Source: Mycobacterium sp. Marseille-P9652 (lineage in GTDB: Bacteria > Actinomycetota > Actinomycetes > Mycobacteriales > Mycobacteriaceae). From it: a DNA stretch of 64,000 nucleotides. Where the stretch lies: positions 1 to 64,000 of the forward strand of contig NZ_CACRUY010000008.1 of assembly GCF_902652685.1 (NCBI RefSeq), read 5' to 3'. Each line of letters starts with the position of its first letter. Position 1 is the first letter of the stretch. Under the pieces are notes generated by a model. It had not been told where the DNA came from. It made no database searches and was given only the letters and a program-made list of their open reading frames with translations. Both the position numbers and the translations under genes were made by a program. Below, in pieces: positions 1 through 64,000 of this stretch.

Positions 1-605
1 ACTCCAGCAAGGTGATCAAGGACATCCTGCACGCGGCGGGCGCCCAGGACGTGCTGCCGATCCAGCGGTTCGCCCACCTGCCCGGCGGGGCGCCGGTCGG
101 CCACCCCCCCGGCGATCCCGCGGGCGTCGCCCGCCCCCCCGGGCGGTGGGTGCCCACACAGGTTTCCACTGCCGGCCCCCTGCGGCCCTCGCAGCGCTTC
201 CCCACCCCCGCGCCGCCGCCGGCGCCCGAGCGCACCATCGAGATGCTGATCGAAAAGCGCAACGCCGCCGACAACGGCTTCAACCTCTGGACCATCAACG
301 GCACGCCGTTTTCGATGAACGCCAACCAGCCCGTCGTGGACCTGCAGCGCGACAAGCGTTATCGGCTGCGTTTCCGCAACGCCAGCGACGACCTGCACCC
401 CATGCACCTGCACCGGCACACGTTCGAGATCACCCGGTTCGCCGGCACCCCGACATCCGGCGTGCGCAAGGACGTCGCGATGCTGGGCGGTTACCAGACC
501 ATGGAGGTCGACTTCGTCGCCGACCAACCCGGCCTGTCGCTGCTGCACTGCCACCAGCAGATCCACATGGACTACGGGCTCATGTTGCTGGTCAACAGCC
601 GCTGA
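1..605 (+). CDS. multicopper oxidase, C-terminal part (cut by window start)
   Basis: The reading frame is open from the first base (codons begin at position 3) to TGA at 603-605, so the N-terminus lies outside the window. The last ~130 residues form a cupredoxin domain with the type 1 and trinuclear copper signatures: HPMHLHRHTFE and, near the end, HCHQQIHMDYGLM (HCHxxxHxxxGLM). Multicopper oxidases of this kind oxidise phenols or metal ions and reduce O2 to water, usually outside the cytoplasmic membrane. The ~60 residues upstream of the domain are rich in Gly, Pro and Arg and look like a linker. The kinase gene follows within 25 bp. Confidence 0.85.
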   Translation, partial: SSKVIKDILHAAGAQDVLPIQRFAHLPGGAPVGHPPGDPAGVARPPGRWVPTQVSTAGPLRPSQRFPTPAPPPAPERTIEMLIEKRNAADNGFNLWTINGTPFSMNANQPVVDLQRDKRYRLRFRNASDDLHPMHLHRHTFEITRFAGTPTSGVRKDVAMLGGYQTMEVDFVADQPGLSLLHCHQQIHMDYGLMLLVNSR

Positions 606-614
606 CCGTCCATC

Positions 615-620
615 TACCAT
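615..620 (+). promoter_or_regulatory. -10 box for a probably leaderless kinase mRNA
   Basis: TACCAT fits the mycobacterial TANNNT -10 element and lies 6 nt before ATG 627. The same CTACCAT block lies before the second kinase, 7 nt from its ATG. No Shine-Dalgarno sequence is visible, which fits a transcript starting at the ATG. Confidence 0.5.
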
Positions 621-626
621 GTGCCC

Positions 627-2441
627 ATGCCGCTCGAGGCCGGTCACGTGTTCGCCGGTTACACCATCGTGCGGGCGCTCGGCTCGGGGGGAATGGGCCA
701 GGTGTTTCTGGCGACGCATCCGCGCCTGCCGCGCCAAGATGCCCTCAAGGTGCTGCCGGCCGACGTGACGGCCGACCCCCGCTATCGCGAGCGGTTCGAG
801 CGCGAGGCCGAGTTGGCCGCCGAGCTCTCGCATCCCCACATCGTCGGCGTCCACGACCGCGGCGAATGCGAAGGCCGGTTCTGGATCTCGATGGATTACG
901 TCGCGGGGACCGACGTCGCCCGCCTGCTGCGCGACCGATACCCGCACGGCATGCCGGTCGAGGACGCGATGGCGATCATCGCGGCGGTCGCGTCGGCGCT
1001 CGATCACGCCCATCGCCGTGGGTTGCTGCACCGCGACGTCAAGCCGGCCAACATCCTGCTCGCCGAACCCGACGGGCAGGCGCCGCGGGTTTTCCTGGCG
1101 GACTTCGGGATCGCGCGGCGCATCGACGACACCGCGGAGATCACCGCCACGAGTATGGCGGTGGGCACCGTCGCCTACGCCGCGCCCGAGCAGCTGATGG
1201 CCGGTGCTGTCGACGGGCGCGCCGACCAATACGCGTTGGCCTGCACGGCCTTTCACCTCCTGGCCGGCGTCCCGCCCTACGGCGGCCCGAATCTCGCGGT
1301 GGTGATCGGCCAACACGTCAGCGCCACCCCGCCTTCCATCGCGGCGCACCGCCCCGAGTTGGCGGCCTTGGATCCCGTCTTCGCGACCGCGCTGGCCAAG
1401 GATCCGTCCGACCGGTTCGGCAGCTGCGGCGAATTCGCGGCCGAACTGCGCAGCCACCTCACCGCGGCCGGCGGCCCGCGCTCGTCGCGCCCGGAGCCGC
1501 TGCCGGCCCCGGCCCGACGGAGGACGCGGCGGGCCGTGCTGCTCGGCGCGATCGGCGCCACCGCGGCGCTCGCCGTCGCGGGCGTCATCGCGGTTGTCGA
1601 ACGGACCGGCCGCCCCCACGAGACGGTGGCGGTAGGGCCGCTCACGGGCACCTACCGCACCGATTTCGGCCCGACGATCGCGGTCGACGACGTCCCGGAT
1701 GCCGGGGCGCCCCCGGCGCAGACGAGCACCTACGGCCTTCGGTCGGTGTGCCGGGCCAGCGGTTGCGTGGCGACGGCGGCGCGCCTGGGCGGCGAGCCGG
1801 TCGCGGCGCCGGCGATGGTGTTCGACCAGGTTGGGGGGAGCTGGCTCGCCGTGGCCGTCGCCCCCGACAAGTGCCGCGACACAGACGCCGAGTTCTGGCA
1901 GGTGTTCCGGCTGCAACCGCGGCCCGACGGCACCCTGGCCGGCGAATACACCGAGAGTTCCGCGAACGTGTGCGCCGACAAGCGATCCGTGACCTTCACC
2001 CGCACGGGTGACGTCGACGCCGGACGGGTTCCCGACCCGGCGACCCAACCGCCGCGGCTGACGTCGTCGGCCCAGGGACTGCACGGCCACTACCGGGTCA
2101 GCCGGGCGCTCGCCGACGGCCAGCCGGAACAGCAACTGAGCGCGGCCGTCACCACCGACTGCCTGCGCACCGGCGACCGCTGCATGAGCTACTTTCACGA
2201 ACCGTCCGGGGACATACCGCTGGTGTTCGGGGGCGGAAGCTGGACCGCCGACATCGACGTCGACATCAGGTGCGTCGGACACGCCGAACCCGTCCGGCTG
2301 AAGATGACCGGGCGCTACCCGCTGCCGCAGCCCGCCGGCGATCCCATCCCGCGGCTCACCGGGCACGGGCATCAGCAGCAGGCCGCGCCGTGCCCTCTCG
2401 ACTCCGATTTCGACGAGACCATCACGCGCACGGGCGATTAG
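627..2441 (+). CDS. receptor-type Ser/Thr protein kinase (PknF/PknJ-like), copy 1
   Basis: A membrane kinase of 604 aa. The N-terminal kinase domain (about 10-275) has the Gly-rich loop GSGGMG, Lys41, the catalytic loop HRDVKPAN (135-142), DFG (159-161) and APE (186-188). One membrane segment lies at about 303-324. The ~280-residue outer part holds many paired cysteines (for example DCLRTGDRC), suggesting a disulfide-bonded sensor domain. It should phosphorylate cytoplasmic targets in response to an extracytoplasmic cue. The next gene is a tandem paralogue with the same architecture. ATG 627 is chosen because TACCAT ends 6 nt upstream; GTG 621 is an alternative start. Confidence 0.88.
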
Positions 2442-2483
2442 CGCCCGCCTGCGAAAGTGCGGGTACATCCGGTGCCCAGGATC

Positions 2484-2489
2484 TACCAT
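2484..2489 (+). promoter_or_regulatory. -10 box before second kinase
   Basis: TACCAT, 7 nt before ATG 2497, repeats the arrangement seen before the first kinase. The CTACCAT block was evidently duplicated with the gene and kept. Confidence 0.5.
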
Positions 2490-2496
2490 CGTGGCC

Positions 2497-4365
2497 ATGT
2501 CGCTCGACGCCGGTGAGGTCTTCGCGGGATACACCATCCTGCGAAGGCTGGGGGCGGGCGGAATGGGAGAGGTGTATCTCGCATCCCACCCGCGGCTTCC
2601 CCGCGAGGACGCGCTCAAAGTCCTGCCGGAGAACCTCACCGCCGACGCGGAGTTCCGGGCGCGATTCCTGCGCGAGGCGGAGCTCGCGGCCGGGCTGACC
2701 CACCCGCACATCGTCGGCATCCACGACCGCGGGGAATGCGATGGCCGCCTGTGGATCTCGATGGACTACGTGGCCGGCGCCGACGCGGGACGGCTGCTCA
2801 GCGACCACCCGCGGGGGATGCCTGTCGATGAGGTGGCGGCGATCGTCACCGCCGTCGCCGAAGCGTTGGACTATGCCCACCACCGGGGCCTGCTGCACCG
2901 CGACGTCAAGCCCGCCAACATCCTCCTCGGCCGGCCCGATGACCTGGAACGGCGAATCTTCCTCAGCGACTTCGGGTTTGCGCGGCACATCGACGATGCC
3001 ACCGCGTTGACCGCGACCAACATGACGGTCGGCACGGTGGCCTACGTGGCGCCGGAACAGTTGCGCGGCGACCCGGTCGACGGGCGTGCCGATCAATACG
3101 GGTTGGCGTGCACCGCCTTCACCCTGTTGACCGGCACGCCCCCGTACGACGACCCCAATCCCGCCGTGGTGATCAGTCAGCACGTCAGCGCCCCCGTGCC
3201 CTCGATCGGCGCCCGCCGCCCCGAACTGGCCGGGCTCGACCCCGTGTTCGCCGCCGCGATGGCCAAGGAGCCGGCCGACCGATTCACGAGCTGCGGGGAG
3301 TTCGCCGACCACTTGGCCCGGATCCTGGGCCCCGGTTCCGACGTCGCGGATACGGACACCACCGCGGCGCTCGCCGCAACCCGCCCGGGCCGCCGCCGTG
3401 TCCTGGTTGGCGCCCTGGCCGGCGTCGGCTTGTTGGTGGTCGCCGGCGGCGTCTTCGCCGGTATCACGCTGAGCGGGCACCCACATCCGGAGACCACCGC
3501 AAAGCACACCACCGCCCCCGGGCCCAGCGGCGTGGCCCCCGCGCCCAACACCGGGCCCCTCACCGGGATCTACCGCATCGACTTCGGGCCGGGCACCACG
3601 CTCGACGACGTCCCGGGCAAGGGGGTGCCGCCGGTCACGGACACCTACGCGATCCGGTCGGTATGCCGGCCCACCGGCTGCGTGGCCACCGCATCACGCC
3701 TCTCCGGTGAACTGAAGCTCGCGCCGAACCCCGTGTTCGACCAGGTCGACGGACGATGGGTGGCCGTCACCATCGGCTCGGACAAATGCCGGGACGCCCC
3801 CGCGGAAGTCTGGCAGGTGTTGACCCTGCAGCCGCGGCCCGACGGCGGACTAGCCGGCGAGTACCGCGGGGCGTCCGCGAACGCCTGCAACGAAAAGCGA
3901 ATGGTGACCGTCACCCGCACCGGCGACGTCGACGTCAACACACTGCCCGACCCGGCCGGCCTCCCGCCTCGGGCGGGATCGCCCGCGGAGGCGCTGCACG
4001 GCCGCTACCACCTCACCCGGAAATTCGAGCAGGGGATTCCGCCGCAGCAGGGGGACCAGGCCGTCACGACCGACTGTCTGCGCACCGGCGAGCGGTGCAT
4101 GAGTTACTTCCACTCGAAAGTCATTGACACCCCGCTGATCTTCGCCGCCGGCGGGTGGACGCTGCACGTGGAGCACGACGACAACGACCCCGGATGCGGC
4201 GGACTGGTCTACGCGAAGGCGACCGGAAACTACGCCCTGCCCCAACCCCCGCAGGACCCCATCACCTCGCTCACCGGCCACGACCACCTGGACGAATCGT
4301 CGGGCAAGCCGACCTGCATGTGGAGTGTGAACTTCGTCGAAACCTACACGCGCATGGGCGATTAG
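2497..4365 (+). CDS. receptor-type Ser/Thr protein kinase (PknF/PknJ-like), copy 2
   Basis: A 622-aa paralogue of the preceding gene. The kinase domain (about 10-275) has GAGGMG, Lys41, HRDVKPAN (134-141), DFG (158-160) and APE. A membrane helix lies at about 302-324. The outer domain carries the same Cys-bearing motifs as copy 1 ([17 protein letters not shown] equivalents). The two outer domains align along their whole length, so the pair arose by tandem duplication; differences in the sensor part could give different ligands (inference). GTG 2491 is the alternative start; ATG 2497 fits a leaderless mRNA. Confidence 0.88.
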
Positions 4366-4549
4366 CTGCCGCCGCTGGGATAGCACGAATCCTTCGCCCG
4401 TCAATTCGTTTGCACGTCCGGGTGATTCGCGCAAATCCCGGTGCGTTGCGCCGTTGCCGGGTCCGTGAAGATCCTGCAATCCACCGGTGACTCATTCCCG
4501 TTGCCGACCGGTGATGCGAATTCAGGCGACGTGCAACAACCGCGGGCCT

Positions 4550-4555
4550 TAGAGT
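4550..4555 (+). promoter_or_regulatory. -10 box, probable leaderless start
   Basis: TAGAGT lies 5 nt before ATG 4561 and matches TANNNT. The 195-bp gap 4366-4560 between the kinase and this gene holds nothing else recognisable. Confidence 0.4.
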
Positions 4556-4560
4556 GAGGC

Positions 4561-5244
4561 ATGTCGTATCCTTCGGGCCCGGGTATGCCGCCCCCGCAAC
4601 CACCGCAACCTCCCCAGGGCGGATACCCGCCCGCTCCGTACCAACCCCCCTATCCACCGCCCGGCTACACCCAGCCGCCACAGAACCAGACCACCAGCGG
4701 GTTCGCCATCGCGTCACTGGTCCTCGGGATCCTCGGCGGCGTCCTGCTCAGCGTCATCTTCGGCATCATCGCCCTCGGCAGGACCAAGCCCGGGGGCCAG
4801 CGCGGCCGCGGAATGGCGATTGCTGGACTCGTGCTCTCGGGCGTCTGGGTGGCCGTCATCGCTGTCGCCGTCGTGTTCGCCGCGCTGTCGCCGAACCACA
4901 CGGTGAGCGTGCAGAACATCAAGGCCGGCGACTGCTTCGCCGACACCCCCAGCGGCGACCGGGTCGCCTGGGTCAACACCACCAGTTGCGACCGCCAGCA
5001 CTCGGCCGAGGTGGTCGCCGTGTTGACGATGCCCGACGGGTCCTTCCCGCCCGACTCGGTCTTCGACGACTACCGGCAGCGGTGCCGGGACGCGCTGTCG
5101 TCCTACTCGTCCACGGCGATGCAGGACCCCAACGTCGACCTGGCCGTCATGCCGCCGTCGCGGGATTCCTGGAAGCACGGCGACCGGGACATGGTGTGCA
5201 TCGCCACGTTCAACGAGAAGAGAACCGGGTCGATCAAGGGCTGA
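4561..5244 (+). CDS. DUF4190/septum-formation-like membrane protein
   Basis: A 227-aa protein in three parts. A Pro/Gly/Gln/Tyr-rich N-terminus (1-43) is typical of mycobacterial envelope proteins. Two membrane helices (about 47-70 and 85-108) enclose a GRTKPGGQRGRGMA loop, the DUF4190 arrangement. An outer C-terminal domain of ~115 residues has conserved Cys residues (AGDCF, TSCDRQHSAEV, RCRD, MVCI) as in the septum formation family. The function of this family is not established. Its end overlaps the convergent oxidoreductase gene by 11 bp. Confidence 0.8.
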   Translation: MSYPSGPGMPPPQPPQPPQGGYPPAPYQPPYPPPGYTQPPQNQTTSGFAIASLVLGILGGVLLSVIFGIIALGRTKPGGQRGRGMAIAGLVLSGVWVAVIAVAVVFAALSPNHTVSVQNIKAGDCFADTPSGDRVAWVNTTSCDRQHSAEVVAVLTMPDGSFPPDSVFDDYRQRCRDALSSYSSTAMQDPNVDLAVMPPSRDSWKHGDRDMVCIATFNEKRTGSIKG

Positions 5245-6373
5245 GGACGTCACCGAGCGGGTTGTTCGCCCGCACCCCGCCGTACATGCCGCGCCGGACG
5301 ATCAACGGCATCACCACCCGGTCCACCGCCCACGACGGAAACCGGAACGCGTGACCGGTGGGCAAGAACACCTCCAGCCCATCGGGCTGAGAGCCCAGCA
5401 CCGACCCCCACCGTCGGGTCGGCGCCCGGTAGCGACGCAGCGGCCGACCGGCAAACTCCGCCAACACATTTCGGGCGACGAGCGCATCCCCGCGATTACG
5501 AGCGGAGCTGCGCAGGGGATCGGTGGCCGCGATATCCCCGACGGCGAAGACGCCGCGGTGCCCGGGCACCCGCAGCTCCGGCGTGACGCGGACGAAGCCG
5601 CGCTCGTCGAGCAGTTCGGGCGGCAGCCACCCGGTGTTGGGACGCACGCGGCCGATCGCCCACAGCACGGCGTCCGCACGCGCCGGGGGTTGTCCGGTGG
5701 ACCAGGAGACCGGTTCGCCGGTGACCTCGTCACCCAGGAAGCCTTCCGGCGCGACGGCCCGGTGGCCGGGATGGACGCCGACGCCCAGGCGCTCGAGCCG
5801 CCCGTGGACACGGTTCCAGATCCGGGCGTGATACTCGCCCAGCGCACGGTCGCCCGGGAAGTACAGGTCGATCCGCTTGTCCGGCCAGGTGGTCGCCATG
5901 TTCACGGCGCTGCTGACCGCGGCCGCCCCGCCGCCCACCACAATCACCGACCGGGCGCTGGCCAACCGGTCGTGCGCCGCGCGCAGCTCGGCCTCCACCT
6001 CGGCCGCCGACTGCAGCGTCGGCCTGCGCCAGAACCCGTTGCTGACCCCGGTCGAGATCACCAGTGCGTCATACCCCTCGGCGAACGGTGCCCCGTCGTC
6101 GCGCCGCCCGCACACGGTTCGGGCCGCCAGGTCCACGTCCGTCAGCGTGCCCTGCACGGTCCGAACCCCGTCCAGCCGTCGGAACCGGTCGAAGGGGATC
6201 CAGTAGTCGCGGGCCCAGTCGTGCGGGCGCGAAAGGCGAATGCCGAGCTCCTGGCCGCTCACCAGCCCCGGCTTGGCGGAGATGCCGACGACGTCGGCGT
6301 GGCCCGAGAGACGGATCGCGGTCAAGACGCCGACGTCCCCCAATCCGGCGATGACGACTCGTTTGCGGTTCAT
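5234..6373 (-). CDS. NAD(P)/FAD-dependent oxidoreductase (NDH-2/AIF-like)
   Basis: A 379-aa pyridine nucleotide-disulfide oxidoreductase fold. An N-terminal FAD-binding motif GLGDVG follows MNRKRVVIA; a second nucleotide motif is VVGGGAAA; the FAD-closing motif is FAVGDIAA. This pattern fits NADH dehydrogenase-like or apoptosis-inducing-factor-like flavoproteins, which pass electrons from NAD(P)H to a quinone or other acceptor. No redox CxxC is present, so a disulfide reductase is unlikely. An upstream in-frame ATG (6463) would add 30 unrelated residues; ATG 6373 begins directly at the Rossmann strand. Substrate unknown. Confidence 0.8.
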   Translation of the reverse strand: MNRKRVVIAGLGDVGVLTAIRLSGHADVVGISAKPGLVSGQELGIRLSRPHDWARDYWIPFDRFRRLDGVRTVQGTLTDVDLAARTVCGRRDDGAPFAEGYDALVISTGVSNGFWRRPTLQSAAEVEAELRAAHDRLASARSVIVVGGGAAAVSSAVNMATTWPDKRIDLYFPGDRALGEYHARIWNRVHGRLERLGVGVHPGHRAVAPEGFLGDEVTGEPVSWSTGQPPARADAVLWAIGRVRPNTGWLPPELLDERGFVRVTPELRVPGHRGVFAVGDIAATDPLRSSARNRGDALVARNVLAEFAGRPLRRYRAPTRRWGSVLGSQPDGLEVFLPTGHAFRFPSWAVDRVVMPLIVRRGMYGGVRANNPLGDVLSP

Positions 6374-6468
6374 GGCTCCGTCCCTGGCTGCTGCCTTCGC
6401 CCAACACGCGGTGGAGTTGCGCAAAGGTGGCGAGATGCCTTGCTGGCACAGGTATCGTGCCACGAGAA

Positions 6469-7329
6469 ATGGTTCAGATTCACACGCCGATGAACCCTCG
6501 TGTGCACGCCGCGTTGCGCGCGGCCGTTCGGGCGTCGTCGCCCCGCCCCGCCGCGGCCAAGCGGGCCGCCCGGGACTTTCGGCAGCCGTTGTGGTCGGCG
6601 GTCGGCGCGGAGATCCGCTGGGCGTTCACCCCGCCGCGCACCTGGTTGATGGGGGTGGTGGCCAACGTGGTCTTCGCGGCGGCGTGGTTGCTCGTGCAGC
6701 CGCTGCGTCCACTCGGCCCCCATCACAACGACTGGGTTGTCCTGGTGGGGACGTACTTCTCTTCGTGGGTGCTCGCGGACGTCACCACCACCAACGTCCT
6801 GGGCGCCGACCACTACCGGGTTCGGCAAGCGCTGGCCGACGGCGTGCCGTTCTGGCGGATACTCGTGGTCAAGAACCTGGCCCTGCTCGCGATCGTGGGG
6901 CTGCCGACGCTCGCCGCGGCGATGGTGCTGACGCTGTACCTGGAAACACCCGCGCGCCTGGGCATCACGGTCCCGACGGTCGCGGTGCCGATCGTCTCCT
7001 GGCTGGGCGTGGGCAACCTCGTCTCCGCGCTGCATCCGGTGAGTGCCGAGCCGCTGATCCGGCGCTGGCGGCAGCGCAACGATCGTCGCCGCACGGCGGG
7101 GTGGCTGGCGGCCCTGACGCTGCCCTACGCGCTCTACTACGTCGCCGACCCCATGAACGGGGTGGAGCATCGCGTGCTCTGGACGCAGGTGCCCAAGATG
7201 ATCTGGCCGGTGTTCGGGCGCGACACCAAGAGTTTCGTGCATCTTGCGATCGCCGCCGCGGTGTGGCTGGGCGGAACCGTCGCGGCGGTGGTGTGGGTCC
7301 ACCGGCGTGGCCGATTGCAATTCGGATGA
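6469..7329 (+). CDS. integral membrane protein of unknown function
   Basis: A 286-aa protein with an Arg/Ala-rich N-terminus and several hydrophobic segments (near residues 50-70, 85-105, 140-165, 168-195, 215-235, 258-280). The layout resembles an ABC-type permease or other multi-pass membrane protein, but no signature motif was recognised. It is divergent from the oxidoreductase. The last bases overlap the next start as ATGA (7326-7329), so it is probably translationally coupled to the hydrolase. A TATCGT box lies 10 nt before ATG 6469. Confidence 0.7.
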   Translation: MVQIHTPMNPRVHAALRAAVRASSPRPAAAKRAARDFRQPLWSAVGAEIRWAFTPPRTWLMGVVANVVFAAAWLLVQPLRPLGPHHNDWVVLVGTYFSSWVLADVTTTNVLGADHYRVRQALADGVPFWRILVVKNLALLAIVGLPTLAAAMVLTLYLETPARLGITVPTVAVPIVSWLGVGNLVSALHPVSAEPLIRRWRQRNDRRRTAGWLAALTLPYALYYVADPMNGVEHRVLWTQVPKMIWPVFGRDTKSFVHLAIAAAVWLGGTVAAVVWVHRRGRLQFG

Positions 7330-8216
7330 GGCAGAGCTGGGGGAGTCGCGCCCTGCCGGTGATTCTTCGCCTCACGCGGGGGCGCACGTACCGCAGCGCC
7401 CAGAGCGCCCGCGACCATGTCGAGCAGCGGGCGTTGCACCCCCAGCCCTTCGGACCGCCGCCGCGATTGCGGCGTGACGTCACCGTGAGCATGGAACGCC
7501 GTTCGGGCTGGCCGGTGTACGTGCTGTCGGCCGAGGGCGCCCAGGCGGCGCACCGCACGGTCGTCTACCTGCACGGCGGCGCCTGGGTCAACGAGATCGC
7601 CGTGCCGCACTGGCGGCTGGCCGCTCAGCTCGCGGCCGAGTCGCGGACGCGGGTGGTCGTCCCGATCTATCCGCTGGTGCCGTTCGCCACGGCGGCCGAC
7701 GTGGTCCCGGCGGTCGCGGACCTGGTGGCCCAGCAGGCGTCGACCGATCACGACGTCTGCCTCGCCGGGGATTCCGCCGGAGGGCAGATCGCGCTGTCCG
7801 CGGCGCTGTTGCTGCGCGACGAACACCGCCTGATCCTGCCGCGTACCGTGCTGATCTCGCCGGTGCTCGACGTCTCGCTCAACAATCCCGCGATCGGCGC
7901 CGTGCGGGACCCGTGGCTGACGCGGGACGCGCTCTGGGAGTTCGCCCAGCGCTGGTGTGGTGACCTGCCGATGACCAACCCGCTGGTGAGCCCCCTACGC
8001 GCCGATCTGGCCGGGCTCGGACCCCTCATCGTCTTCAGCGGCACCCGCGACATCCTCAACCCCGACGCCCGGCTGCTCGCCGAGAAGGCCGCGGCCGCGA
8101 ATGTCGCCGTCGATTTCCACGAAGCGCCCGGCCTGGTGCACGTCTATCCCCTCACGCCGACGAAGGAAGGCCGCGCGGCGCGCGCCGCCATCGTCGAAGC
8201 GCTGGGGGACCGATGA
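7326..8216 (+). CDS. alpha/beta hydrolase (esterase/lipase family)
   Basis: A 296-aa member of the hormone-sensitive-lipase-like group. The oxyanion motif YLHGGAW, nucleophile motif GDSAGGQ and a late Asp (FSGTRD) and His (LVHVYP) form the expected catalytic triad. Such proteins hydrolyse short to medium acyl esters. The start ATG 7326 overlaps the stop of the membrane protein (ATGA), suggesting one operon of the two genes. Confidence 0.82.
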   Translation: MRQSWGSRALPVILRLTRGRTYRSAQSARDHVEQRALHPQPFGPPPRLRRDVTVSMERRSGWPVYVLSAEGAQAAHRTVVYLHGGAWVNEIAVPHWRLAAQLAAESRTRVVVPIYPLVPFATAADVVPAVADLVAQQASTDHDVCLAGDSAGGQIALSAALLLRDEHRLILPRTVLISPVLDVSLNNPAIGAVRDPWLTRDALWEFAQRWCGDLPMTNPLVSPLRADLAGLGPLIVFSGTRDILNPDARLLAEKAAAANVAVDFHEAPGLVHVYPLTPTKEGRAARAAIVEALGDR

Positions 8217-8347
8217 TTTCGGATGTGCACGCCGCCGGACGCGACAATGGCGGTTCGGCGGTGTCATGATTATCCGCATCACCTGGGCTGCGGCGCAGCA
8301 CATTTCGGCTCGGCGAAACCACCCACCTTCAACAGAGAGGGAGAAAG

Positions 8348-8752
8348 ATGACAAATCCAGCTCCGGCGGCCGGTTGGTACCCGGATCCCAACGGCGGTCC
8401 CGGGCAGAGGTATTGGGATGGCACCCAGTGGCAGGCTGAGGGTCCGGGCTTTTCCGGGGCGCCGCAGCAGGCGCCGTACCCCATAACGCCTTACGGCGGC
8501 GCGCAGTACGGCGTCGACGCCTACGGCAACCCCTTGTCGGACAAGAGCAAACTGGTGGCGGGGCTGCTGCAGATCTTCCTGTCCACCTTCGCCGTCGGGC
8601 GGTTCTACCTCGGCTACACGAACATCGCCATCGCCCAGCTCGCGGTGTCCGTCCTCACCTGCGGGATCGGGTCCGTCTGGCCCTTGGTGGACGGGATCAT
8701 GATCCTCGCCGGCAAGGTGCCCGATTCCGAGGGGCGCACGCTGCGCGAGTGA
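8348..8752 (+). CDS. DUF2510 + TM2 domain membrane protein
   Basis: A 134-aa protein. The N-terminus has a DUF2510 motif (AGWYPDPNGGPGQRYWDGTQW). A Pro/Tyr/Gly-rich linker follows. The C-terminus is a TM2 domain of two helices (about 76-95 and 100-122) with the characteristic GRFYLGY turn. The family occurs in many actinobacteria with unknown function. A strong purine-rich ribosome site (AGAGAGGGAGAAAG) is directly before ATG 8348. The 131-bp gap before it holds no other feature. Confidence 0.85.
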   Translation: MTNPAPAAGWYPDPNGGPGQRYWDGTQWQAEGPGFSGAPQQAPYPITPYGGAQYGVDAYGNPLSDKSKLVAGLLQIFLSTFAVGRFYLGYTNIAIAQLAVSVLTCGIGSVWPLVDGIMILAGKVPDSEGRTLRE

Positions 8753-8910
8753 CGCAACGGCCCGTATCCGGAGGCGGTGCCGTCGACTGAGCCCGCCGCA
8801 GGGGTGCGACGGGGCCATCCGCCGGCCTTCGCCGTCGGCGATGGCCGCGCGTCCACAAAATGCCGTCCCGCCCCGTGGTCTACAACGCACGACACGCCTT
8901 CCTCTGTTGC

Positions 8911-8916
8911 TAACCT
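8911..8916 (+). promoter_or_regulatory. -10 box before padR, probable leaderless start
   Basis: TAACCT lies 6 nt before ATG 8923 and no ribosome site is visible. The rest of the 170-bp gap 8753-8922 holds nothing recognisable. Confidence 0.45.
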
Positions 8917-8922
8917 GGCGAA

Positions 8923-9600
8923 ATGGGCGAGTCGAGCGAAAACCCGACGAAGGCGCCGTTGGCGGCCACCAGTTGGGCGCTGCTGGGCATGATGTCCTAC
9001 GAAGAAGAGGTTTCCGGCTACGACCTGAAGAAGTGGATCGACTGGAGTGTCGACCTCTACTACTGGAGCCCGTCGTACAGCCAGATCTACACCGAGCTGA
9101 AAAAGCTTGAGGGCCTGGGACTGGTCACCTCACGCGTCGAGCATGATGAGGGCGCCCGCAGCCGCAGGCTGTACAAGATCACGCCCGCCGGAATGGCCGC
9201 CGTGACCGAATGGACCAATGACGCGCCCGTTGACCCGCCGGTGCTCAAACACAGTGTGCTGCTACGGGTTACGTTCGGACACCTCAGCAACCCGGGCCGG
9301 CTCAAGGAGTTGCTCCAGGAGCACGTGGCTTACGCCGAAGCGAGGCATCGCAAAGCGGTCGAGGACGCGGACGGTGCCGAGGCTCAACCCGCCTGGGCGT
9401 ACTCGGTGATCGCGCTTCGTTGGGCGGCCAAGTACTACGCCGCGGAGCGCGAGTTCGCGCTCGAACTCATGAAGGACATCGACGAGGCCGACGCCATCTT
9501 GAAGAAGGCGGCCAAAGGGGCAGCCGGGCAACCGCGCCCCATGCCCGGGTATTGGCGCGAAGTGGAGAAGCAGGTCGACGCCAAACGAAAAGGGGACTAG
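8923..9600 (+). CDS. PadR-family transcriptional regulator
   Basis: A 225-aa protein with an N-terminal winged helix (about 14-95): LLGMMSYEEEVSGYDLKK, then SYSQIYTELKKLEGLGLV, the classic PadR recognition helix. The C-terminal half (about 105-215) is alpha-helical, as in PadR subfamily 2 dimerisation domains. PadR repressors commonly sense phenolic or other aromatic ligands. It converges with the KstD-like gene, overlapping it by 4 bp. A role in controlling the adjacent steroid/aromatic genes is plausible but unproven. Confidence 0.87.
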   Translation: MGESSENPTKAPLAATSWALLGMMSYEEEVSGYDLKKWIDWSVDLYYWSPSYSQIYTELKKLEGLGLVTSRVEHDEGARSRRLYKITPAGMAAVTEWTNDAPVDPPVLKHSVLLRVTFGHLSNPGRLKELLQEHVAYAEARHRKAVEDADGAEAQPAWAYSVIALRWAAKYYAAEREFALELMKDIDEADAILKKAAKGAAGQPRPMPGYWREVEKQVDAKRKGD

Positions 9601-11303
9601 CCGGCGGCGTCCTGAGCCGCGATGTAGCCGTAGACCAATCCCTGTGCGATCGTCGCGCCCGCACCGGGATACGTCGTCCCGAACGCGTTCGCCGCGGTAT
9701 TGCCGACCGCATACAGCCCTGCGATCACATCACCGTCCTCGCGCAGTACGCGCCCGCGCTCGTCGGCCTTCAGCCCGCCGCAGGTGCCGAGGTCGCTGAG
9801 CACCATTTTCACGGCGTAGAAGGGGCCGTTGACCAAGGGACGCAGGTTGGGATTCGGCTTGACGGTCGGGTCCCCGTAGTATCGGTCGTAGGCGCTGCGG
9901 CCCCGTCCAAAGTCGGGATCCACGCCGGCAGAAGCGTTTTCGTTGAAGCGCGTCATGGTTCCGCAGAAGTCCGGCACCGGAATTCCCATCCGGTCACCGA
10001 GTTCGCCGAAGTCGTCCGCCCGCACCGCAATGCCGGCGTCGTACCAGGCCTGCGGTACGCGCATGCGCGGGAACAGTTCTGCGCCAAAGACGTAGCTATT
10101 GCGGTACCGCTGGTCGAATACGATCCACATCGCTTCCACGGGGTCACCCGACCGCTCCAGCTCGAGCAGTCGCTGACCGAACGACATGTAATCACCGGCT
10201 TCGTTGGCGAATCGGTGGCCGTGCTGATCGACGATCACGCAGCCCGGCAGCGATCGCTCGGCCAGCATCACCGCCGGCGCCTTGCCCGGCAACGGCGCGA
10301 TGGCGGGGAACCACCATGCCTGGTCCATCAAGGCGATACCGGCACCGAGTTCCTGCCCCGCACGGATTCCGTCACCGGTGTTGGTCGTGGCGCCGAGGCT
10401 GAGGTTGTCGCCCAGCGACTCGGTTTGGAACTTCCGCCGCATGCTCATGCTGTGGTCGAATCCCCCCGTCGCCAGGACAACCCCCCGGCGAGCCGTGACC
10501 GTCACTTCGCGTCCGTCGTGGTCGAGGACCGCGCCGGTCACCCGCCCACCGTCGGCTGGACTACTCAACAGGTGCAGAAGGGTCGTTTCGGTCCACACCG
10601 GGATCCCCGCGCGCAGCACCCCGGCGAACAAGCCGGCCATCAGGCCCTGGCCGCCCGCCGCGTAGCGCCGACCGATCAGCCTCCCGCCCAGCCCCTGCGC
10701 AAGCCGTTTGCCAAACGTCGGAATGCCCTTGCGTGGCACTCGCGCAACCAGATTCATCCACCGGTAGTCGGCGCCCGTCGTCGGGATGGAGACGCCGGCC
10801 TCCAGCACGCCAGGTCGTAGCCGGGTGCGGTACGGGCCGAGCACCGACGTGTCGAACGGGTGGCACTCGCAGGTGCGGCCCGCCGCGCTGCCGCCCGGCT
10901 CCTCCGGGTGGTAGTCCGAATAGTCGCGGGCCCAGAACAGCCTCAGGGGAGTCATTCGGCGCAGCATGTCGACCATCGCGGGGACGTGCTCGACGAAACC
11001 CGCCGATCGCTCCGGGGGCGCGGAGCCCGCGACCACCGAGTCCAGATAGGTGGCGGCGCGCTCGGCGGTGTCCCCGGCGCCGGCCTCGCGCAGCACGGGG
11101 CTTGCCGGCAGCCACAGGGCGCCGCCGGAGCGCGCGGTCGACCCGCCCACGTAGGGCGACTTCTCCACCACGAGCACCGACAGTCCGCGTTCGTACGCGG
11201 CCAGCGCCGCTGCGAGGCCGGTCCCGGAGCCGACGACCAGCAGATCGACGGTGGTGTCGGCCACGTGAAGCCCGGCCGGAATCGTCGCGCTCTGGGGGGT
11301 CAC
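9597..11303 (-). CDS. kstD: FAD-dependent 3-ketosteroid delta-1-dehydrogenase-like protein
   Basis: A 568-aa flavoprotein of the fumarate reductase/KstD fold. FAD motif GSGTGLAAA (25-33), the GGSTARSGG loop, a central RRGVVLATGGF motif, and the C-terminal signature GTCGGLKADERGRVL then LYAVGNTAANAFGTTYPGAGATIAQG. Tyr545 and Gly549 in YPGAG match the Tyr/Gly pair that polarises the steroid 3-keto group in characterised KstDs. The family introduces the C1-C2 double bond in 3-ketosteroid ring A. It diverges from the KshA-like gene across ~100 bp. Substrate is inferred; a paralogue acting on another keto-terpenoid is possible. Confidence 0.8.
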   Translation of the reverse strand: MTPQSATIPAGLHVADTTVDLLVVGSGTGLAAALAAYERGLSVLVVEKSPYVGGSTARSGGALWLPASPVLREAGAGDTAERAATYLDSVVAGSAPPERSAGFVEHVPAMVDMLRRMTPLRLFWARDYSDYHPEEPGGSAAGRTCECHPFDTSVLGPYRTRLRPGVLEAGVSIPTTGADYRWMNLVARVPRKGIPTFGKRLAQGLGGRLIGRRYAAGGQGLMAGLFAGVLRAGIPVWTETTLLHLLSSPADGGRVTGAVLDHDGREVTVTARRGVVLATGGFDHSMSMRRKFQTESLGDNLSLGATTNTGDGIRAGQELGAGIALMDQAWWFPAIAPLPGKAPAVMLAERSLPGCVIVDQHGHRFANEAGDYMSFGQRLLELERSGDPVEAMWIVFDQRYRNSYVFGAELFPRMRVPQAWYDAGIAVRADDFGELGDRMGIPVPDFCGTMTRFNENASAGVDPDFGRGRSAYDRYYGDPTVKPNPNLRPLVNGPFYAVKMVLSDLGTCGGLKADERGRVLREDGDVIAGLYAVGNTAANAFGTTYPGAGATIAQGLVYGYIAAQDAAG

Positions 11304-11405
11304 GCCCAGAACGGTATGCCGGGCGCGCCGGGCAACGGAAGAGCCGTCCTGATCAGTGGAACAAGGCGCTCCCGCAGGCCGTGCTCGCGGAGTTTAATCA
11401 TCCTC

Positions 11406-12542
11406 ATGACGTCGCAGTCCGAGGTCGACGAAGTACGGCAGATCGAAGCGCAGGCGGCGCCGGCGCGGTTCGCCCGCGGCTGGCACTGCCTGGGCCTGAT
11501 CCGGGAGTTCGGGGACGGCAAGCCGCACACGGTCAACGCCTTCGGGCAGAAGCTCGTCGTCTTCCGCGGGGCGGACGGCCGCATCAACGTGCTCGACGGC
11601 TACTGCCGACACATGGGCGGTGACCTTTCGCGCGGCGAGGTCAAAGGCAACGAGATCGCCTGCCCGTTCCACGACTGGCGCTGGGGCGGCGACGGTCGCT
11701 GCAAGCAGGTTCCGTACAGCAGGCGCACACCCAAGTTGGCCCGCACGGCGGCCTGGCCCACCCTGGAGCAAGACGGCATGCTGTTCGTGTGGAATGACCC
11801 CGAGCGCAAACCCCCGCCGCCCGAGGTCACCATTCCGCGAATCGACGGCGCCACCAGCGACGAGTGGACCGATTGGCATTGGTACACCACCGTCGTGAAC
11901 AGCAACTGCCGCGAGATCATCGACAACGTCGTGGACATGGCGCACTTCTTCTACATCCACGGGTCCCTGCCCACGTATTTCAAGAACATCTTCGAAGGGC
12001 ACGTGGCGACGCAGTACATGAACGGCGGCAGCCGCCCCGACATCGGTAGCCCCGAGGGAACCACGATGCTCGGCACGACGTCGGTGGCCTCCTACTACGG
12101 TCCGTCCTTCATGATCGACGACCTGACCTACCACTACACAAACGGCGACGCCAAGACGATCCTGATCAACTGCCACTATCCGATCGACGCGAATTCCTTT
12201 GTGCTGCAATACGGCATCATCGTCAAGAAGTCGGACTCGCTGCCCGGCGACGAGGCCCTGAAGACCGCGATCGGTCTCGGTGACTTCGTCAAGATCGGGT
12301 TCGAGCAGGACGTGGAGATCTGGCGGCACAAGGCGCGCATCGACAACCCGCTCCTCGTCGAGGAGGACGGACCGGTCTACCAACTGCGCCGCTGGTACCA
12401 GCAGTTCTACGTCGACGCCGCCGACGTGCAACCCGACATGGTGGACCGTTTCGAATTCGAGCTCGACACCACCCGGCCGTACGAGGCGTGGATGAAAGAG
12501 GTCGAGGAGAACATGGCCGCACAGGCCGCGGGCTCTGTCTGA
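11406..12542 (+). CDS. kshA: Rieske oxygenase, KshA-like (3-ketosteroid 9-alpha-hydroxylase oxygenase)
   Basis: A 378-aa oxygenase. Its Rieske [2Fe-2S] ligands are Cys67, His69, Cys86 and His89 (CRH and CPFH). The mononuclear iron site is in NVVDMAHFFYIH. The length and the region around DMAHFFYIHGSLPTYF fit KshA, which hydroxylates C9 of 3-ketosteroids so ring B opens after KstD action. It is divergent to the KstD-like gene. The reductase partner KshB is not in the window. The stop overlaps the ATG of a small Cys protein by one base. Confidence 0.85.
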   Translation: MTSQSEVDEVRQIEAQAAPARFARGWHCLGLIREFGDGKPHTVNAFGQKLVVFRGADGRINVLDGYCRHMGGDLSRGEVKGNEIACPFHDWRWGGDGRCKQVPYSRRTPKLARTAAWPTLEQDGMLFVWNDPERKPPPPEVTIPRIDGATSDEWTDWHWYTTVVNSNCREIIDNVVDMAHFFYIHGSLPTYFKNIFEGHVATQYMNGGSRPDIGSPEGTTMLGTTSVASYYGPSFMIDDLTYHYTNGDAKTILINCHYPIDANSFVLQYGIIVKKSDSLPGDEALKTAIGLGDFVKIGFEQDVEIWRHKARIDNPLLVEEDGPVYQLRRWYQQFYVDAADVQPDMVDRFEFELDTTRPYEAWMKEVEENMAAQAAGSV

Positions 12543-12835
12543 TGTCGCTGGATTCTTCTGTGGCAGGAGATAATCGGCTCGATGACATGCCGATGCGACC
12601 GGTGGCATGCCGCAGGTGCGGGGCGCGAGTGCTCGCGCGCAAGAGCAGCTGGAATCAGACCAGCGTGCAATGGAATGCCGACGCGACGGCCAAGTGTGCC
12701 GAGCGCGCGGAAGCGGGAAAGATTTCGACCCCCGGCGGTCGGGGGGTGTTTCTGATGTGCTCGGCCCTGGGTGAGTCGGTGATCGAAGCGGTACGACGCG
12801 GCGACTTGCCCATCGTCGACGAGGCCGACCGCTGA
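12542..12835 (+). CDS. small four-cysteine protein coupled to KshA-like gene
   Basis: A 97-aa protein with Cys23, Cys26 (CRRC), Cys52 and Cys73, a spacing that could bind zinc or an Fe-S centre. No membrane segment. I do not recognise a named family with certainty. Its ATG overlaps the KshA-like stop (TGATG), so translation is coupled and stoichiometric expression is likely. It could be a small electron-transfer or assembly partner of the Rieske oxygenase (inference), or a regulator. Confidence 0.7.
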   Translation: MSLDSSVAGDNRLDDMPMRPVACRRCGARVLARKSSWNQTSVQWNADATAKCAERAEAGKISTPGGRGVFLMCSALGESVIEAVRRGDLPIVDEADR

Positions 12836-12890
12836 CCCGTCCGACGTCGAAATGTTCTGGCGCGAGCCTCCGGCGGCGCCGCGGCACCTG

Positions 12891-13967
12891 TCACGCCAGC
12901 TGGAATGCGCTGATCGGTGCCTCCTCGGGGTAGACGGTGGGTCCACCCAAGTCGAAGGCGGCGTTGAGCGCGTTGATGAATGCCGAGTCGTGCAACGGTT
13001 CGCTCGGGATGTCGAGCTTGATGCCCCTCGCGTTGATGTCGTCGACCATGATCTCGATGGCTTTCTCGATCGTCAGGTCGTCGGATCCCTCCATGTTCTT
13101 CTTCAGCTCGTCGTAGTCGGTGAACACCTCGGCCGACCAGTGCACCAGGAATCGCAGTTGGTCGGTGTGATGGCGCGCGATCACCTCGTCGCCGTTCTTG
13201 AGCAACCATTGGTCGCGATCGGCGGGATCGCCGGTGAAGACGGTGTCGAAGGACAAGCCGGCCGGAATCTGTTGATCCAACGGCCCATTCGCCTCGCCCC
13301 GGTGCACCATCATCTCGTTCTGCACCACCACCCCGCGGTTGTTGATCGGGGGCAGCACGCGTTTGGGCGCCTTGAGCGGTCCGTCTGGCCAGTAGGTGAA
13401 CCCGCTGCCGGCGTCGAGTGAGAACCAGGTGATCACCTGCGCCATCTTGATCAGGTAATCCTTGAACAGGCCCGACTTGCCCATCACGCTCGTGAGCCAC
13501 GTCGGCGCGTTCTCGTGGCGCACCCCGCGAAAGCTCGGTGAATCCAGGTGTCCCGGATCGCGGTTGGCGCACGGCCCGTTGATGTTGAAGAGCATCATCT
13601 GGGGCTTGGCGTACTCCGCTTTCCAGTACTCCTTGGCCAGTTCGAGGAAGTGCGCGTTGTAAAAGCAGTCGTGCAGCTGCGGGTAGAGCAACGCGCCGTA
13701 GTTGGCGAGGTAGCCGCGGAACGTGGGCGTGAGGAACAGGTCCAGCGAGGGCGTGAAGCCCTCGGGAAAGAGGCCGCTCATTGTCGCGATCAGTTCGTCG
13801 GGTGACGCGAAGTGCTGCGCGATGATCAGCCGCCACGGCCCCTGGGTGCGCACCACGTCGAGCAGGCGCTCGCGTTGGTCGTCGGTGTAGACGTCGTCGA
13901 TCTGCCGTGGGGGTGCGGCGGGCCGCAGCACGTTCGAAAGCTCCAACCGCCGTTCGTCGGTGAGCAT
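12891..13967 (-). CDS. unknown protein with a possible Fe(II)-dioxygenase HxD...H motif
   Basis: A 358-aa soluble protein. The start is fixed by AAGGAGA (complement of 13974-13980) 6 nt before ATG 13967. His140-Leu-Asp142 in DPGHLDSPSFRG and His222 in MMVHRGEANGP have the order and spacing of the HxD...H iron triad of 2-oxoglutarate/phytanoyl-CoA-type dioxygenases. No closer family is recognised. It is the last gene of the minus-strand set running down from 18587, 85 bp after the esterase gene. Confidence is high for the gene and low for the chemistry. Confidence 0.7.
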   Translation of the reverse strand: MLTDERRLELSNVLRPAAPPRQIDDVYTDDQRERLLDVVRTQGPWRLIIAQHFASPDELIATMSGLFPEGFTPSLDLFLTPTFRGYLANYGALLYPQLHDCFYNAHFLELAKEYWKAEYAKPQMMLFNINGPCANRDPGHLDSPSFRGVRHENAPTWLTSVMGKSGLFKDYLIKMAQVITWFSLDAGSGFTYWPDGPLKAPKRVLPPINNRGVVVQNEMMVHRGEANGPLDQQIPAGLSFDTVFTGDPADRDQWLLKNGDEVIARHHTDQLRFLVHWSAEVFTDYDELKKNMEGSDDLTIEKAIEIMVDDINARGIKLDIPSEPLHDSAFINALNAAFDLGGPTVYPEEAPISAFQLA

Positions 13968-14052
13968 CAGCTGTCTCCTTTTGCAGTTCGTGTCGTCCGA
14001 TTGTGCGGGTGACGGTTGAGGAACCCAGGCCGGCGGTCCGGTGACCGGGACG

Positions 14053-14997
14053 TCAAAACGGGACCGGACTGACGAACTTCGCCCGCAGCAGCGCGCCGAT
14101 CTCGGCAATTGCCAGCCGACCGCGGGCGGTGGCATCCGCACGCATCAGAAAGCCGTGGCACATCCCGGGATAGCGGGTCGCAATCGCATGAACACCGGCG
14201 TCGCGCAACCGCTCCGCATACCGCTCACCCCAGTCCCGGATCGGGTCACACTCCGCGGTGACGACGATCGCCGGCGGCAGACCGGAAAGGTCGGACGCGT
14301 AGGCCGGAACGAGGTACGGGTCGCGGGGTGGTCCCGCCTCGCCGTCCACAAGGCCGTGCAGGTACTCGATGTCGTCGCGGGCGAGCATCGGCGCATCGCC
14401 CAACTCGGCGATCGACGGCACCGACATGTCGCGGTCGAGGCCGGGATACAGCAGCACCTGCGCGAAGATCGCCGGCCCGCCCCGGTCGCGCGCGGCCAGC
14501 GCCACGCCCGCCGCCAGCGAGCCGCCCGCGCTGTCGCCGATCACCACGAGCCGTTCGGCATCGACGCCGATGTCTCGGGCGTGCCTCGACACCCACTCCG
14601 TGGCCGCGTAGGCGTCGTCGAACTGCGCCGGCGGCGGCGACTCCGGCGCCAACCGATACTCGATGGCCACGACGACGGCTGCCGACGCCGCGGCCAGCTC
14701 ACGCGCCAACGGTTCGAACGAGCGATTCGACCCCATGACGAGCCCGCCGCCGTGGAAGAACACCAGCACCGGCCCTCCGGTCTCGGCGGTGGGACGGTAG
14801 AGCCGCGCCGGGATGTCACCCGCGGGACCGGGTATGGCGACCTGGCTGGCGGCGGCCATCTCGGGCATCGCCTCGGGGGGCGGCGCGGACTCCAGGGCGG
14901 AGCGCACGGACGCGAGCCCGCGCTGCCGCATCGGGGGGATGTCACCGAACGAAGCAATACGGGCGGCGGCATCCGGATCGAGCCTGGGTGTCGCCAT
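14053..14997 (-). CDS. alpha/beta hydrolase, HSL family esterase (LipH/LipW-like)
   Basis: A 314-aa hormone-sensitive-lipase family esterase. Motifs: FFHGGGLVMG (oxyanion hole), YRLAPESPPP, GDSAGGSLA (nucleophile Ser), a late Asp in ECDPIRD and His in GMCHGF. Its ATG is one base after the stop of the upstream SDR gene, so the two are co-transcribed and probably coupled. In this operon it could release an ester or lactone made by a Baeyer-Villiger enzyme (inference). A longer in-frame start at 15090 would lie inside the SDR gene and is unlikely. Confidence 0.85.
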   Translation of the reverse strand: MATPRLDPDAAARIASFGDIPPMRQRGLASVRSALESAPPPEAMPEMAAASQVAIPGPAGDIPARLYRPTAETGGPVLVFFHGGGLVMGSNRSFEPLARELAAASAAVVVAIEYRLAPESPPPAQFDDAYAATEWVSRHARDIGVDAERLVVIGDSAGGSLAAGVALAARDRGGPAIFAQVLLYPGLDRDMSVPSIAELGDAPMLARDDIEYLHGLVDGEAGPPRDPYLVPAYASDLSGLPPAIVVTAECDPIRDWGERYAERLRDAGVHAIATRYPGMCHGFLMRADATARGRLAIAEIGALLRAKFVSPVPF

Positions 14998-14998
14998 G

Positions 14999-15871
14999 TC
15001 AGAGCCGGCCGGCACCGAACCGGCGTTCGCTGCGCAGCAGGGGAGGTCGTTGTGAGGCAAGCACTTCCGCGCGCTCGGCCATCGCCGCACCGATCGACTC
15101 GGGGTGCGTGAGCAGATAGAACCGGCCCTCGGCGGCTTGCTCGAACAGTGTTTCCGCGGCCGTCAACGGGTCCATCGCCATGGCTTTGATGTCGAGCATC
15201 GCCGAGCGATGTGACTCGGCGGCGGCGGCATCGGTGGCGTCGGCGGGGTCCACCCCGCCCGCGGATTCGAAGATCTTGGATACGACCGGTCCGGGCAGCA
15301 CGGCCTGCACGTGCACGTGGTTGTCGTGACCCGCCAACCGGACCTCGGCGTACAGGCATTCGGTCATCGCGAGCACCGCGTGCTTGCTCACGATGTAGGG
15401 CGTCTGCAGCGGCATTGTCACCACACCGCCGACCGACGAAAGGTTCCACACCCACGCCCGCTCGTCGCGGGCGATCATCTCGGGCAGGAAGGCGCGCACG
15501 CCATAGAAGACGCCACTCACATTGACGTCGATGATGCGTTGCCAGTTGACGACCGGGGTGTCCCACAGGAAGCCGAACTGCTCGATGCCGGCGTTGTTGA
15601 CCAGCAACCGCACCGGGCCGATGTCGTTGTAGGTGCGCGCGGCGAGCTGGTGGACGGCCTCGGGATCGCGTACGTCGCACACCATGTCCACCGCCGTGCC
15701 ACCGGTGGCGGTGATTTCGTCACGTAGCGCACCGACAGCGGAAGCGTCGATGTCCGCCAGCACGACCGTCATGTCCAGCCGGCTGGCGTGCCGGGCGAGG
15801 CCCGCACCGATGCCCGAGCCGGCCCCGGTGATCACGGCGACCCCACCGGAGAAGAGTTCTTGCGCGCTCAC
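14999..15871 (-). CDS. short-chain dehydrogenase/reductase
   Basis: A 290-aa classical SDR. NAD(P) motif TGAGSGIG (residues ~15-22), NNAG, catalytic Ser in NLSSVGG and YxxxK in YIVSK. Asp at the end of beta-2 (LADIDA) suggests NAD(H) preference. It starts with GTG 4 bp after the preceding gene's stop. Likely oxidises a hydroxyl of the operon's substrate; substrate unknown. Confidence 0.85.
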   Translation of the reverse strand: MSAQELFSGGVAVITGAGSGIGAGLARHASRLDMTVVLADIDASAVGALRDEITATGGTAVDMVCDVRDPEAVHQLAARTYNDIGPVRLLVNNAGIEQFGFLWDTPVVNWQRIIDVNVSGVFYGVRAFLPEMIARDERAWVWNLSSVGGVVTMPLQTPYIVSKHAVLAMTECLYAEVRLAGHDNHVHVQAVLPGPVVSKIFESAGGVDPADATDAAAAESHRSAMLDIKAMAMDPLTAAETLFEQAAEGRFYLLTHPESIGAAMAERAEVLASQRPPLLRSERRFGAGRL

Positions 15872-15875
15872 AACG

Positions 15876-16355
15876 TCAGGAACCGGCGGCGCTGTCGGCG
15901 GTCAGCTCCGACAGCAGGACCGAGTTCGTCGCATCCAGGACGACGTCCATCTCGGTGAATTCCAGCCCATCCGCGCCGCGCCGGACGCCGACGTTGACGA
16001 CCCCGCTGGACACCGCGAACGGCACGAAGTTGGCGATCTGGTTGACGAGGATGTAGAACCGCGCGCGGGTGACATCACCCTCGACGCCGGTGCGGTGGAT
16101 GTTGGTGGCGTGGTGGCGCAGCGGGTACGGGCTCTGCTTGCGGTGCTCGGACAGCCAGTCCATGACCGCGTCGCGGCCGATGAGTTCGGGCGACATCAGT
16201 TCCTCGAAAGGGCTTGCGCCCGAATCGCTTCTGGTCACGTAGCGCACGTCGTCGGCGTATCTCACCGCCAGCTCGTCGTAATGCGCCTCGTCGTAGTGAA
16301 ACCAGAACCCGCCGATGAACTCCTGCAGCTCGGGCAGGGAGATCTCGTTGCTCAT
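15876..16355 (-). CDS. SnoaL/NTF2-like protein
   Basis: A 159-aa alpha+beta protein. An N-terminal helix pair (FIGGFWFHYDEAHYDELAVRYADDV), a conserved RHHATNIH strand and the overall size fit the NTF2/SnoaL superfamily. Members include steroid isomerases, aldol cyclases and small dehydratases, and they are frequent in mycobacterial steroid loci. The active-site residues do not settle the reaction. The next gene starts 4 bp downstream. Confidence 0.72.
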   Translation of the reverse strand: MSNEISLPELQEFIGGFWFHYDEAHYDELAVRYADDVRYVTRSDSGASPFEELMSPELIGRDAVMDWLSEHRKQSPYPLRHHATNIHRTGVEGDVTRARFYILVNQIANFVPFAVSSGVVNVGVRRGADGLEFTEMDVVLDATNSVLLSELTADSAAGS

Positions 16356-16425
16356 GGCATCGAATGAAACCCCACCGTGGGCGCGGCGGCACCGCGACCG
16401 CCCGATCAGTGGAACACCGTCCGTG

Positions 16426-17451
16426 TCACTCGGTGATCAGGCCCCACAGGCCCCCGGCGCTCGCCTGCATTGCGGTGTCGGTGACGACGTCGTCCCAGTG
16501 ACGCATCGAACCGAACTCCGATCGCCACGCGAGCGCGGCCCGGGTGAATTCATGCAGGCGGTGCTCACGGGTGGTGCCGATGGCGCCGTGCACTTGGTGG
16601 GCGTTCCTCACCACGACGGATGTCGCGTGGCCCGCACACGAACGCGCGGCCGCCACGAGGAATTCCAGCGTCGGGCTCGACCACTGTGTCGTGACGCCGG
16701 CCGTCAACGCCGCCTCGGTTGCGGCCCTGGCGAGCGCGGCCTCGGCGGCAACGTCGGAGACCAGGTGCTGAACCCCTTGGAATTTCGACAGCGGGCGCCC
16801 GAACTGGGTTCGTGAGGTGACGTGCTCGATGCAGAGTCGCAGTGTCTCGTCCAGGGCGGCGCACACCTGGATCGCCCGCACCAACCCTGACTTCAGCCGC
16901 AGCTGGCGCAACAGGGTCGGGCCGATGGGCGTGCCCTCCAAGCCCGCGAGCTCCGCAGCCACGGTGTCGCGCGGTTCACCGATCACATTGACGCCGGGGG
17001 TGATGGTGAGCCTTTCGGGTGCGATGTCGGCGACGTGATATTGCCCGTCGGCGCGCCATACGACCACCACCCGTTCGGCCGTGCTCGCCCACGGCACGTC
17101 CGTCGCGACGCCGTGCGTGTCGACCACGCAGACCGTCCGCGCCGCGCCGTCCACGGCCGACCCGCTGGCCTCCAGAAGCCAGCAGGCCAGCAAGTCGTGC
17201 TCCGCCAGCGGGATCCGGACACCGCTGCGCACCGCCGCCTGCAGGAGTTCGGCCGCCTCGTACCACCCGGCCCCGCTGCCGCCGTGCTCGACCGCACCGG
17301 TGAGGCGCAGCAGACCCAGCTCAGCGAGCTGCCGCCACAGGTCGGAGCGCCGATCGACGATCGTTGCGCCCGAGAGCTTTTCGCGGTGACCGGCAAAGAC
17401 GGCACCCATCATGTCGGAAAGGGCTTCGTCGACGGACGGCCGGCCGCTCAC
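16426..17451 (-). CDS. acyl-CoA dehydrogenase, smaller subunit of a probable heteromer
   Basis: A 341-aa acyl-CoA dehydrogenase fold, shorter than a normal ~380-aa subunit. The GTG start overlaps the stop of the 379-aa partner (GTGA, 17448-17451). C-terminal motifs SRTQFGRPLSKFQGVQHLV and HQVHGAIGTTREHRLHEFTRA are retained. Mycobacterial steroid side-chain dehydrogenases such as ChsE1-ChsE2 form alpha2beta2 enzymes from adjacent unequal genes; the arrangement here fits that pattern (inference). Confidence 0.83.
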   Translation of the reverse strand: MSGRPSVDEALSDMMGAVFAGHREKLSGATIVDRRSDLWRQLAELGLLRLTGAVEHGGSGAGWYEAAELLQAAVRSGVRIPLAEHDLLACWLLEASGSAVDGAARTVCVVDTHGVATDVPWASTAERVVVVWRADGQYHVADIAPERLTITPGVNVIGEPRDTVAAELAGLEGTPIGPTLLRQLRLKSGLVRAIQVCAALDETLRLCIEHVTSRTQFGRPLSKFQGVQHLVSDVAAEAALARAATEAALTAGVTTQWSSPTLEFLVAAARSCAGHATSVVVRNAHQVHGAIGTTREHRLHEFTRAALAWRSEFGSMRHWDDVVTDTAMQASAGGLWGLITE

Positions 17452-18587
17452 CGCAGCCCCAATCCGCGGGCGATGACTCCGCGAAGCACCTCGTTGGTGC
17501 CGCCGCGCAGGGTGAACCCCGGCCGCTGGTCCACGGCGGCACGCACCAAGTCCTCGAAGATCCGATCGGGGGAGTCCTGCAGGTCGGCGAACTCGGCAAT
17601 GTCCCCCTCGGCGATGGTGCCGAGCACCTTGACCAGGGCGGCGGGGACGTCGGCCGGTTCGCGCCGTTCCAACGCGCCGGCCACCGCGGTGGACATGTGG
17701 TGCAGACCGGTGATACGCGCGACGAGCATTCCCAGATCCGCATTGCGGGGAATGGCATTCGCGGCCATCCGGTCGGCGCAGGCGGCCAGCAGGACGAAGG
17801 TCGACAGGTACCGCTCGGGTCCGCTGCGCTCGAAGCTCAGCTCGGAAGTCACCTGGCGCCAGCCGTCCCCGATCTCGCCGAACACCATGTCGTCGGGGAC
17901 GAACACCTCATCGAGTATCACCTCGTTGAAGTGGTGGGCGCCGTTCATCGAGACGATCGGGCGCACGTCGACGCCGGGCCCCCGCAGGTCGACGATGAAT
18001 TGGCTCAATCCGGCATGCCGGTGTTCTGGATCCAGTGGAGCTGTGCGGGCGAGCACGATGAACGCGTGCGCGAGGTGTGCGCCCGACGTCCAAAGCTTGG
18101 TGCCGGTCAGCGACCAGCCATCGTCGACGCGCAGCGCCTTGGTGCGCACGCTGGCCAGGTCGGACCCGGACTCCGGTTCGCTCATGCCGATCGCGAAGTA
18201 GCACTCGCCGCGCACGATCCGCGGCAGGAAAGTCTGCTTTTGGGACTCTGTGCCGTATTTCAGCAACGACGGCACGATCTGCCGGTCGGCGATCCAGTGC
18301 GCGGCGACGGGGGCGCCGGCGGCGAGCAGTTCCTCGGTGACGGCGAACCGCTCCAGGAACGAACGCCCGTGGCCGCCATACTCGGCGGGCACCGTCATTC
18401 CCAACCAGCCCCGCGCCGCGAGCGCGGCGGTGAAGTTCTCGTCCCATCCCGACAGCCAGGCGTCCACCGACGGGGTGAACGCCCCGGCCGCCCGCTGGTC
18501 GTCGAGGAACTGCCGCACCTCGTCGCGAAGGCCCAGCGTCGACAACGGGTCGATCGGGGTAGGGGGCACCAGCCGCGAGAACGCCAT
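17448..18587 (-). CDS. acyl-CoA dehydrogenase, larger subunit
   Basis: A 379-aa acyl-CoA dehydrogenase. Motifs: FAIGMSEPESGSDLASVRTKA (FAD/substrate loop), WSLTGTKLWTSGAHLAH, and a C-terminal FTLRGGTNEVLRGVIARGLGLR. It should oxidise an acyl-CoA to the enoyl-CoA with FAD. ATG 18587 is chosen because it begins at the family N-terminus; longer starts run into the divergent promoter. It heads the minus-strand operon that continues through the smaller subunit, NTF2-like, SDR and esterase genes. Confidence 0.85.
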   Translation of the reverse strand: MAFSRLVPPTPIDPLSTLGLRDEVRQFLDDQRAAGAFTPSVDAWLSGWDENFTAALAARGWLGMTVPAEYGGHGRSFLERFAVTEELLAAGAPVAAHWIADRQIVPSLLKYGTESQKQTFLPRIVRGECYFAIGMSEPESGSDLASVRTKALRVDDGWSLTGTKLWTSGAHLAHAFIVLARTAPLDPEHRHAGLSQFIVDLRGPGVDVRPIVSMNGAHHFNEVILDEVFVPDDMVFGEIGDGWRQVTSELSFERSGPERYLSTFVLLAACADRMAANAIPRNADLGMLVARITGLHHMSTAVAGALERREPADVPAALVKVLGTIAEGDIAEFADLQDSPDRIFEDLVRAAVDQRPGFTLRGGTNEVLRGVIARGLGLR

Positions 18588-18613
18588 CACCGTATCTTGC
18601 ACCCCACGCGTTC

Positions 18614-18623
18614 CAAGAGCTTG
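18614..18623. promoter_or_regulatory. KstR2-like operator core in divergent promoter
   Basis: CAAGAGCTTG is a perfect 10-bp palindrome that matches the CAAGnnCTTG core of the published KstR2 motif (AnCAAGnnCTTGnT). The flanking A and T of that motif are not matched here. It lies 27 bp from the acyl-CoA dehydrogenase start and 68 bp from the monooxygenase start. A second pair of arms, CTTGTC (18620-18625) and GACAAG (18645-18650), overlaps it. KstR2 represses ring C/D catabolic genes in mycobacteria, so the context fits. Confidence 0.45.
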
Positions 18624-18690
18624 TCGCCGGTGTCCCGCTGAGTAGACAAGGGCTGCGCGATAGCGCTGGGCCGCGGCGATACTCGGCGCC

Positions 18691-20622
18691 ATGAGCACAG
18701 GCGCGACCGCGAGGGCCGACCGCCCCGGCCGGATGGGCGCGGATCGGGACGAACTGCGGGCCAACTTGGTTCGGGCCGACCCCGGCGTGCTCGTCGCGGT
18801 GCTGGCGCAACTCACCGGTGACGCCGGGGTGGTCGACCGCTACTCGCCGAAGATCACCCACGTGCCCGACCCGCCGGAGCAGGCGGGCACCACCGATCCG
18901 GAGACGAGGGCGGCCATCGTCGAGGCGGTGGTGAGCGCGTTGCAGACACCCCGGTCACTCCACGCCGTCCGCGCGGACGACCCGGACCTGTTCGGGCGCA
19001 TCGCGCCGGTCGCGCTCGGCGGAACGATCGACCCCGGGTACATCCCGCTGCTGTTGGAGCAGGGCGGATTTCAGCCGCCGCAGCCGGTACTGCCTCGCAC
19101 CGCGAAGCTCCCCGAGGACTTCCGGGTGGCGATCATCGGCGCCGGTATCGCGGGATTGACCGCCGCGTTGGAATTGGCCGCCGCCGGCGTCGACTACGAG
19201 ATCTTCGACCGAAACGACGAGGTCGGCGGAACCTGGTACACGACCACCTATCCCGGAATCGGTGTGGACACCCCCTCGGCGTATTACTCGTTGTCGCGCG
19301 ACATCAACGGCGACTGGTCAAGTTATTACCCGATGGGGCCGGAGTATCAGTCCTACCTCGTGTCGGTGGCCGACAAATACGAACTGCGGCAACGCACCCG
19401 GTTCGGTACTGAGGTCGAGGCCCTGTGGTGGGACGACGAGCGTCATCAGTGGGTGATCCGTTCGCGGGGCCCCGGCGGTGCCCGTGAGATCAGCTACGCC
19501 AACGTGGTGATCCCCGCCGCGGGCTACCTCAACCGGCCACGCTGGCCGGACCTGCCGGGGCGAGGGACATTCGCTGGAATCGAAATCCATTCGGCGCAAT
19601 GGGATCCCGGGCTGGATCTGACCGGCAAGCGGGTTGCCATCATCGGTGCGGGGTGCACAGCGGTGCAGATCGTCGACGCGTGCGTCGACCAGGTTTCGCA
19701 CCTGACGGTGTTCCAGCGTCAGCCACACTGGGTGGCGCCGCGGCGGCGGCTGACCGATGATGTGCCCGACTACCAGCGATGGCTGGGAACCCGGTTACCG
19801 TTCTACGCCAATTGGATCCGGCTCAAATCCTACTGGGGAACCGCCGACAACAACTATCCCGTGATCCTCTACGACGCCGAATGGGCGCGTGACCATCTGT
19901 CGATATCGCCGGCCAACGACGCGCTGCTGCAGATGTGCCTGAAGTACATCGACGACGTCTTCGGCGCCGGCAGCGAACTGGCGCGGAAGGTGACGCCGGA
20001 CTTCGCGCCGTACGGCAAGCGGATCATCCGTGATCCCGGCGGATACTATGCGGCGCTGGCCCGCGAGCACGTCGACGTCGAAGCGAGTGAGCCGGCCCGA
20101 GTCAACGCCGCGGGCATCGTGACATCCGGCGGCCGGCAGATCGACCTGGACGTCATCATCTACGCCACCGGTTACCATCTGGATTTCCTTGCCACCATGG
20201 ACATTCGGGGGCGAGGCGGCAAGAAGCTGGCCGACGAGTGGGGGAACCGACCGCGGGCCTATCGCGGTGGGACCGTCCCCGGGTTCCCCAACCTGTTCAT
20301 ATCGTCGGCGCCCAATTACAGCCCGGGGCACGGCGCGGGCCACAATTTCGGCGTCGAGGTGATGGTGCATTACGTCATGGAATGCCTGCAGCTGATGGCA
20401 CTGCGGAAGGCCTCGGTCCTCGAGGTCACACAACGGGCGTACGACGACTACGTGGCCCACATCGACGCGACGATGCAGGGCACGGTGTGGTGCCACACCC
20501 CCTCCGCGCACACCTACTACCGTTCGGGCGGCGGACGGATCGTGACGGCCTTCCCATATAAATTGCTCGACGTATGGCGTGACCACCGCGCACCGGTTGA
20601 GGCCGATTTCGAGTTGCGATGA
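18691..20622 (+). CDS. FAD-dependent Baeyer-Villiger monooxygenase with N-terminal extension
   Basis: A 643-aa type I Baeyer-Villiger-like monooxygenase. The first ~140 residues form a helical extension as in 4-hydroxyacetophenone monooxygenase relatives. FAD motif GAGIAG at 150-155, EVGGTWY at 177-183, the BVMO fingerprint FAGIEIHSAQWD (294-305, with His300), and NADP motif GAGCTA (319-324). It would insert oxygen next to a ketone to give an ester or lactone. It diverges from the acyl-CoA dehydrogenase operon and overlaps the next SDR gene by 4 bp. Confidence 0.85.
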   Translation: MSTGATARADRPGRMGADRDELRANLVRADPGVLVAVLAQLTGDAGVVDRYSPKITHVPDPPEQAGTTDPETRAAIVEAVVSALQTPRSLHAVRADDPDLFGRIAPVALGGTIDPGYIPLLLEQGGFQPPQPVLPRTAKLPEDFRVAIIGAGIAGLTAALELAAAGVDYEIFDRNDEVGGTWYTTTYPGIGVDTPSAYYSLSRDINGDWSSYYPMGPEYQSYLVSVADKYELRQRTRFGTEVEALWWDDERHQWVIRSRGPGGAREISYANVVIPAAGYLNRPRWPDLPGRGTFAGIEIHSAQWDPGLDLTGKRVAIIGAGCTAVQIVDACVDQVSHLTVFQRQPHWVAPRRRLTDDVPDYQRWLGTRLPFYANWIRLKSYWGTADNNYPVILYDAEWARDHLSISPANDALLQMCLKYIDDVFGAGSELARKVTPDFAPYGKRIIRDPGGYYAALAREHVDVEASEPARVNAAGIVTSGGRQIDLDVIIYATGYHLDFLATMDIRGRGGKKLADEWGNRPRAYRGGTVPGFPNLFISSAPNYSPGHGAGHNFGVEVMVHYVMECLQLMALRKASVLEVTQRAYDDYVAHIDATMQGTVWCHTPSAHTYYRSGGGRIVTAFPYKLLDVWRDHRAPVEADFELR

Positions 20623-21506
20623 GCGAGTTGCTCTCCGGGCGGACGGCTTTGGTCACCGGCAGCAGCCGCGGCATCGGCCGCGCGATCGCCCGGCGGTTGG
20701 CTGCGGAAGGCGCCACCGTGGCGGTTACGGCCCGCTCGCACGCCGCGTCGGCGTCCGTCCGCGCCGGCGCGGCCAGCACGCTTCCCGGCACCGTCGGCGA
20801 GACGGTCGGGTTGATCGAGGCCGCCGGCGGCAAGGCATTCGCCATCGCGGCCGATCTCGAAGACGCCGCGCAGCGCGACGGACTGATCGACGCGGTGCTC
20901 GATCGCACCGGCCGCATCGACATCCTTGTCAACAACGCGGGTTTCGCGGACTACTCCGTGGTGGAGGACATGAGCCTGGAGACGTTCGATCGCACGGTGG
21001 AGCACTACCTGCGCACGCCGTTCGTCTTGACGAAAGCGGCCGGGGCGCAGATGCGCAAGCAGGGAGCGGGCTGGATCGTCAACATCGGCTCGGTGACCGG
21101 CGTCGCCCCGGTGCGGCCCTACCGCGACTACAACAAGACCGCCGGCGACGTGATCTACGCATCATGCAAGGCCGCGCTGCATCGCTTCACCCAAGGCGTC
21201 GCCGCGGAATTGCTCGATGCCAACATCGCGGTGAACTGCGTAGGCCCATCGACGGCCGTTCGCACGCCTGGCGCGTCCCCGCTCATTCCGAATGGTTTCC
21301 CGACCGAGCCGGTGGAGTACCTCGCCGAAACGGTGCTGGCGATGTGTCACCTGCCCGCCGCCGAGCGCACCGGACTCGTCGCGTTCAGCCTGCACTTTCC
21401 GTGGGCGCAGCAATTGCCTGTGCACAGCCTGGATGGAACCGCGGTGTTGCCGCCGTTGCCGCCACCGCCGACGGCGAACCCGAATATCCGGGCCGCGGGG
21501 GTTTAG
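20619..21506 (+). CDS. short-chain dehydrogenase/reductase
   Basis: A 295-aa SDR. TGSSRGIG cofactor motif, NNAG, Ser in NIGSVTG and YASCK as the YxxxK motif. A 20-residue insertion follows the second strand (between TARSH and ETVGL). Arg in TARS suggests NADP(H) preference. Start overlaps the monooxygenase stop (ATGA), so the two form a coupled pair, plausibly alcohol to ketone by the SDR and ketone to ester by the monooxygenase (inference). Confidence 0.85.
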   Translation: MSELLSGRTALVTGSSRGIGRAIARRLAAEGATVAVTARSHAASASVRAGAASTLPGTVGETVGLIEAAGGKAFAIAADLEDAAQRDGLIDAVLDRTGRIDILVNNAGFADYSVVEDMSLETFDRTVEHYLRTPFVLTKAAGAQMRKQGAGWIVNIGSVTGVAPVRPYRDYNKTAGDVIYASCKAALHRFTQGVAAELLDANIAVNCVGPSTAVRTPGASPLIPNGFPTEPVEYLAETVLAMCHLPAAERTGLVAFSLHFPWAQQLPVHSLDGTAVLPPLPPPPTANPNIRAAGV

Positions 21507-21531
21507 GGCGCCGCGTCCACGACTCTCGTCC

Positions 21532-22158
21532 TCAGTCGAGAACCGGGTCGTGGCAGGCGCAGAAGCTGTGGCAGACGCGGTCGCGGATGATGACGTCGGG
21601 ACACTCCGGGTCGAACCAGCGGTCCACGACGGCCCAGTGGATCGGGTGCATGAGATACGGGCCCATCAGCCCCTCGACGTCGGAGAACTCTTGCTCGAAC
21701 ACGTGGGTCCAGGCGCAGGTGCCGACGCCCTCGGACACCCGGCTCAGTTGCCAGGCGCGGATGGACGGGACAAAGCGCGCCATCGACGACAGTTCGTGCT
21801 CGAAGCGGGCGACGGTGGCCGGCGCGGTCTCGGGTGCAACGCGGAGCAACAGCGTCCGGTACACCGTGCCTCTCGGCCCGCCGGATCCGACGGGCCGACC
21901 CGCGTAGTTCGCGCCGTTGACGCGGGTAACCGCCGGGTCGGCCACAGCGGCATCGAACGTCGTTGCCGCACAGTCCCATTGGGCAGGCGTGTCGAACCGC
22001 AGGTGCACCAGGACGTCACCGCCGTTGCGCGCGCCCGGCAGCGTCGGCGCCACCACCCAGCGCAGAGCTCCGCTGGCCGTCGCGGCGGTGCGCAGCTCGT
22101 CGAGCAGTCGGCCGCGATCGTCCTCGACGATGTCGAGCAACCTCGTGACGCTATACAT
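21532..22158 (-). CDS. Dabb/EthD-like ferredoxin-fold protein (two repeats)
   Basis: A 208-aa protein that looks like two dimeric alpha/beta-barrel units: one around LRWVVAPTLPGARNGGDVLVHLRF, the other around TVYRTLLLRVAPETAPATVARFEHEL. A conserved HPIHWAVVDRWFDPE segment lies near the C-terminus. Similar small barrels isomerise, cyclise or degrade polyketide- and aromatic-type intermediates. ATG 22158 overlaps the upstream stop by 8 nt. Function not established. Confidence 0.65.
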   Translation of the reverse strand: MYSVTRLLDIVEDDRGRLLDELRTAATASGALRWVVAPTLPGARNGGDVLVHLRFDTPAQWDCAATTFDAAVADPAVTRVNGANYAGRPVGSGGPRGTVYRTLLLRVAPETAPATVARFEHELSSMARFVPSIRAWQLSRVSEGVGTCAWTHVFEQEFSDVEGLMGPYLMHPIHWAVVDRWFDPECPDVIIRDRVCHSFCACHDPVLD

Positions 22159-22498
22159 CGCAGAGATCGTCGACGTCACCGGCGCTCGCCGCGAAGGAAC
22201 GCGACCGCTCCTGCACGAGTTCGCCGATCCGCGACCACCACTGGGCCAGTGCCGGGTCCGGTCTGCCCTTCCAGGTCATCTCCCACCACGCCCGGACGTC
22301 CGGCAGCGTCCAGGTGATGGTGACGGTGTTGACCTCGTCGTCGAACCAGATGGGCGGGCTGACCAACACATCGCGCAACGTCATGCCGCGTTCGCGTGCG
22401 CCCGGGGCGTACTCGACAAGGTAGGCGTCGACGAACCGCCGCGCACATCCCGGCCGCGTCACCACCCTGTCGATGACGAAGACGGGGCCATCGGCCAT
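22151..22498 (-). CDS. small Dabb/NIPSNAP-like protein
   Basis: A 115-aa protein beginning MADGPVFVIDRVVTRPG. The alternation of strands and a central helix (RRFVDAYLVEYAPGARERG), followed by VNTVTITWTLPDVRAWWEMTWKGR, fits a single alpha/beta-barrel monomer. It lies 10 bp after iclR and overlaps the next gene by 8 nt, so the three genes are one transcript. A catalytic role on an unstable intermediate is a guess. Confidence 0.62.
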   Translation of the reverse strand: MADGPVFVIDRVVTRPGCARRFVDAYLVEYAPGARERGMTLRDVLVSPPIWFDDEVNTVTITWTLPDVRAWWEMTWKGRPDPALAQWWSRIGELVQERSRSFAASAGDVDDLCDV

Positions 22499-22508
22499 CC
22501 CAACCGCC

Positions 22509-23315
22509 TCAGGCGTATTGCAGGGAAGGCCGCGCCGGACGCAACGGGCGCAGCCGCTGCAGGGTCGGCGCGACACATTGCGGGCCGTCGTCGACGTTGC
22601 GCCAGATGCCCATCGCGGTCATCCGCACCGGCGAGGTCAATCGCTGGTCGAACATCATCCGGTTCATCGGACCGCACACCGACACCGCGGCCACCGCCTC
22701 GCCCGGCCCCCCGATCGGCGCTGCGACGCAACCGAATCCGAGGAGCGACTCCTCGCGCTCGAAGGCGACGCCGTGCGCGCGCACCTTCGCCAGCTCGACG
22801 GCCAACTGGGTGCCGGTGGAGATCGAGTATTTCGTCTTGCGGACCTGCAGATCCAGCTCGGCATTCTCGTCGCGGTAGGCGAGGATGGCCTTGCCGACCG
22901 CGGTGCAATGCGCGGGCTGGCGGCCGCCGACCCGGGTGGGAATCCTCTGGTCGCCGATCTTGTCCAGGTACACGACGTCCGGTCCGTCCAGCACCGCGAG
23001 GTGCACGACAAGCCCGGTGGCTCGGTGCAATTGACCGAGCAGCGGGCCGGCCGCCCGCACCAGGCGGTCCTGATGCACCGCCAGAGAACCGAGCTCGACG
23101 AGGCGCATGCCCAGCTCGTAGTCACGGCCGCTGCGGCGCAACCAGCGCAGCTGTACCAGGCGTTCGAGCATCCGATGCGCGGACGAGCGGGGCAGGCCGG
23201 TACGCCGGACGATCTGCGCCAGCGTCAGCCGGCCCGGACCCTCGAACGCGTCGAGAACCAGCGAGATGCGGTCGATGACGGCCGTGGGCGTGGCGGGTTC
23301 AGCGATACCTGACAT
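22509..23315 (-). CDS. IclR-family transcriptional regulator
   Basis: A 268-aa regulator. The N-terminal winged helix (about 10-75) includes LTLAQIVRRTGLPRSSAHRMLERLVQLRWLRR. The C-terminal IclR effector domain (about 85-250) contains TGLVVHLAVLDGPDVVYLDKIG, ending in a domain with Cys (CGPMNRMM). IclR proteins commonly control aromatic and steroid catabolism. A GGAGAA ribosome site precedes ATG 23315 and an AT-rich palindrome lies 26 bp upstream, the probable autoregulatory operator. Confidence 0.88.
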   Translation of the reverse strand: MSGIAEPATPTAVIDRISLVLDAFEGPGRLTLAQIVRRTGLPRSSAHRMLERLVQLRWLRRSGRDYELGMRLVELGSLAVHQDRLVRAAGPLLGQLHRATGLVVHLAVLDGPDVVYLDKIGDQRIPTRVGGRQPAHCTAVGKAILAYRDENAELDLQVRKTKYSISTGTQLAVELAKVRAHGVAFEREESLLGFGCVAAPIGGPGEAVAAVSVCGPMNRMMFDQRLTSPVRMTAMGIWRNVDDGPQCVAPTLQRLRPLRPARPSLQYA

Positions 23316-23340
23316 CGATTCTCCAAGTGTGCCTGACCGA

Positions 23341-23367
23341 TATATTCCTAATAGGAATATATTCCTA
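23341..23367. promoter_or_regulatory. AT-rich palindromic operator upstream of iclR
   Basis: Arms TATATTCCTA (23341-23350) and TAGGAATATA (23352-23361) form a perfect inverted repeat with one central base. The second arm also pairs with the following TATTCCTA to give the perfect 16-bp palindrome TAGGAATATATTCCTA (23352-23367). So three half-sites are stacked in ~27 bp of AT-rich DNA within a GC-rich genome. Placement 26 bp before iclR fits an operator covering its promoter. Confidence 0.6.
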
Positions 23368-23451
23368 GCACACCGGCGCGGCGGTTGTCACGCATCACGG
23401 ACCCGCGTCTGGCGGCGGTGTTGTTGGGGCGAAGACGAGGGGGCGGTGGGC

Positions 23452-24918
23452 TCAACCGTTGGCGGCGGAGCGGCCCGCGCGCCGGCCGTAGAAGCTGCCG
23501 TCACCGAGCGAGACGCCGCTGGCGTAGCCCCAGGCGGCCAGGCCGGCGGTGCAGCGGCCCGCCGCGAAGAGGCCGGGGATGGGCTCGCCGCTGACGTGCA
23601 GCACCTCGGCATCCAGGGTGGTGGCCAGCCCGCCCAACGTGAAACCGCCGGTGTTTTCCCGCAGGTCGACGGCGCCTACCGGTGATCCGATCGGCTTCAC
23701 CCACTCGGGCTTCTTGTGCAGCAGCGGATCCTCGCCGCGCGCGGCGGCTTCGTTTTAGGCGGCCACGGTCGCCTGCAGGCAACCGGCCGCCAGGCCCATG
23801 TCACGTTCCAGCTCGGCGACGGTGTCGGCCACCCAGGTCGCCGGCCGGCGCATGAACTTCGGCGACCAAGACGCCATCGCCTCCTGCTGGGCGTCGTCGT
23901 CGATGATCAGGTAGGCGACGTTGTCCTGCTGGTAGAGCGTGAGCTGCCCGATGCGGCCCGGGTAGGTGTCCTCCGGGACGTACCGCTGACCGCGGCCGTT
24001 CACCAGGATGCCGCGCACGAGCTGCTGCGGGTCGATGAAGATCGCGACCTCGGTGGCGTCCATGTGCGCCAAGTCGGCGCCGAGGGCCTGGGCCATCCGG
24101 ATCGCCTGCCCGTCGTGCTGCTCGATGGATGCGGCCGGGCGGCCGGCGATCCGGGGGGCATAGCGTGCCACCATGGCGTCGTTGTAGGCGAAGCTGCCCA
24201 TGGCCAGGACCACCCCGCGCCGAGCCCGGACTGAAATCTCGGTGCCGTAGCGGCGCCCGCGAACCCCGACCACCCGGCCGTCGGCTTCGACGATCAGGCG
24301 CTGCACCCGCACGTCGTAGATCGCCCGCGCGCCGGCAGCGGTGGCCGTCTCCACGAGCGGCTTCATCAGCATGTAGCCGGCGCTGGCCTCGCCCTGCTTC
24401 TTGTTCGACATCTGCGGGACGTGTCCGCGCGGGGCGGGGGAGGCGATGGTGTTGAAGGGGTAGGCGTTTTCGCCGCCGCTGTACATCAGGCCCTGGTCGC
24501 CCATCGGTTCCCAACCCGGTTCGGAAAAGAACTCGGCTTTGAACGGGACTCCGCAGCCGACGAGCCAGTCGAAGTGTGCGACGCTTCCCGCGCAGTAGTC
24601 GGCGACCCGCTGGGGGTCGGCACCGGGTCCCATCGCGACATTGAGGAACGCCGCCATGTTGTCGACGGAATCGGTGAAGCCGCAGGCCTTTTGCAGGGGA
24701 GTGCCCCCGCCGAGGTAAATGAACCCGCCCGCCATCGCTGCGGCACCGCCCCAGGATCCGGTGCGTTCCAACACGAGCACGTCGGCACCGGAGCGGGCCG
24801 CTTCGACCGCCGCGGCGGCGCCGGCCACCCCGTAGCCCGCGATGACGACGTCGGCCTCGTCGTCCCACGAGGCGACCGACGCGGCTTGGACGGGCGTGAC
24901 GTCCCGGTCGATCGTCAC
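23452..24918 (-). pseudogene. KstD-like FAD dehydrogenase interrupted by an in-frame TAA
   Basis: One continuous frame of 489 codons encodes a fumarate reductase/KstD-type flavoprotein, but codon TAA at 23757-23755 (minus strand) breaks it after CLQATVAA. Before it: FAD motif GYGVAGAAAAVEA, RTGSWGGAAAMAGG and GVVLAMGSF. After it the frame continues as NEAAARGEDPLLHKK, then the C-terminal signature GGFTLGGLATTLDAEV and GLFAAGRCTAGLAAWGYASG. The stop stands where relatives have a Tyr (TAC or TAT), so a single base change explains it. Translation would yield a 387-aa protein lacking the C-terminal FAD/substrate part. Overlaps the HsaC-like gene by 4 bp at its start. Confidence 0.8.
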
Positions 24919-25823
24919 AGGCGCATGGCCGCGGGCATCTCACCGACCCACTGGTGGCCCCAGTAGCTGTCCGCGGTGATTTCTTCTGCGGTGTAATAGG
25001 TTTCGTCGACCCGCATGCCGTCGGTGCCGAACTCGATGTCCCAGTCACCGGGGGCGCGGACGTAGAACGACACCATCTTGTCGTTGGTGTGCCGGCCGAG
25101 GGTGGACGACAACTGGATTCCCTCGGCGTTGATCCGGTCCAGCGCCTGGCCCACGGCATCGAGGGTGTCGACCTCCACCATGATGTGGACGACACGGGGG
25201 TCGCGCAAATGGCCGGCCGGGCAGATCGCCAGGCTGTGGTGGCGCTCGTTGATGCCGAGGAATCGCACGCGCACGGGGCCGAATTCTTTCGGCAGCGGCA
25301 CCCGGAACGCGCCGCGGGAGCGGAAACCCAACACCTCGGTATAGAAGTCGAAGAGCCCGCCCGGGTCGATGGCCGGCAGCACGACGTGGCCCAGGCCTTG
25401 ATCGCCGGTGACGAATCGCGCGCCGAACGGGGTGATCACCGGGCTGTGGTCAAGGACCGCGCCGTGGAACACCTCGAGCGAATGGCCCGCCGGGTCGTCG
25501 AAGGCGATCACCTCTTCGACCCGTCGTGCCTCGGCCTCGTCGGGCGACAGTTGCTTGACCGCCACGCCGGCCGCGTCGAGGGTCGCCATGACCCGTTGCA
25601 GCGCGGCGTGGTCGCGTACCTCCCAGCCTATGGTGCGCAACCTGTCCACCTCGCCGGGCACGACCACGATCCGGGCGGCGCGCTCGTCCATCCGCAGGTA
25701 GATCGCCGACGGGTCGGGGCCCTTACCTTCCGCGAAGCCGAGGACGCCGAACGCGAAGTGCCGCCAGCGCTCGATTTCGCTGGTCGAAATCGCGATGTAG
25801 CCAAGGCTTTTCAGGTCACCCAT
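24915..25823 (-). CDS. extradiol ring-cleavage dioxygenase, HsaC/BphC-like
   Basis: A 302-aa type I (vicinal oxygen chelate) extradiol dioxygenase with two tandem modules. Iron ligands by position are His146, His213 and Glu264; the catalytic His195, His245 and Tyr254 are also in place, matching BphC numbering closely. HsaC cleaves the catechol ring of the 3,4-dihydroxy secosteroid DHSA by meta-cleavage. ATG 25823 lies 8 bp after the stop of the HsaA-like gene, and its stop overlaps the KstD-like pseudogene. It is a paralogue-type copy here, with no HsaB and with HsaD 5 kb away. Confidence 0.88.
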   Translation of the reverse strand: MGDLKSLGYIAISTSEIERWRHFAFGVLGFAEGKGPDPSAIYLRMDERAARIVVVPGEVDRLRTIGWEVRDHAALQRVMATLDAAGVAVKQLSPDEAEARRVEEVIAFDDPAGHSLEVFHGAVLDHSPVITPFGARFVTGDQGLGHVVLPAIDPGGLFDFYTEVLGFRSRGAFRVPLPKEFGPVRVRFLGINERHHSLAICPAGHLRDPRVVHIMVEVDTLDAVGQALDRINAEGIQLSSTLGRHTNDKMVSFYVRAPGDWDIEFGTDGMRVDETYYTAEEITADSYWGHQWVGEMPAAMRL

Positions 25824-25831
25824 CACCACTC

Positions 25832-27016
25832 CTAGATCAGGGCACGCAGCGGACCCTCGGGCGGATCGATGCCCAGCGAACTCAACGCCGACGCGTGATA
25901 CGTCGTGCCCGGCATGTGGATGGCGTGCAGTTGGCCGACATGCACGTCGCGCCAATACCGTTGCAGCGGCTTGTCCATGCGGGCCGCGTTGCCGCCCGAG
26001 CGGGCGAAGATCTCGTCGACCGCCGCCACCGCGCGCCACACCGCGCGGACCTGGGTGCGCCGGCCGGCTGCGCGGTCGGCGAAGGACACCTCCTTGCCGG
26101 CGGCGACCATGTCGTAGATGCGGTCTGCGTTGGCCAGCAGCTCCTGGCGGGCGGCGTTGATGTCGGCGGCCGCCTCCCCGATGGCGAACATGACGTAGGG
26201 GTCGTCCTTGATCGCGGTTCCGGTGGCGCCGACGCGCTCGCGCTGGTAGTCGAGGTGCGCGGCCAGGGCCCCTTCGGCGATGCCGATGGTCGCCGCGGAG
26301 ATGCCCAGCGGGAACATGGTCGACCACGGCATCAGGTACAGCGGTTCGGTCATTCCGGCCTCGCGCTGGGCGGTGCCGTCCATCACCTTCGTCGCATCCA
26401 TCGTCCGGTAGGACGGGACGAACGCGTCCTTGACGATGACGTCCTTGGAGCCTGTTCCGCGCAGCCCCACCACGTTCCACGAGTCCTCGACGATCTCGTA
26501 GTCCTTGCGCGGGAGGATCATGTGCAGCATCTGCGGCGGCATGAGCGGAATGCCCTTGTCGTCGCCCAGCATCGCGCCCAGGATGATCCAGTCGCAGTGG
26601 TCGGTGCCCGAGCTGAACTGCCAGCGTCCGTTGAAGATGTAACCGCCGTCGACCGGCTTGGCCACGCCCTGGGGGGCGTAGGGGGAGGCCATCCACGTGT
26701 CGACGTCGTCGGCCCAGATTTCGGCGGCGACTCTGGGATCCGCGTAAGCCAACTGATAGGGGTGCACCCCCACCACGCCGACGATCCAGCCGGCGGCCGG
26801 GTCGAGCGCGGCGGTGGCCATCGTCGTCTCGGCGAACTCGCGGGGGTGGACCTCGAACCCTTGGTATTGCTTGGTCTGCAGCAGCCGGATGAGCCCCGCC
26901 GCCTTCATGAGCTTGACGGTGTCGTCGGTGAGGCGGCCGATCCGTTCGGCTTCGGCGGCCTGGTCGCGCAGCTGGTCGGCCATCGCCACTACCCGGTCGA
27001 GTACCCGTTCGCTCAT
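25832..27016 (-). CDS. flavin-dependent monooxygenase, HsaA-like
   Basis: A 394-aa acyl-CoA-dehydrogenase-fold hydroxylase, the same length as M. tuberculosis HsaA. Shared blocks include AAGWIVGVVGVHPYQLAYADPR, SPYAPQGVAKPVDGGYIFNGRWQFSSGTDHCDW, VVGLRGTGSKDVIVKDAFVPSYR and PLQRYWRDVHVGQLHA. HsaA hydroxylates the phenolic ring of 3-HSA at C4 using reduced flavin from HsaB; no HsaB-like reductase is in the window. It heads the operon HsaA-HsaC-KstD(broken). The promoter should lie in the 171-bp divergent region before the second BVMO. Confidence 0.85.
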   Translation of the reverse strand: MSERVLDRVVAMADQLRDQAAEAERIGRLTDDTVKLMKAAGLIRLLQTKQYQGFEVHPREFAETTMATAALDPAAGWIVGVVGVHPYQLAYADPRVAAEIWADDVDTWMASPYAPQGVAKPVDGGYIFNGRWQFSSGTDHCDWIILGAMLGDDKGIPLMPPQMLHMILPRKDYEIVEDSWNVVGLRGTGSKDVIVKDAFVPSYRTMDATKVMDGTAQREAGMTEPLYLMPWSTMFPLGISAATIGIAEGALAAHLDYQRERVGATGTAIKDDPYVMFAIGEAAADINAARQELLANADRIYDMVAAGKEVSFADRAAGRRTQVRAVWRAVAAVDEIFARSGGNAARMDKPLQRYWRDVHVGQLHAIHMPGTTYHASALSSLGIDPPEGPLRALI

Positions 27017-27173
27017 GTTGGTGTCCTTACGTGTGGGGGCTCAGTAATGGTCTACCGCAGTTCGTGCCGGACCCAAAGGCCTTCCCGATGAGCGGACGCA
27101 AAAGCGTCGATTCCGCCGCGACCGGAGCGTCCGGTGACCGGGAGGGCGGCTGACCAGCCGGCGCGGTCGTCTC

Positions 27174-27179
27174 TACCGT
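27174..27179 (+). promoter_or_regulatory. -10 box before second BVMO
   Basis: TACCGT (TANNNT) lies 8 nt before GTG 27188, which supports that codon as a leaderless start over the in-frame ATG 27134. Confidence 0.4.
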
Positions 27180-27187
27180 CTGTGCAC

Positions 27188-28804
27188 GTGAGCAGAACCC
27201 ACGAGCAGTCCCTCGACGTGGTCGTCGTCGGAGCCGGGTTCGCCGGCCTCTACGCACTGCACAGATTGCGCGAGCAGGGGCTGGCGGTGCGGGTGCTGGA
27301 GGCGGCGCCCGAACTCGGCGGCACCTGGTACTACAACCGCTACCCGGGCGCGCGCTGCGACGTCGAAAGCGTCGACTACTGCTACTCCTTCTCCGACGAA
27401 CTGCAGCAAGAGTGGAACTGGACGGAGAAATACGCCACCCAGGCAGAGATCCTCCAATACTTGAACTGGGTCGCCGACAAACTCGACCTCCGCCGCGACA
27501 TCGACTTCAACACACGCGTGACGTCGGCCGTGCTCGACGAAACGACGCTGCGCTGGACGGTCACTACCGACAGCGGGCACGCACTATCCGCACGTTTCTG
27601 TGTGATGGCAACCGGCCCACTGTCGGCCGCACTGACACCGGACTTCCCCGGACTCGATTCGTTCGCCGGCGAGGTCTACCACACCGCCGCCTGGCCGCAT
27701 GAACCCGTCGACTTCGCAGGTAAGCGGGTGGCGGTCGTCGGCACCGGATCGTCTGGTATTCAATCGATTCCGGTCATCGCCGAGCGGGCGGCGCACCTCT
27801 ACGTGTTTCAGCGCACGCCCAACTACAGCGTGCCGGCGGGCAACAACCCGCTCACCGCACAGGAACTCGACGACATCAAGGCCGGCTACGCGCACCGGCG
27901 CCGCCTGTCCTGGCGCAGCGGGGGCGGCTCACCGCACGTCACCGCATCAAAGCCGACCATGGAGTTCAGCCCGGAGGAGCGTCGTGCGGCCTTCGAAACG
28001 CGATGGCAGCTGGGTGGCGTGTTGTTCTCCAAGACCTTCCCCGATCAGATGACCGATCCGGCGGCCAACGAAGAGGCACGCAAGTTCTACGAGGAGAAAA
28101 TCCGGGCAATCATCGACGACCCGGCGCTGGCCGAACTGCTCATCCCCACCGATCATCCGATCGGCACCAAGCGAATCTGCACCGACAGCAACTACTTCCA
28201 GACGTTCAATCGCCCCAACGTATCGCTCATCAACGTCCGCGAGAACCCGATCGAATCCGTAGACGCCGGCGGGATCAACACCGCCGCCGCGCACTACGAC
28301 GTCGACATGCTCGTGCTGGCAACGGGTTTCGACGCGATGACGGGAGCACTGGGCAGGATCGACATCGTCGGCCGCCACGGCGCAAGCCTGCGTGACGCCT
28401 GGGCGCACGGTCCACGGACGTACCTTGGGCTGGGCGTCGACGGATTCCCGAACCTCTTCCCGGTCTCGGGCCCGGGTGCGCCCGCCGTGCTGGCCAACAT
28501 GGTGCTGCACGCCGAGGCGCAGGTGAATTGGATAGCCGACGCCATCGCCTACCTGGACGGCCACGGTTACGCGGCGATCGAAGCGACCGGCGACGCCGTG
28601 GACGGCTGGGTCGCCGAATGCGCGAGGCGCGCCGACGCCACCCTGTTCACCAAGGCCGACTCCTGGTACATGGGCGCCAACGTGCCGGGAAAGCCGAGGG
28701 GCTTCATGTTGTTCGTCGGGGGGTTCGCGACCTACAACGATATCTGCGCCGAAGTCGCGGAGGCCGGGTACAAGGGCTTCGATCTGGTTAAGATGCCGCG
28801 ATGA
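27188..28804 (+). CDS. Baeyer-Villiger monooxygenase (cyclohexanone monooxygenase-like)
   Basis: A 538-aa type I BVMO. FAD motif GAGFAG (15-20), GGTWYYNRYPGARCDVES, the complete fingerprint FAGEVYHTAAWP (159-170) with His165, NADP motif GTGSSG (185-190), and a C-terminal ATGFDAMTGAL. It should convert a cyclic or linear ketone to an ester/lactone with NADPH and O2. The start overlaps nothing upstream; the downstream SDR overlaps its stop (ATGA). Divergent from the HsaA-like operon, so the two may share control. Confidence 0.88.
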   Translation: MSRTHEQSLDVVVVGAGFAGLYALHRLREQGLAVRVLEAAPELGGTWYYNRYPGARCDVESVDYCYSFSDELQQEWNWTEKYATQAEILQYLNWVADKLDLRRDIDFNTRVTSAVLDETTLRWTVTTDSGHALSARFCVMATGPLSAALTPDFPGLDSFAGEVYHTAAWPHEPVDFAGKRVAVVGTGSSGIQSIPVIAERAAHLYVFQRTPNYSVPAGNNPLTAQELDDIKAGYAHRRRLSWRSGGGSPHVTASKPTMEFSPEERRAAFETRWQLGGVLFSKTFPDQMTDPAANEEARKFYEEKIRAIIDDPALAELLIPTDHPIGTKRICTDSNYFQTFNRPNVSLINVRENPIESVDAGGINTAAAHYDVDMLVLATGFDAMTGALGRIDIVGRHGASLRDAWAHGPRTYLGLGVDGFPNLFPVSGPGAPAVLANMVLHAEAQVNWIADAIAYLDGHGYAAIEATGDAVDGWVAECARRADATLFTKADSWYMGANVPGKPRGFMLFVGGFATYNDICAEVAEAGYKGFDLVKMPR

Positions 28805-29604
28805 CGGGACTGCTCGGCAAGGTGGCGCTGGTGACCGGCGCCGCCCGCGGCACGGGGCGGGTGCACTGTCAGCGATTCGCCGACGAGGGTGCCGATGTGA
28901 TCGCGCTCGACGCTCCGGCGGTCGCTGATGAATTATGCTCTCTCGCAACCGAACTCCGCGAACGGGATCGTCGCTGCGCGACCGGTGCGGCCGACGTCAG
29001 CGACCTCGCGTCGCTGACCGCCGCCATCGATGGCGCCGTCGCCGAGCTGGGCCGGTTGGACGTCGTCATCGCCAACGCCGGAATCCACCTCCCGGGCGCA
29101 CCCACGTGGGAGATCGACCCGAAGGATTGGCACCGCACGCTCGACATCAACCTCACCGGCGTCTGGCACACCGTCAGGGCGGCCGTGCCACACATCGGCG
29201 ATCAGGGCGGTTGCATCGTGATCATCAGTTCCACCAACGGACTTCGGGCGACGCGCAATACCGCGCACTACACCGCGACCAAGCACGCCGTGATCGGCTT
29301 GGCCCGTACCCTTGCCAACGAGCTTGGGCCGCGCGGCATCCGGGTGAACACCGTTCACCCGGGAGCGGTCGCAACCCCTATGGTGCTCAACGACCAGACG
29401 TTCCGGCGCCTACGCCCGGATCTTGACAACCCCACGGCAGCCGACGCCGCCGAGGTGCTCCAGGCGCGCAACCTTCTTCCGGTGCCCTGGGTGCAGCCTG
29501 TGGATGTCGCCAACGCCGTGGTATTCCTGGCGTCCGACCAAGCCCGCTACATCACCGGCGCCCAGCTCGTCGTCGACGCGGGCCTCACCCAGAAGACGAC
29601 ATGA
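28801..29604 (+). CDS. short-chain dehydrogenase (mycofactocin-type SDR-like)
   Basis: A 267-aa SDR. TGAARGTGRVHC resembles the TGAARGQGRSH motif common in mycofactocin-coupled SDRs of mycobacteria; Asp in ALDAP suggests NAD(H). IANAG, SSTNG and YTATK complete the catalytic set. If it belongs to that group, a bound nicotinamide would be re-oxidised by mycofactocin rather than exchanged (inference, medium-low). It is coupled by ATGA overlaps to the BVMO before it and the thioesterase after it. Confidence 0.82.
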   Translation: MTGLLGKVALVTGAARGTGRVHCQRFADEGADVIALDAPAVADELCSLATELRERDRRCATGAADVSDLASLTAAIDGAVAELGRLDVVIANAGIHLPGAPTWEIDPKDWHRTLDINLTGVWHTVRAAVPHIGDQGGCIVIISSTNGLRATRNTAHYTATKHAVIGLARTLANELGPRGIRVNTVHPGAVATPMVLNDQTFRRLRPDLDNPTAADAAEVLQARNLLPVPWVQPVDVANAVVFLASDQARYITGAQLVVDAGLTQKTT

Positions 29605-30209
29605 GATCGAAGGTGACTGAGAACGCGGGTGAAGACGGACGGATGTACAGCCAGTTGGCCGCATCCGTCCGCCGACTCATCGACGTAACCATCCGCACCG
29701 AGGTGGGGGCCGAAGGGATTGCGGCGGCCAAGAGTCACATCGACACGGCCTTAGAGGTATTGAGCCAAGCGCTCATGCCGGGTTCGTTCGGTGTGCGGCA
29801 TTCGGCCGACGGACAACCGGTGGCCTCGGGGAACGTCGTGATCGGCGCCCGCAACGCCATCGCGCCCCCGCTCGTCATTCACCGCGACGGCGATGGCGCG
29901 GTGTGGACGGACTTCACCCTCGGCGCCGCCTACGAAGGGCCGCCCGGTCATGTTCACGGCGGGGTGTGCGCTCTGATCCTCGACCACGTCCTCGGAGCCA
30001 CCGCCCACAAGCCCGGCTGCCCGGCCTACACCGGCACGCTCACCCTGCGCTATGTGCGGAGCACCCCCCTGGGCCCGCTGCGCGCCGAGGCGCACGTCGA
30101 TCGCATCGAGGGCGTCAAGACCTTCGCGGTGGGTCATCTCGGTGACAGTCGCGGAACCACGGTCACCGCCGAAGGGGTCTTCATCACCCCATCGAAGCCG
30201 CCGCAGTGA
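29601..30209 (+). CDS. PaaI/4HBT-like hotdog thioesterase
   Basis: A 202-aa protein whose C-terminal half has the hotdog thioesterase pattern: GPPGHVHGGVCALILDHVLG, with HGG and the Asp of the following helix at the active-site positions, then TGTLTLRYVRSTPLG. The N-terminal ~70 residues are helical. Such enzymes hydrolyse acyl-CoA thioesters. Coupled to the SDR upstream (ATGA), so it is the third step gene of a BVMO-SDR-thioesterase operon. Confidence 0.78.
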   Translation: MRSKVTENAGEDGRMYSQLAASVRRLIDVTIRTEVGAEGIAAAKSHIDTALEVLSQALMPGSFGVRHSADGQPVASGNVVIGARNAIAPPLVIHRDGDGAVWTDFTLGAAYEGPPGHVHGGVCALILDHVLGATAHKPGCPAYTGTLTLRYVRSTPLGPLRAEAHVDRIEGVKTFAVGHLGDSRGTTVTAEGVFITPSKPPQ

Positions 30210-30252
30210 CCAGGCGGCCTTCCTGAAGCAGGCGAGAATGAGGAGCACCAGC

Positions 30253-30735
30253 ATGACCGATCTCGACGACGTGGCGGCGCGACTGCGCCGACTCGAGGAC
30301 GACCGCGACATCAGGCAGTTGATCGCTTCCTACGGCCCGGCGGTGGACGCTGGGGACGCCGATGCCACCGCGCGGCTCTGGGCGAGCGACGGCGTCTACG
30401 ACGTCGACGGCTGGCGCATGGAGGGCAGGGACGCCATCCACGCCATGGTGAGCTCGTCCGCCCACCAGAAGCTGGTGGCCAAGGGATGCTGTCACTTCCT
30501 CGGGCCCTGCGTCGTGACCGTCACCGGGGACGAGGCGGTCGCGGTGTGCGAATCGCTCGTGCTCGTCCGCGACGCCGACAACGACGCGTACCGCGCCTGG
30601 CGCGCGACCGCACACCATTTCGCGCTGCGGCGCATCGACGGCCGCTGGCTGATCACGACCCGCACGAGTCGCCTGCTCGACGGCAATCCCGACGCGCACG
30701 CGTGGTTGATCAAGGGCCTCGCGGGCGCCCGGTAG
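30253..30735 (+). CDS. SnoaL-like/NTF2-fold protein
   Basis: A 160-aa NTF2-like protein. The start ATG 30253 is preceded by AGGAG (30241-30245) at a spacing of 7 nt; an earlier ATG at 30238 has no such site. The sequence DDRDIRQLIASYGPAVDAGDADATARLWASDGVYDVDG is typical of SnoaL_4 members, often found with aromatic dioxygenases and steroid enzymes. Last gene of the BVMO operon, 43 bp after the thioesterase; converges with the HsaD-like gene. Confidence 0.75.
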   Translation: MTDLDDVAARLRRLEDDRDIRQLIASYGPAVDAGDADATARLWASDGVYDVDGWRMEGRDAIHAMVSSSAHQKLVAKGCCHFLGPCVVTVTGDEAVAVCESLVLVRDADNDAYRAWRATAHHFALRRIDGRWLITTRTSRLLDGNPDAHAWLIKGLAGAR

Positions 30736-30759
30736 CAACGGCGCCAGATCGACGTGGTG

Positions 30760-31635
30760 TCAGCGGGACAGGAACGCCAGCACGGTGCTCTCGAACGCCG
30801 CCCGGGCCTCGATCATCGCCCAGTGCCCCGAGTTGGGGAAGATGTGCAGCTCGGCGTTGGGGATGGTGCGCATCGGGATCAGCGCCATGTCGGGCGGGCT
30901 GACGCGGTCGTCGCGCCCCCAGGTCAGCAGCGTCGGGGCGGCCAGCTTGTGCATCACGGCCCACGGCATCGGCCGGTCCGAGGCCGCCATCGCCGCCGTC
31001 ATGCCCGCGAACGCCGCCTTCCCGTACATGCGGCGCGCGGCGGCCAGCGCAACGGGATCGGTGGCCAGCGCCCAGCGTTCCTCGATCAACTCCTCGGTGA
31101 TCAGAGCCTGGTCGTACACCATCGACTTGAGCCAGTCGACGAGCCGTTGGCGCGTCGGGTCCTCGACGAACTCCTGCAACAGGCGGATGCCCTCACTCGG
31201 GCTGGGACTGAAGACGTTGGTGCCGATTCCGCCGATGGTGACCAGCCGGCCGACGCGCTGCGGGTTGCGGATCGCGAAGTTGACGCCCACGCCGCCGCCC
31301 ATCGAGTTGCCGATGATGTGGACCTTCTCGACCCCGAGGGCGTCGAGGAAGGGCGCCACGGCGCCCTGTGCGTCGACCATGGGGTGGCCGCCGAAGTCGG
31401 GACTGACCCCGAAGCCGGGGAATTCGAGGACCAGGCAGCGGTAGTGCGCGGCGAAGGTGGGCAGTAATCCGCGGAAGTTCCGCCAGCCGGAGACCCCGGG
31501 ACCCGAGCCGTGCAGGAACAGCAGCACCGGCCCGGAACTCGGGCCGCAGTCGTAGTAGCGCAAAGCGCCCTTGGCCGTTTCGGTTTCGCGCAGGTCTTGC
31601 TCCACCAGCTCAGTTCCGTCCGTCACGCTCCCCAC
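30760..31635 (-). CDS. meta-cleavage product hydrolase, HsaD-like
   Basis: A 291-aa alpha/beta hydrolase. HGSGPGVSGWRNF matches the MCP hydrolase oxyanion segment (HGGGPGAASW in HsaD). Nucleophile Ser111 in GNSMGGG, acid in WGRDDRV (242-243) and His271 in SGHW are placed almost exactly as in HsaD (114/241/269). HsaD hydrolyses the C-C bond of the ring-opened secosteroid 4,9-DSHA. Starts with GTG. It is encoded alone here, 3.7 kb from HsaA/HsaC-like genes across the BVMO operon. Confidence 0.87.
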   Translation of the reverse strand: MGSVTDGTELVEQDLRETETAKGALRYYDCGPSSGPVLLFLHGSGPGVSGWRNFRGLLPTFAAHYRCLVLEFPGFGVSPDFGGHPMVDAQGAVAPFLDALGVEKVHIIGNSMGGGVGVNFAIRNPQRVGRLVTIGGIGTNVFSPSPSEGIRLLQEFVEDPTRQRLVDWLKSMVYDQALITEELIEERWALATDPVALAAARRMYGKAAFAGMTAAMAASDRPMPWAVMHKLAAPTLLTWGRDDRVSPPDMALIPMRTIPNAELHIFPNSGHWAMIEARAAFESTVLAFLSR

Positions 31636-31687
31636 CCTGCCATGCCGCCACGCGGCTGGGAGCGGGGTGTTCCACCGAGCGGTCGAC

Positions 31688-31693
31688 TACAGT
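31688..31693 (+). promoter_or_regulatory. -10 box before cupin gene
   Basis: TACAGT lies 8 nt before ATG 31702, without a clear ribosome site. Confidence 0.4.
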
Positions 31694-31701
31694 CCTGACG
31701 C

Positions 31702-32145
31702 ATGTCGGGCGAGAGCCGCATCCTCATGACGGGCGTCGACGCGGCGGGGAGGTCGTGTGCGGTGCGAAACGATGCCGTGGAACTGCAGGGCGCCGACGGG
31801 CTCGGCCTCCTGTTCTCGGTCCTGCATGCGGTCCCGTCGATTCCCGCGATCGCGGCGGGCGACGGCCGCGCGGCCGATTTCCTCGACCTGGCCGTGGCGC
31901 CGGGCGCCCTACGGTGGACGGCGATCGAGTACCCGCCCGGCGCCGAATTCGCCCCGCACCACACCGACACCATCGACTTCGACGTGGTGCTCGCGGGCTC
32001 GGTCGAATTGATCCTCGACGACGGCGCACACACGCTGACGGCGGGCGACAGCGCGGTGATCACCGGAGTGGATCACGGCTGGCGCGCCGGCCCGAACGGG
32101 TGCCGGCTCAACGTCCTGACGATCGGGGTGGCGCCGACGGCCTGA
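31702..32145 (+). CDS. small cupin-domain protein
   Basis: A 147-aa single-domain cupin. The conserved core is YPPGAEFAPHHTDTIDFDVVLAGSVELILDD (two His and an acidic residue at the metal positions), then the second motif around TAGDSAVITGVDHGWRAG. Such proteins bind a metal or small ligand; the specific role is not visible. It is divergent to the HsaD-like gene and convergent with WS/DGAT. Confidence 0.8.
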   Translation: MSGESRILMTGVDAAGRSCAVRNDAVELQGADGLGLLFSVLHAVPSIPAIAAGDGRAADFLDLAVAPGALRWTAIEYPPGAEFAPHHTDTIDFDVVLAGSVELILDDGAHTLTAGDSAVITGVDHGWRAGPNGCRLNVLTIGVAPTA

Positions 32146-32166
32146 AAGGCGTTGCGATAATGCACA

Positions 32167-33549
32167 TTACGCGGAATCGCAGCAGGCCATTAATTCCTTG
32201 AGTGCCGCCGGGAACGCGTCCGCCAGCTCCCACAGGTCCGGTACGAGGTCGGGGCAGGAGATGAGGCCGACGCCCAGTTGGCCGTTGAGCGACATGACGG
32301 TGACGTTGAGCCCCGCGCCCGCGATGATCGGCCCGAGCGGATACATGCCGCCCACCCGGCATCCCATGAAGTACAGCTGCTCCTGCGGACCGGGGACGTT
32401 CGACAGCACCAGGTTGTGGGGGAGGATGTCGCCCAACGGGATTCGCGGCAGCAGCTTCATCGCGGCGCCGAACATCGTCTGACCCGCCACCTGTGTCCAG
32501 TCGTGCAACAGGGTGGGGCCCATCGCGCCGGCGTGGTCCTTGGCCGCCGCGTTGCCCTCGGCGATGCGGGTGAGCCGCTCGCACGGATCGTCGATGTGCG
32601 TTGCCAGGCGGCACAGCATCCATGTCGTCTGGTTGCGTCCGGGCCGGCCCGACTTGGAGTGCACCGACACCGGCACGCTCGCCACGAGCGGCGTGGCTGG
32701 CAGTTCGCCCCGGTCCAGCAGGAACTGCCGCAGCGCGCCCGCGCACAGGGCCGTCACCACGTCGTTGACGGTCACCCCGAAGGCGTCTTTGACCGTCTTG
32801 ACGTCGCCGAGGTCCACATGGGTGAGGGCGACGTTGCGGCGGCGGGTGAACGGCCCGGTGAATGCCGTCGGCGGCGCGACGAACGGGGCGGCCATCGTGG
32901 GGCCGCCGCTGCGGGCGCGAAGCACCGTCTGCACGAGGGTGATCGCGGTCGCCGGCACCACGCTGGCCAGTCGCCACGGCCGCAGCGCGGCACCGATCAG
33001 TCCCGACGCCGCGATCTGCAGCGGACCGGGCCTGGCGGCGCGGGCGGCGGGTTCCGGGGGTGGCGCGTCCGGAGATGTGCTGCACAACTGCGCCAACAGG
33101 TTGGCGCCGCCCACCCCGTCGACCACCGCGTGATGGGCCTTGAGGACGACGGACAAAGCCTCGTCGCCGCCGAATCCTTCGACCACCCACATCTCCCATA
33201 ACGGGCGATCGCGGTCGAGCGCCAGGCCGGCGATGTGCCCGCAGATCTCAGCTAACTCGCGGGGACCGCCGGGCGACGGCAGGGCAACGCGGTGGAGGTG
33301 CCGCGCCAGGTCGAACCGTTCGTCGTCGACCCAGACGGGGTGGTCGAAGTTGAGCTGGTTGTCGGCCAGCTTGAGACGGAATTCGCGGACGGCGTCCACC
33401 CGCGCCCGCAGCGCGTCGCGGAAGCCTTCGAATGTATAGCCTCCGGGCATCGTGGCCGGATCCAGCTCCAGCACGCAGCAAACGTTGAGGGGCTGCGTCG
33501 GCCGTTCCAGATACAAGAAGAACGCGTCTAGTCCGCTAAGCCGTTCCAT
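32167..33549 (-). CDS. wax ester synthase/diacylglycerol O-acyltransferase
   Basis: A 460-aa WS/DGAT (Tgs family) protein. The catalytic HHxxxDG is HHAVVDG at residues 139-145. The N-terminus MERLSGLDAFFLYLERPTQP is characteristic, which is why ATG 33549 is preferred over GTG 33573. C-terminal WS/DGAT block ILPHNLVLSNVPGPQEQLYFMG. It transfers acyl-CoA to a long-chain alcohol or diacylglycerol, making storage lipid. Mycobacteria carry many paralogues. Confidence 0.9.
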   Translation of the reverse strand: MERLSGLDAFFLYLERPTQPLNVCCVLELDPATMPGGYTFEGFRDALRARVDAVREFRLKLADNQLNFDHPVWVDDERFDLARHLHRVALPSPGGPRELAEICGHIAGLALDRDRPLWEMWVVEGFGGDEALSVVLKAHHAVVDGVGGANLLAQLCSTSPDAPPPEPAARAARPGPLQIAASGLIGAALRPWRLASVVPATAITLVQTVLRARSGGPTMAAPFVAPPTAFTGPFTRRRNVALTHVDLGDVKTVKDAFGVTVNDVVTALCAGALRQFLLDRGELPATPLVASVPVSVHSKSGRPGRNQTTWMLCRLATHIDDPCERLTRIAEGNAAAKDHAGAMGPTLLHDWTQVAGQTMFGAAMKLLPRIPLGDILPHNLVLSNVPGPQEQLYFMGCRVGGMYPLGPIIAGAGLNVTVMSLNGQLGVGLISCPDLVPDLWELADAFPAALKELMACCDSA

Positions 33550-33706
33550 CTCACTCGTTCCGTGTTCCGGCACCGTGACTACTGGTCATTGCGGTCGGGG
33601 GCCACACAAAGCCTCGCCCGACCGGCGGACCGGCACGGTAGTCGTCTGTTGGGTGTGTCCTAGAGCAGTAGCCGTTGGGCGGGGTGCGGCAAACCTGCCG
33701 GGGGGA

Positions 33707-34156
33707 TCAGCCGCCGGCGGGCCGCCGAGCCATCGCGGAATCCCCGGACGCCCAGTCCGTCGTCACCTTCCGGCGCGCGATGAGCCACCCATCGCCGATC
33801 GGAACGAGGGTGTCGCGATAGCGGCCGCAGTGGTCGAGCCCCAGGTTGGTCACCACCGTGAAGTACGACCTGACCTCGGCCCGCTCGGGGGTCAGTTCGT
33901 CGAACAGCACGTTGGTGACGTTGTGGCGAACGATCGCTTTGTCGCCCGCGCCGGCGGCGGCGGTCGCCGTGACGCCGCCGAGGAACGTCGCGATCGCCGA
34001 CCGCCCCTGCAGCGGTTCCATGCCGCGTATCTCGAGAACTCCGTCGGGGCAGAAGGTCTGCGTGAGGTCCTCGAGTCGACCGGCGTCCCCGGACCAGTTG
34101 TAGCGGGCCAAGGTGTCGCGAATCCGCTCGCGCGCCACCAATTCCCACATCTGCAC
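33707..34156 (-). CDS. SnoaL-like/NTF2-fold protein
   Basis: A 149-aa NTF2-like protein (ARERIRDTLARYNWSGDAGRLEDLTQTFCPDGVLEIRG). GTG 34156 is chosen because GAGGAGG lies 7 nt upstream on the minus strand; ATG 34150 is possible. No catalytic set could be assigned. Stands alone, divergent to the transglutaminase-like gene. Confidence 0.72.
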   Translation of the reverse strand: MQMWELVARERIRDTLARYNWSGDAGRLEDLTQTFCPDGVLEIRGMEPLQGRSAIATFLGGVTATAAAGAGDKAIVRHNVTNVLFDELTPERAEVRSYFTVVTNLGLDHCGRYRDTLVPIGDGWLIARRKVTTDWASGDSAMARRPAGG

Positions 34157-34211
34157 CGCCGCGCCTCCTCACCATCAGCGCCGCGCTCACCCTGCATGTC
34201 GGCAACTTCTC

Positions 34212-35090
34212 GTGTTGGATTACACGGTAGGCGACTCCCCAAGGAGTTCCGGCACGGATGAGGGGGCGGATATCAGCACAGCGGACTTCAAGCGCGGCGT
34301 CGGGGCGGAGATCGAGGTCGAGGTGACGGCGCCGACGACGCTCGACTTCCAGATCGCCGTCGCGGCCCACCCCGGCGCCGACGTCAGCGAGTCCCTGTCG
34401 ATCACCTTGAACGGCAACACGGTCCAGCCGCGCGAGATCGCGGGGGAGCATGGGACGCGGATCCACACCCTGAAGGTCGACGAGGGGCTGGTGGCCGTGT
34501 CCTACTCGGCCACGGTGGCGGGTGAGGCGGACCCACCTCCGGTGACCGACATCGACGTGATGACGTACCTGCGGCCGAGCCGCTACGCCGAGGCGGACAA
34601 GTTCTTCGGCTTCGCGGCCACCGAGTTCCGCGAGTACGGCACGTCGAGGGCGCTTCTCGAGAAGGTGTCGTCGTGGGTGGGCACGCGGCTCGATTACGTT
34701 CCGGGATCCAGCGATCCGATCGACGGCGCTACCGACACGTTGCTGGCCGGCTCCGGTGTGTGCCGCGACTACGCCCACCTGGTGATCGCGCTGCTGCGCG
34801 CCCTGAACGTCCCGGCCAGGCTGGTCTCGGTGTACGCGCCCGGCTGTCAGCCGATGGATTTCCATGCGGTGGCCGAGGCGTTCGTGGACGGCGGATGGCG
34901 CGTCGTCGACGCGACCTGCCTGGCGCCCCGGCAGTCCATGGTGCGCATCGCCACCGGCCGCGACGCGGCCGACACCGCCTTCCTGGACAACCACGAGGGG
35001 GCGATCACGCTGAAGAACATGACGGTTACGGCGGTCGTCGACGGCGAGCTGCCGAGGGACTCGGTCGATCAGCTGGTGACGCTTCGGTAG
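34212..35090 (+). CDS. transglutaminase-like cysteine protease family protein (start uncertain)
   Basis: About 290 aa. The transglutaminase-like core has Cys in GSGVCRDYAHLVIALLR, His in MDFHAVAEAFVDGGW and Asp in VVDAT, the usual Cys-His-Asp triad. The N-terminal ~110 residues form a beta-rich domain as in bacterial transglutaminase N-domains. Function in mycobacteria is not established. There is no in-frame ATG near the domain; GTG 34212 or TTG 34215 can serve, or ATC 34272, which follows AGGGGG by 5 nt. Confidence 0.75.
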   Translation: MLDYTVGDSPRSSGTDEGADISTADFKRGVGAEIEVEVTAPTTLDFQIAVAAHPGADVSESLSITLNGNTVQPREIAGEHGTRIHTLKVDEGLVAVSYSATVAGEADPPPVTDIDVMTYLRPSRYAEADKFFGFAATEFREYGTSRALLEKVSSWVGTRLDYVPGSSDPIDGATDTLLAGSGVCRDYAHLVIALLRALNVPARLVSVYAPGCQPMDFHAVAEAFVDGGWRVVDATCLAPRQSMVRIATGRDAADTAFLDNHEGAITLKNMTVTAVVDGELPRDSVDQLVTLR

Positions 35091-35140
35091 TCGCGATCGC
35101 GAGCGCGGCGTACGCCGGGCGAGGCGGGTCGCGACCATCG
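35091..35140 (+). repeat. short interspersed element after a stop codon, copy 1
   Basis: Directly after TAG 35088-35090. It contains CGATCGCGAGCGCGGCGTA and then GCCGGGCGAGGCGGGTCG followed by CGACCAT. The same two blocks recur after the stop of the FHA-ABC gene (45275-45374). Confidence 0.5.
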
Positions 35141-35240
35141 GGCCAGCTGGGTGTGGCGGAGGCTACTCCTCACCACCGTTTCGCCGCGGCGGCGGCTGGC
35201 AATACGGGAGACCAGTACGCACGACACACGAGGAGAACTG

Positions 35241-35477
35241 ATGTCGGACAAGAGTGGTCCCCAGGAAGCCGTCGAGGGAATCGTCGAGGGCGCAAAGGGC
35301 AAGGTCAAGGAAGTCGTCGGTGCGGTCACCGGCAGCAACGACCTCCTGCGCGAGGGCCAGGCCCAGCAGGACAAGGCGGACGCGCAGCGCGAGGCGGGCA
35401 AGAAGGAGGCCGAGGCCGAGGCGGCCCGAAAGGCGGCCGACGCCAACGAGGCTCGCCAGAAGGCGGAGCAGGACTAG
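35241..35477 (+). CDS. CsbD-like stress protein
   Basis: A 78-aa very charged helical protein: KGKVKEVVGAVTGSNDLLREGQAQQDK is the CsbD signature, followed by an Ala/Glu/Lys-rich helix. CsbD proteins accumulate under general stress; mechanism unknown. AGGAG (35231-35235) precedes ATG 35241. A perfect hairpin follows 13 bp after the stop. Confidence 0.88.
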   Translation: MSDKSGPQEAVEGIVEGAKGKVKEVVGAVTGSNDLLREGQAQQDKADAQREAGKKEAEAEAARKAADANEARQKAEQD

Positions 35478-35490
35478 CCGCAAGACTCTT

Positions 35491-35530
35491 GACGAGGGGC
35501 CCGGTCACATCGGTGACCGGGCCCCTCGTC
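35491..35530 (+). terminator. perfect 18-bp stem hairpin downstream of csbD-like gene
   Basis: Stem arms 35491-35508 and 35513-35530 are exact reverse complements (starting GACGAGGGGCCC) with the 4-nt loop ATCG. No U-tract follows, as is usual for mycobacterial terminator-like hairpins. It separates the CsbD-like gene from the PPOX gene. Confidence 0.7.
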
Positions 35531-35575
35531 GTGCCGCTTGGGAATGAATCGCCGCCCCCCGGCGTCACCCCACGC

Positions 35576-36001
35576 ATGAAACTCAACGACGCAGCCCGCG
35601 AGCTCATCGGCCGCGGCGCCGACGCCACCCTGGTGACCCTCAACCCCGACGGCAGCCCTCAGATCAGCCTGGTGTGGGTCGCGTTGCAGTCGACGCCCGA
35701 CGGTGACGAGCTCGTCGCCGCGCACCTCGCCGAGCACAAGAAGGTCCGCAACGTCCGCAACGACCCGCGCGTGGCGGTGACGATCGTGTCGCCCGCCGAC
35801 GCCGCCCAAGGCATGCGGCCCTATCTCTCGATCACCGGGACCGCCCGCATCGTCGAGGGCGGGGCGCCCGAACTGCTCGAGCAACTCGCCCACCACCTGT
35901 TGGGCCCGGACGCCGGGTTCCCGCCGAAGGGCGCGCCGCCGGGCTACCTCACCCGCATCCGCATCGACAAGGTCGGCGGCATCGGGCCGTGGGCATCCTG
36001 A
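35576..36001 (+). CDS. PPOX-class F420/flavin-dependent oxidoreductase family protein
   Basis: A 141-aa split-barrel protein. LNDAARELIGRGADATLVTLNPDGSPQISLVWVAL and the HLAEHKKVRNVRNDPRVAVTIV block are characteristic of the pyridoxamine-5'-phosphate-oxidase-like/FDR group of actinobacteria, many of which use F420. Substrate unknown. Start ATG 35576 matches the family N-terminus. Confidence 0.83.
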   Translation: MKLNDAARELIGRGADATLVTLNPDGSPQISLVWVALQSTPDGDELVAAHLAEHKKVRNVRNDPRVAVTIVSPADAAQGMRPYLSITGTARIVEGGAPELLEQLAHHLLGPDAGFPPKGAPPGYLTRIRIDKVGGIGPWAS

Positions 36002-36035
36002 CCGCCGGACCCTTCCGATACGAGCGGTAGCGGAA

Positions 36036-36041
36036 TACAGT
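36036..36041 (+). promoter_or_regulatory. -10 box before molybdopterin oxidoreductase
   Basis: TACAGT lies 6 nt before GTG 36048, with no ribosome site: a probable leaderless transcript. Confidence 0.5.
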
Positions 36042-36047
36042 GGGCGG

Positions 36048-38312
36048 GTGACGACCGGCGAAGACGGCAGGCACGTGCGCACCTGCCCACTGTGTGAAGC
36101 CATGTGCGGCTTGGAGATTCACGTCGAGGGCGGAAAGGTCACCGGCATCCGCGGCAATCGCGACGACGTGTGGAGCCGCGGACACCTCTGCCCGAAGGGC
36201 GTCTCACTCGCGGCGCTGCACGATGACCCGGACCGCGTCCGCCGGCCGCTGATCAAGGTCGACGGCCAATTTCACGAGGTGAGCTGGGACGCGGCGTTCC
36301 GCCGCTGCACCGAACTGCTGGCACCGGTGATCGAGAAGTACGGCATCGGGGCGGTCAGCGCCTACACCGGCAACCCGTTGGCGCATTCCTTCTCGCTGGC
36401 CCGCTACGCCGGTGTGCTGATGGGCATGTCCGGGCTGCCGGTGACGTATTCGCCCGGGACGGTCGACCAGTGGCCGAAGAATCTCTCGTCGCACCTCATG
36501 TATGGACTCTGGTGGAACTTCCCCGTGCCCGACATCGAACGCACCGACCTGATGGTCATCATGGGCGCCAACCCCGCCGCCTCGCAGGGATCGCTGCTGG
36601 CCGCGCCCGACGTCATGGGGCTGATCGACGGAATCCGCAAGCGCGGCAAGGTGATTGTGATAGACCCCGTGCGCACGCAGACGGCGGCCAGCGCCGACGA
36701 GTGGCTTCCCATCGTGCCGGGCACCGACGCCGCCCTGCTGCTGGCGGTGGCGCACACCCTGTTCTCCGAAGACCTCATCAATCCCGGCCCCCACGTCGAC
36801 GGCGTCGAGACCATGCGCCGAATCGCCGCCGACTGGCCGCCCAGCCGGGTCAGCGCGGTCACCGGGATCGACGCCGAGCGCATCCATCGCCTGGCCCGCG
36901 AACTCGCCGGCACCGAGAGGTCGGTCGTCTACGGCCGAATCGGCCTGTGCAATCAGGAGTTCGGCAGTTTGGCCAGCTGGCTGGTCGACGTGATCAACAT
37001 CCTGACGGGTCATTTCGACACACCCGGCGGCGCCATGTTCCCGCGGCCCGCAGCCTGGTCGATCACGACCCAGCCGCTGCCCGGCCTGGAGGGCGGCAAG
37101 CCCGAATTCGGCCGGTGGCACACCCGGGTCCGCGGCGCGAAAGAGGTGCTCGGCCAGGCGCCGGTGTCGTGCATGGCCGAAGAGATCGCGACCCCGGGCG
37201 ACGGACAGCTCAAGGCGCTCATCACGGTCGCCGGAAACCCCGTGCTGTCCACACCCGGCGGGGACAAGCTCGACGAGGTCCTGCCCATGCTGGAAGCGAT
37301 GATCTCGGTGGACCTGTGGATCAACGAGACCACGCGCCACGCGGACGTGGTCCTGCCCGGGCTCTCGCCGCTCGAGCAGCCGCACCACGACGACCTGATC
37401 CTGCTCTTCGCGATCCACAGCATCGCGAACTACTCGGCCCCGGTGTTCGACCCGGGAGACCGGCCGCACGAATGGGAGATCCTGATCCGGCTGACCGGGC
37501 TGTGCACCGGCACCCCCGCCGAGGACGTGGACGTCGCCGCGATCGACGACGGGTTTTTCGACTACCTGGCGTTCACCCGGGGCCTCGACGGGGCGGAGAT
37601 CCGCAAGCTGTACGACGAGACCGGTTTGAAGGGCGGCCCCGAACGGATGCTCGACCTCACGCTGCGCACCGGTCCCTTCGGGGACCAGTACGGCAAGAAT
37701 CCGGGCGGCCTCACGCTGGACCTGCTCAAGGCCAACCCGAACGGCATCGACTTCGGGCCGATGGTGCCCCAGTTGCCCGACATCCTCGAAACCCCGGGCA
37801 AGAAGATCCAACTGGCGCCGCAGTACCTGCTCGACGACCTGCCGCGGCTGGCCGCCCGGCTCGAGCGGCCGCCCGAACCGCTGGTGCTGGTGAGCCGCAG
37901 GCACCTGCGGTCGAACAACTCGTGGCTGCACAACGTGCCGGCGCTGATGAAGGGCAAGGACCGGTGCACGCTGTTGATCCATCCCGACGACGCCGCCCGC
38001 TGCGGTGTCGCAGACGACGACGTCGTGACGGTGAAGTCGGCGGCCGGGGAGATCAAGGTGCCCGTCGAGGTCACCGACGCGATCAAACCGGGCGTCGTGT
38101 CGATGCCGCACGGCTGGGGGCACGGCAAGCCCGGCACCCGCATGTCGGTCGCCAACGGCTCGCCCGGCGCCAACACCAACGTCCTGTCCCCGCCGACATT
38201 TCTCGACGAGCCGTCCGGCAACGGCGCCCTCAACGGCATCCCGGTGACGATCATCGGCGAGGGCGCGCGCTACCAGCCGGATGCGGGGGCCGTTCTCACA
38301 GCGGATCGATAA
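36048..38312 (+). CDS. molybdopterin-dependent oxidoreductase with [4Fe-4S] cluster
   Basis: A 754-aa DMSO reductase-family enzyme (formate dehydrogenase/nitrate reductase-like). The N-terminal [4Fe-4S] ligands are Cys13, Cys16, Cys20 and Cys48. MGANPAASQGS and VIDPVRTQTAASADEW bind the dinucleotide cofactor; the C-terminal domain with RRHLRSNNSWLHN and DDVVTVKSAAGEI is the MopB-type beta-barrel. No twin-Arg signal, so cytoplasmic. The segment aligned with the Mo-ligand Cys/Sec of formate dehydrogenase reads GTVDQWP, with Asp140 and no Cys. Substrate unknown. Confidence 0.85.
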   Translation: MTTGEDGRHVRTCPLCEAMCGLEIHVEGGKVTGIRGNRDDVWSRGHLCPKGVSLAALHDDPDRVRRPLIKVDGQFHEVSWDAAFRRCTELLAPVIEKYGIGAVSAYTGNPLAHSFSLARYAGVLMGMSGLPVTYSPGTVDQWPKNLSSHLMYGLWWNFPVPDIERTDLMVIMGANPAASQGSLLAAPDVMGLIDGIRKRGKVIVIDPVRTQTAASADEWLPIVPGTDAALLLAVAHTLFSEDLINPGPHVDGVETMRRIAADWPPSRVSAVTGIDAERIHRLARELAGTERSVVYGRIGLCNQEFGSLASWLVDVINILTGHFDTPGGAMFPRPAAWSITTQPLPGLEGGKPEFGRWHTRVRGAKEVLGQAPVSCMAEEIATPGDGQLKALITVAGNPVLSTPGGDKLDEVLPMLEAMISVDLWINETTRHADVVLPGLSPLEQPHHDDLILLFAIHSIANYSAPVFDPGDRPHEWEILIRLTGLCTGTPAEDVDVAAIDDGFFDYLAFTRGLDGAEIRKLYDETGLKGGPERMLDLTLRTGPFGDQYGKNPGGLTLDLLKANPNGIDFGPMVPQLPDILETPGKKIQLAPQYLLDDLPRLAARLERPPEPLVLVSRRHLRSNNSWLHNVPALMKGKDRCTLLIHPDDAARCGVADDDVVTVKSAAGEIKVPVEVTDAIKPGVVSMPHGWGHGKPGTRMSVANGSPGANTNVLSPPTFLDEPSGNGALNGIPVTIIGEGARYQPDAGAVLTADR

Positions 38313-38356
38313 CCGCGTTCCACACCGCTCCAAGGATCCCGGCGCAGAAATAGGGG

Positions 38357-38692
38357 ATGAACAAAGCACCCGACAGGCAACAGCCTTCGCCGCGATCGCG
38401 AATCCGCCTGCGACACATGGCGCTTGCGGGCGCGGCGACCATCGCTCTGCTGCTGTCGATCGCTCAGGGGGCAGCCGTCGCGTCGGACCGGGCCCACGCG
38501 GGTCATGTCGCGGGCTTCGCCGCCGACGGCGACGACGACGAGGCTCAGCTGCAACAACAACTCGCTCTGCAGCAGATGCAGCAGGCCGAGCAGCAGGCGG
38601 AGCAGCAAGAGCAACTGGACCTTCAGCAGGCGCAGCAGGCCGAGCAGCAGGGCTTGTTGACCGAGCAGCAGGCCAACCTGTCCGGCGGCTGA
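38357..38692 (+). CDS. exported Gln-rich coiled-coil protein
   Basis: A 111-aa protein with an Arg-rich start, a hydrophobic segment (about 20-42, signal peptide or anchor) and a C-terminal half that is a Gln/Glu/Ala/Leu heptad-like run, including LQQQLALQQMQQAEQQ. The tail is predicted to be one long coiled coil. No family recognised. Expressed from its own ATG 44 bp after the Mo enzyme, it may be part of that unit. Confidence 0.65.
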   Translation: MNKAPDRQQPSPRSRIRLRHMALAGAATIALLLSIAQGAAVASDRAHAGHVAGFAADGDDDEAQLQQQLALQQMQQAEQQAEQQEQLDLQQAQQAEQQGLLTEQQANLSGG

Positions 38693-38712
38693 CCCGCGAA
38701 GCGGCCAAACCC

Positions 38713-39621
38713 TCAGTGGCGCAACGCCATTGCGGCGTCGAGGAACGAGATCATGGCCCGCGCCGCCTCATCCTCACCGCCCAGGAAGGCCGCGTAGTGC
38801 CCGCCGGGAAGGCGGGCGAGCCGGCCGTGCGGCGCGCGCGCGGCGGCGCGCCTCGCCGGCCCCGGGGGCGCGACCCCGTCGTCGTCGTAGGCGACCACCA
38901 GCAGGGGGCGTCCGATCCGTGACGCGACGCGGCCGGGCCGGTAGAAGCCGACCCGCAGCGCCGAGCAGGCGGCCACCGTCTGTTCCCAGTGCGGGTAACG
39001 ATTCTGCGGGTTGAGCGCCGCCGTGCCGTTGCGGGAGTCGGGCGTGGTGAGCGCGGCGACGTCGCCGCGCTCGCCCGCGAGCGGCACGAGCAGGGGGTCG
39101 CGGGCAAAGAGACCGCCCACGGCGTCGGCGGCCGCCCGTGCCATGAGCTTGGCCAGCGCCGGTAAGGTGATGTGCGGCAGAGCGTTTCGCATCGCATCGA
39201 GCCCGTCGACCAGCGGGGAGTGGGCGATCGCCGCGGCGACGCCCGGGTTGCGCGCGGCGATCCGGAGCACGTGGCCGCCCGAGACCGAGAATCCCCAGAT
39301 CGCGATCTTGTCGGGTGCGACCCCTGGAAGCGACGCGGCGAACGCGATGGCGGCATCCCAGTCGTCCAGCTGGTCCTTTATGCGCACGAGCTGCCTTGGC
39401 GCGCCGCCGCTTTCGCCGAGGTTTCGGTAGTCGAAGGCCAGCACGCTGTAGCCGGCCCGGTGGAAGCGGCGGGCGAACAGGTCGGTGCCGGGCTCCTTGA
39501 TCACGCCGAGCCCCGCGGCCATGATCACGCAGGCGCCGTTCTCGCCGGGATAGTGCCAGGCGGCGCAGTGGCTGCCGCCGCTGGGAAAGTCCACCCTGGT
39601 GCGTTGATCCGTCGTCGGCAT
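38713..39621 (-). CDS. alpha/beta hydrolase (acyltransferase/thioesterase-like)
   Basis: A 302-aa alpha/beta hydrolase with nucleophile Ser in WGFSVSGGH, Asp in AYDDDGV and His in PGGHYAAF. FDYRNLGESGG and RIKDQLDDWDAAIAF fit the DltE/X-Pro dipeptidyl-peptidase-like hydrolase group. GGAAGGA precedes the ATG. It is divergent to a TetR gene whose double operator lies in the shared 169-bp region, so TetR probably controls it. Confidence 0.82.
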   Translation of the reverse strand: MPTTDQRTRVDFPSGGSHCAAWHYPGENGACVIMAAGLGVIKEPGTDLFARRFHRAGYSVLAFDYRNLGESGGAPRQLVRIKDQLDDWDAAIAFAASLPGVAPDKIAIWGFSVSGGHVLRIAARNPGVAAAIAHSPLVDGLDAMRNALPHITLPALAKLMARAAADAVGGLFARDPLLVPLAGERGDVAALTTPDSRNGTAALNPQNRYPHWEQTVAACSALRVGFYRPGRVASRIGRPLLVVAYDDDGVAPPGPARRAAARAPHGRLARLPGGHYAAFLGGEDEAARAMISFLDAAMALRH

Positions 39622-39739
39622 TGCCGTGTCCTTCCCGTCGAAGGTCGATGTGCGCGCGCTGGCGAGTCGATGCGCTGGGCGGCCACCGGGGGATCGATGA
39701 TGGACACCGGAAGAGCTGCCAACCGCTCGTCACTAACCT

Positions 39740-39773
39740 ACATACTGTATGCATGAAGATACATACAGTATGT
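39740..39773. promoter_or_regulatory. double palindromic TetR operator
   Basis: Two copies of CATACnGTATG, at 39741-39751 (centre T) and 39762-39772 (centre A), are each perfectly symmetric and start 21 bp apart, two helical turns. The second overlaps TACAGT (39764-39769), a likely -10 box for the TetR gene. The region is far more AT-rich than its surroundings. Confidence 0.65.
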
Positions 39774-39790
39774 ATGAAAGGCAAGGTGCC

Positions 39791-40396
39791 ATGCGGCCCC
39801 CTCGGCGCACCCAGGCCGAACGCGCGGCCGACACCCGCGAGGCGCTGATCGCCGCCGCGCGGCCCTTGTTCGGCGAGCACGGCTTCGCCGATGTCGCGCT
39901 GGAGGCCGTCGTGCGCGCGGCCGGGGTGACGCGGGGCGCGCTCTATCACCATTTCGCCGACAAGACAGAGTTGTTCGCGGCGGTGTTCGAGCGCGTGGAG
40001 GCCGAGGTGGCCACCCGCATGGGTGAAGCCATAGCGGCCAGCGGGCAAACCGACCCGGTCGAGATCATGCGGCTGGGTGCGGCGTTCTGGCTCGACGCCA
40101 GCTCCGATCCCGAGGTGCAGCGGATCGTGCTGGTCGACGCCCCCGCGGTGCTGGGATCCGCGCGGTGGACCGAGATCGGCAACCGCTACAACCTCGGCCT
40201 GGTGCGCGAATTGCTCTCCGGCGCGATCGAGTCCGGCCGCATCCCGCCCCAGCCGGTCGAGGCGACGGCCGTGACGGTGCTCGGTGCGATGCGCGAGGCC
40301 ACGCTGTACATCGCGAGGGCCGACGACCACGTCCAAGCTCGTCGGGACGCGGGCGCGGTGATGAATCGGGTGATCGAGGCGCTGGCCCTCGCCTGA
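39791..40396 (+). CDS. TetR-family transcriptional repressor
   Basis: A 201-aa TetR protein. HTH at about 10-55: TREALIAAARPLFGEHGFADVALEAVVRAAGVTRGALYHHFADKTELF. The C-terminal ligand domain is helical with a conserved PAVLGSARW segment. It most likely represses itself and the divergent hydrolase through the two CATACnGTATG sites. ATG 39791 follows AAGGCAAGG; an in-frame ATG at 39749 lies inside the first operator and is unlikely. Confidence 0.9.
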   Translation: MRPPRRTQAERAADTREALIAAARPLFGEHGFADVALEAVVRAAGVTRGALYHHFADKTELFAAVFERVEAEVATRMGEAIAASGQTDPVEIMRLGAAFWLDASSDPEVQRIVLVDAPAVLGSARWTEIGNRYNLGLVRELLSGAIESGRIPPQPVEATAVTVLGAMREATLYIARADDHVQARRDAGAVMNRVIEALALA

Positions 40397-40402
40397 CCCC
40401 GA

Positions 40403-41242
40403 TCAGGGCGCGACGGGCCGGTTCGTCCAGTCCCGGCCGGGCCGGCGCGACGATCGATACCACCCGCCCGCGGCGCCCGTGCCGCCGTCGGTGGGGATGG
40501 TGTGGCCGGTCACGAACCGCGACAGGTCGGACGCCAGGAAGAGGATCACCCGCGCCTGGTCCTCGGGCAGCCCCATCCGTCCCACCGGCACCCAGCGGGG
40601 CCACTGGGCCTGCTCGTCGGCGGACAGCCATTGGGAATAGGGCACCTGCAGCGACTCGGTGACGTCGGGACCGACGCCGTTGACCCGCACGCCGTCGTTG
40701 CCCACCTGGACCGCCAGGCTGCGGGTGAAGTGAATGACGGCCGCCTTGAAGGCGGCGTACACCGGGTCCTCGGGGTAGCCGCGCAATCCCTCGACCGACG
40801 AGACGTTCACGATCGCGCCGGAGTGCCGGGCGATCATCGCCGGCAGAAACGCGTGGGTCACCAGGAAGACATGGTGCAGGTTGACCCGGTACAGCTCGTC
40901 CCACAGTTGCGGATCCGTGTCCACGAAGTTGCCCGGGTGGCGCAGCCAGTGGCCGACGTTGTTGACCAGGACGTCGACGCGCCCGAAGCGGTCCAGCACG
41001 GACCGCGCCAGCCCGTCGACCCGGTCGGGGTCGCGGACATCGGCGACTTCCGCCACGGCCGATCCGCCGGCGGCGGTGATCTCGGTGGCGGTCCGCCGGG
41101 CCAGCTCCTCGTCGATGTCGGCGATCACCACCCGCGCACCGTGCTCGGCGAACATTCGCGACGTGGCCGCGCCGATGCCCCCACCGCCGCCCGTCACCAC
41201 CGCGACCCGATCGACCAGCAGCATGGCAGCGCTCGTGTCCAT
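40403..41242 (-). CDS. short-chain dehydrogenase/reductase
   Basis: A 279-aa SDR. TGGGGGIGAATS cofactor motif, VIADID (NAD preference), VNNVG, NVSSVEG and YAAFK as YxxxK. C-terminal VTGHTIPTDGGTGAAGGWYR is typical. It converges with tetR (6 bp apart). ATG 41242 or 41248 are both possible starts; no strong ribosome site distinguishes them. Substrate unknown. Confidence 0.83.
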   Translation of the reverse strand: MDTSAAMLLVDRVAVVTGGGGGIGAATSRMFAEHGARVVIADIDEELARRTATEITAAGGSAVAEVADVRDPDRVDGLARSVLDRFGRVDVLVNNVGHWLRHPGNFVDTDPQLWDELYRVNLHHVFLVTHAFLPAMIARHSGAIVNVSSVEGLRGYPEDPVYAAFKAAVIHFTRSLAVQVGNDGVRVNGVGPDVTESLQVPYSQWLSADEQAQWPRWVPVGRMGLPEDQARVILFLASDLSRFVTGHTIPTDGGTGAAGGWYRSSRRPGRDWTNRPVAP

Positions 41243-41400
41243 GCTCATCATCTTGGGCCATCGACCCGCGGCCAGGTTGCGCGGCCAGTACCCCGCATTT
41301 ACGCCGCGAAACGTGACGAAGGCGACATTCGCGACGGATTTACTCGTCGTTTTCCAACCCGTCGAGCGGGTATTCGGTCCGAACTTAGGAGCTGATGCCA

Positions 41401-42429
41401 ATGCCGACGACAGATCCATACCCGCATCCCTTATTGCCCAGCCGGGCGATGACGCGGAGAATCCACCATCGCCACAGCCCGCAGTCTCTCGCCGTGTCGA
41501 TGGCAAGCCGGTTGATCGTCAAGAACGCGGTTCGTGCATGGGCTCTACAGCCCAACTTCCACTGGCCCCTGGCGCAGATCGACGGGCTCGTCGGACTGTT
41601 CCCGAAGTTCGGCTCCTCGGCGCACATCGAGCCGGTCCGGCTCGACAGCTGCGCAGCCGAATGGGTGCGCGCGCCCGGCGCGTCGGCGAAGCGGGCGATC
41701 CTCTACCTGCACGGCGGGGCATTCTTGACGTGCGGCCTCAACACCCACCGCTCACTGGTGGTCCGCTTGTCGAAGGCCGCGGACGCCGCTGTGCTCACTG
41801 TCGAATACCGCAAGCTGCCCAACCATCAGATCGCCGACGCGATCGAGGACGGTCTCAATGGGCTGCGCTGGCTGCAGGACCTCGGCTACCAGGGCCACGA
41901 GATCGTCGTCGCGGGCGACTCGGCCGGCGGCTACCTCGCGTTCATGACCACGCTGGCCGCGATCAAGAACCGCTTTGACCGGCCGGCCGGCGTCGCGACC
42001 ATTTCGCCGTTCACGGACGCCGACCCGGTCCGCAAGCTCAAGCACCGCAACGCGCGCAAGTGCTCCATGTTCACCCGCGGGGCGCTGTCGATGTTCGCCC
42101 GATACCTCAGCAATGTCCACCTCCCGGGCGAGGCGGGCCGCGTCGTGTCGCCCGTCGACGCCGACCTCTCCGGCCTGCCGCCGGTCACCATCCACGCCAG
42201 TTCCGACGAGTTGTTGCTCCCCGACGCCGAACTCATGGCGCAGCGGCTCGAGAAGTCCGGCGTTCGCTGCGACCTGCACCTGTGGGCCAAACAAATTCAC
42301 GACTTCCCGCTGGCGGCCGACATCCTGCCCGAGGGACGCCGCGCGATCCACTACATCGGGGACTTCGTCAAGCGGGTGACCGCGGTCGGCGCCAGCCCCT
42401 GGCACGGGATCACCGCCGCCGCCGGCTAG
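41401..42429 (+). CDS. HSL-family esterase (Lip-type)
   Basis: A 342-aa alpha/beta hydrolase of the hormone-sensitive-lipase group. LYLHGGAFLTCG, EYRKLPNHQIADAIEDG, GDSAGGYLAF and C-terminal Asp (SSDELLLPDAE) and His (QIHDFPL) make the catalytic set. The sequence WALQPNFHWPLAQIDGLVGLFPK before it is a lid-like N-terminus seen in mycobacterial Lip proteins. AGGAG (41387-41391) is 9 nt before ATG 41401 and 3 nt before ATG 41395. Confidence 0.85.
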   Translation: MPTTDPYPHPLLPSRAMTRRIHHRHSPQSLAVSMASRLIVKNAVRAWALQPNFHWPLAQIDGLVGLFPKFGSSAHIEPVRLDSCAAEWVRAPGASAKRAILYLHGGAFLTCGLNTHRSLVVRLSKAADAAVLTVEYRKLPNHQIADAIEDGLNGLRWLQDLGYQGHEIVVAGDSAGGYLAFMTTLAAIKNRFDRPAGVATISPFTDADPVRKLKHRNARKCSMFTRGALSMFARYLSNVHLPGEAGRVVSPVDADLSGLPPVTIHASSDELLLPDAELMAQRLEKSGVRCDLHLWAKQIHDFPLAADILPEGRRAIHYIGDFVKRVTAVGASPWHGITAAAG

Positions 42430-42562
42430 CGACTCTCTGAAGAGATTGGCGCGCAACGCTTTTCGCGGGGCGCGCCACTTCCGTGTCGACCCGCCCTTGC
42501 TGCGCTTCGGCCATAGGCAGAACCGGCATGGGCGCATCGCCCCCAAGCGGCGCCGCTGCCGA

Positions 42563-42568
42563 TACAGT
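42563..42568 (+). promoter_or_regulatory. -10 box before FHA-ABC exporter
   Basis: TACAGT is 8 nt before ATG 42577. The remaining 130 bp of the gap to the esterase shows no other feature. Confidence 0.45.
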
Positions 42569-42576
42569 TACTTCTG

Positions 42577-45273
42577 ATGAGCCGACCAGTCCCCCCTGTG
42601 CTGACCGTGCGGTACGAGGGATCCGAGCGCACGTTCGCACCAGGCAACGACGTAGTCATCGGGCGTGACCTTCGCGCCGACGTCCGCGTCGCGCATCCCC
42701 TGATTTCCCGGACGCACCTCATCGTGCGGTTCGACCAGGGCCGATGGATCGCCATAGACAACGGCAGCCTCAACGGGCTGTACGTGAACAACCGCCGGGT
42801 GCCGGTCGTGGACATCCACGACGGCATGCGGGTGAACCTCGGCAATCCCGACGGTCCCGCGCTGACGTTCGAGGTTGGCCGCCACCAGGGCTCGGCCGGG
42901 CGCCCCCCGCTGACGACGTCGATCCCGATCTACAACGCGCCGAGCGGGCCCAGCGCACAGGTGCCGCACGGCCAACCGCCGACGGCCGGGCATTGGCCAG
43001 GCCAGGCGCAGCAACCGTCGACCGCGTCGCTCCGCCCGCCGCAGCAGGCGCCTGCCGGGCCGCAGCAGCCGATGCACCCGCCCAGCGGACCCCAGGCGAG
43101 CCATCCGCCCAGCGGGCCGCTGCCCAGCCCGCCCTCCGGCCCGCAGCCGCGGCCACCGACCGGCGCACAGAACTTCGGCCAGCCCAGTGGGCCGCAGCAG
43201 GCGCCCCACATCTACCGGGCCCCACCGGCGAACGTGCCGCCGGCCCATGTCGCCGAACCGGAGACCGGCCGCTTCGGCGGTGACTCGTCGAACATCGCGA
43301 CCTCGATGATGAAGATCCTCCGGCCGGGCCGAACGGCGGTGGAGTCGACGCCGGGCGCCATCAAGATCGGCCGGGCCAATGACAACGACATCGTCATCCC
43401 GGAGGTCTTGGCGTCCCGCCACCACGCCACCCTGATCCCGACGCCGCACGGCACCGAGATCCACGACAACCGCAGCATCAACGGCACGTTCGTCAACGGG
43501 TCGCGGGTCGACACCGCGGTGTTGCGAGACGGCGACGTCGTCACGATCGGCAACATCGACCTCGTCTTCGCTGGCGGCACCCTGGTCCGCCGCGACGAGA
43601 GCGCCACCTCCACCCGTGGCGGCGGCCTGGACGTCCGGGGCGTCTCGTGGACGATCGAGAACAACAAGACGCTGCTCGACGACATCTCGCTCACCGCGCA
43701 GCCCGGCACGCTGACCGCGGTGATCGGCCCCTCGGGCGCGGGGAAGTCGACCTTCGCGCGGTTGGTCGCCGGCTACACCCACCCGACGAAGGGCACCGTG
43801 TCCTTCGAGGGCCACAACGTGCACGCCGAATACGCGTCCCTGCGCAGCAGGATCGGCATGGTGCCGCAGGACGACGTCGTGCATGGGCAGCTGACGGTCA
43901 AGCAGGCCCTCATGTACGCCGCGGAACTGCGGCTGCCGCCGGACACCACCAAGGAGGACCGCGAACAGGTGGTGGCCCGGGTGCTCGAGGAACTCGAGAT
44001 GACCAAGCACCTCGAGACCCGCGTCGACAAGTTGTCGGGTGGTCAGCGCAAGCGCGCATCGGTGGCCCTCGAGCTGCTGACCGGGCCGTCGCTGCTGATC
44101 CTCGACGAGCCGACGTCCGGCCTCGACCCGGCGCTCGACCGGCAGGTCATGACGATGCTGCGCCAGCTGGCCGACGCCGGCCGTGTGGTGCTCGTGGTCA
44201 CCCACTCGCTGACCTACCTCGATGTCTGCGACCAGGTGTTGCTCCTCGCCCCGGGCGGTAAGACCGCGTTCTGCGGGCCGCCAAGCGAGATCGGTCCGGC
44301 CATGGGCACCACGAACTGGGCCGATATCTTCAGCTCCGTCGCGGGGGACCCCGACGGGGCCAAGGCCCGTTACCTGGCGCGGACGGGACCGCCACCGCCG
44401 CCGCCGCCGGCCGAGCAACCCGCCGACATCGGCGACCCCTCGCACACGAGCCTGCTCCGGCAGTTCTCGACGATCGCCAGGCGCCAGGTCCGGCTGATCG
44501 TCTCCGACCGGGGCTACTTCATCTTCCTGGCGCTGCTTCCGTTCATCATGGGCTCGCTGTCGATGTCCGTGCCGGGAGATGTTGGCTTCGGCAGGCCGAA
44601 TCCGATGGGCGCCGCTCCGACGGAGCCGGCACAGATCCTGGTGCTGCTCAATGTCGGTGCGGTGTTCATGGGCACGGCACTGACCATCCGCGACCTGATC
44701 GGTGAGCGGGCCATCTTCCTGCGGGAGCAGGCGGTGGGCCTGTCCACCACGGCGTACCTGCTGGCGAAGGTGTGCGTGTACACGATCTTCGCGATCGTCC
44801 AGTCGGCGATCGTTAGCGTGATCGCGATCTACGGCAAGGGCGGGCCGACTCAGGGCGCCGTGGCGCTCGGCAGTCCCGAACTGGAGCTATTCGTCGACGT
44901 CGCCATGACCACGGTCGCTTCGGCGATGCTCGGTCTGTTGTTGTCCTCCATCGCCCGGTCCAACGAGCAGATCATGCCGCTGCTCGTCGTGGCGGTGATG
45001 TCGCAACTGGTGTTCTCCGGCGGGATGATCCCCGTCACCGCGAGAGCCGGGCTCGACCAGATGTCCTGGGTGACACCGGCCAGGTGGGGCTTCGCGTCGT
45101 CGGCCTCCACCGTCGACTTGCTCAGCCTGCAGGACAAGGTCCCGCAGACGCCGCACGACTCACACTGGCGTCACACGGCCGGCGCGTGGTGGTTCGACAT
45201 GGGCATGCTGGTGCTGCTCAGCGTTTGCTATCTCGGGTTCGTGCGCTGGAAGATCCGTCTGAAAGGCGGCTAG
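42577..45273 (+). CDS. ABC exporter with two FHA domains (Rv1747-like)
   Basis: An 898-aa half transporter. FHA1 (about 8-100: VVIGRDLRADV, SRTH, NGLYVNN) and FHA2 (about 255-345: IKIGRANDNDI, SRHH, INGTFVNG) are joined by a ~140-residue Pro/Gln-rich linker. The ABC domain has Walker A GPSGAGKS (384-391), signature LSGGQRKR (~486) and Walker B LLILDEPTSGLD (~505). Six membrane helices follow (ABC-2 type). In M. tuberculosis Rv1747 the FHA domains bind phosphothreonines placed by PknF, and the exporter is linked to phosphatidylinositol mannosides. Here no kinase gene is adjacent. Confidence 0.93.
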   Translation: MSRPVPPVLTVRYEGSERTFAPGNDVVIGRDLRADVRVAHPLISRTHLIVRFDQGRWIAIDNGSLNGLYVNNRRVPVVDIHDGMRVNLGNPDGPALTFEVGRHQGSAGRPPLTTSIPIYNAPSGPSAQVPHGQPPTAGHWPGQAQQPSTASLRPPQQAPAGPQQPMHPPSGPQASHPPSGPLPSPPSGPQPRPPTGAQNFGQPSGPQQAPHIYRAPPANVPPAHVAEPETGRFGGDSSNIATSMMKILRPGRTAVESTPGAIKIGRANDNDIVIPEVLASRHHATLIPTPHGTEIHDNRSINGTFVNGSRVDTAVLRDGDVVTIGNIDLVFAGGTLVRRDESATSTRGGGLDVRGVSWTIENNKTLLDDISLTAQPGTLTAVIGPSGAGKSTFARLVAGYTHPTKGTVSFEGHNVHAEYASLRSRIGMVPQDDVVHGQLTVKQALMYAAELRLPPDTTKEDREQVVARVLEELEMTKHLETRVDKLSGGQRKRASVALELLTGPSLLILDEPTSGLDPALDRQVMTMLRQLADAGRVVLVVTHSLTYLDVCDQVLLLAPGGKTAFCGPPSEIGPAMGTTNWADIFSSVAGDPDGAKARYLARTGPPPPPPPAEQPADIGDPSHTSLLRQFSTIARRQVRLIVSDRGYFIFLALLPFIMGSLSMSVPGDVGFGRPNPMGAAPTEPAQILVLLNVGAVFMGTALTIRDLIGERAIFLREQAVGLSTTAYLLAKVCVYTIFAIVQSAIVSVIAIYGKGGPTQGAVALGSPELELFVDVAMTTVASAMLGLLLSSIARSNEQIMPLLVVAVMSQLVFSGGMIPVTARAGLDQMSWVTPARWGFASSASTVDLLSLQDKVPQTPHDSHWRHTAGAWWFDMGMLVLLSVCYLGFVRWKIRLKGG

Positions 45274-45274
45274 G

Positions 45275-45374
45275 GGCGATCGCAAGCGCGGCCGCGGCGA
45301 TCGCAAGCGCGGCGTAGCCGCGCGATGGGGGTCGCCGCCGAAGGCGAAGCCGGGCGCGGCGGGTCGGCACCATA
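45275..45374 (+). repeat. short interspersed element after a stop codon, copy 2, with internal duplication
   Basis: GGCGATCGCAAGCGCGGC occurs at 45275-45292 and again at 45296-45313 (21-bp period). It is followed by GCCGGGCGCGGCGGGTCG and ACCAT near 45349-45373, the same blocks as in the element at 35091-35140. Both elements begin directly after a TAG stop. Confidence 0.5.
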
Positions 45375-45381
45375 GGAACGG

Positions 45382-45546
45382 CTAGGCGCCCTTGCGGACC
45401 GCCGCTTCCGCGGCGGCGCGCATGCGGTCGGACAACTGCAGGAGCCCGTGCTCGCCCACACCGTTGGGCAGTGTGTAGGCCAGCTGCCGCAGTTCGATGG
45501 CACAGTCGCGCAATTCCTGGCGGAGGCGCGTCTCGTTGGTGGGCAT
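45382..45546 (-). CDS. small hypothetical protein
   Basis: A 54-aa mostly helical protein (TRLRQELRDCAIELRQLAYTLPNGVGEHGLLQLSDRMRAAAEAAVRKGA). The start ATG 45546 has a strong GGGAGGGAAAG site, which supports a real gene. No family recognised; amphipathic helices suggest a small regulator or partner protein. Confidence 0.6.
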   Translation of the reverse strand: MPTNETRLRQELRDCAIELRQLAYTLPNGVGEHGLLQLSDRMRAAAEAAVRKGA

Positions 45547-45690
45547 CTTTCCCTCCCTGGGGCCGGGGCGTCTGACCGTGCGACCAGCCGATTGGCCAAT
45601 GGTCCCAGCCCAGGCCCTCAATCGCGACGGGCCCGGTGCGGTTTAACGGGAGTTTGACAGCGTGTTTACAGGGAGCCTGTTTAGAGCGCC

Positions 45691-46344
45691 GTGAGTGAGT
45701 TGCTTTCGGCCGGGAGAGTGGCCTTTCATCGGGGCATGGTCACGGAAAGCGGGGATGTCACGGAAAGCGGGGAAACCGCCGGCGTCGGCGCGCTGCGCGA
45801 GCGCATGGCGGCGCACCGCGAGGCCGGCGACCTGGCTGCCGCCGTCGCCGTCGCGCGGGAACTGCTGGCCGACTGCGAGGCACGGCTGGGCCCCCGCCAC
45901 CCCGACAGCCTCGCCCTCGCCCTCGCCATCGCGAACTGGCGGCAGCATCTCGGCGACATGGCCACCGCGGCCGACGACCTGGACCGGCTCATCCCGCTGC
46001 TCGCCGCCGAGTTGGGCGCCGAGCATCCCGACACCGTGACCGCCCGCCACATGAGGGCAAGCTGTCCCGACCCCGACGTGGATCCCGTCGCGGCGGCGGT
46101 CACCTGGTTCGAGTTGTTCGCCGACGAGCAGCGCGCCCTGGGCCCCGACCATCCGACCTCCCTCGGCGCCCGGCACAACGTGGCGGTCTGGCGCCGACAG
46201 CTCGGCGACCTGATCGGCGCGATCGACGAGATGGATCACGCGCTCGCGGCGCGCGCACGGCTCCTCGGGGCCGAACATCCCGACACCGTCGCCAGCCGGT
46301 CGGCGCTGGCCGCGTGGCGGGCCGAAGCCGGCGAAATCGCCTGA
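45691..46344 (+). CDS. tetratricopeptide-repeat protein
   Basis: A 217-aa protein. At least three repeats of the TPR_10/12 type occur, recognised by LGPRHPDSLALALAIANWRQHLGD, LGAEHPDTVTARHMRA and LGAEHPDTVASRSALAAWRAEAG. Such repeats mediate protein binding. Near the N-terminus an 18-bp tandem repeat (45739-45774) encodes VTESGD/VTESGE. GTG 45691 or ATG 45736 could be the start; ATG 45736 leaves out a non-repeat tail. Role unknown. Confidence 0.75.
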   Translation: MSELLSAGRVAFHRGMVTESGDVTESGETAGVGALRERMAAHREAGDLAAAVAVARELLADCEARLGPRHPDSLALALAIANWRQHLGDMATAADDLDRLIPLLAAELGAEHPDTVTARHMRASCPDPDVDPVAAAVTWFELFADEQRALGPDHPTSLGARHNVAVWRRQLGDLIGAIDEMDHALAARARLLGAEHPDTVASRSALAAWRAEAGEIA

Positions 46345-46371
46345 GGGTCAGGGTCGGCGGTCGCGACCGCG

Positions 46372-46423
46372 AGCGTAACGTCATGGCGAAACGGCGAGCG
46401 GACATCCGCCGTGGCGTTACGCT
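46372..46423. promoter_or_regulatory. inverted repeat upstream of the fadE operon
   Basis: AGCGTAACG (46372-46380) and its exact reverse complement CGTTACGCT (46415-46423) flank 34 bp and lie 43-94 bp before ATG 46466. The position suits an operator for the nine-gene catabolic operon that follows. Confidence 0.4.
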
Positions 46424-46465
46424 GGCGGCGCTCACCGAGACGGCTGGCACGATAGAGGGGCCGGA

Positions 46466-47644
46466 ATGGACTTCGAACTCGACGCCGGCCAGCGCGCCTG
46501 GCTGGCCGAGGTCCGAGAGTTCCTCCACGACAACGTCACCCCGGAGCTGAGGGCCGAACTCGCCCGCCACGACCTGGAATTCCCCGGCGGCGAGGTCGCG
46601 CGGTTCCGCCGCAAGATCGGCGCGAAGGGATGGTTCGGCCTGAACTGGCCGCGCGAATACGGCGGGCTGGACCTCGGGGCCGTGCACCTGCACCTGTTGA
46701 TGAGCGAATTCGAGTACTGGGGTGTGCCGGGACCCGACCTGACCGTCACCTCGGTGGCGCCGATGATCATGCGGCACGGCACCGAGCGCAACAAGCGGGA
46801 CTGGCTCCCACGGATCGCCCGCGGCGAGATGATCTGCGCCGTCGGATATTCGGAGCCGGAGGCCGGCACCGATCTGGCCGCCCTGCGCACCCGAGCCGTC
46901 CGCGACGGCGACGACTGGGTGATCGACGGCACCAAGATCTGGAACAGCGGCGCGCAGCGGGCGACCCACGAATGGCTTTGCGTGCGCACCGATCCCACCG
47001 CCCCGCGGCACCGGGGCATCTCGGTCGTCATCGTCCCGATCGACACCCCCGGCGTCGAGATCCGCCCGCTCTACGCGTGGTCGGGCTACCGCACCAACGA
47101 GGTGCGTTTCGACCGGGTGCGGGTGCCCGTCACCAACCTCATCGGTGAGGTCAACCGCGGCTGGACCTACATCACCGGCGCCCTAGACCTCGAACGGGGC
47201 GCCCTGACCAACTCGGGCGACCTGCGCCGCTCGGTCGACGAGCTTCGGGAGCTCGCGCGACGCCCGCGCCGCGACGGATCCGTGCCCGCGGACAGCCCGG
47301 CGCTGCGCCGGCGGCTGGCGCAGGCCGAGGCCGACGTCGAGGTGGCCACCCTGATGGGTTACGAGGCGGCGTCGATCCTCGACAGCGGCGTCATCCCCAC
47401 CGTCGAGGTGAGCGTGGAGAAGATCTTCACCAGCGAACTGCGCCAGCGCATCGCCGACTTGGCGCTCGACCTGCTGGGCCCCGACGGGCTGCTGGCGCAT
47501 CGCAGCGAAAACGCCCCGCTGGCAGGCAAATTCGAACGCCTGTACCGAGCCGCCCCGCTGATGCGTTTCGGCGGCGGCACCAACGAGGTGCTGCGGGACA
47601 TCATCGCGCAGCGCGGCCACGGGATGCCGTCGTATGGACGCTGA
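46466..47644 (+). CDS. acyl-CoA dehydrogenase (FadE29/ChsE2-like)
   Basis: A 392-aa acyl-CoA dehydrogenase. WPREYGGLDLGAVH, CAVGYSEPEAGTDLAALRTRAV and WVIDGTKIWNSGAQRATHEWL mark the FAD/substrate domain; MRFGGGTNEVLRDIIAQRGHGMP closes it. The next gene, 3 bp away, is a second dehydrogenase, the arrangement of alpha2beta2 steroid side-chain dehydrogenases. First gene of a tightly packed operon to 55501. Confidence 0.87.
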   Translation: MDFELDAGQRAWLAEVREFLHDNVTPELRAELARHDLEFPGGEVARFRRKIGAKGWFGLNWPREYGGLDLGAVHLHLLMSEFEYWGVPGPDLTVTSVAPMIMRHGTERNKRDWLPRIARGEMICAVGYSEPEAGTDLAALRTRAVRDGDDWVIDGTKIWNSGAQRATHEWLCVRTDPTAPRHRGISVVIVPIDTPGVEIRPLYAWSGYRTNEVRFDRVRVPVTNLIGEVNRGWTYITGALDLERGALTNSGDLRRSVDELRELARRPRRDGSVPADSPALRRRLAQAEADVEVATLMGYEAASILDSGVIPTVEVSVEKIFTSELRQRIADLALDLLGPDGLLAHRSENAPLAGKFERLYRAAPLMRFGGGTNEVLRDIIAQRGHGMPSYGR

Positions 47645-47647
47645 TCG

Positions 47648-48769
47648 ATGAGGGCAGTGCTCACCGCCGAGCAGCGCGAGCTCGCCTCGATGGCCCGCGC
47701 GCTCCTCAGTGCGGAGAACCCGGTCAGCCAGGTCCGCGCGCTGCGCGAACCCGGCGCCGACCGCGACACCCCGACCCTGTGGAAGGCCCTCTCCGGCGCC
47801 GGGATCTTCGGGCTGGCGATCGCCGAGGAGTACGGCGGCTCCGGCGGATCCCTCGACGACATGGCGGTCTTCGCCATCGAGGCGGGCCGCGCGCTCTGCC
47901 CGACGACCGTGCACAGCAGCATCCACGCCGCCCTCGCGGTCGACCGGCTCGGCACCCCGGAGGCCAGGGCCGCGTGGCTGCCGCCGCTCGCGCGGGGAAG
48001 CCTGCGCGGCACCACGGCGTTGTCCAGCGCTCGCGACGCCGCGATCGTCGCGCCCTCCCTGCGCGCCGAGCGGGCGCCGACGGCGGGCTGGCGGCTGACC
48101 GGGACCGCCGACTACGTCGCCGACGCCGACGTCGCCGACGTCATCGTGGTGTCCGCCGCGGCGGGCGACGAGACGCTCGGCTTCCTCGTCGGGCCACGGA
48201 CGGCCGGCATCAGCGTGGAACCGCTCGACATCGCCAGCGGCCACCGCGCATTCGCCGTCCGATTCGACGGCGCCGCCGTGGGCGCCGACGCGCTACTCGG
48301 CACCGTCACCCCGGCGGACCTGCGCGCAGTGGCCAACACGGGTGTGGCGCTCGGCTCGCTCGACCTGGTCGGCGTCGGGCAGGCCGTGATCGACCGCACC
48401 GTCGAATACACCACGATGCGCCACCAGTTCGGGCGACCGATCGCCTCGTTCCAGGCCGCCCAGCACCTGGTCGCCAACATGCACATCGCCGTCGCCGCGG
48501 CGCGCCTGGCGGCACACTCGGCGGTGTTCTGGCTCGCCCGCGGCCACACCGCCACGCGCGAGACGGCCATCGCGCGCATGCACGCGGCCACCGCGGCGCG
48601 GCTCGTCACGCTGGACGCCCACCAACTGCACGGCGGCATGGGTTACGTCCTCGAGACCGACCTGCACCTGTGGTCGGAACGGGCTCGGCTGTTTTCGACG
48701 CTCGGCGGCGGTGCGGACGTCGCCGCGGCGTGGCTGGAGGAGAGCCCGGAAGGGAGCGCCGGTGAGTGA
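47648..48769 (+). CDS. acyl-CoA dehydrogenase, partner subunit
   Basis: A 373-aa acyl-CoA dehydrogenase-fold protein, more divergent than its neighbour. Motifs: AIAEEYGGSGGSLDDMAVFAIEAGRALCP, TGTADYVADADVADVIVVS and C-terminal YTTMRHQFGRPIASFQAAQHLVANM and HQLHGGMGYVLETDLHLWSERARL. It probably pairs with the preceding protein. The stop overlaps the GTG of the next gene by 8 nt. Confidence 0.85.
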   Translation: MRAVLTAEQRELASMARALLSAENPVSQVRALREPGADRDTPTLWKALSGAGIFGLAIAEEYGGSGGSLDDMAVFAIEAGRALCPTTVHSSIHAALAVDRLGTPEARAAWLPPLARGSLRGTTALSSARDAAIVAPSLRAERAPTAGWRLTGTADYVADADVADVIVVSAAAGDETLGFLVGPRTAGISVEPLDIASGHRAFAVRFDGAAVGADALLGTVTPADLRAVANTGVALGSLDLVGVGQAVIDRTVEYTTMRHQFGRPIASFQAAQHLVANMHIAVAAARLAAHSAVFWLARGHTATRETAIARMHAATAARLVTLDAHQLHGGMGYVLETDLHLWSERARLFSTLGGGADVAAAWLEESPEGSAGE

Positions 48770-49262
48770 GGACACGCTGATCGACGCCGAGGCCGCGTCG
48801 CGAGTGGGCACCGTCGCGGCGTCGGCCACCGGGGAGGTCAACCGGCGCGACTGGCAGCGCTGGGCCGCGGCCGTCGGCGACCACAACCCGCTGTGGTTCG
48901 ACCCGGAGTACGCGCGCGCCAACGGTTTTCGCGACATCGTCTGCCCGCCGCTGTTTCTGCAGTACGCCGTCCTCGGCGTCACCCACCTCGAGGCGCTGCG
49001 GCCCGACGGCTCCTCGGGCGCCGCCTCGGGTGGCCTCGCCTTTCCCCGGGCCCCCAAGCGGATGGCCGGCGGGGAGAGCTTCACCTTCCACCTGCCCGCC
49101 TACCACCGCGACCAGATCGACATGGTGCGCACCATCGACTCGATCGTCGAAAAGCATGGCCGCTCGGGCAGATTCGTGTTGGTCGCGTGGCACACCGTCT
49201 ACTCCAATCAGCACGGCGAGCTGGTCGCCGAGGCCTCGACGTCGATGATCGCCCGCCCCTAG
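48762..49262 (+). CDS. FAS1-like/MaoC-type dehydratase, N-half
   Basis: A 166-aa hotdog protein. DWQRWAAAVGDHNPLWFDPEYARANGFRDIVCPPLF is the N-terminal domain signature of FAS1-like/HTD2-type dehydratases. The GTG start overlaps the upstream stop; the next gene (148 aa) looks like the matching second hotdog. Together they would hydrate an enoyl-CoA, as the ChsH1-ChsH2 pair does in cholesterol side-chain loss. Confidence 0.82.
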   Translation: MSEDTLIDAEAASRVGTVAASATGEVNRRDWQRWAAAVGDHNPLWFDPEYARANGFRDIVCPPLFLQYAVLGVTHLEALRPDGSSGAASGGLAFPRAPKRMAGGESFTFHLPAYHRDQIDMVRTIDSIVEKHGRSGRFVLVAWHTVYSNQHGELVAEASTSMIARP

Positions 49263-49269
49263 GAGCCCC

Positions 49270-49716
49270 ATGACCGGCCACCAGGTGTTCTTCGAAGACG
49301 TCGCCGAGGGCGAGCAGATCCCCGCGCTCACCGTCACCGTCGACGAGACCCAGATGTTCTTCTTCAGCGCCGCCACCTACAACGGCCACCGCATCCACTA
49401 CGACAAGGAGTGGGCGCGCACCGTCGAAGGCTACGACGACGTGCTGGTGCAGGGGCCGCTGCAGGCCGCCCTACTGGCGCGCGCGCTCGGCGACTGGATG
49501 GGCGGGCTCGGGCGCCTGGTGTCCTTCTCGGTGCAGAACCGCGGAGTCGCCCACCCCGGCCAGCGCCTCACCTTCGGCGGGACCATCACCGGCAAGCGCC
49601 TCACCGACGACGGGGCCGGGCTGGTCGATCTCGACGTCGCCGGGCGCCGCGACGACGACGTGCTCACACCCGGGACGGCCACCGTCCGGCTGCCCCGGCG
49701 CGGGACGCCGTCATGA
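49270..49716 (+). CDS. MaoC-like hydratase, C-half
   Basis: A 148-aa hotdog protein. SAATYNGHRIHYDKEWARTVEGYDDVLVQGPLQ resembles the HTD2/itaconyl-type hydratase active site, with His as the catalytic base. It lies 7 bp after its partner and overlaps the thiolase start (ATGA). Likely forms a heterodimer with the 48762 protein. Confidence 0.82.
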   Translation: MTGHQVFFEDVAEGEQIPALTVTVDETQMFFFSAATYNGHRIHYDKEWARTVEGYDDVLVQGPLQAALLARALGDWMGGLGRLVSFSVQNRGVAHPGQRLTFGGTITGKRLTDDGAGLVDLDVAGRRDDDVLTPGTATVRLPRRGTPS

Positions 49717-50915
49717 CCGGACTGCGCGGGGAGGCGGCGATCGTCGGGATCGCGGAGCTGCCGGCCGAACGGCGCCCGACGCGGCCGGCGGCGTTCACCC
49801 TCGACCAGTACGCGCTGCTGGCCAAGATGGTGGTCGAGGACGCGGGCGTCGACCCGGCGCGCATCAACGGCCTCATCACCCACGGGGTAGCCGAGTCGGC
49901 CATGTTCGCCCCCGCCACGCTGTGTGAATACCTCGGCCTGCCATTGGATTTCGGCGAGCGGGTCGACCTGGGCGGCGCCACCGCCGCCGGGATGGTCTGG
50001 CGCGCGGCGGCCGCCGTCGAACTCGGCGTCTGCGACGCGGTGCTGGCCGTGGTGCCCGGGTCGGCGAACGTGCCGCATTCCGAGCGCCGACCCGCCGCCG
50101 CGCCGAATTGGTATGGGGCGTCGTCGAACAACTACGGGTCGCCGCAGGCCGAGTTCGAGATCCCCTACGGCAACGTCGGCCAGAACGCGCCTTATGCGCA
50201 GATCGCCCAGCGCTACGCGGCCGAATACGGGTACGACCCCGCGGCGGTCGCCAAGATCGCCGTCGACCAGCGTGCCAACGCGTGCGCGCATCCCGGCGCG
50301 GTGTTCCACGGCGCCCCGATCACCGTTAGCGACGTGCTCGCCAGCCCGATGATCGCCGACCCCATCCACATGCTGGAGACGGTGATGCGGGTGCACGGGG
50401 GAGCGGGTGTCCTGGTCGCCAACGCCGACATCGCCCGCCGGTCTCGCCACCGGCCCGTGTGGATCACCGGGTTCGGCGAGCACATCGCCTTCAAGACCCC
50501 CACCTACGCCGACAACCTGTTATCCACCCCGATCGCGCGGGCCGCCGACCGGGCGTTCGCGATGGCCGGGCTCGGGCGGGCCGACGTCGACGTCGCCTCG
50601 ATTTACGACTGCTACACCATCACCGTGCTGATGACCCTCGAGGACGCCGGATTCTGCGCGAAAGGGAAAGGGATGGGGTGGGTTTCGGACCACGATCTCA
50701 CCCATCGCGGCGACTTCCCACTCAACACCGCCGGCGGTCAGCTGTCCTTCGGCCAGGCGGGCATGGCGGGCGGCATGCACCACGTCGTCGACGGGGCCCG
50801 CCAGCTCATGGGCCGCGCGGGTGACGTGCAGGTGCCCGACTGCCACACCGCGTTCGTCACCGGCAACGGCGGCATCATGAGCGAGCAGGTGGCGCTGCTG
50901 ATGAGGGGGGACTGA
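49713..50915 (+). CDS. thiolase-fold protein lacking the thiolase nucleophile (Ltp2-type aldolase candidate)
   Basis: A 400-aa SCP2-thiolase fold. Where a thiolase has its nucleophilic Cys loop this protein reads LGGATAAGMV, without Cys. It retains ASIYDCYTITVLMTLEDAG, NTAGGQLSFGQAGMAGGMH and CHTAFVTGNGG. Ltp2-type enzymes of this sort are retro-aldolases that use Tyr residues and need a DUF35 partner; such a DUF35 gene starts 3 bp downstream. Predicted to remove a C2 or C3 unit from a beta-hydroxyacyl-CoA side chain (inference). Confidence 0.83.
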   Translation: MTGLRGEAAIVGIAELPAERRPTRPAAFTLDQYALLAKMVVEDAGVDPARINGLITHGVAESAMFAPATLCEYLGLPLDFGERVDLGGATAAGMVWRAAAAVELGVCDAVLAVVPGSANVPHSERRPAAAPNWYGASSNNYGSPQAEFEIPYGNVGQNAPYAQIAQRYAAEYGYDPAAVAKIAVDQRANACAHPGAVFHGAPITVSDVLASPMIADPIHMLETVMRVHGGAGVLVANADIARRSRHRPVWITGFGEHIAFKTPTYADNLLSTPIARAADRAFAMAGLGRADVDVASIYDCYTITVLMTLEDAGFCAKGKGMGWVSDHDLTHRGDFPLNTAGGQLSFGQAGMAGGMHHVVDGARQLMGRAGDVQVPDCHTAFVTGNGGIMSEQVALLMRGD

Positions 50916-50917
50916 TC

Positions 50918-51325
50918 GTGACCGTCCCCCTTCCCGTTCCCGAGCCGACACCGGTGTCGCGACCGTTCTGGGACGGTCTGGCGCAACACCGCATCCTGGT
51001 GCAGTACTCGCCGTCGCTCGGGCGCCACGTGTTCTACCCCCGCACCCTGGCGCCGGGCACCCTGGCCGACGACCTGGAATGGCGCGAGATCGACGGCGCG
51101 GGAACGCTGTACACGTTCACGATCGCCCGCCGCCCGACCGGGCCGCCCTGGGTGGACGCGGTGCCGCAACTGCCGGCGGTGGTGCAGTGGGATGCCGGCC
51201 CGCGGGTGAGCACCGAGCTGGTCGACGTCGTCCCGGACGACGTCCGGATCGGCATGCGCGTCGCGCCGGTGTTCTACGATCTGCCCGAAGCGGGGATCAC
51301 CCTGCTGAAGTACCGGCCGGCGTGA
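50918..51325 (+). CDS. OB-fold DUF35 protein, partner of the thiolase-like protein
   Basis: A 135-aa protein of the DUF35 OB-fold type: an N-terminal helix (PFWDGLAQHRILVQYSP), a region where other members have a zinc ribbon (here no CxxC pairs), then LEWREIDGAGTLYTFTIARRPTGPPW. In M. tuberculosis the DUF35 domain is fused to ChsH2 and docks Ltp2; here it is a free gene. GTG start, and GTGA overlap with the esterase downstream. Confidence 0.82.
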   Translation: MTVPLPVPEPTPVSRPFWDGLAQHRILVQYSPSLGRHVFYPRTLAPGTLADDLEWREIDGAGTLYTFTIARRPTGPPWVDAVPQLPAVVQWDAGPRVSTELVDVVPDDVRIGMRVAPVFYDLPEAGITLLKYRPA

Positions 51326-52308
51326 CCCCGACGGAGGCCTCCATGGACGACCCCATCCAGGGCGATGTCCGGGCGGTGCTGCGCGAGTTGCAGGCCGGCT
51401 TCCCGCGCGTCGAGACCATGACCGCCGCCGAGGCCCGTGCCGCGGTCGCCGAACGCCGGTTGCCGACCCCGAACCTCGACGACGTCCGCGCCACCGAGGA
51501 CGTCGCCCTGCCCGGGCCCGGCGGTGCCATCCCCGCACGGATCTACCATCCGCACGGCGACCCCGGCCGCAGCCGGCCGGGGATCGTGTTCTGCCACGGT
51601 GGCGGATTCGTGTTCTGCGACATCGACTCCCACGACGGCTTCTGTCGCGCCCTGGCCCGCGGCGCCGACGCGGTCGTCGTGTCGCTCGGCTACCGCCTGG
51701 CCCCGGAACACCCCGCGCCGGCGGCCGCGCTCGACGCCTACGCGGCGTTCGGCTGGGTGGCCGGGCACGCGGCCGACCTCGGGATCGACCCGGCGCGGAT
51801 CGCCATCGCCGGTGACAGCGCGGGGGGCAACCTCGCGGCGGTCACCGCGATCCTGTGCCGGGATCGAGGGGCCGGCGCGCCCGCCGCGCAACTCCTGCTG
51901 TACCCGGCGATCGACCCGACGTTCGACACCGACAGCTACCACCGCTACGCCACCGGTTACTTCAACACCCGGGCCGCCATGCAGTGGTACTGGCGCCAAT
52001 ACCTCGGCGGCGCAGGGCCGTTCGAGCCGCCGTACCTGGTCGCCCCGTCCCGCGCGGATTCCCTCGCGGGCCTGCCGCCCGCCGTCGTCGTGACCGCGGG
52101 CCTGGACCCCTTGCACAGCGAGGGCTGCGACTACGCGCGCCGCCTGGGCGAGGCGGGCGTGCGCGTCCTGCACCGGGATTTCCCCGGCCTGTTCCACGGC
52201 TTCGCGACCATGCTGTCCATCGCGGCCGCATCATCCGCCCTGACGCTGGTGTGCCGCGACCTGCGGGGGCTGCTCGCCCCGGTCGCCGTCGGAAGCGCGC
52301 CGCGGTGA
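51322..52308 (+). CDS. HSL-family esterase
   Basis: A 328-aa esterase. FCHGGGFVFCD, YRLAPEHPAPAAALDAYAAF, GDSAGGNLAAV, Asp in TAGLDPLHSE and His in GLFHGF. GTG 51322 overlaps the DUF35 stop (GTGA). Together with the adjacent BVMO it could hydrolyse the ester or lactone formed by that enzyme, making a ketone-to-acid-plus-alcohol module (inference). Confidence 0.87.
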   Translation: MTPTEASMDDPIQGDVRAVLRELQAGFPRVETMTAAEARAAVAERRLPTPNLDDVRATEDVALPGPGGAIPARIYHPHGDPGRSRPGIVFCHGGGFVFCDIDSHDGFCRALARGADAVVVSLGYRLAPEHPAPAAALDAYAAFGWVAGHAADLGIDPARIAIAGDSAGGNLAAVTAILCRDRGAGAPAAQLLLYPAIDPTFDTDSYHRYATGYFNTRAAMQWYWRQYLGGAGPFEPPYLVAPSRADSLAGLPPAVVVTAGLDPLHSEGCDYARRLGEAGVRVLHRDFPGLFHGFATMLSIAAASSALTLVCRDLRGLLAPVAVGSAPR

Positions 52309-53915
52309 CCGACGTGACCGACGTGATTGTCGTAGGCGCCGGGTTCGCCGGCCTGTACGCGGTGCACCGGGCCGCCTCGGCGGGAATGTCTGTCGTCGGC
52401 GTCGAGGCCGCCCCCGACGTGGGCGGCACCTGGTACTGGAACCGCTACCCCGGCGCGCGGTGCGACGTCGAAAGTGTCGACTACTCATACTCTTTCGACG
52501 AGGAGCTGCAGCAGAGCTGGACGTGGACCGAGCGGTTCGCCGCGCAGCCGGAGATCCTGGCCTACCTGCGGCACGTCGCCGACCGCTTCGACCTGCGCCG
52601 CCACTACCGGTTCGGCGTCGACGTGGTCGGGGCCGACTTCGACGACGGCCGCTGGCATGTCCGCACCGCGAGCGGGGACGTTTTCGGGGCGCGGTTCCTC
52701 GTGTGCGCGACGGGCTGCCTGTCGGCGGTGAACCGGCCCGACATCCGCGGCGCCGACGAGTTCGCCGGCGAGGTCTACTTCACGGCCGCCTGGCCGCGCG
52801 AGGACCCCGACCTGCGCGGCAAGCGCGTCGGGTTGATCGGCACCGGTTCGTCCGGGATTCAGGCGTTGCCGATCGTCGCCGCACAGGCGGCCGAGGTGGT
52901 CGTCTTTCAGCGGTCCGCCAACTACAGCATCCCGATGCCCAACCGCCCGTGGACGCCGGACGAGCAGCGGCAGATCCGTGAGCAGTATCCCGAACGCCGC
53001 CGCGCGTCCGCCTACGCGTCGGCGGGGACGCCGCACGGCACCTATCACAAGAAGGCGGTCGACACCGCGCCGGAGGAACGCGCCGACGCCCTGTGGCGGC
53101 GCTGGCGCGAGGGGGGCGTGCTGTTCGCCAAGACCTTTCCCGACCAGAACAGCGACGTGGCCGCCAACGACATCGCCCGCGAGTTCGCCGAGGAGCGGAT
53201 CCGCGAGATCGTCACCGATCCCGCCGTCGCCGCCGACCTGATCCCGGTGGACCACCCGATCGGGGCCAAGCGCATCTGCACCGACGCCGGCTACTACGCC
53301 GCCTTCAACCGGGACAACGTCCGGCTGGTGAACCTGCGCCGCGAGCCCATCGACGCGATCACGGCGCGGGGCGTGCGCACCGACCGCATGACCTACCCGT
53401 GCGACGTGCTGATCTTCGCGACGGGCTTCGACGCGATGACCGGCGCGCTGACCCGGATCGACCCGCGGGGGCCCGGGGGTGAACGGCTGCGCGACATCTG
53501 GGCCGAGGGCCCGGTCACCTTCCTCGGCCTGATGGTTCCCGGCCTGCCGAACCTCTTCACGATCAGCGGGCCCGGCAGCCCCTCGGTGCTGGCCAACATG
53601 GTGCTGCACGCCGAGGTTCAGGTCGACTGGGTCACCGAGCTGATCCTGACGGCGCATGAGCTCGGCGTCTGCGAGATAGAACCGCGTCGCGACGCCGCCG
53701 AGGCCTGGACCGAGCACGTCGCGGTCGCCGCCGACCAGACCCTGTTCACCAAGGCGGCGTCGTCGTGGTACCTGGGCGCCAACATCGACGGCAAGAAGCG
53801 GGTCTTCATGCCCTTCGCCGGGGGATTCGGCACCTACCGGCGCCACTGCGAGGGCGTGGCGCACGACGGCTACGCCGGTCTGGTGCTGACCGCGCGGTAC
53901 GGGCCGGGAACCTAG
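52305..53915 (+). CDS. Baeyer-Villiger monooxygenase-like flavoprotein with altered fingerprint
   Basis: A 536-aa paralogue of the 27188 gene. FAD motif GAGFAG (11-16), GGTWYWNRYPGARCDVES and NADP motif GTGSSG (179-184). The BVMO fingerprint is FAGEVYFTAAWP (153-164): Phe159 replaces the conserved His (codon TTC at 52779-52781; the 27188 paralogue has CAC in the equivalent codon). Overall identity with the other copy is high, so function is probably retained or shifted. GTG 52305 overlaps the esterase stop (GTGA). Confidence 0.87.
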   Translation: MTDVTDVIVVGAGFAGLYAVHRAASAGMSVVGVEAAPDVGGTWYWNRYPGARCDVESVDYSYSFDEELQQSWTWTERFAAQPEILAYLRHVADRFDLRRHYRFGVDVVGADFDDGRWHVRTASGDVFGARFLVCATGCLSAVNRPDIRGADEFAGEVYFTAAWPREDPDLRGKRVGLIGTGSSGIQALPIVAAQAAEVVVFQRSANYSIPMPNRPWTPDEQRQIREQYPERRRASAYASAGTPHGTYHKKAVDTAPEERADALWRRWREGGVLFAKTFPDQNSDVAANDIAREFAEERIREIVTDPAVAADLIPVDHPIGAKRICTDAGYYAAFNRDNVRLVNLRREPIDAITARGVRTDRMTYPCDVLIFATGFDAMTGALTRIDPRGPGGERLRDIWAEGPVTFLGLMVPGLPNLFTISGPGSPSVLANMVLHAEVQVDWVTELILTAHELGVCEIEPRRDAAEAWTEHVAVAADQTLFTKAASSWYLGANIDGKKRVFMPFAGGFGTYRRHCEGVAHDGYAGLVLTARYGPGT

Positions 53916-55501
53916 TGCCCGAAACCGTCCAAGAGCTGCTGCGGCAGCGGATGCACGACGACACCCCGGCGGTCGTGTGCGGCGACCAGATGTGGACCTG
54001 GCGCGAACACCTGGCCGAAGCCGAGGCCGAGGCGGCCGCGCTCATCGCGCTCGCCGACCCGGCCCGTCCGCTGCATGTCGGTGCGCTGCTGGGCAATTCG
54101 CCGGCGATGCTGCGCGCGATGGCCGCCGCCGCGCTGGGCGGCTACGTGCTGTGCGGCATCAACACCACGCGGCGCGGCGCCGGGTTGCTCGCCGACGTCC
54201 GGCGCTCCGACTGTCAGATCCTGCTCGTCGACGGCGAGCACTCGGAACTGCTGAACGGCTTGGACCTCAACGGGATCCAGGTGATCGACGTCGGCTCCGA
54301 ACGCTACGCCGACGCGGTGGCCGGGGCGCCGCCGCTGACCGCCCACCGCGAGGTGACGGCCGCCGACACCCTGATGATGATTTTCACCTCCGGCACCAGC
54401 GGCGACCCCAAGGCGGTCCGGTTCGCCCACGGGATGGCGATCATGTGCGGGGCCAGCCTGATCTTCCAGTACGACGTGACCGCCGACGACGTCTGCTACC
54501 TGTCGATGCCGCTGTTCCACTCCAACGGCATCGCGGCGGGGTGGGCGGTCGCGATCGGCAGCGGCGCCACCATGGTCCCCGCCCGGTTCTCGCCGTCGCG
54601 CTTCGGCGACGACCTGCGTCGCTACGGCGTCACGTACCTCAACTACGTGGGCAAGCCGCTGGCGTTGATCCTGGCCACGCCCGAGCGCCCCGACGACGCC
54701 TGCACGACACTGCGGATCGCGTTCGGCAACGAGGCGACCGACCGCGACATCGCCGAATTCGCAAGGCGTTTCGGCTGCCGGGTGGTCGACAGCTTCGGGT
54801 CGAGCGAGTTCGCCGTCATCGTCGTCCGGGAGGACGGCACCCCGCCCGGGTCGATCGGCAAACCGTACCCGGGGGTGAGCATTCTCGACCCGGTCACGCT
54901 GCGCGAGTGCGAGCCCGCGCGATTCGACGAGCACGGCGCGCTGGCCAACTTCGACGAGGCGGTCGGCGAACTGGTCAACACCCACGGCGCGGGGCCGTTC
55001 GCCGGCTATTACAACGATCCGGCCGCGACGGCCGAGCGACTGCGCCACGGCATGTACTGGTCGGGTGACCTGGCCTACCGCGACGCCGACGGCTGGATCT
55101 ACCTGGCCGGGCGCACCGCCGACTGGATGCGAGTGGACGGCGAGAACCTGGCCGCGGCGCCCATCGAACGGATCCTCGAACGGCTGCCGCAGGTCAGTCA
55201 GGTCGCCGTCTACGCCGTGCCCGACGAGCGGGTCGGCGACCAGGTGATGGCCGCCTTAGTCCTGCGCGACGGGCAACGCCTCGAACCGGCCGGCCTCGAG
55301 GCCTTCCTGGCTGCGCAGCCCGATCTATCGCCCAAGGCGTGGCCGCGGTACGTCCGCATCAACGACGACCTGCCGGCGACGGCGACGAACAAGATCCTCA
55401 AGCGCGCGCTGATCGCCGCGGGAGTCAGCGCGCAGGGCGGCATCCTGTGGACGCGCCCCGCCCGGGGCACGGCCTACAGCGTGGTCAGAACACCTAGCTG
55501 A
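53915..55501 (+). CDS. acyl-CoA synthetase, FadD17-like
   Basis: A 528-aa AMP-binding ligase. ATP/AMP motif MIFTSGTSGDPKAVRF, then SMPLFHSNGIAAGWAVA, DSFGSSEFAVIV, MYWSGDLAYRDADGWIYLAGRTADWMRVDGENLAAAPIE and a C-terminal catalytic Lys (ATNKILKRAL). The overall pattern strongly resembles FadD17 of the M. tuberculosis cholesterol regulon, which activates side-chain carboxylates. GTG shares one base with the BVMO stop. Last gene of the operon; converges with the transporter. Confidence 0.87.
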   Translation: MPETVQELLRQRMHDDTPAVVCGDQMWTWREHLAEAEAEAAALIALADPARPLHVGALLGNSPAMLRAMAAAALGGYVLCGINTTRRGAGLLADVRRSDCQILLVDGEHSELLNGLDLNGIQVIDVGSERYADAVAGAPPLTAHREVTAADTLMMIFTSGTSGDPKAVRFAHGMAIMCGASLIFQYDVTADDVCYLSMPLFHSNGIAAGWAVAIGSGATMVPARFSPSRFGDDLRRYGVTYLNYVGKPLALILATPERPDDACTTLRIAFGNEATDRDIAEFARRFGCRVVDSFGSSEFAVIVVREDGTPPGSIGKPYPGVSILDPVTLRECEPARFDEHGALANFDEAVGELVNTHGAGPFAGYYNDPAATAERLRHGMYWSGDLAYRDADGWIYLAGRTADWMRVDGENLAAAPIERILERLPQVSQVAVYAVPDERVGDQVMAALVLRDGQRLEPAGLEAFLAAQPDLSPKAWPRYVRINDDLPATATNKILKRALIAAGVSAQGGILWTRPARGTAYSVVRTPS

Positions 55502-56351
55502 CGGTTTCGTCGGTCGGCTGAGGCGCCTCGCCGAACCGGGCCAGCACCAGTGTCGCGCACACCGCGACGAGGAAGCCCGTGACCACCAGCCAGCCGAGTC
55601 CGTCGCGAGCGCGGTCACCGAGCCACACCGCTCCGACGAAGGCGGGCGCGATCGTCTCACCGACGACCATCCCCGCGACCGCCGTGGTCACCGAGCCGCG
55701 GTGCAGGGCCGAGGTGAGCAGAAGGAAGCCCGCGACACCGCCCGCGGCCGCCGCGTAGAGGGCCGGGTTCGTGTAGAAGGAGCGCTTGGTGGGATCGATC
55801 ACCTCGATCAACCGCACACCCACCTCGACGACGCCGAAGCCGGATCCCGCGGCGAACCCGAGCGCGAGCGCGCGGGGACGGTCGGGCAGCCGGCCCGCCA
55901 CGGCCCCCGCGACGAAAATCGTTGCCACCACACCCAGCAGCGCCCACCCGAGGCCCGCCGGCGCCCGACGGAAGTGGCCGGGCCCGGCGGCGAGCGCGAG
56001 GACGACGAGGCTGGCACACACCACCGCCACCGCCGTCCATTCCGCGCGCGACAGGCGCGCCGACAGCATCCAGGCCGCCACGATCCCGGTGACGGCGATC
56101 GAGGCCGCGAGCGCCGCCGCCACCACATAGATCGGCACCAGGCGTAGGGCGGCCACCTGCAGGAGAAACCCGACGCCGTCCAGGCTTACGCCGGCCAGGT
56201 AGCGCCACTGGCGCGCGGCCCGCATCAGCAGCACCGTGTCGACGCCGGAACCGCTGCCCGCCTCGACGGACCGCGTCGCGGCGGCCTGCAGGACGGAAGC
56301 CGTGCCGTAACAGACCGAGCACCCCAGCGCGAGCAGGAAGCCGACCAGCAC
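55494..56351 (-). CDS. DMT/EamA-like membrane transporter
   Basis: About 285 aa with some eight to ten hydrophobic helices in two similar halves (VLVGFLLALGCSVCYGTASVLQAAA early; GFLLLTSALHRGSVTTAVAGMVVGETIAPAFVGAVWLGDRARDG late), the layout of EamA/DMT drug-metabolite transporters. The start is uncertain: GTG 56351 begins at the first helix, while ATG 56429 would add 26 non-membrane residues. Possibly exports a product of the adjacent pathway (inference). Confidence 0.75.
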   Translation of the reverse strand: MLVGFLLALGCSVCYGTASVLQAAATRSVEAGSGSGVDTVLLMRAARQWRYLAGVSLDGVGFLLQVAALRLVPIYVVAAALAASIAVTGIVAAWMLSARLSRAEWTAVAVVCASLVVLALAAGPGHFRRAPAGLGWALLGVVATIFVAGAVAGRLPDRPRALALGFAAGSGFGVVEVGVRLIEVIDPTKRSFYTNPALYAAAAGGVAGFLLLTSALHRGSVTTAVAGMVVGETIAPAFVGAVWLGDRARDGLGWLVVTGFLVAVCATLVLARFGEAPQPTDETVS

Positions 56352-56501
56352 ATCGAAGACTTTAGGGTCCGCCGACGACGGCGAACACCATCGGAGATGT
56401 TTGGGCAACACCGATGTGGGGCACGTCACAAGGGGCAGACGGGGCGGACTGGCCAGGGCGGAATCGCTTCAGTGAACATCTGATGCGCTATGTGATGTTT
56501 G

Positions 56502-56574
56502 AACATATGTTGAATCACTTTGCCAAACAGGCAAATCAACGCCGAATGTTTAAGTTCGGTATACAAATGTGTAC
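56502..56574. promoter_or_regulatory. AT-rich operator/promoter region before the reductase-desaturase pair
   Basis: AACATATGTT (56502-56511) is a perfect palindrome. GTATAC and GTGTAC (56559-56574, 4-bp spacer) form a near-perfect inverted repeat 10 bp before ATG 56584. The 232-bp gap 56352-56583 is unusually AT-rich in its second half and holds the promoter of the reductase gene. Confidence 0.45.
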
Positions 56575-56583
56575 TGTTGAAGC

Positions 56584-57681
56584 ATGGCCGAACGCGGAGC
56601 GCAGCCCAAGGTCCCACGCGGGCGTCGGTTATTCCTGCGAGCGGTGCGGCGATTGTTCAGCCCGCTGCAGCCGGACGACTACCTGGAAATGATCAACCCG
56701 CTGTGGACCACGAAGGAACTGCGCGGGAAGGTCGAAGGCATCGAGCAGCAGGGCTCGGAAGCGGCCAGCATCCTGATCCGGCCGGGATACGAGTGGCCGG
56801 GCCACAAGCCCGGTCAGTACGTGCGCCTCGGCGTCGTCATCGACGGCGTCTACCACTGGCGCGCGTACTCGTTGACCTCCGACCCGGAGCCCAAAGACGG
56901 GCTGATCAGCGTCACGCCTAAGCGGGTCGACGGCGGCGCGGTGTCGCCGTATCTGGTGCACACGATCCAGCCGGGCGATCTGGTGCGGCTGGGCGAGATC
57001 GAGGGCGTGTTCACGCTGCCCGAGCCGGTGCCGCCCAAGATGCTGTTCATCAGCGCGGGCAGCGGCATCACACCGATCATCAGCATGCTGCGCAGCCTCG
57101 ACAGTCGGGACGAGATGGGCGACGTGCTGGTCATCCACTCGGCGCGCACGCGCGAGCAGGTGATGTTCCTCGAGGCCCTCGAAGAGCTCGCAGACCGCCA
57201 CGACGGCATGCGACTGGACCTGCGACTCACGTCCGAACAGGGACGGCTCAAGCCCGAGGACCTCGACGAGGCCTGCCCGGACTGGCGCGAGCGCGAGGCG
57301 TTCTGTTCGGGGCCCGGCGACATGCTCGACGCCCTGATCGAGCACTGGGAAGAACACGGCGACCGCGAACGCCTGCACTTCGAGCGCTTCCAGCCCAAGA
57401 TCGGCGGCGACGCCAACGCGGGGGAAGGCGGCACCGTCTGCTTCCTCGACAGCGACAAGGAAGTCGAATGCGACGGCGGCACGTCGATTCTCGAGGCGGG
57501 GGAGAAGGCCGGCCTGAACCTCGCCTTCGGCTGCCGGATCGGGATCTGCCACACCTGTGTCGGCACGCTGAAGTCGGGCAAGCTGCGCGACCTTCGCTCC
57601 GGCGACGTGATCGAGCCCACCGGGCAGGACGTGCGCATCTGCATCAACACCGCCGAAGGCGACGTGGAACTTCAACTTTGA
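56584..57681 (+). CDS. flavin reductase with ferredoxin domain (Rv3230c-like, desaturase partner)
   Basis: A 365-aa FNR-type reductase with a C-terminal 2Fe-2S domain. FAD motif RAYSL (93-97), NAD motif SAGSGITPIISML, and plant-type ferredoxin ligands Cys317, Cys322, Cys325 (CRIGICHTC) and a late Cys (RICIN). In M. tuberculosis Rv3230c supplies electrons to the stearoyl-CoA desaturase DesA3; the next gene is that desaturase. Co-transcribed across a 70-bp gap that holds an 18-bp tandem repeat. Confidence 0.9.
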   Translation: MAERGAQPKVPRGRRLFLRAVRRLFSPLQPDDYLEMINPLWTTKELRGKVEGIEQQGSEAASILIRPGYEWPGHKPGQYVRLGVVIDGVYHWRAYSLTSDPEPKDGLISVTPKRVDGGAVSPYLVHTIQPGDLVRLGEIEGVFTLPEPVPPKMLFISAGSGITPIISMLRSLDSRDEMGDVLVIHSARTREQVMFLEALEELADRHDGMRLDLRLTSEQGRLKPEDLDEACPDWREREAFCSGPGDMLDALIEHWEEHGDRERLHFERFQPKIGGDANAGEGGTVCFLDSDKEVECDGGTSILEAGEKAGLNLAFGCRIGICHTCVGTLKSGKLRDLRSGDVIEPTGQDVRICINTAEGDVELQL

Positions 57682-57730
57682 GGCAGAGAAAACTTTTGAG
57701 GCAGAGAAAACTTTTGAGGCAAAGAGAACT
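57677..57730 (+). repeat. three 18-bp tandem repeats between reductase and desaturase
   Basis: TTTGAGGCAGAGAAAACT occurs twice without mismatch (57677-57694, 57695-57712) and once with two changes (57713-57730). The first unit begins 2 nt before the reductase stop, and each unit carries TGA in the same frame. Because 18 is a multiple of 3 the stop is repeated three times. It sits just before the desaturase ribosome site. Confidence 0.85.
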
Positions 57731-57751
57731 TGGGATCGAAAGGAGTGGCTC

Positions 57752-59158
57752 GTGACGACTGCCGTCAAGCGGGGTGTGGAGAGCCCACTGGCCCGACTGG
57801 GGGAACAAGAGCTCGAAAAACTGGCGAAGGAATTCGACGCCATTCACGACGACGTGTTCGCCGACCTCGGCGACCGCGACCGGCGCTACATCAAGAACGT
57901 CATTGCGGCGCAGCGGCAGATCGTCGTCCTCGGCCGGGTCCTGCTGCTGGCGTCCCGCTCGAAGACGGCGTGGCTGCTGGGCACCGCCTGCCTGTCGATG
58001 GCCAAGATCCTGGAGAACATGGAGATCGGCCACAACGTCATGCACGGCCAATGGGATTGGATGAACGACCCCGACATCCACTCGTCGGTGTGGGACTGGG
58101 ACACCGCGTCGACCGCGGAATCGTGGAAGCACTCGCACAACTACATCCACCACACCTTCACCAACATCCTCGGCAAGGACAAGGATCTCGGCTACGAGAT
58201 CATGCGCATCGACCCCAACCAGAAGTGGGCGCCCCGATACCTGGGCCAGCCGATCTACAACTTCTTGCTCACGCTGCTGTTCGAGTGGGGGGTGGCGGTC
58301 CACGACATGGACATCGATGCCATCCGCAAGCGCGAGAAGCCGTGGTCGGAGGTCCGAAAAGACCTGCGGGGCATCGGGGTGAAGGCGCGCGCCCAGATCT
58401 ACAAGGACTACCTGGGCTGGCCCGCGATCAGCGCCGGCGCATTCGGACTCACACAGCTGGCGCTGCGCGGCCGGCTCGAACAGCCCAAGCGGTCCCGGCT
58501 GGGTAACAGGCTGCGCCGGGTGTCCAACAAGGGCCGCGTCGGCGCTGCAGCTTCCTTCCTCGACAAGGTGGCGCCGGGTGTGGAGAGCACGTACCTGCGC
58601 ACCCTCGCCGCCGACGCGGTGGCCAACGTCATCCGCAACATCTGGGCCCACGCCATCATCTTCTGCGGCCACTTCCCGGACCAGACCTACACGTTCACGG
58701 AGGAAGAGACCGAGAACGAGACCCGGGGCGGCTGGTACGTGCGCCAATTGCTCGGCGCCGCGAACATCGAGGGCAGCCCGCTGTTCCACATCATCAGCGG
58801 CAACCTCGGCTACCAGGTCGAGCATCACCTGTACCCGGACATGCCCAGCAGCCGGTACTCGGAGATCGCCCCGCAGGTCAAGGACATCTGCGACCGCTAC
58901 GAGCTGCCCTACAACTCCGGTCCGTTCGGCAAGCAGTGGTTCATGGTGCACCGCAGCATCTTCCGCTTGGCGTTCCCGGGCGGGAAGCCGCGCCCCAAAC
59001 CCGGCCCGTACCACAGCAACGTGCACCGGCCCGACCCCGAACGGCCCAGCGAGGGCACCCAATCGCGGGACCGCGTGCCGGCCGAGCATCCGGCCGCCGG
59101 GCCCGAGCATGATTCCGGCGGGGTCAACGTGCAGCCACCCCCGCGCGGCAAGGACTGA
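57752..59158 (+). CDS. desA3: membrane fatty acid desaturase (DesA3-like)
   Basis: A 468-aa acyl-CoA delta-9 desaturase. Three His boxes: HNVMH (94-98), H-x-H...HH within HSHNYIHH (127-134) and QVEHHLYPDMP near residue 366. Several hydrophobic stretches are consistent with a membrane enzyme. It introduces a cis-9 double bond into stearoyl-CoA, receiving electrons from the preceding reductase. GTG 57752 follows AAAGGAG at 57739-57745. The C-terminal ~50 residues are a Pro-rich hydrophilic tail. Clear orthologue-type pair of Rv3229c/Rv3230c. Confidence 0.9.
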   Translation: MTTAVKRGVESPLARLGEQELEKLAKEFDAIHDDVFADLGDRDRRYIKNVIAAQRQIVVLGRVLLLASRSKTAWLLGTACLSMAKILENMEIGHNVMHGQWDWMNDPDIHSSVWDWDTASTAESWKHSHNYIHHTFTNILGKDKDLGYEIMRIDPNQKWAPRYLGQPIYNFLLTLLFEWGVAVHDMDIDAIRKREKPWSEVRKDLRGIGVKARAQIYKDYLGWPAISAGAFGLTQLALRGRLEQPKRSRLGNRLRRVSNKGRVGAAASFLDKVAPGVESTYLRTLAADAVANVIRNIWAHAIIFCGHFPDQTYTFTEEETENETRGGWYVRQLLGAANIEGSPLFHIISGNLGYQVEHHLYPDMPSSRYSEIAPQVKDICDRYELPYNSGPFGKQWFMVHRSIFRLAFPGGKPRPKPGPYHSNVHRPDPERPSEGTQSRDRVPAEHPAAGPEHDSGGVNVQPPPRGKD

Positions 59159-59286
59159 ACCCGGCTCACCGCGCCCGAGCGAGGGCTCACCTTCGGCGTC
59201 AACCGCCACGGCTCGGCGCGGAACCGGTTTCTATGAATTTCCCCGGGGTTGGGGGCGGCGACATGCGCGTTCCCGGTACGGCTCAG

Positions 59287-59292
59287 TACAGT
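59287..59292 (+). promoter_or_regulatory. -10 box before small exported protein gene
   Basis: TACAGT is 7 nt before GTG 59300. The rest of the 141-bp gap from the desaturase shows nothing else. Confidence 0.45.
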
Positions 59293-59299
59293 TGACGGC

Positions 59300-59611
59300 G
59301 TGACGAGTCCACGGATGCGCAAGACCGCCGCCTGGTGCGGTGGCGCGGCCGCGCTCGTTTCGCTGGTCGGCCTGCCGTTCGAGGGTGCGACGCCCGCGGC
59401 GAAGGCCGCGTCGTCGATCGTCGCGCCCGCGCCGGCCCCTCCCGGGGAACCGGGCGGAGCCCTGCCGGTACACCCCGCCGGTGGCGGTGGCTGCGTCATC
59501 GGCCTCAACTGCGGGTGCATCGCGAACATCACCTGTCCCAAGCCGCCTCGCCACCCGCCGGTCGCCGGGGCCAAGCAACCCGATCCCTCGCCCGCCCCGC
59601 ACACTCCCTAG
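59300..59611 (+). CDS. small exported Pro/Ala/Gly-rich protein
   Basis: A 103-aa protein with an Arg-Lys start, a hydrophobic signal-like segment (about 8-28) and a Pro-rich mature part containing a Cys cluster (GGGCVIGLNCGCIANITC). Disulfide-bonded secreted peptide is the best guess. No family recognised. GTG start supported by TACAGT 7 nt upstream. Confidence 0.65.
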   Translation: MTSPRMRKTAAWCGGAAALVSLVGLPFEGATPAAKAASSIVAPAPAPPGEPGGALPVHPAGGGGCVIGLNCGCIANITCPKPPRHPPVAGAKQPDPSPAPHTP

Positions 59612-59622
59612 GTGCGCTTGCC

Positions 59623-59628
59623 TATCAT
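59623..59628 (+). promoter_or_regulatory. -10 box before ligase operon
   Basis: TATCAT is 6 nt before ATG 59635, no ribosome site visible; probable leaderless start of the operon 59635-63211. Confidence 0.45.
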
Positions 59629-59634
59629 CTGGTG

Positions 59635-61176
59635 ATGAGCGCCGGCGGCCTGGACACCGTAGGCTCGCCGGCATTCTCCGATGAGGACGTCGCCCGCTTC
59701 TACGCCGAGGGTTGGTGGGCCACATCCACGCTGTCGGACGCGGTGCGCCGCAACGCCCGACGGGCACCGGACCGCACCGCCTACGCCGACTGCCCCGGGA
59801 TGTCGCTGACGTGGTCCGAATTCGATTCGGCGACAGACGGTCTGGCGGCTCAGCTCGCCGGCGCGGGCGTGCTCCGCGGGGACCGGGTGGCGGTGTGGCA
59901 CCGCGACTCCGCCGCCATCCACGTGTTGCTCGTCGCGATCGAACGGTGCGGCGCCGTCGCCGTCGGGCTGGGCGTCCGCGCCGGCACCCGGGAGGTCGCC
60001 GCGATATTGCGCAATGCGCGACCGAGATACCTGATCGCCGACGAACAACGCGGCGCCGCTGCGGCCGTGGCCGCGGCGGAGGTGGCCGACGACTCTCCGC
60101 CGATCACCCTGACCCTCGACCACGACGACAAGGGCCTGTCGCTCAACGTGGACACGGCGCCCAGGAAACCGGACCCCAAGGCCCGACTGGGACCGGACGA
60201 CGTGTTCCTCATCAACTCGACTTCCGGCACGACCGGCCTGCCCAAGTGCGTCGTGCACACCCAGAACCGTTGGCATTACTTCCATCAGAAGGCGGTCGCC
60301 AACGGGATGCTGACCGCGGACGACGTCTTCCTGCCGGTGATCCCCACGCCGTTCGGCTTCGGGCTCTGGACGAGCCACACCACGCCGATCCACCTCGGCG
60401 CCGCCTCGGTGCTCGTCGAGAAGTTCACCGCGCGGGCGGCCTGCGCGGCCATCGCACTACACCGGGTCACCGTATTGTGTTGTGTGAGCACGCAATTGAC
60501 CATGATCATGGCCGACCCGGCCTGTCGCGACTACGACCTCAGCTCGCTGCGTGTCGTCTTCACGGGAGGCGAGGCCCTGCCGTACCGGCCCGCCGCCGCC
60601 TTCGAGGACCTCACCGGCGCGCGCATCCTGCAGTTCTATGGCTCCAACGAGACCGGGATGCTGAGCGCCACCACGCTCGACGACCCGCGGGAACGACGCC
60701 TGCGCACCGGCGGCCGGCTCGTCCCCGAGATGGCGGTCCGGCTCTTCGACGGCGACCGGGACGTGACCGACAGCGGGCGGGGGCAGCCGGCCTGCCGCGG
60801 CCCGGCGACCAGCCTCGGATACCTCGGGGGCACCGACCACGACAAGCTGTTCACCCCGGACGGCTGGATGCGCATGGGCGACATCTGCGAGATCGACGGT
60901 GACGGATACCTCACCGTCACGGGCCGCACGTCGGACTTCATCCTGCGCGGGGGCAAGAACATCAGCGCGAACCAGGTCGAAGACGCCGTGCTGACGCACC
61001 CCGCGGTTGGGGTCGCGGCGGCGGTCGCCATGCCCGATCCGGTGTTCGGGGAGAAGGTGTGCCTCTACGCCGAGCTTGTCGAGGGCCACACGCTCGACCT
61101 CCCCGCGCTCGTCAGGGGACAAGATCGCCAAAGGGCGACTCAGGGAGGATATTCGAGCGAGGATGGAGGCTCATGA
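59635..61176 (+). CDS. AMP-binding acyl-CoA ligase with damaged C-terminus
   Basis: A 513-aa adenylating ligase. FLINSTSGTTGLPKCVVHTQNRWHY, QFYGSNETGML, MGDICEIDGDGYLTVTGRTSDFILRGGKNISANQVED are intact. After HTLDLPALV the reading changes to RGQDRQRATQGG and ends. In the +1 frame from TCA 61112 the sequence reads SGDKIAKGRLREDIRARMEAHERS and stops at 61194, which is the normal family ending including the catalytic Lys. So a short internal deletion not divisible by three removed roughly 35 residues. The enzyme is probably inactive or impaired. Confidence 0.8.
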   Translation: MSAGGLDTVGSPAFSDEDVARFYAEGWWATSTLSDAVRRNARRAPDRTAYADCPGMSLTWSEFDSATDGLAAQLAGAGVLRGDRVAVWHRDSAAIHVLLVAIERCGAVAVGLGVRAGTREVAAILRNARPRYLIADEQRGAAAAVAAAEVADDSPPITLTLDHDDKGLSLNVDTAPRKPDPKARLGPDDVFLINSTSGTTGLPKCVVHTQNRWHYFHQKAVANGMLTADDVFLPVIPTPFGFGLWTSHTTPIHLGAASVLVEKFTARAACAAIALHRVTVLCCVSTQLTMIMADPACRDYDLSSLRVVFTGGEALPYRPAAAFEDLTGARILQFYGSNETGMLSATTLDDPRERRLRTGGRLVPEMAVRLFDGDRDVTDSGRGQPACRGPATSLGYLGGTDHDKLFTPDGWMRMGDICEIDGDGYLTVTGRTSDFILRGGKNISANQVEDAVLTHPAVGVAAAVAMPDPVFGEKVCLYAELVEGHTLDLPALVRGQDRQRATQGGYSSEDGGS

Positions 61177-61946
61177 ACGTTCCTGAGGCGCGACGAGGCG
61201 GCGTGGAGGCGTGGGCGCCCTCCATCATGCCGCCGATCGGCGTGGAGCTGTCCGAGGAGCAGGCCCTTGCCGTGGCGTTCCGCCACCTGGCCGCGATCGG
61301 GTTCTCGGAAAACATGGCCGGCCACATCACCTGGCAGCCCGAAGGGCAGACGGACATGTTCGTCAATCCGTGGGGTCTGTGGTGGCAGGAGATCACCGCG
61401 TCGGACATCTGCGTGGTCGACAGCGACGCCCGCGTGGTCCGCGGCCGCTGGGATGTCACCCCCGCCATCCACATTCACACGGAACTGCACCGGGTGCGCG
61501 ACGACGCCAGGGTCGTGATCCACAACCATCCGTACTACGTCTGCGTGCTCGCGGCGCTGGGCCGGCTACCCGAGCTTGTCCACCAGACCGGCTCGCTGTT
61601 CCTCGACGACCTCTGCCTGGTCGAGGAATACGACGGCGAGATCGACGGCCCAGACCGGGCGGCCGAGCTGGCGGCGCGCATCGGGGGGGCGAACCTGACG
61701 ATCCTCGCCAACCACGGCGTCGTCGCCACCGGCCGCACCCTCGCCCAGGCCGTCTACCGGGCGGCGTCGATCGAGCGGGTGTGCAAGCTCGCCTACGACG
61801 TCATGCTCACCGGCAAGGCACCCGTCGCCATGAACTGGTCGGACATGGCGGGCATGCAGCGCTCGCTCATCGAACGGGCCGCCGACGTGTACTGGGCGGG
61901 CGCCGCGCGGATGACCATCAAGGCCGACCCGGGAGTGCTCGCGTGA
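61173..61946 (+). CDS. class II aldolase/adducin family protein
   Basis: A 257-aa protein with a class II aldolase fold: GFSENMAGHITWQPEG, HTELHRVRDDARVVIHNHPYYVCVLA (two zinc-binding His clusters, HIHTE and HNHP) and a late ILANHGVVATG. It would cleave or form a carbon-carbon bond or act as a decarboxylase/dehydratase in this family. ATG 61173 overlaps the end of the ligase gene; GTGA overlap with the amidohydrolase after it. Confidence 0.85.
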   Translation: MNVPEARRGGVEAWAPSIMPPIGVELSEEQALAVAFRHLAAIGFSENMAGHITWQPEGQTDMFVNPWGLWWQEITASDICVVDSDARVVRGRWDVTPAIHIHTELHRVRDDARVVIHNHPYYVCVLAALGRLPELVHQTGSLFLDDLCLVEEYDGEIDGPDRAAELAARIGGANLTILANHGVVATGRTLAQAVYRAASIERVCKLAYDVMLTGKAPVAMNWSDMAGMQRSLIERAADVYWAGAARMTIKADPGVLA

Positions 61947-63211
61947 AATCGATCGACGAGCTGGCGGGCAACCTCGGCTTCACCACAGCCAAGACGGGGG
62001 AGCAGCGCTCGGTCACCTTCCTGCCCGATCCACCACGGGCGCGGCGGCTGTACACCGTGATCTCCGTCGACGATCACATCGTCGAGCCGCCGGACACCTT
62101 CAGCGGGCGCGTCCCGGCTAGATTCGCCGACCGCGCGCCCCGGGTCGTCGAGACCGAAACGGGCGGCCAGACATGGGTTTACGACGGTCAACGCCTGCCC
62201 AACGTCGGGTTCAACGCGGTGGTCGGGCGGCCGGTGGCGGAATACGGGTTCGAGCCGGTCCGCTTCGAAGAGATGCGCCGCGGCGCGTGGGACATCCATG
62301 CGCGCGTCGAGGACATGAATCTCAACGGGATCTACGCCTCGCTGAACTTTCCCTCCTTCCTGCCCGGCTTCGCGGGTCAGCGGCTGCAACAGGTCACCAC
62401 CGACCGCGACCTGGCATTGGCCTGCGTGCGCGCCTGGAACGACTGGCACCTCGAGGCCTGGGCGGGCCCGTACCCCGACCGGATCATCCCCTGCCAACTG
62501 CCCTGGCTGCTCGATCCCGAACTCGGCGCCGCGATGATCCGCGAGAACGCCGACCGCGGTTTCCGTGCCGTGACCTTCAGCGAGAATCCGGCCATGCTCG
62601 GGCTGCCCAGCATCCACTCGGGACACTGGGATCCCATCATGGCCGCCTGCGCGGAGACGGGCACAGTCGTCAACCTGCACATCGGCTCGTCGGGATCGTC
62701 GCCGTCCACCACCGACGACGCGCCACCGGACGTCCAGGGCGTCCTCTTCTTCGCCTACGCGATTTCGGCCGCGGTCGACTGGCTGTACTCCGGTCTGCCC
62801 TCCAGGTTTCCGGACCTCAAGATCTGCCTGTCGGAGGGCGGGATCGGCTGGGTGGCGGGGCTGCTCGATCGCCTCGACCACATGCTGAGCTATCACGCGA
62901 TGTACGGGACCTGGCAGTCCCTCGGCGAGACCCTCACTCCCGCAGAGGTTTTCGTTCGCAACTTCTGGTTCTGTGCCGTGGAGGACAAATCGTCGTTCGT
63001 GCAGCGGGACCGCATCGGTGTGGACAACATCATGCTCGAGGCCGACTACCCGCACTGCGACTCGACCTGGCCGCACACGCAGCAGACGATTCACGAGCAG
63101 ATCGGCGACCTGCCCGACGACGTCGTACGCAAGGTCACCTGGGAGAACGCGTCGCGGCTGTATCGCCACCCGGTGCCGGTCGAGGTCCAACGGGACCCGG
63201 ACGCGTTCTGA
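61943..63211 (+). CDS. amidohydrolase-2 family metal-dependent hydrolase
   Basis: A 422-aa TIM-barrel amidohydrolase. SVDDHIVEPPDTF (Asp/His N-terminal metal motif), TVVNLHIGSSGSS (metal His), KICLSEGGIGW and the C-terminal MLEADYPHCDSTWPHTQ carrying the metal Asp. Members of this group decarboxylate or hydrolyse ring substrates. Coupled to the aldolase (GTGA). With the ligase and aldolase it forms an operon for a compound not identified here. Confidence 0.85.
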   Translation: MKSIDELAGNLGFTTAKTGEQRSVTFLPDPPRARRLYTVISVDDHIVEPPDTFSGRVPARFADRAPRVVETETGGQTWVYDGQRLPNVGFNAVVGRPVAEYGFEPVRFEEMRRGAWDIHARVEDMNLNGIYASLNFPSFLPGFAGQRLQQVTTDRDLALACVRAWNDWHLEAWAGPYPDRIIPCQLPWLLDPELGAAMIRENADRGFRAVTFSENPAMLGLPSIHSGHWDPIMAACAETGTVVNLHIGSSGSSPSTTDDAPPDVQGVLFFAYAISAAVDWLYSGLPSRFPDLKICLSEGGIGWVAGLLDRLDHMLSYHAMYGTWQSLGETLTPAEVFVRNFWFCAVEDKSSFVQRDRIGVDNIMLEADYPHCDSTWPHTQQTIHEQIGDLPDDVVRKVTWENASRLYRHPVPVEVQRDPDAF

Positions 63212-63219
63212 GCTGCTGG

Positions 63220-63242
63220 CGCACGTCTTGCGCGTGCGTTTG
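63220..63242 (+). terminator. possible terminator hairpin after the amidohydrolase
   Basis: CGCACG (63220-63225) and CGTGCG (63233-63238) pair across a 7-nt loop and are followed by TTTG. Short stem; moderate to weak support. Only the 123-bp gap to the kinase remains and it holds nothing else. Confidence 0.3.
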
Positions 63243-63334
63243 ATAGGCCCCGGAACGTGGGTAGTCGCCTACGGGCGCTTGCCCGCCTCTGGGCGCACCG
63301 AACGCCACGGGTGGTTGAAGAATTGACAGAGCGA

Positions 63335-64000
63335 ATGAACACGACAGTGCTGCTGGGCGGCCGCTACGAGTTGCGCGGCAAGCTCGGCAGGGGCGGCATG
63401 GCCGAGGTGTTCGACGGCTGGGACACCCGCCTGGACCGTCCCGTCGCCATCAAGCTCCTGCACCCGGCCCTGAGCGGCGAGCCCGACGTCAGGAACCGTT
63501 TCGACGCCGAGGCGCGCGCCTGCGCGTCGCTGAACCACCCGAGCATCGTCGCGGTCTACGACAGCGGCGAGGACAACGGCACCCCGTTCATCGTGATGGA
63601 ACGGTTGCCGGGGGCCACGCTGGCCGACCAGATCGCCCGCGGTCCGCTGCCACAGGAGCGCGTTCACGCCATGCTCGACAGCGTCCTGGCCGCGCTCACC
63701 GCGGCCCACGGCGCCGCCATCCTGCATCGCGACATCAAACCGGGCAACATCCTGCTCGGCGCCGACGGCGAGTCCATGAAGGTCGCGGACTTCGGGATTG
63801 CGAAGACCGCCGGCGCCGCCCACACGCTCACCGGGCAGATCGTCGGCACGATCGCCTACCTGAGCCCGCAGCGGCTCGCCGGGGCGCCCGCGAGCGTCGC
63901 CGACGACCTCTACGCCGTCGGCGTCGTCGGGTATGAGGCCCTGGCCGGGCACCGCCCGTTCCCGCAGGACAACATGGCCGCCCTCGCCAGCGCGATCTTC
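63335..64000 (+). CDS. Ser/Thr protein kinase, N-terminal part (cut by window end)
   Basis: The frame is open from ATG 63335 to the last base (222 codons). Gly-rich loop GRGGMAEV, Lys in AIKLL, HRDIKPGNILL and DFG are present. The usual APE motif is read as YLSPQRLAG, with Gln at the Glu position. Bacterial PknB-like kinase; whether a membrane helix and sensor follow lies outside the window. TTG 63323 is a possible alternative start. Confidence 0.85.
   Translation, partial: MNTTVLLGGRYELRGKLGRGGMAEVFDGWDTRLDRPVAIKLLHPALSGEPDVRNRFDAEARACASLNHPSIVAVYDSGEDNGTPFIVMERLPGATLADQIARGPLPQERVHAMLDSVLAALTAAHGAAILHRDIKPGNILLGADGESMKVADFGIAKTAGAAHTLTGQIVGTIAYLSPQRLAGAPASVADDLYAVGVVGYEALAGHRPFPQDNMAALASAIF

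Follow-up and report, generated by a model that had tools for sequence, protein, structure and literature searches.

A second steroid A/B-ring degradation gene cluster with Baeyer-Villiger monooxygenase genes in Mycobacterium sp. Marseille-P9652

Results

A second set of ring-degradation genes

A stretch of 64,000 nucleotides from Mycobacterium sp. Marseille-P9652 (here termed the window) was found to carry a set of steroid-type genes that is best read, with a probability of roughly 65%, as a second A/B-ring cluster of the published C-19+ kind, one that lacks canonical KstR-type boxes, is probably controlled by PadR- and IclR-family regulators, and has chemistry that may be led by a Baeyer-Villiger monooxygenase (BVMO2). 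The genes, their families, their paralogy and synteny, and the absence of exact KstR-type boxes are features of the DNA itself. A sequence-only reading had placed enzymes of the KstD, KshA, HsaA, HsaC and HsaD types at ~9.6-31.6 kb, and profile scores located all five there, while Pfam and PDB matches identified the two BVMO genes also claimed for this stretch (Table 1). Of the esterases that had been named, one is indeed of the hormone-sensitive-lipase type, the other being a 4HBT thioesterase-like protein. Pattern searches for active-site motifs were positive for KshA, HsaC and HsaD as well as for the esterase and the BVMOs; for KstD only YPGAG was matched. Beyond that reading, the stretch contains an interrupted Delta4-(5alpha)-ketosteroid dehydrogenase gene, a mycofactocin-coupled short-chain dehydrogenase (SDR), an acyl-CoA dehydrogenase pair, PadR, IclR and a palindrome.

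Table 1. Positions of the genes and the putative operator in the window, with the matches on which each assignment rests.
Feature	Position	Strand	Evidence
PadR-family regulator	8923..9600	+	Pfam PadR 43.7 bits, above cut-off
KstD, 3-ketosteroid Delta1-dehydrogenase	9597..11303	-	NF009479 1055.5 bits, cut-off 793
KshA, 3-ketosteroid 9alpha-hydroxylase oxygenase	about 11406..12542	+	Pfam KshA_C 305 bits, Rieske 79 bits; Rieske motif
Conserved protein, 358 aa	12891..13967	-	no Pfam hit at E 0.05 or better
Hormone-sensitive-lipase-type esterase, candidate steroid-ester hydrolase	14053..15090	-	Abhydrolase_3 223 bits; HGGG and GDSAG
SDR1	14999..15871	-	adh_short 140 bits
SnoaL/NTF2-like protein	15876..16355	-	SnoaL_4 29.5 bits
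Acyl-CoA dehydrogenase-like subunit 1	16426..17451	-	Acyl-CoA_dh_1 55 bits
Acyl-CoA dehydrogenase-like subunit 2	17448..18815	-	Acyl-CoA_dh_N and _M; ORF start probably too long
BVMO1	18691..20622	+	PDB 6era (cyclohexanone monooxygenase) 200 bits, the top match; core starts at residue 145
SDR2, candidate 17beta-hydroxysteroid dehydrogenase	20619..21506	+	adh_short 135 bits
Dabb-domain protein	21532..22179	-	Dabb 59 bits
IclR-family regulator	22509..23315	-	IclR_C 101 bits, HTH_IclR 51 bits
Perfect palindrome ATATTCCTAATAGGAATAT, putative operator before iclR	23342..23360		conserved
3-ketosteroid Delta4-(5alpha)-dehydrogenase-like gene	23755..24918	-	PDB 4at0 582 bits; cut short by in-frame TAA
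HsaC-type extradiol dioxygenase	24915..25835	-	full length; profile, tree, motifs
HsaA-type flavin monooxygenase	25832..27016	-	profile 369 bits, cut-off 450; tree
BVMO2, steroid-monooxygenase (STMO) type	27134..28804	+	PDB 4aos 812 bits; fingerprint FAGEVYHTAAWP
SDR3, mycofactocin-coupled SDR	28801..29604	+	TIGR03971 317 bits, above cut-off 300
4HBT thioesterase-like protein	29601..30209	+	4HBT 29 bits
SnoaL/NTF2-like protein	30052..30735	+	SnoaL_4 101 bits; start probably too long
HsaD-type C-C hydrolase	30760..31635	-	NF045632 275 bits, cut-off 400; PDB HsaD 5jz9 214 bits; triad motifs

The genome also encodes the canonical enzymes. The hsaA, hsaD, hsaC and hsaB genes lie together on contig C51, each above its NCBIfam cut-off, and contig C18 carries a KstD above cut-off together with a KshA that is 58% identical to the window KshA. 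The window HsaC and HsaA share 46-47% and 40% identity, respectively, with the C51 copies, and the window KstD has three near full-length paralogs in the genome (46, 43 and 38% identity). Because of these separate canonical copies, the window holds a paralogous second set, as expected for the parallel A/B-ring route that had been proposed, and the possibility that it is the sole steroid locus of the genome was ruled out. HsaB and KshB had been called absent, and this was borne out: all HsaB matches in the genome lie outside the window, one of them, on C51, scoring above cut-off and the other three weakly, and the Pfam scan of the locus ORFs recognised no KshB.

The window does not contain a canonical hsaACDB cluster, since its HsaA, HsaC and HsaD all score below the equivalog cut-offs and have no HsaB alongside. 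HsaC, though full length, reached 365 bits against a cut-off of 450, and it passes the TIGR03213 model for biphenyl-2,3-diol dioxygenase (375 bits, cut-off 366). Such scores could point to a non-steroid polycyclic or terpenoid substrate, a reading that we consider highly improbable, as the matches of KstD, KshA, the Delta4-(5alpha)-dehydrogenase and the STMO-type BVMO2 point to 3-ketosteroids, and so do the trees built for two proteins of the locus, HsaA and HsaC, both trees carrying long-branch warnings. In the HsaC tree the window copy falls in a 13-row clade with mycobacterial copies and those of Rhodococcus jostii RHA1, Rhodococcus erythropolis R138 and Nocardia farcinica, separate from canonical actinobacterial HsaC. 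The HsaA tree likewise has a 12-row window clade, including RHA1 and R138 (support 90/98), that is separate from the canonical copies. So far as tested, both proteins lie inside steroid families, and a non-steroid identity for them found no support from the trees.

The start of KshA was chosen by us inside ORF 10860-12542. Its best PDB match was 4qdf_B (621 bits), ahead of 4qdc_A (549 bits) and 2zyl_A (525 bits); we take the 4qdf_B chain to be KshA5, and the 4qdc chain to be KshA1, which presumably prefers CoA esters. KshA5 is described in the Nocardioides simplex study as having the broadest substrate range (PMC7807495).

The Delta4-(5alpha)-dehydrogenase ORF encodes 387 amino acids and matches its family model over positions 3-387 of 489, so that no intact full-length gene of this type is found in the window; in relatives, every one of the 67 copies examined has the full length (487-499 amino acids). 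Among the remaining genes, the esterase scored 302 bits against the LipP1 model (cut-off 350), and SDR2, whose copies in other genera are 67-71% identical, has no specific PDB relative, its best match there being 94 bits. The 15 listed of the 22 plasmid matches to the 358-amino-acid protein are sphingomonad proteins, 65-69% identical.

The first acyl-CoA dehydrogenase-like subunit matches the IpdE2 model weakly (38 bits versus 450). That the two acyl-CoA dehydrogenase-like genes are adjacent as a pair, and that R138 has such a pair together with an enoyl-CoA hydratase, would fit beta-oxidation by the pair during degradation of steroids that bear an acyl side chain, such as bile acids or C22 intermediates. 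This is improbable, given that the scan of the locus ORFs recognised neither an acyl-CoA ligase nor a thiolase and that KshA is nearer to 4qdf_B than to the 4qdc chain (the CoA-ester-preferring KshA1). The bile acid or terpenoid substrate suggested earlier is likewise disfavoured, the nearest characterised enzymes acting on progesterone and free 3-ketosteroids.

The Baeyer-Villiger monooxygenases

BVMO2 is identical at 350 of 533 residues (65.7%) to Rhodococcus STMO, which converts progesterone to testosterone acetate, and its PDB score for STMO exceeds that for phenylacetone monooxygenase (812 versus 627 bits). The similarity is full length and the BVMO fingerprint is the same as that of the Rhodococcus rhodochrous STMO (PDB 4AOS), which identifies BVMO2 as STMO type. 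BVMO1 has an N-terminal extension of ~140 residues ahead of the FAD motif and, in a motif scan, carries the fingerprint-like FAGIEIHSAQWD. BVMO family identity alone does not fix the substrate. The likeness of BVMO2 to a progesterone-cutting enzyme suggests that steroid hormones rather than cholesterol are handled, and makes plausible the earlier proposal that a BVMO step replaces side-chain breakdown.

One alternative is that the cluster serves C19 steroids only, BVMO2 being a broad ketone monooxygenase or a ring D enzyme that turns a 17-ketone into a lactone, with no role at the C20 side chain. Published work ties C-19+ to AD, ADD and 9OH-AD (PMC5962712), and the presence of two BVMOs in the cluster is in keeping with this alternative. 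We regard it as unlikely: among BVMOs of solved structure, STMO is by far the nearest to BVMO2, and lactonisation of AD is stated, in a 2025 mBio paper, not to have been observed for the R. rhodochrous enzyme (PMC12239570).

Regulation

In a search with a KstR-type consensus, exact boxes were found upstream of the canonical hsaA on C51, and on C18 upstream of KshA and of the likely KstD start; the 64 kb window contained no exact box and one match with a single mismatch, where 3.9 are expected. On this search the window appears to lie outside the KstR regulon, and the cluster is probably regulated by the PadR and IclR that it encodes, whose roles are predicted. PadR adjoins KstD in 9 of 80 named loci from relatives, most of which end before reaching so far from HsaC. 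The palindrome before iclR is the sole match in the window when up to 3 mismatches are allowed (0 expected), and elsewhere in the genome its 15-base core is matched with 2 mismatches. A single operator common to all promoters was considered and rejected, the palindrome being absent from the other window promoters. Separately, the region upstream of kstD/kshA and that upstream of HsaD share an 18-base inverted near-match with 3 mismatches.

Conservation in relatives

Many Mycobacterium genomes carry relatives of the cluster, as do Rhodococcus and Nocardia, and because much of the set is syntenic in them, a chance assembly is excluded. BVMO2 is present in 61 of the 80 named loci and adjoins HsaA in 54; two loci without HsaC next to HsaA still keep the HsaA-BVMO2 pair. 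A BVMO2 homologue at E 1e-200 or better was found in 257 of 387 Mycobacterium genomes (98% complete or more), a count that takes in a more distant BVMO2 clade in another setting. A BVMO2-like clade (66-69%) in other mycobacteria had a different setting in all five loci looked at, which counts against the proposed reading. In 7 of 9 genomes from other genera, a single 20 kb stretch holds HsaA, HsaC and BVMO2; in the other two, BVMO2 has neither in its 20 kb, which again counts against that reading.

Homologues of KshA, HsaA, HsaC, KstD, PadR, IclR and BVMO occur in varying part on R. jostii RHA1 pRHL1, R. erythropolis R138 pLRE138 and N. farcinica plasmid 2, where gene order and content differ from those of the window. 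On pLRE138 the order is kshA-hsaA-hsaC-BVMO2-hydrolase-SDR-SDR-BVMO1, while on pRHL1 the BVMO2 homologue is ~27 kb from HsaC. In R138 and N. farcinica an esterase lies beside BVMO2, unlike the window esterase, a difference that counts against the proposed use of the latter.

Comparison with published clusters

We take the C-19+ cluster of Mycolicibacterium smegmatis to be MSMEG_2851-2901, with kstD2 as MSMEG_2869 and a PadR gene next to kstD (MSMEG_2868/2869). The window appears to resemble it: both have a second kstD, kshA, hsaA, hsaC and hsaD, in the genome studied here beside the canonical set, both seem to lie outside the cholesterol kstR regulon, and in both PadR adjoins kstD. M. smegmatis is not among the 80 named loci, and membership of the C-19+ kind therefore rests on gene content and published names. 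Because of this resemblance the route is of a kind already known, not an unknown one (C-19+ literature: PMC5962712, PMC4881515, PMC6351609). The same papers assign kshB2 to C-19+ and MCE genes to MSMEG_2850-2858, unlike the window, among whose locus ORFs no kshB or mce gene was recognised; this counts against the assignment. Beyond the C-19+ features compared here, the window has the STMO-type BVMO, a second BVMO, the mycofactocin-coupled SDR and the interrupted Delta4-(5alpha) dehydrogenase. C-19+ has kstD2 and kstD3; the window has one KstD and the one interrupted gene.

A figure legend on Rhodococcus ruber Chol-4 names kstD, kshA, hsaC, iclR, padR and chnB (cyclohexanone monooxygenase) together; this comparison is by names alone, and the legend names hsaB too, unlike the window (PMC6498646). 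Cluster D of N. simplex VKM Ac-2033D resembles the window in its kshA, hsaC, hsaD and kstD copies and its lack of predicted KstR sites, but unlike the window it also carries copies of kshB and hsaB; phytosterol induced seven of the genes in cluster D, and cortisone acetate three (PMC7807495). A word search of that paper did not find 'Baeyer'. The pdc cluster of Caenibius tardaugens uses a BVMO to bring progesterone into 9,10-seco degradation, as proposed here; unlike the window it is a small four-gene cluster with an LLM, and its BVMO shares 30.4% identity with that of R. rhodochrous (PMC12239570). In the same paper a luciferase-like monooxygenase, and not a BVMO, is indicated for progesterone use by M. 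smegmatis, which counts against a BVMO-led route. No literature on the role of BVMOs in C-19+-like clusters was noticed beyond the R. ruber legend and the mBio paper.

Discussion

From sequence, we infer that C21 20-ketosteroids and C19 steroids enter the pathway and that BVMO, esterase and SDR take the place of CoA-dependent side-chain breakdown; the substrates and the order of steps given here are predictions of this kind. Acting on a free 20-ketosteroid, progesterone for example, BVMO2 would insert an oxygen between C17 and C20 to give a 17beta-acetate, from which the hormone-sensitive-lipase-type esterase would release the 17beta-alcohol. This alcohol could be oxidised to the 17-ketone by an SDR, either the mycofactocin-coupled SDR3 or SDR2. 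KstD and KshA, where C19 steroids would enter, would then open ring B, and HsaA, HsaC and HsaD would open and cleave ring A. HsaB and KshB would be supplied from elsewhere in the genome, HsaB possibly by the C51 copy, and the products would feed into the shared C/D-ring pathway. BVMO1, the acyl-CoA dehydrogenase pair and the Dabb and SnoaL proteins fall outside the proposed steps, which counts against the scheme.

A bolder reading, which we hold to be doubtful, is that the C-19+ kind as a whole is a progestin (C21 20-ketosteroid) system of the Mycobacteriales. BVMO2 would act at C17-C20, oxidation of the 17beta-alcohol would depend on mycofactocin, and BVMO1 would convert the 17-ketone to a ring D lactone, with PadR acting on the palindrome and IclR switching on the rest.

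Progesterone is a common pollutant. Its pathway in R. rhodochrous, the source of STMO, is stated in a 2025 paper not to have been described (PMC12239570). If BVMO2 is the entry enzyme, the cluster would provide a genetic basis for progestin breakdown across the genus Mycobacterium and a possible reason for C-19+ genes staying silent on sterols. For steroid biotechnology the cluster is also a source of isoenzymes, both BVMOs and dehydrogenases, and it offers a defined site at which regulation can be studied.

Gene content and layout

Genes of the window (C8:1-64000) were called by codon composition and then subjected to family scans, and the KstD, KshA, HsaA, HsaC and HsaD enzymes and two Baeyer-Villiger monooxygenases (BVMO1 and BVMO2) named in the sequence-only reading were all recovered. 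A scan with motif patterns found family motifs in KshA, HsaC, HsaD, BVMO1, BVMO2, the esterase and the SDRs, and of the KstD patterns tried YPGAG was the sole match. Gene orientation suggests three divergent promoter pairs, namely kstD/kshA, the ACAD (acyl-CoA dehydrogenase) block/BVMO1-SDR2 and the hsaA-hsaC block/BVMO2-SDR3.

Cluster genes and other located features. Genes 1-21 were identified by codon composition and family scan unless stated.
Feature	Coordinates	Strand	Remark
1 PadR		+
2 KstD		-
3 KshA		+
4 358-aa protein	12891-13967	-	without Pfam match
5 HSL-type esterase		-
6 SDR1		-
7 SnoaL		-
8 ACAD-like		-
9 ACAD-like		-
10 BVMO1		+
11 SDR2		+
12 Dabb		-
13 IclR		-
14 Delta4-(5alpha)-dehydrogenase-like	23755-24918	-
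15 HsaC		-
16 HsaA		-
17 BVMO2		+
18 SDR3		+
19 4HBT		+
20 SnoaL		+
21 HsaD		-
Palindrome	23342-23360
Inverted near-repeat	11356 and 31658		18 bases, 3 mismatches
Molybdopterin oxidoreductase	36048-38312		right of cluster
Further KstD	C8:95912-97567		outside window, same contig
Canonical hsa genes	C51:2661-6192		other contig

The inverted near-repeat is common to the kstD/kshA and HsaD upstream regions. Copies of the 358-aa protein, 65-69% identical, were found on Novosphingobium and Sphingobium plasmids, and the N. aromaticivorans copy has hydrolase, acetaldehyde dehydrogenase and aldolase genes a few genes away.

Canonical copies elsewhere in the genome

The separate canonical locus for which the sequence-only reading proposed a search was found in the source genome (5.70 Mb in 128 contigs), with the hsa genes on contig C51 and KstD and KshA on contig C18. 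Canonical HsaA, HsaD, HsaC and HsaB were grouped on C51, each above its NCBIfam cut-off, and the C18 KstD scored 979 bits against a cut-off of 788. The C18 KshA, to which no NCBIfam model applied at threshold, was 58% identical to the window KshA. The window HsaA, HsaC and HsaD were 40%, 46-47% and 40-42% identical to their C51 counterparts, and each fell under the curated cut-off. The further KstD on the window's own contig scored 869 bits with NF009478 (cut-off 789) and has a Rieske gene nearby.

The trees also proposed there were built for HsaA and HsaC, two of the five ring enzymes, and placed the window copies in clades of their own, separate from canonical copies. In the HsaC tree (22 rows), a 13-row clade (100/99) held the window copy with mycobacterial, R. 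jostii RHA1, R. erythropolis R138 and N. farcinica copies, and a separate clade (98/95) held the genome's own canonical HsaC along with those of M. tuberculosis and Tsukamurella; their join (81/91) carried a long-branch warning. The HsaA tree (18 rows) gave a 12-row window clade (90/98), with long-branch warnings.

Putative regulatory sequences

An exact match to the KstR-type consensus TNNAACNNGTTNNA lay upstream of canonical hsaA, and on C18 exact matches lay directly before KshA, before the likely KstD start and, once, inside another ORF. With at most one mismatch, 7 matches were counted in the canonical hsaA stretch and 8 in the C18 stretch (1.6 and 1.4 expected). The entire 64-kb window held zero exact matches to this consensus and a single one-mismatch match, against 3.9 expected.

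A perfect palindrome, ATATTCCTAATAGGAATAT, occurs once in the window, 27-45 bases upstream of the annotated start of iclR. Its 15-base core had three further places in the whole genome, all with 2 mismatches, and the reversed control had one. Across 126 related, partly overlapping sequences (2.52 Mb, the window among them), 79 of 80 matches to palindromes with that core had an IclR match no more than 400 bases downstream; the control core gave 48 matches, counted wherever placed. Symmetry was retained via paired changes in several relatives, e.g. ATATGACTAGTAGTCATAT. The palindrome was missing in four genomes of other genera, where the nearest IclR match was only 42-44% identical.

Distribution and synteny

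Of 148 genomes of the genus, 87 carried a close HsaC (best E < 1e-150), and of 387 genomes with a completeness of 98% or higher, 257 had BVMO2 (E 1e-200 or better); the BVMO2 count takes in a 66-69% clade found in a different setting. The 80 named records nearest by HsaC, titled Mycobacterium, Mycolicibacterium or (one) Mycobacteriaceae and including M. colombiense, M. kyorinense and M. alsense, gave loci no longer than 20.9 kb, of which some were truncated where a contig stops. With identity of 55% or higher required, these held HsaA (77/80), IclR (67/80), the Delta4-type gene (67/80), HsaD (63/80), BVMO2 (61/80) and BVMO1 (50/80), and BVMO2 adjoined HsaA in 54. Synteny counts here and below, taken from genomes related to one another, are not independent. 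The molybdopterin oxidoreductase was present on the right side of the cluster in 19 of the 80 (86-93% identity).

Order-wide, BVMO2 at E 1e-210 or better was found in 35 of 298 genomes, 26 of the genus and nine of other genera. HsaA and HsaC lay within the same 20 kb in seven of these nine, in four of which BVMO2 adjoined HsaC among the matched genes; neither was found in the 20 kb around BVMO2 in the other two. The order hsaC, BVMO2, esterase-like hydrolase is found without a break in the records of R138 and N. farcinica. RHA1 plasmid pRHL1, with homologues of KshA, HsaA, HsaC, HsaD, PadR, IclR and KstD, has BVMO2 ~27 kb away from HsaC.

Loci L178 and L179 (genomes G006 and G205) kept the HsaA-BVMO2 pair without a window-type HsaC beside HsaA. 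In five genomes (G004, G024, G053, G093 and G136) two window-type HsaC copies are separated by about 9-12 kb, and the block seems to have been duplicated locally. The 66-69% BVMO2-like clade occurs in other mycobacteria, and all five of its loci that were inspected (L226-L230) had SDR, IclR, HsaA-like and WS/DGAT matches nearby (27-41% identical); an HsaD-like match (67-70%) was seen in two and an HsaA-like match (65%, one stop within the match) in one.

Proposed chemistry and known clusters

BVMO2 was identical to the R. rhodochrous steroid monooxygenase (STMO) at 350 of 533 positions (65.7%) and scored 812 bits with it; phenylacetone monooxygenase followed at 627, and none of the remaining BVMOs listed exceeded 475. 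STMO is described in PMC12239570 as converting progesterone to testosterone acetate. By homology, on which all catalytic assignments here are based, BVMO2 would perform an STMO-like step from progesterone to testosterone acetate, which the cluster esterase and SDRs may convert to androstenedione, and KstD, KshA, HsaA, HsaC and HsaD would open its rings. The same source points to a luciferase-like monooxygenase in M. smegmatis progesterone use (PMC12239570), which either speaks against BVMO2 as the general entry enzyme or leaves it outside that work's scope. SDR3 scored above the mycofactocin-coupled SDR cut-off. The Delta4-(5alpha) dehydrogenase, which matched PDB 4at0, could allow entry of 5alpha-reduced steroids; the window gene has an in-frame TAA after 387 aa, and in the named loci all 67 copies that were checked had full length (487-499 aa), after exclusion of matches that were less than 70% identical or stopped short of residue 360.

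In M. smegmatis, MSMEG_2868, between MSMEG_2867 and MSMEG_2869, encodes the PadR repressor. PMC4881515 gives the two flanking genes as KSTD genes. C-19+ is described as a second steroid cluster whose evolution was apparently independent of the kstR regulon and which is apparently required for efficient C-19 steroid use (PMC5962712), with seven critical genes, kstD2, kstD3, kshA2, kshB2, hsaA2, hsaC2 and hsaD2 (PMC6351609). A figure legend on R. ruber Chol-4 names kstD, kshA, hsaC, iclR, padR and chnB together (PMC6498646), and N. simplex cluster D is described as without KstR sites (PMC7807495). The STMO-type assignment of BVMO2, its cross-genus link with hsaA/hsaC and the iclR palindrome were not noticed in the literature search, and the original M. 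smegmatis C-19+ papers may contain any of them. Likeness to C-19+ is judged by gene content and by published gene names of the M. smegmatis cluster. Because the C-19+, R. ruber Chol-4 and N. simplex clusters are published, the window cluster is taken as belonging to an already-described type of steroid cluster.
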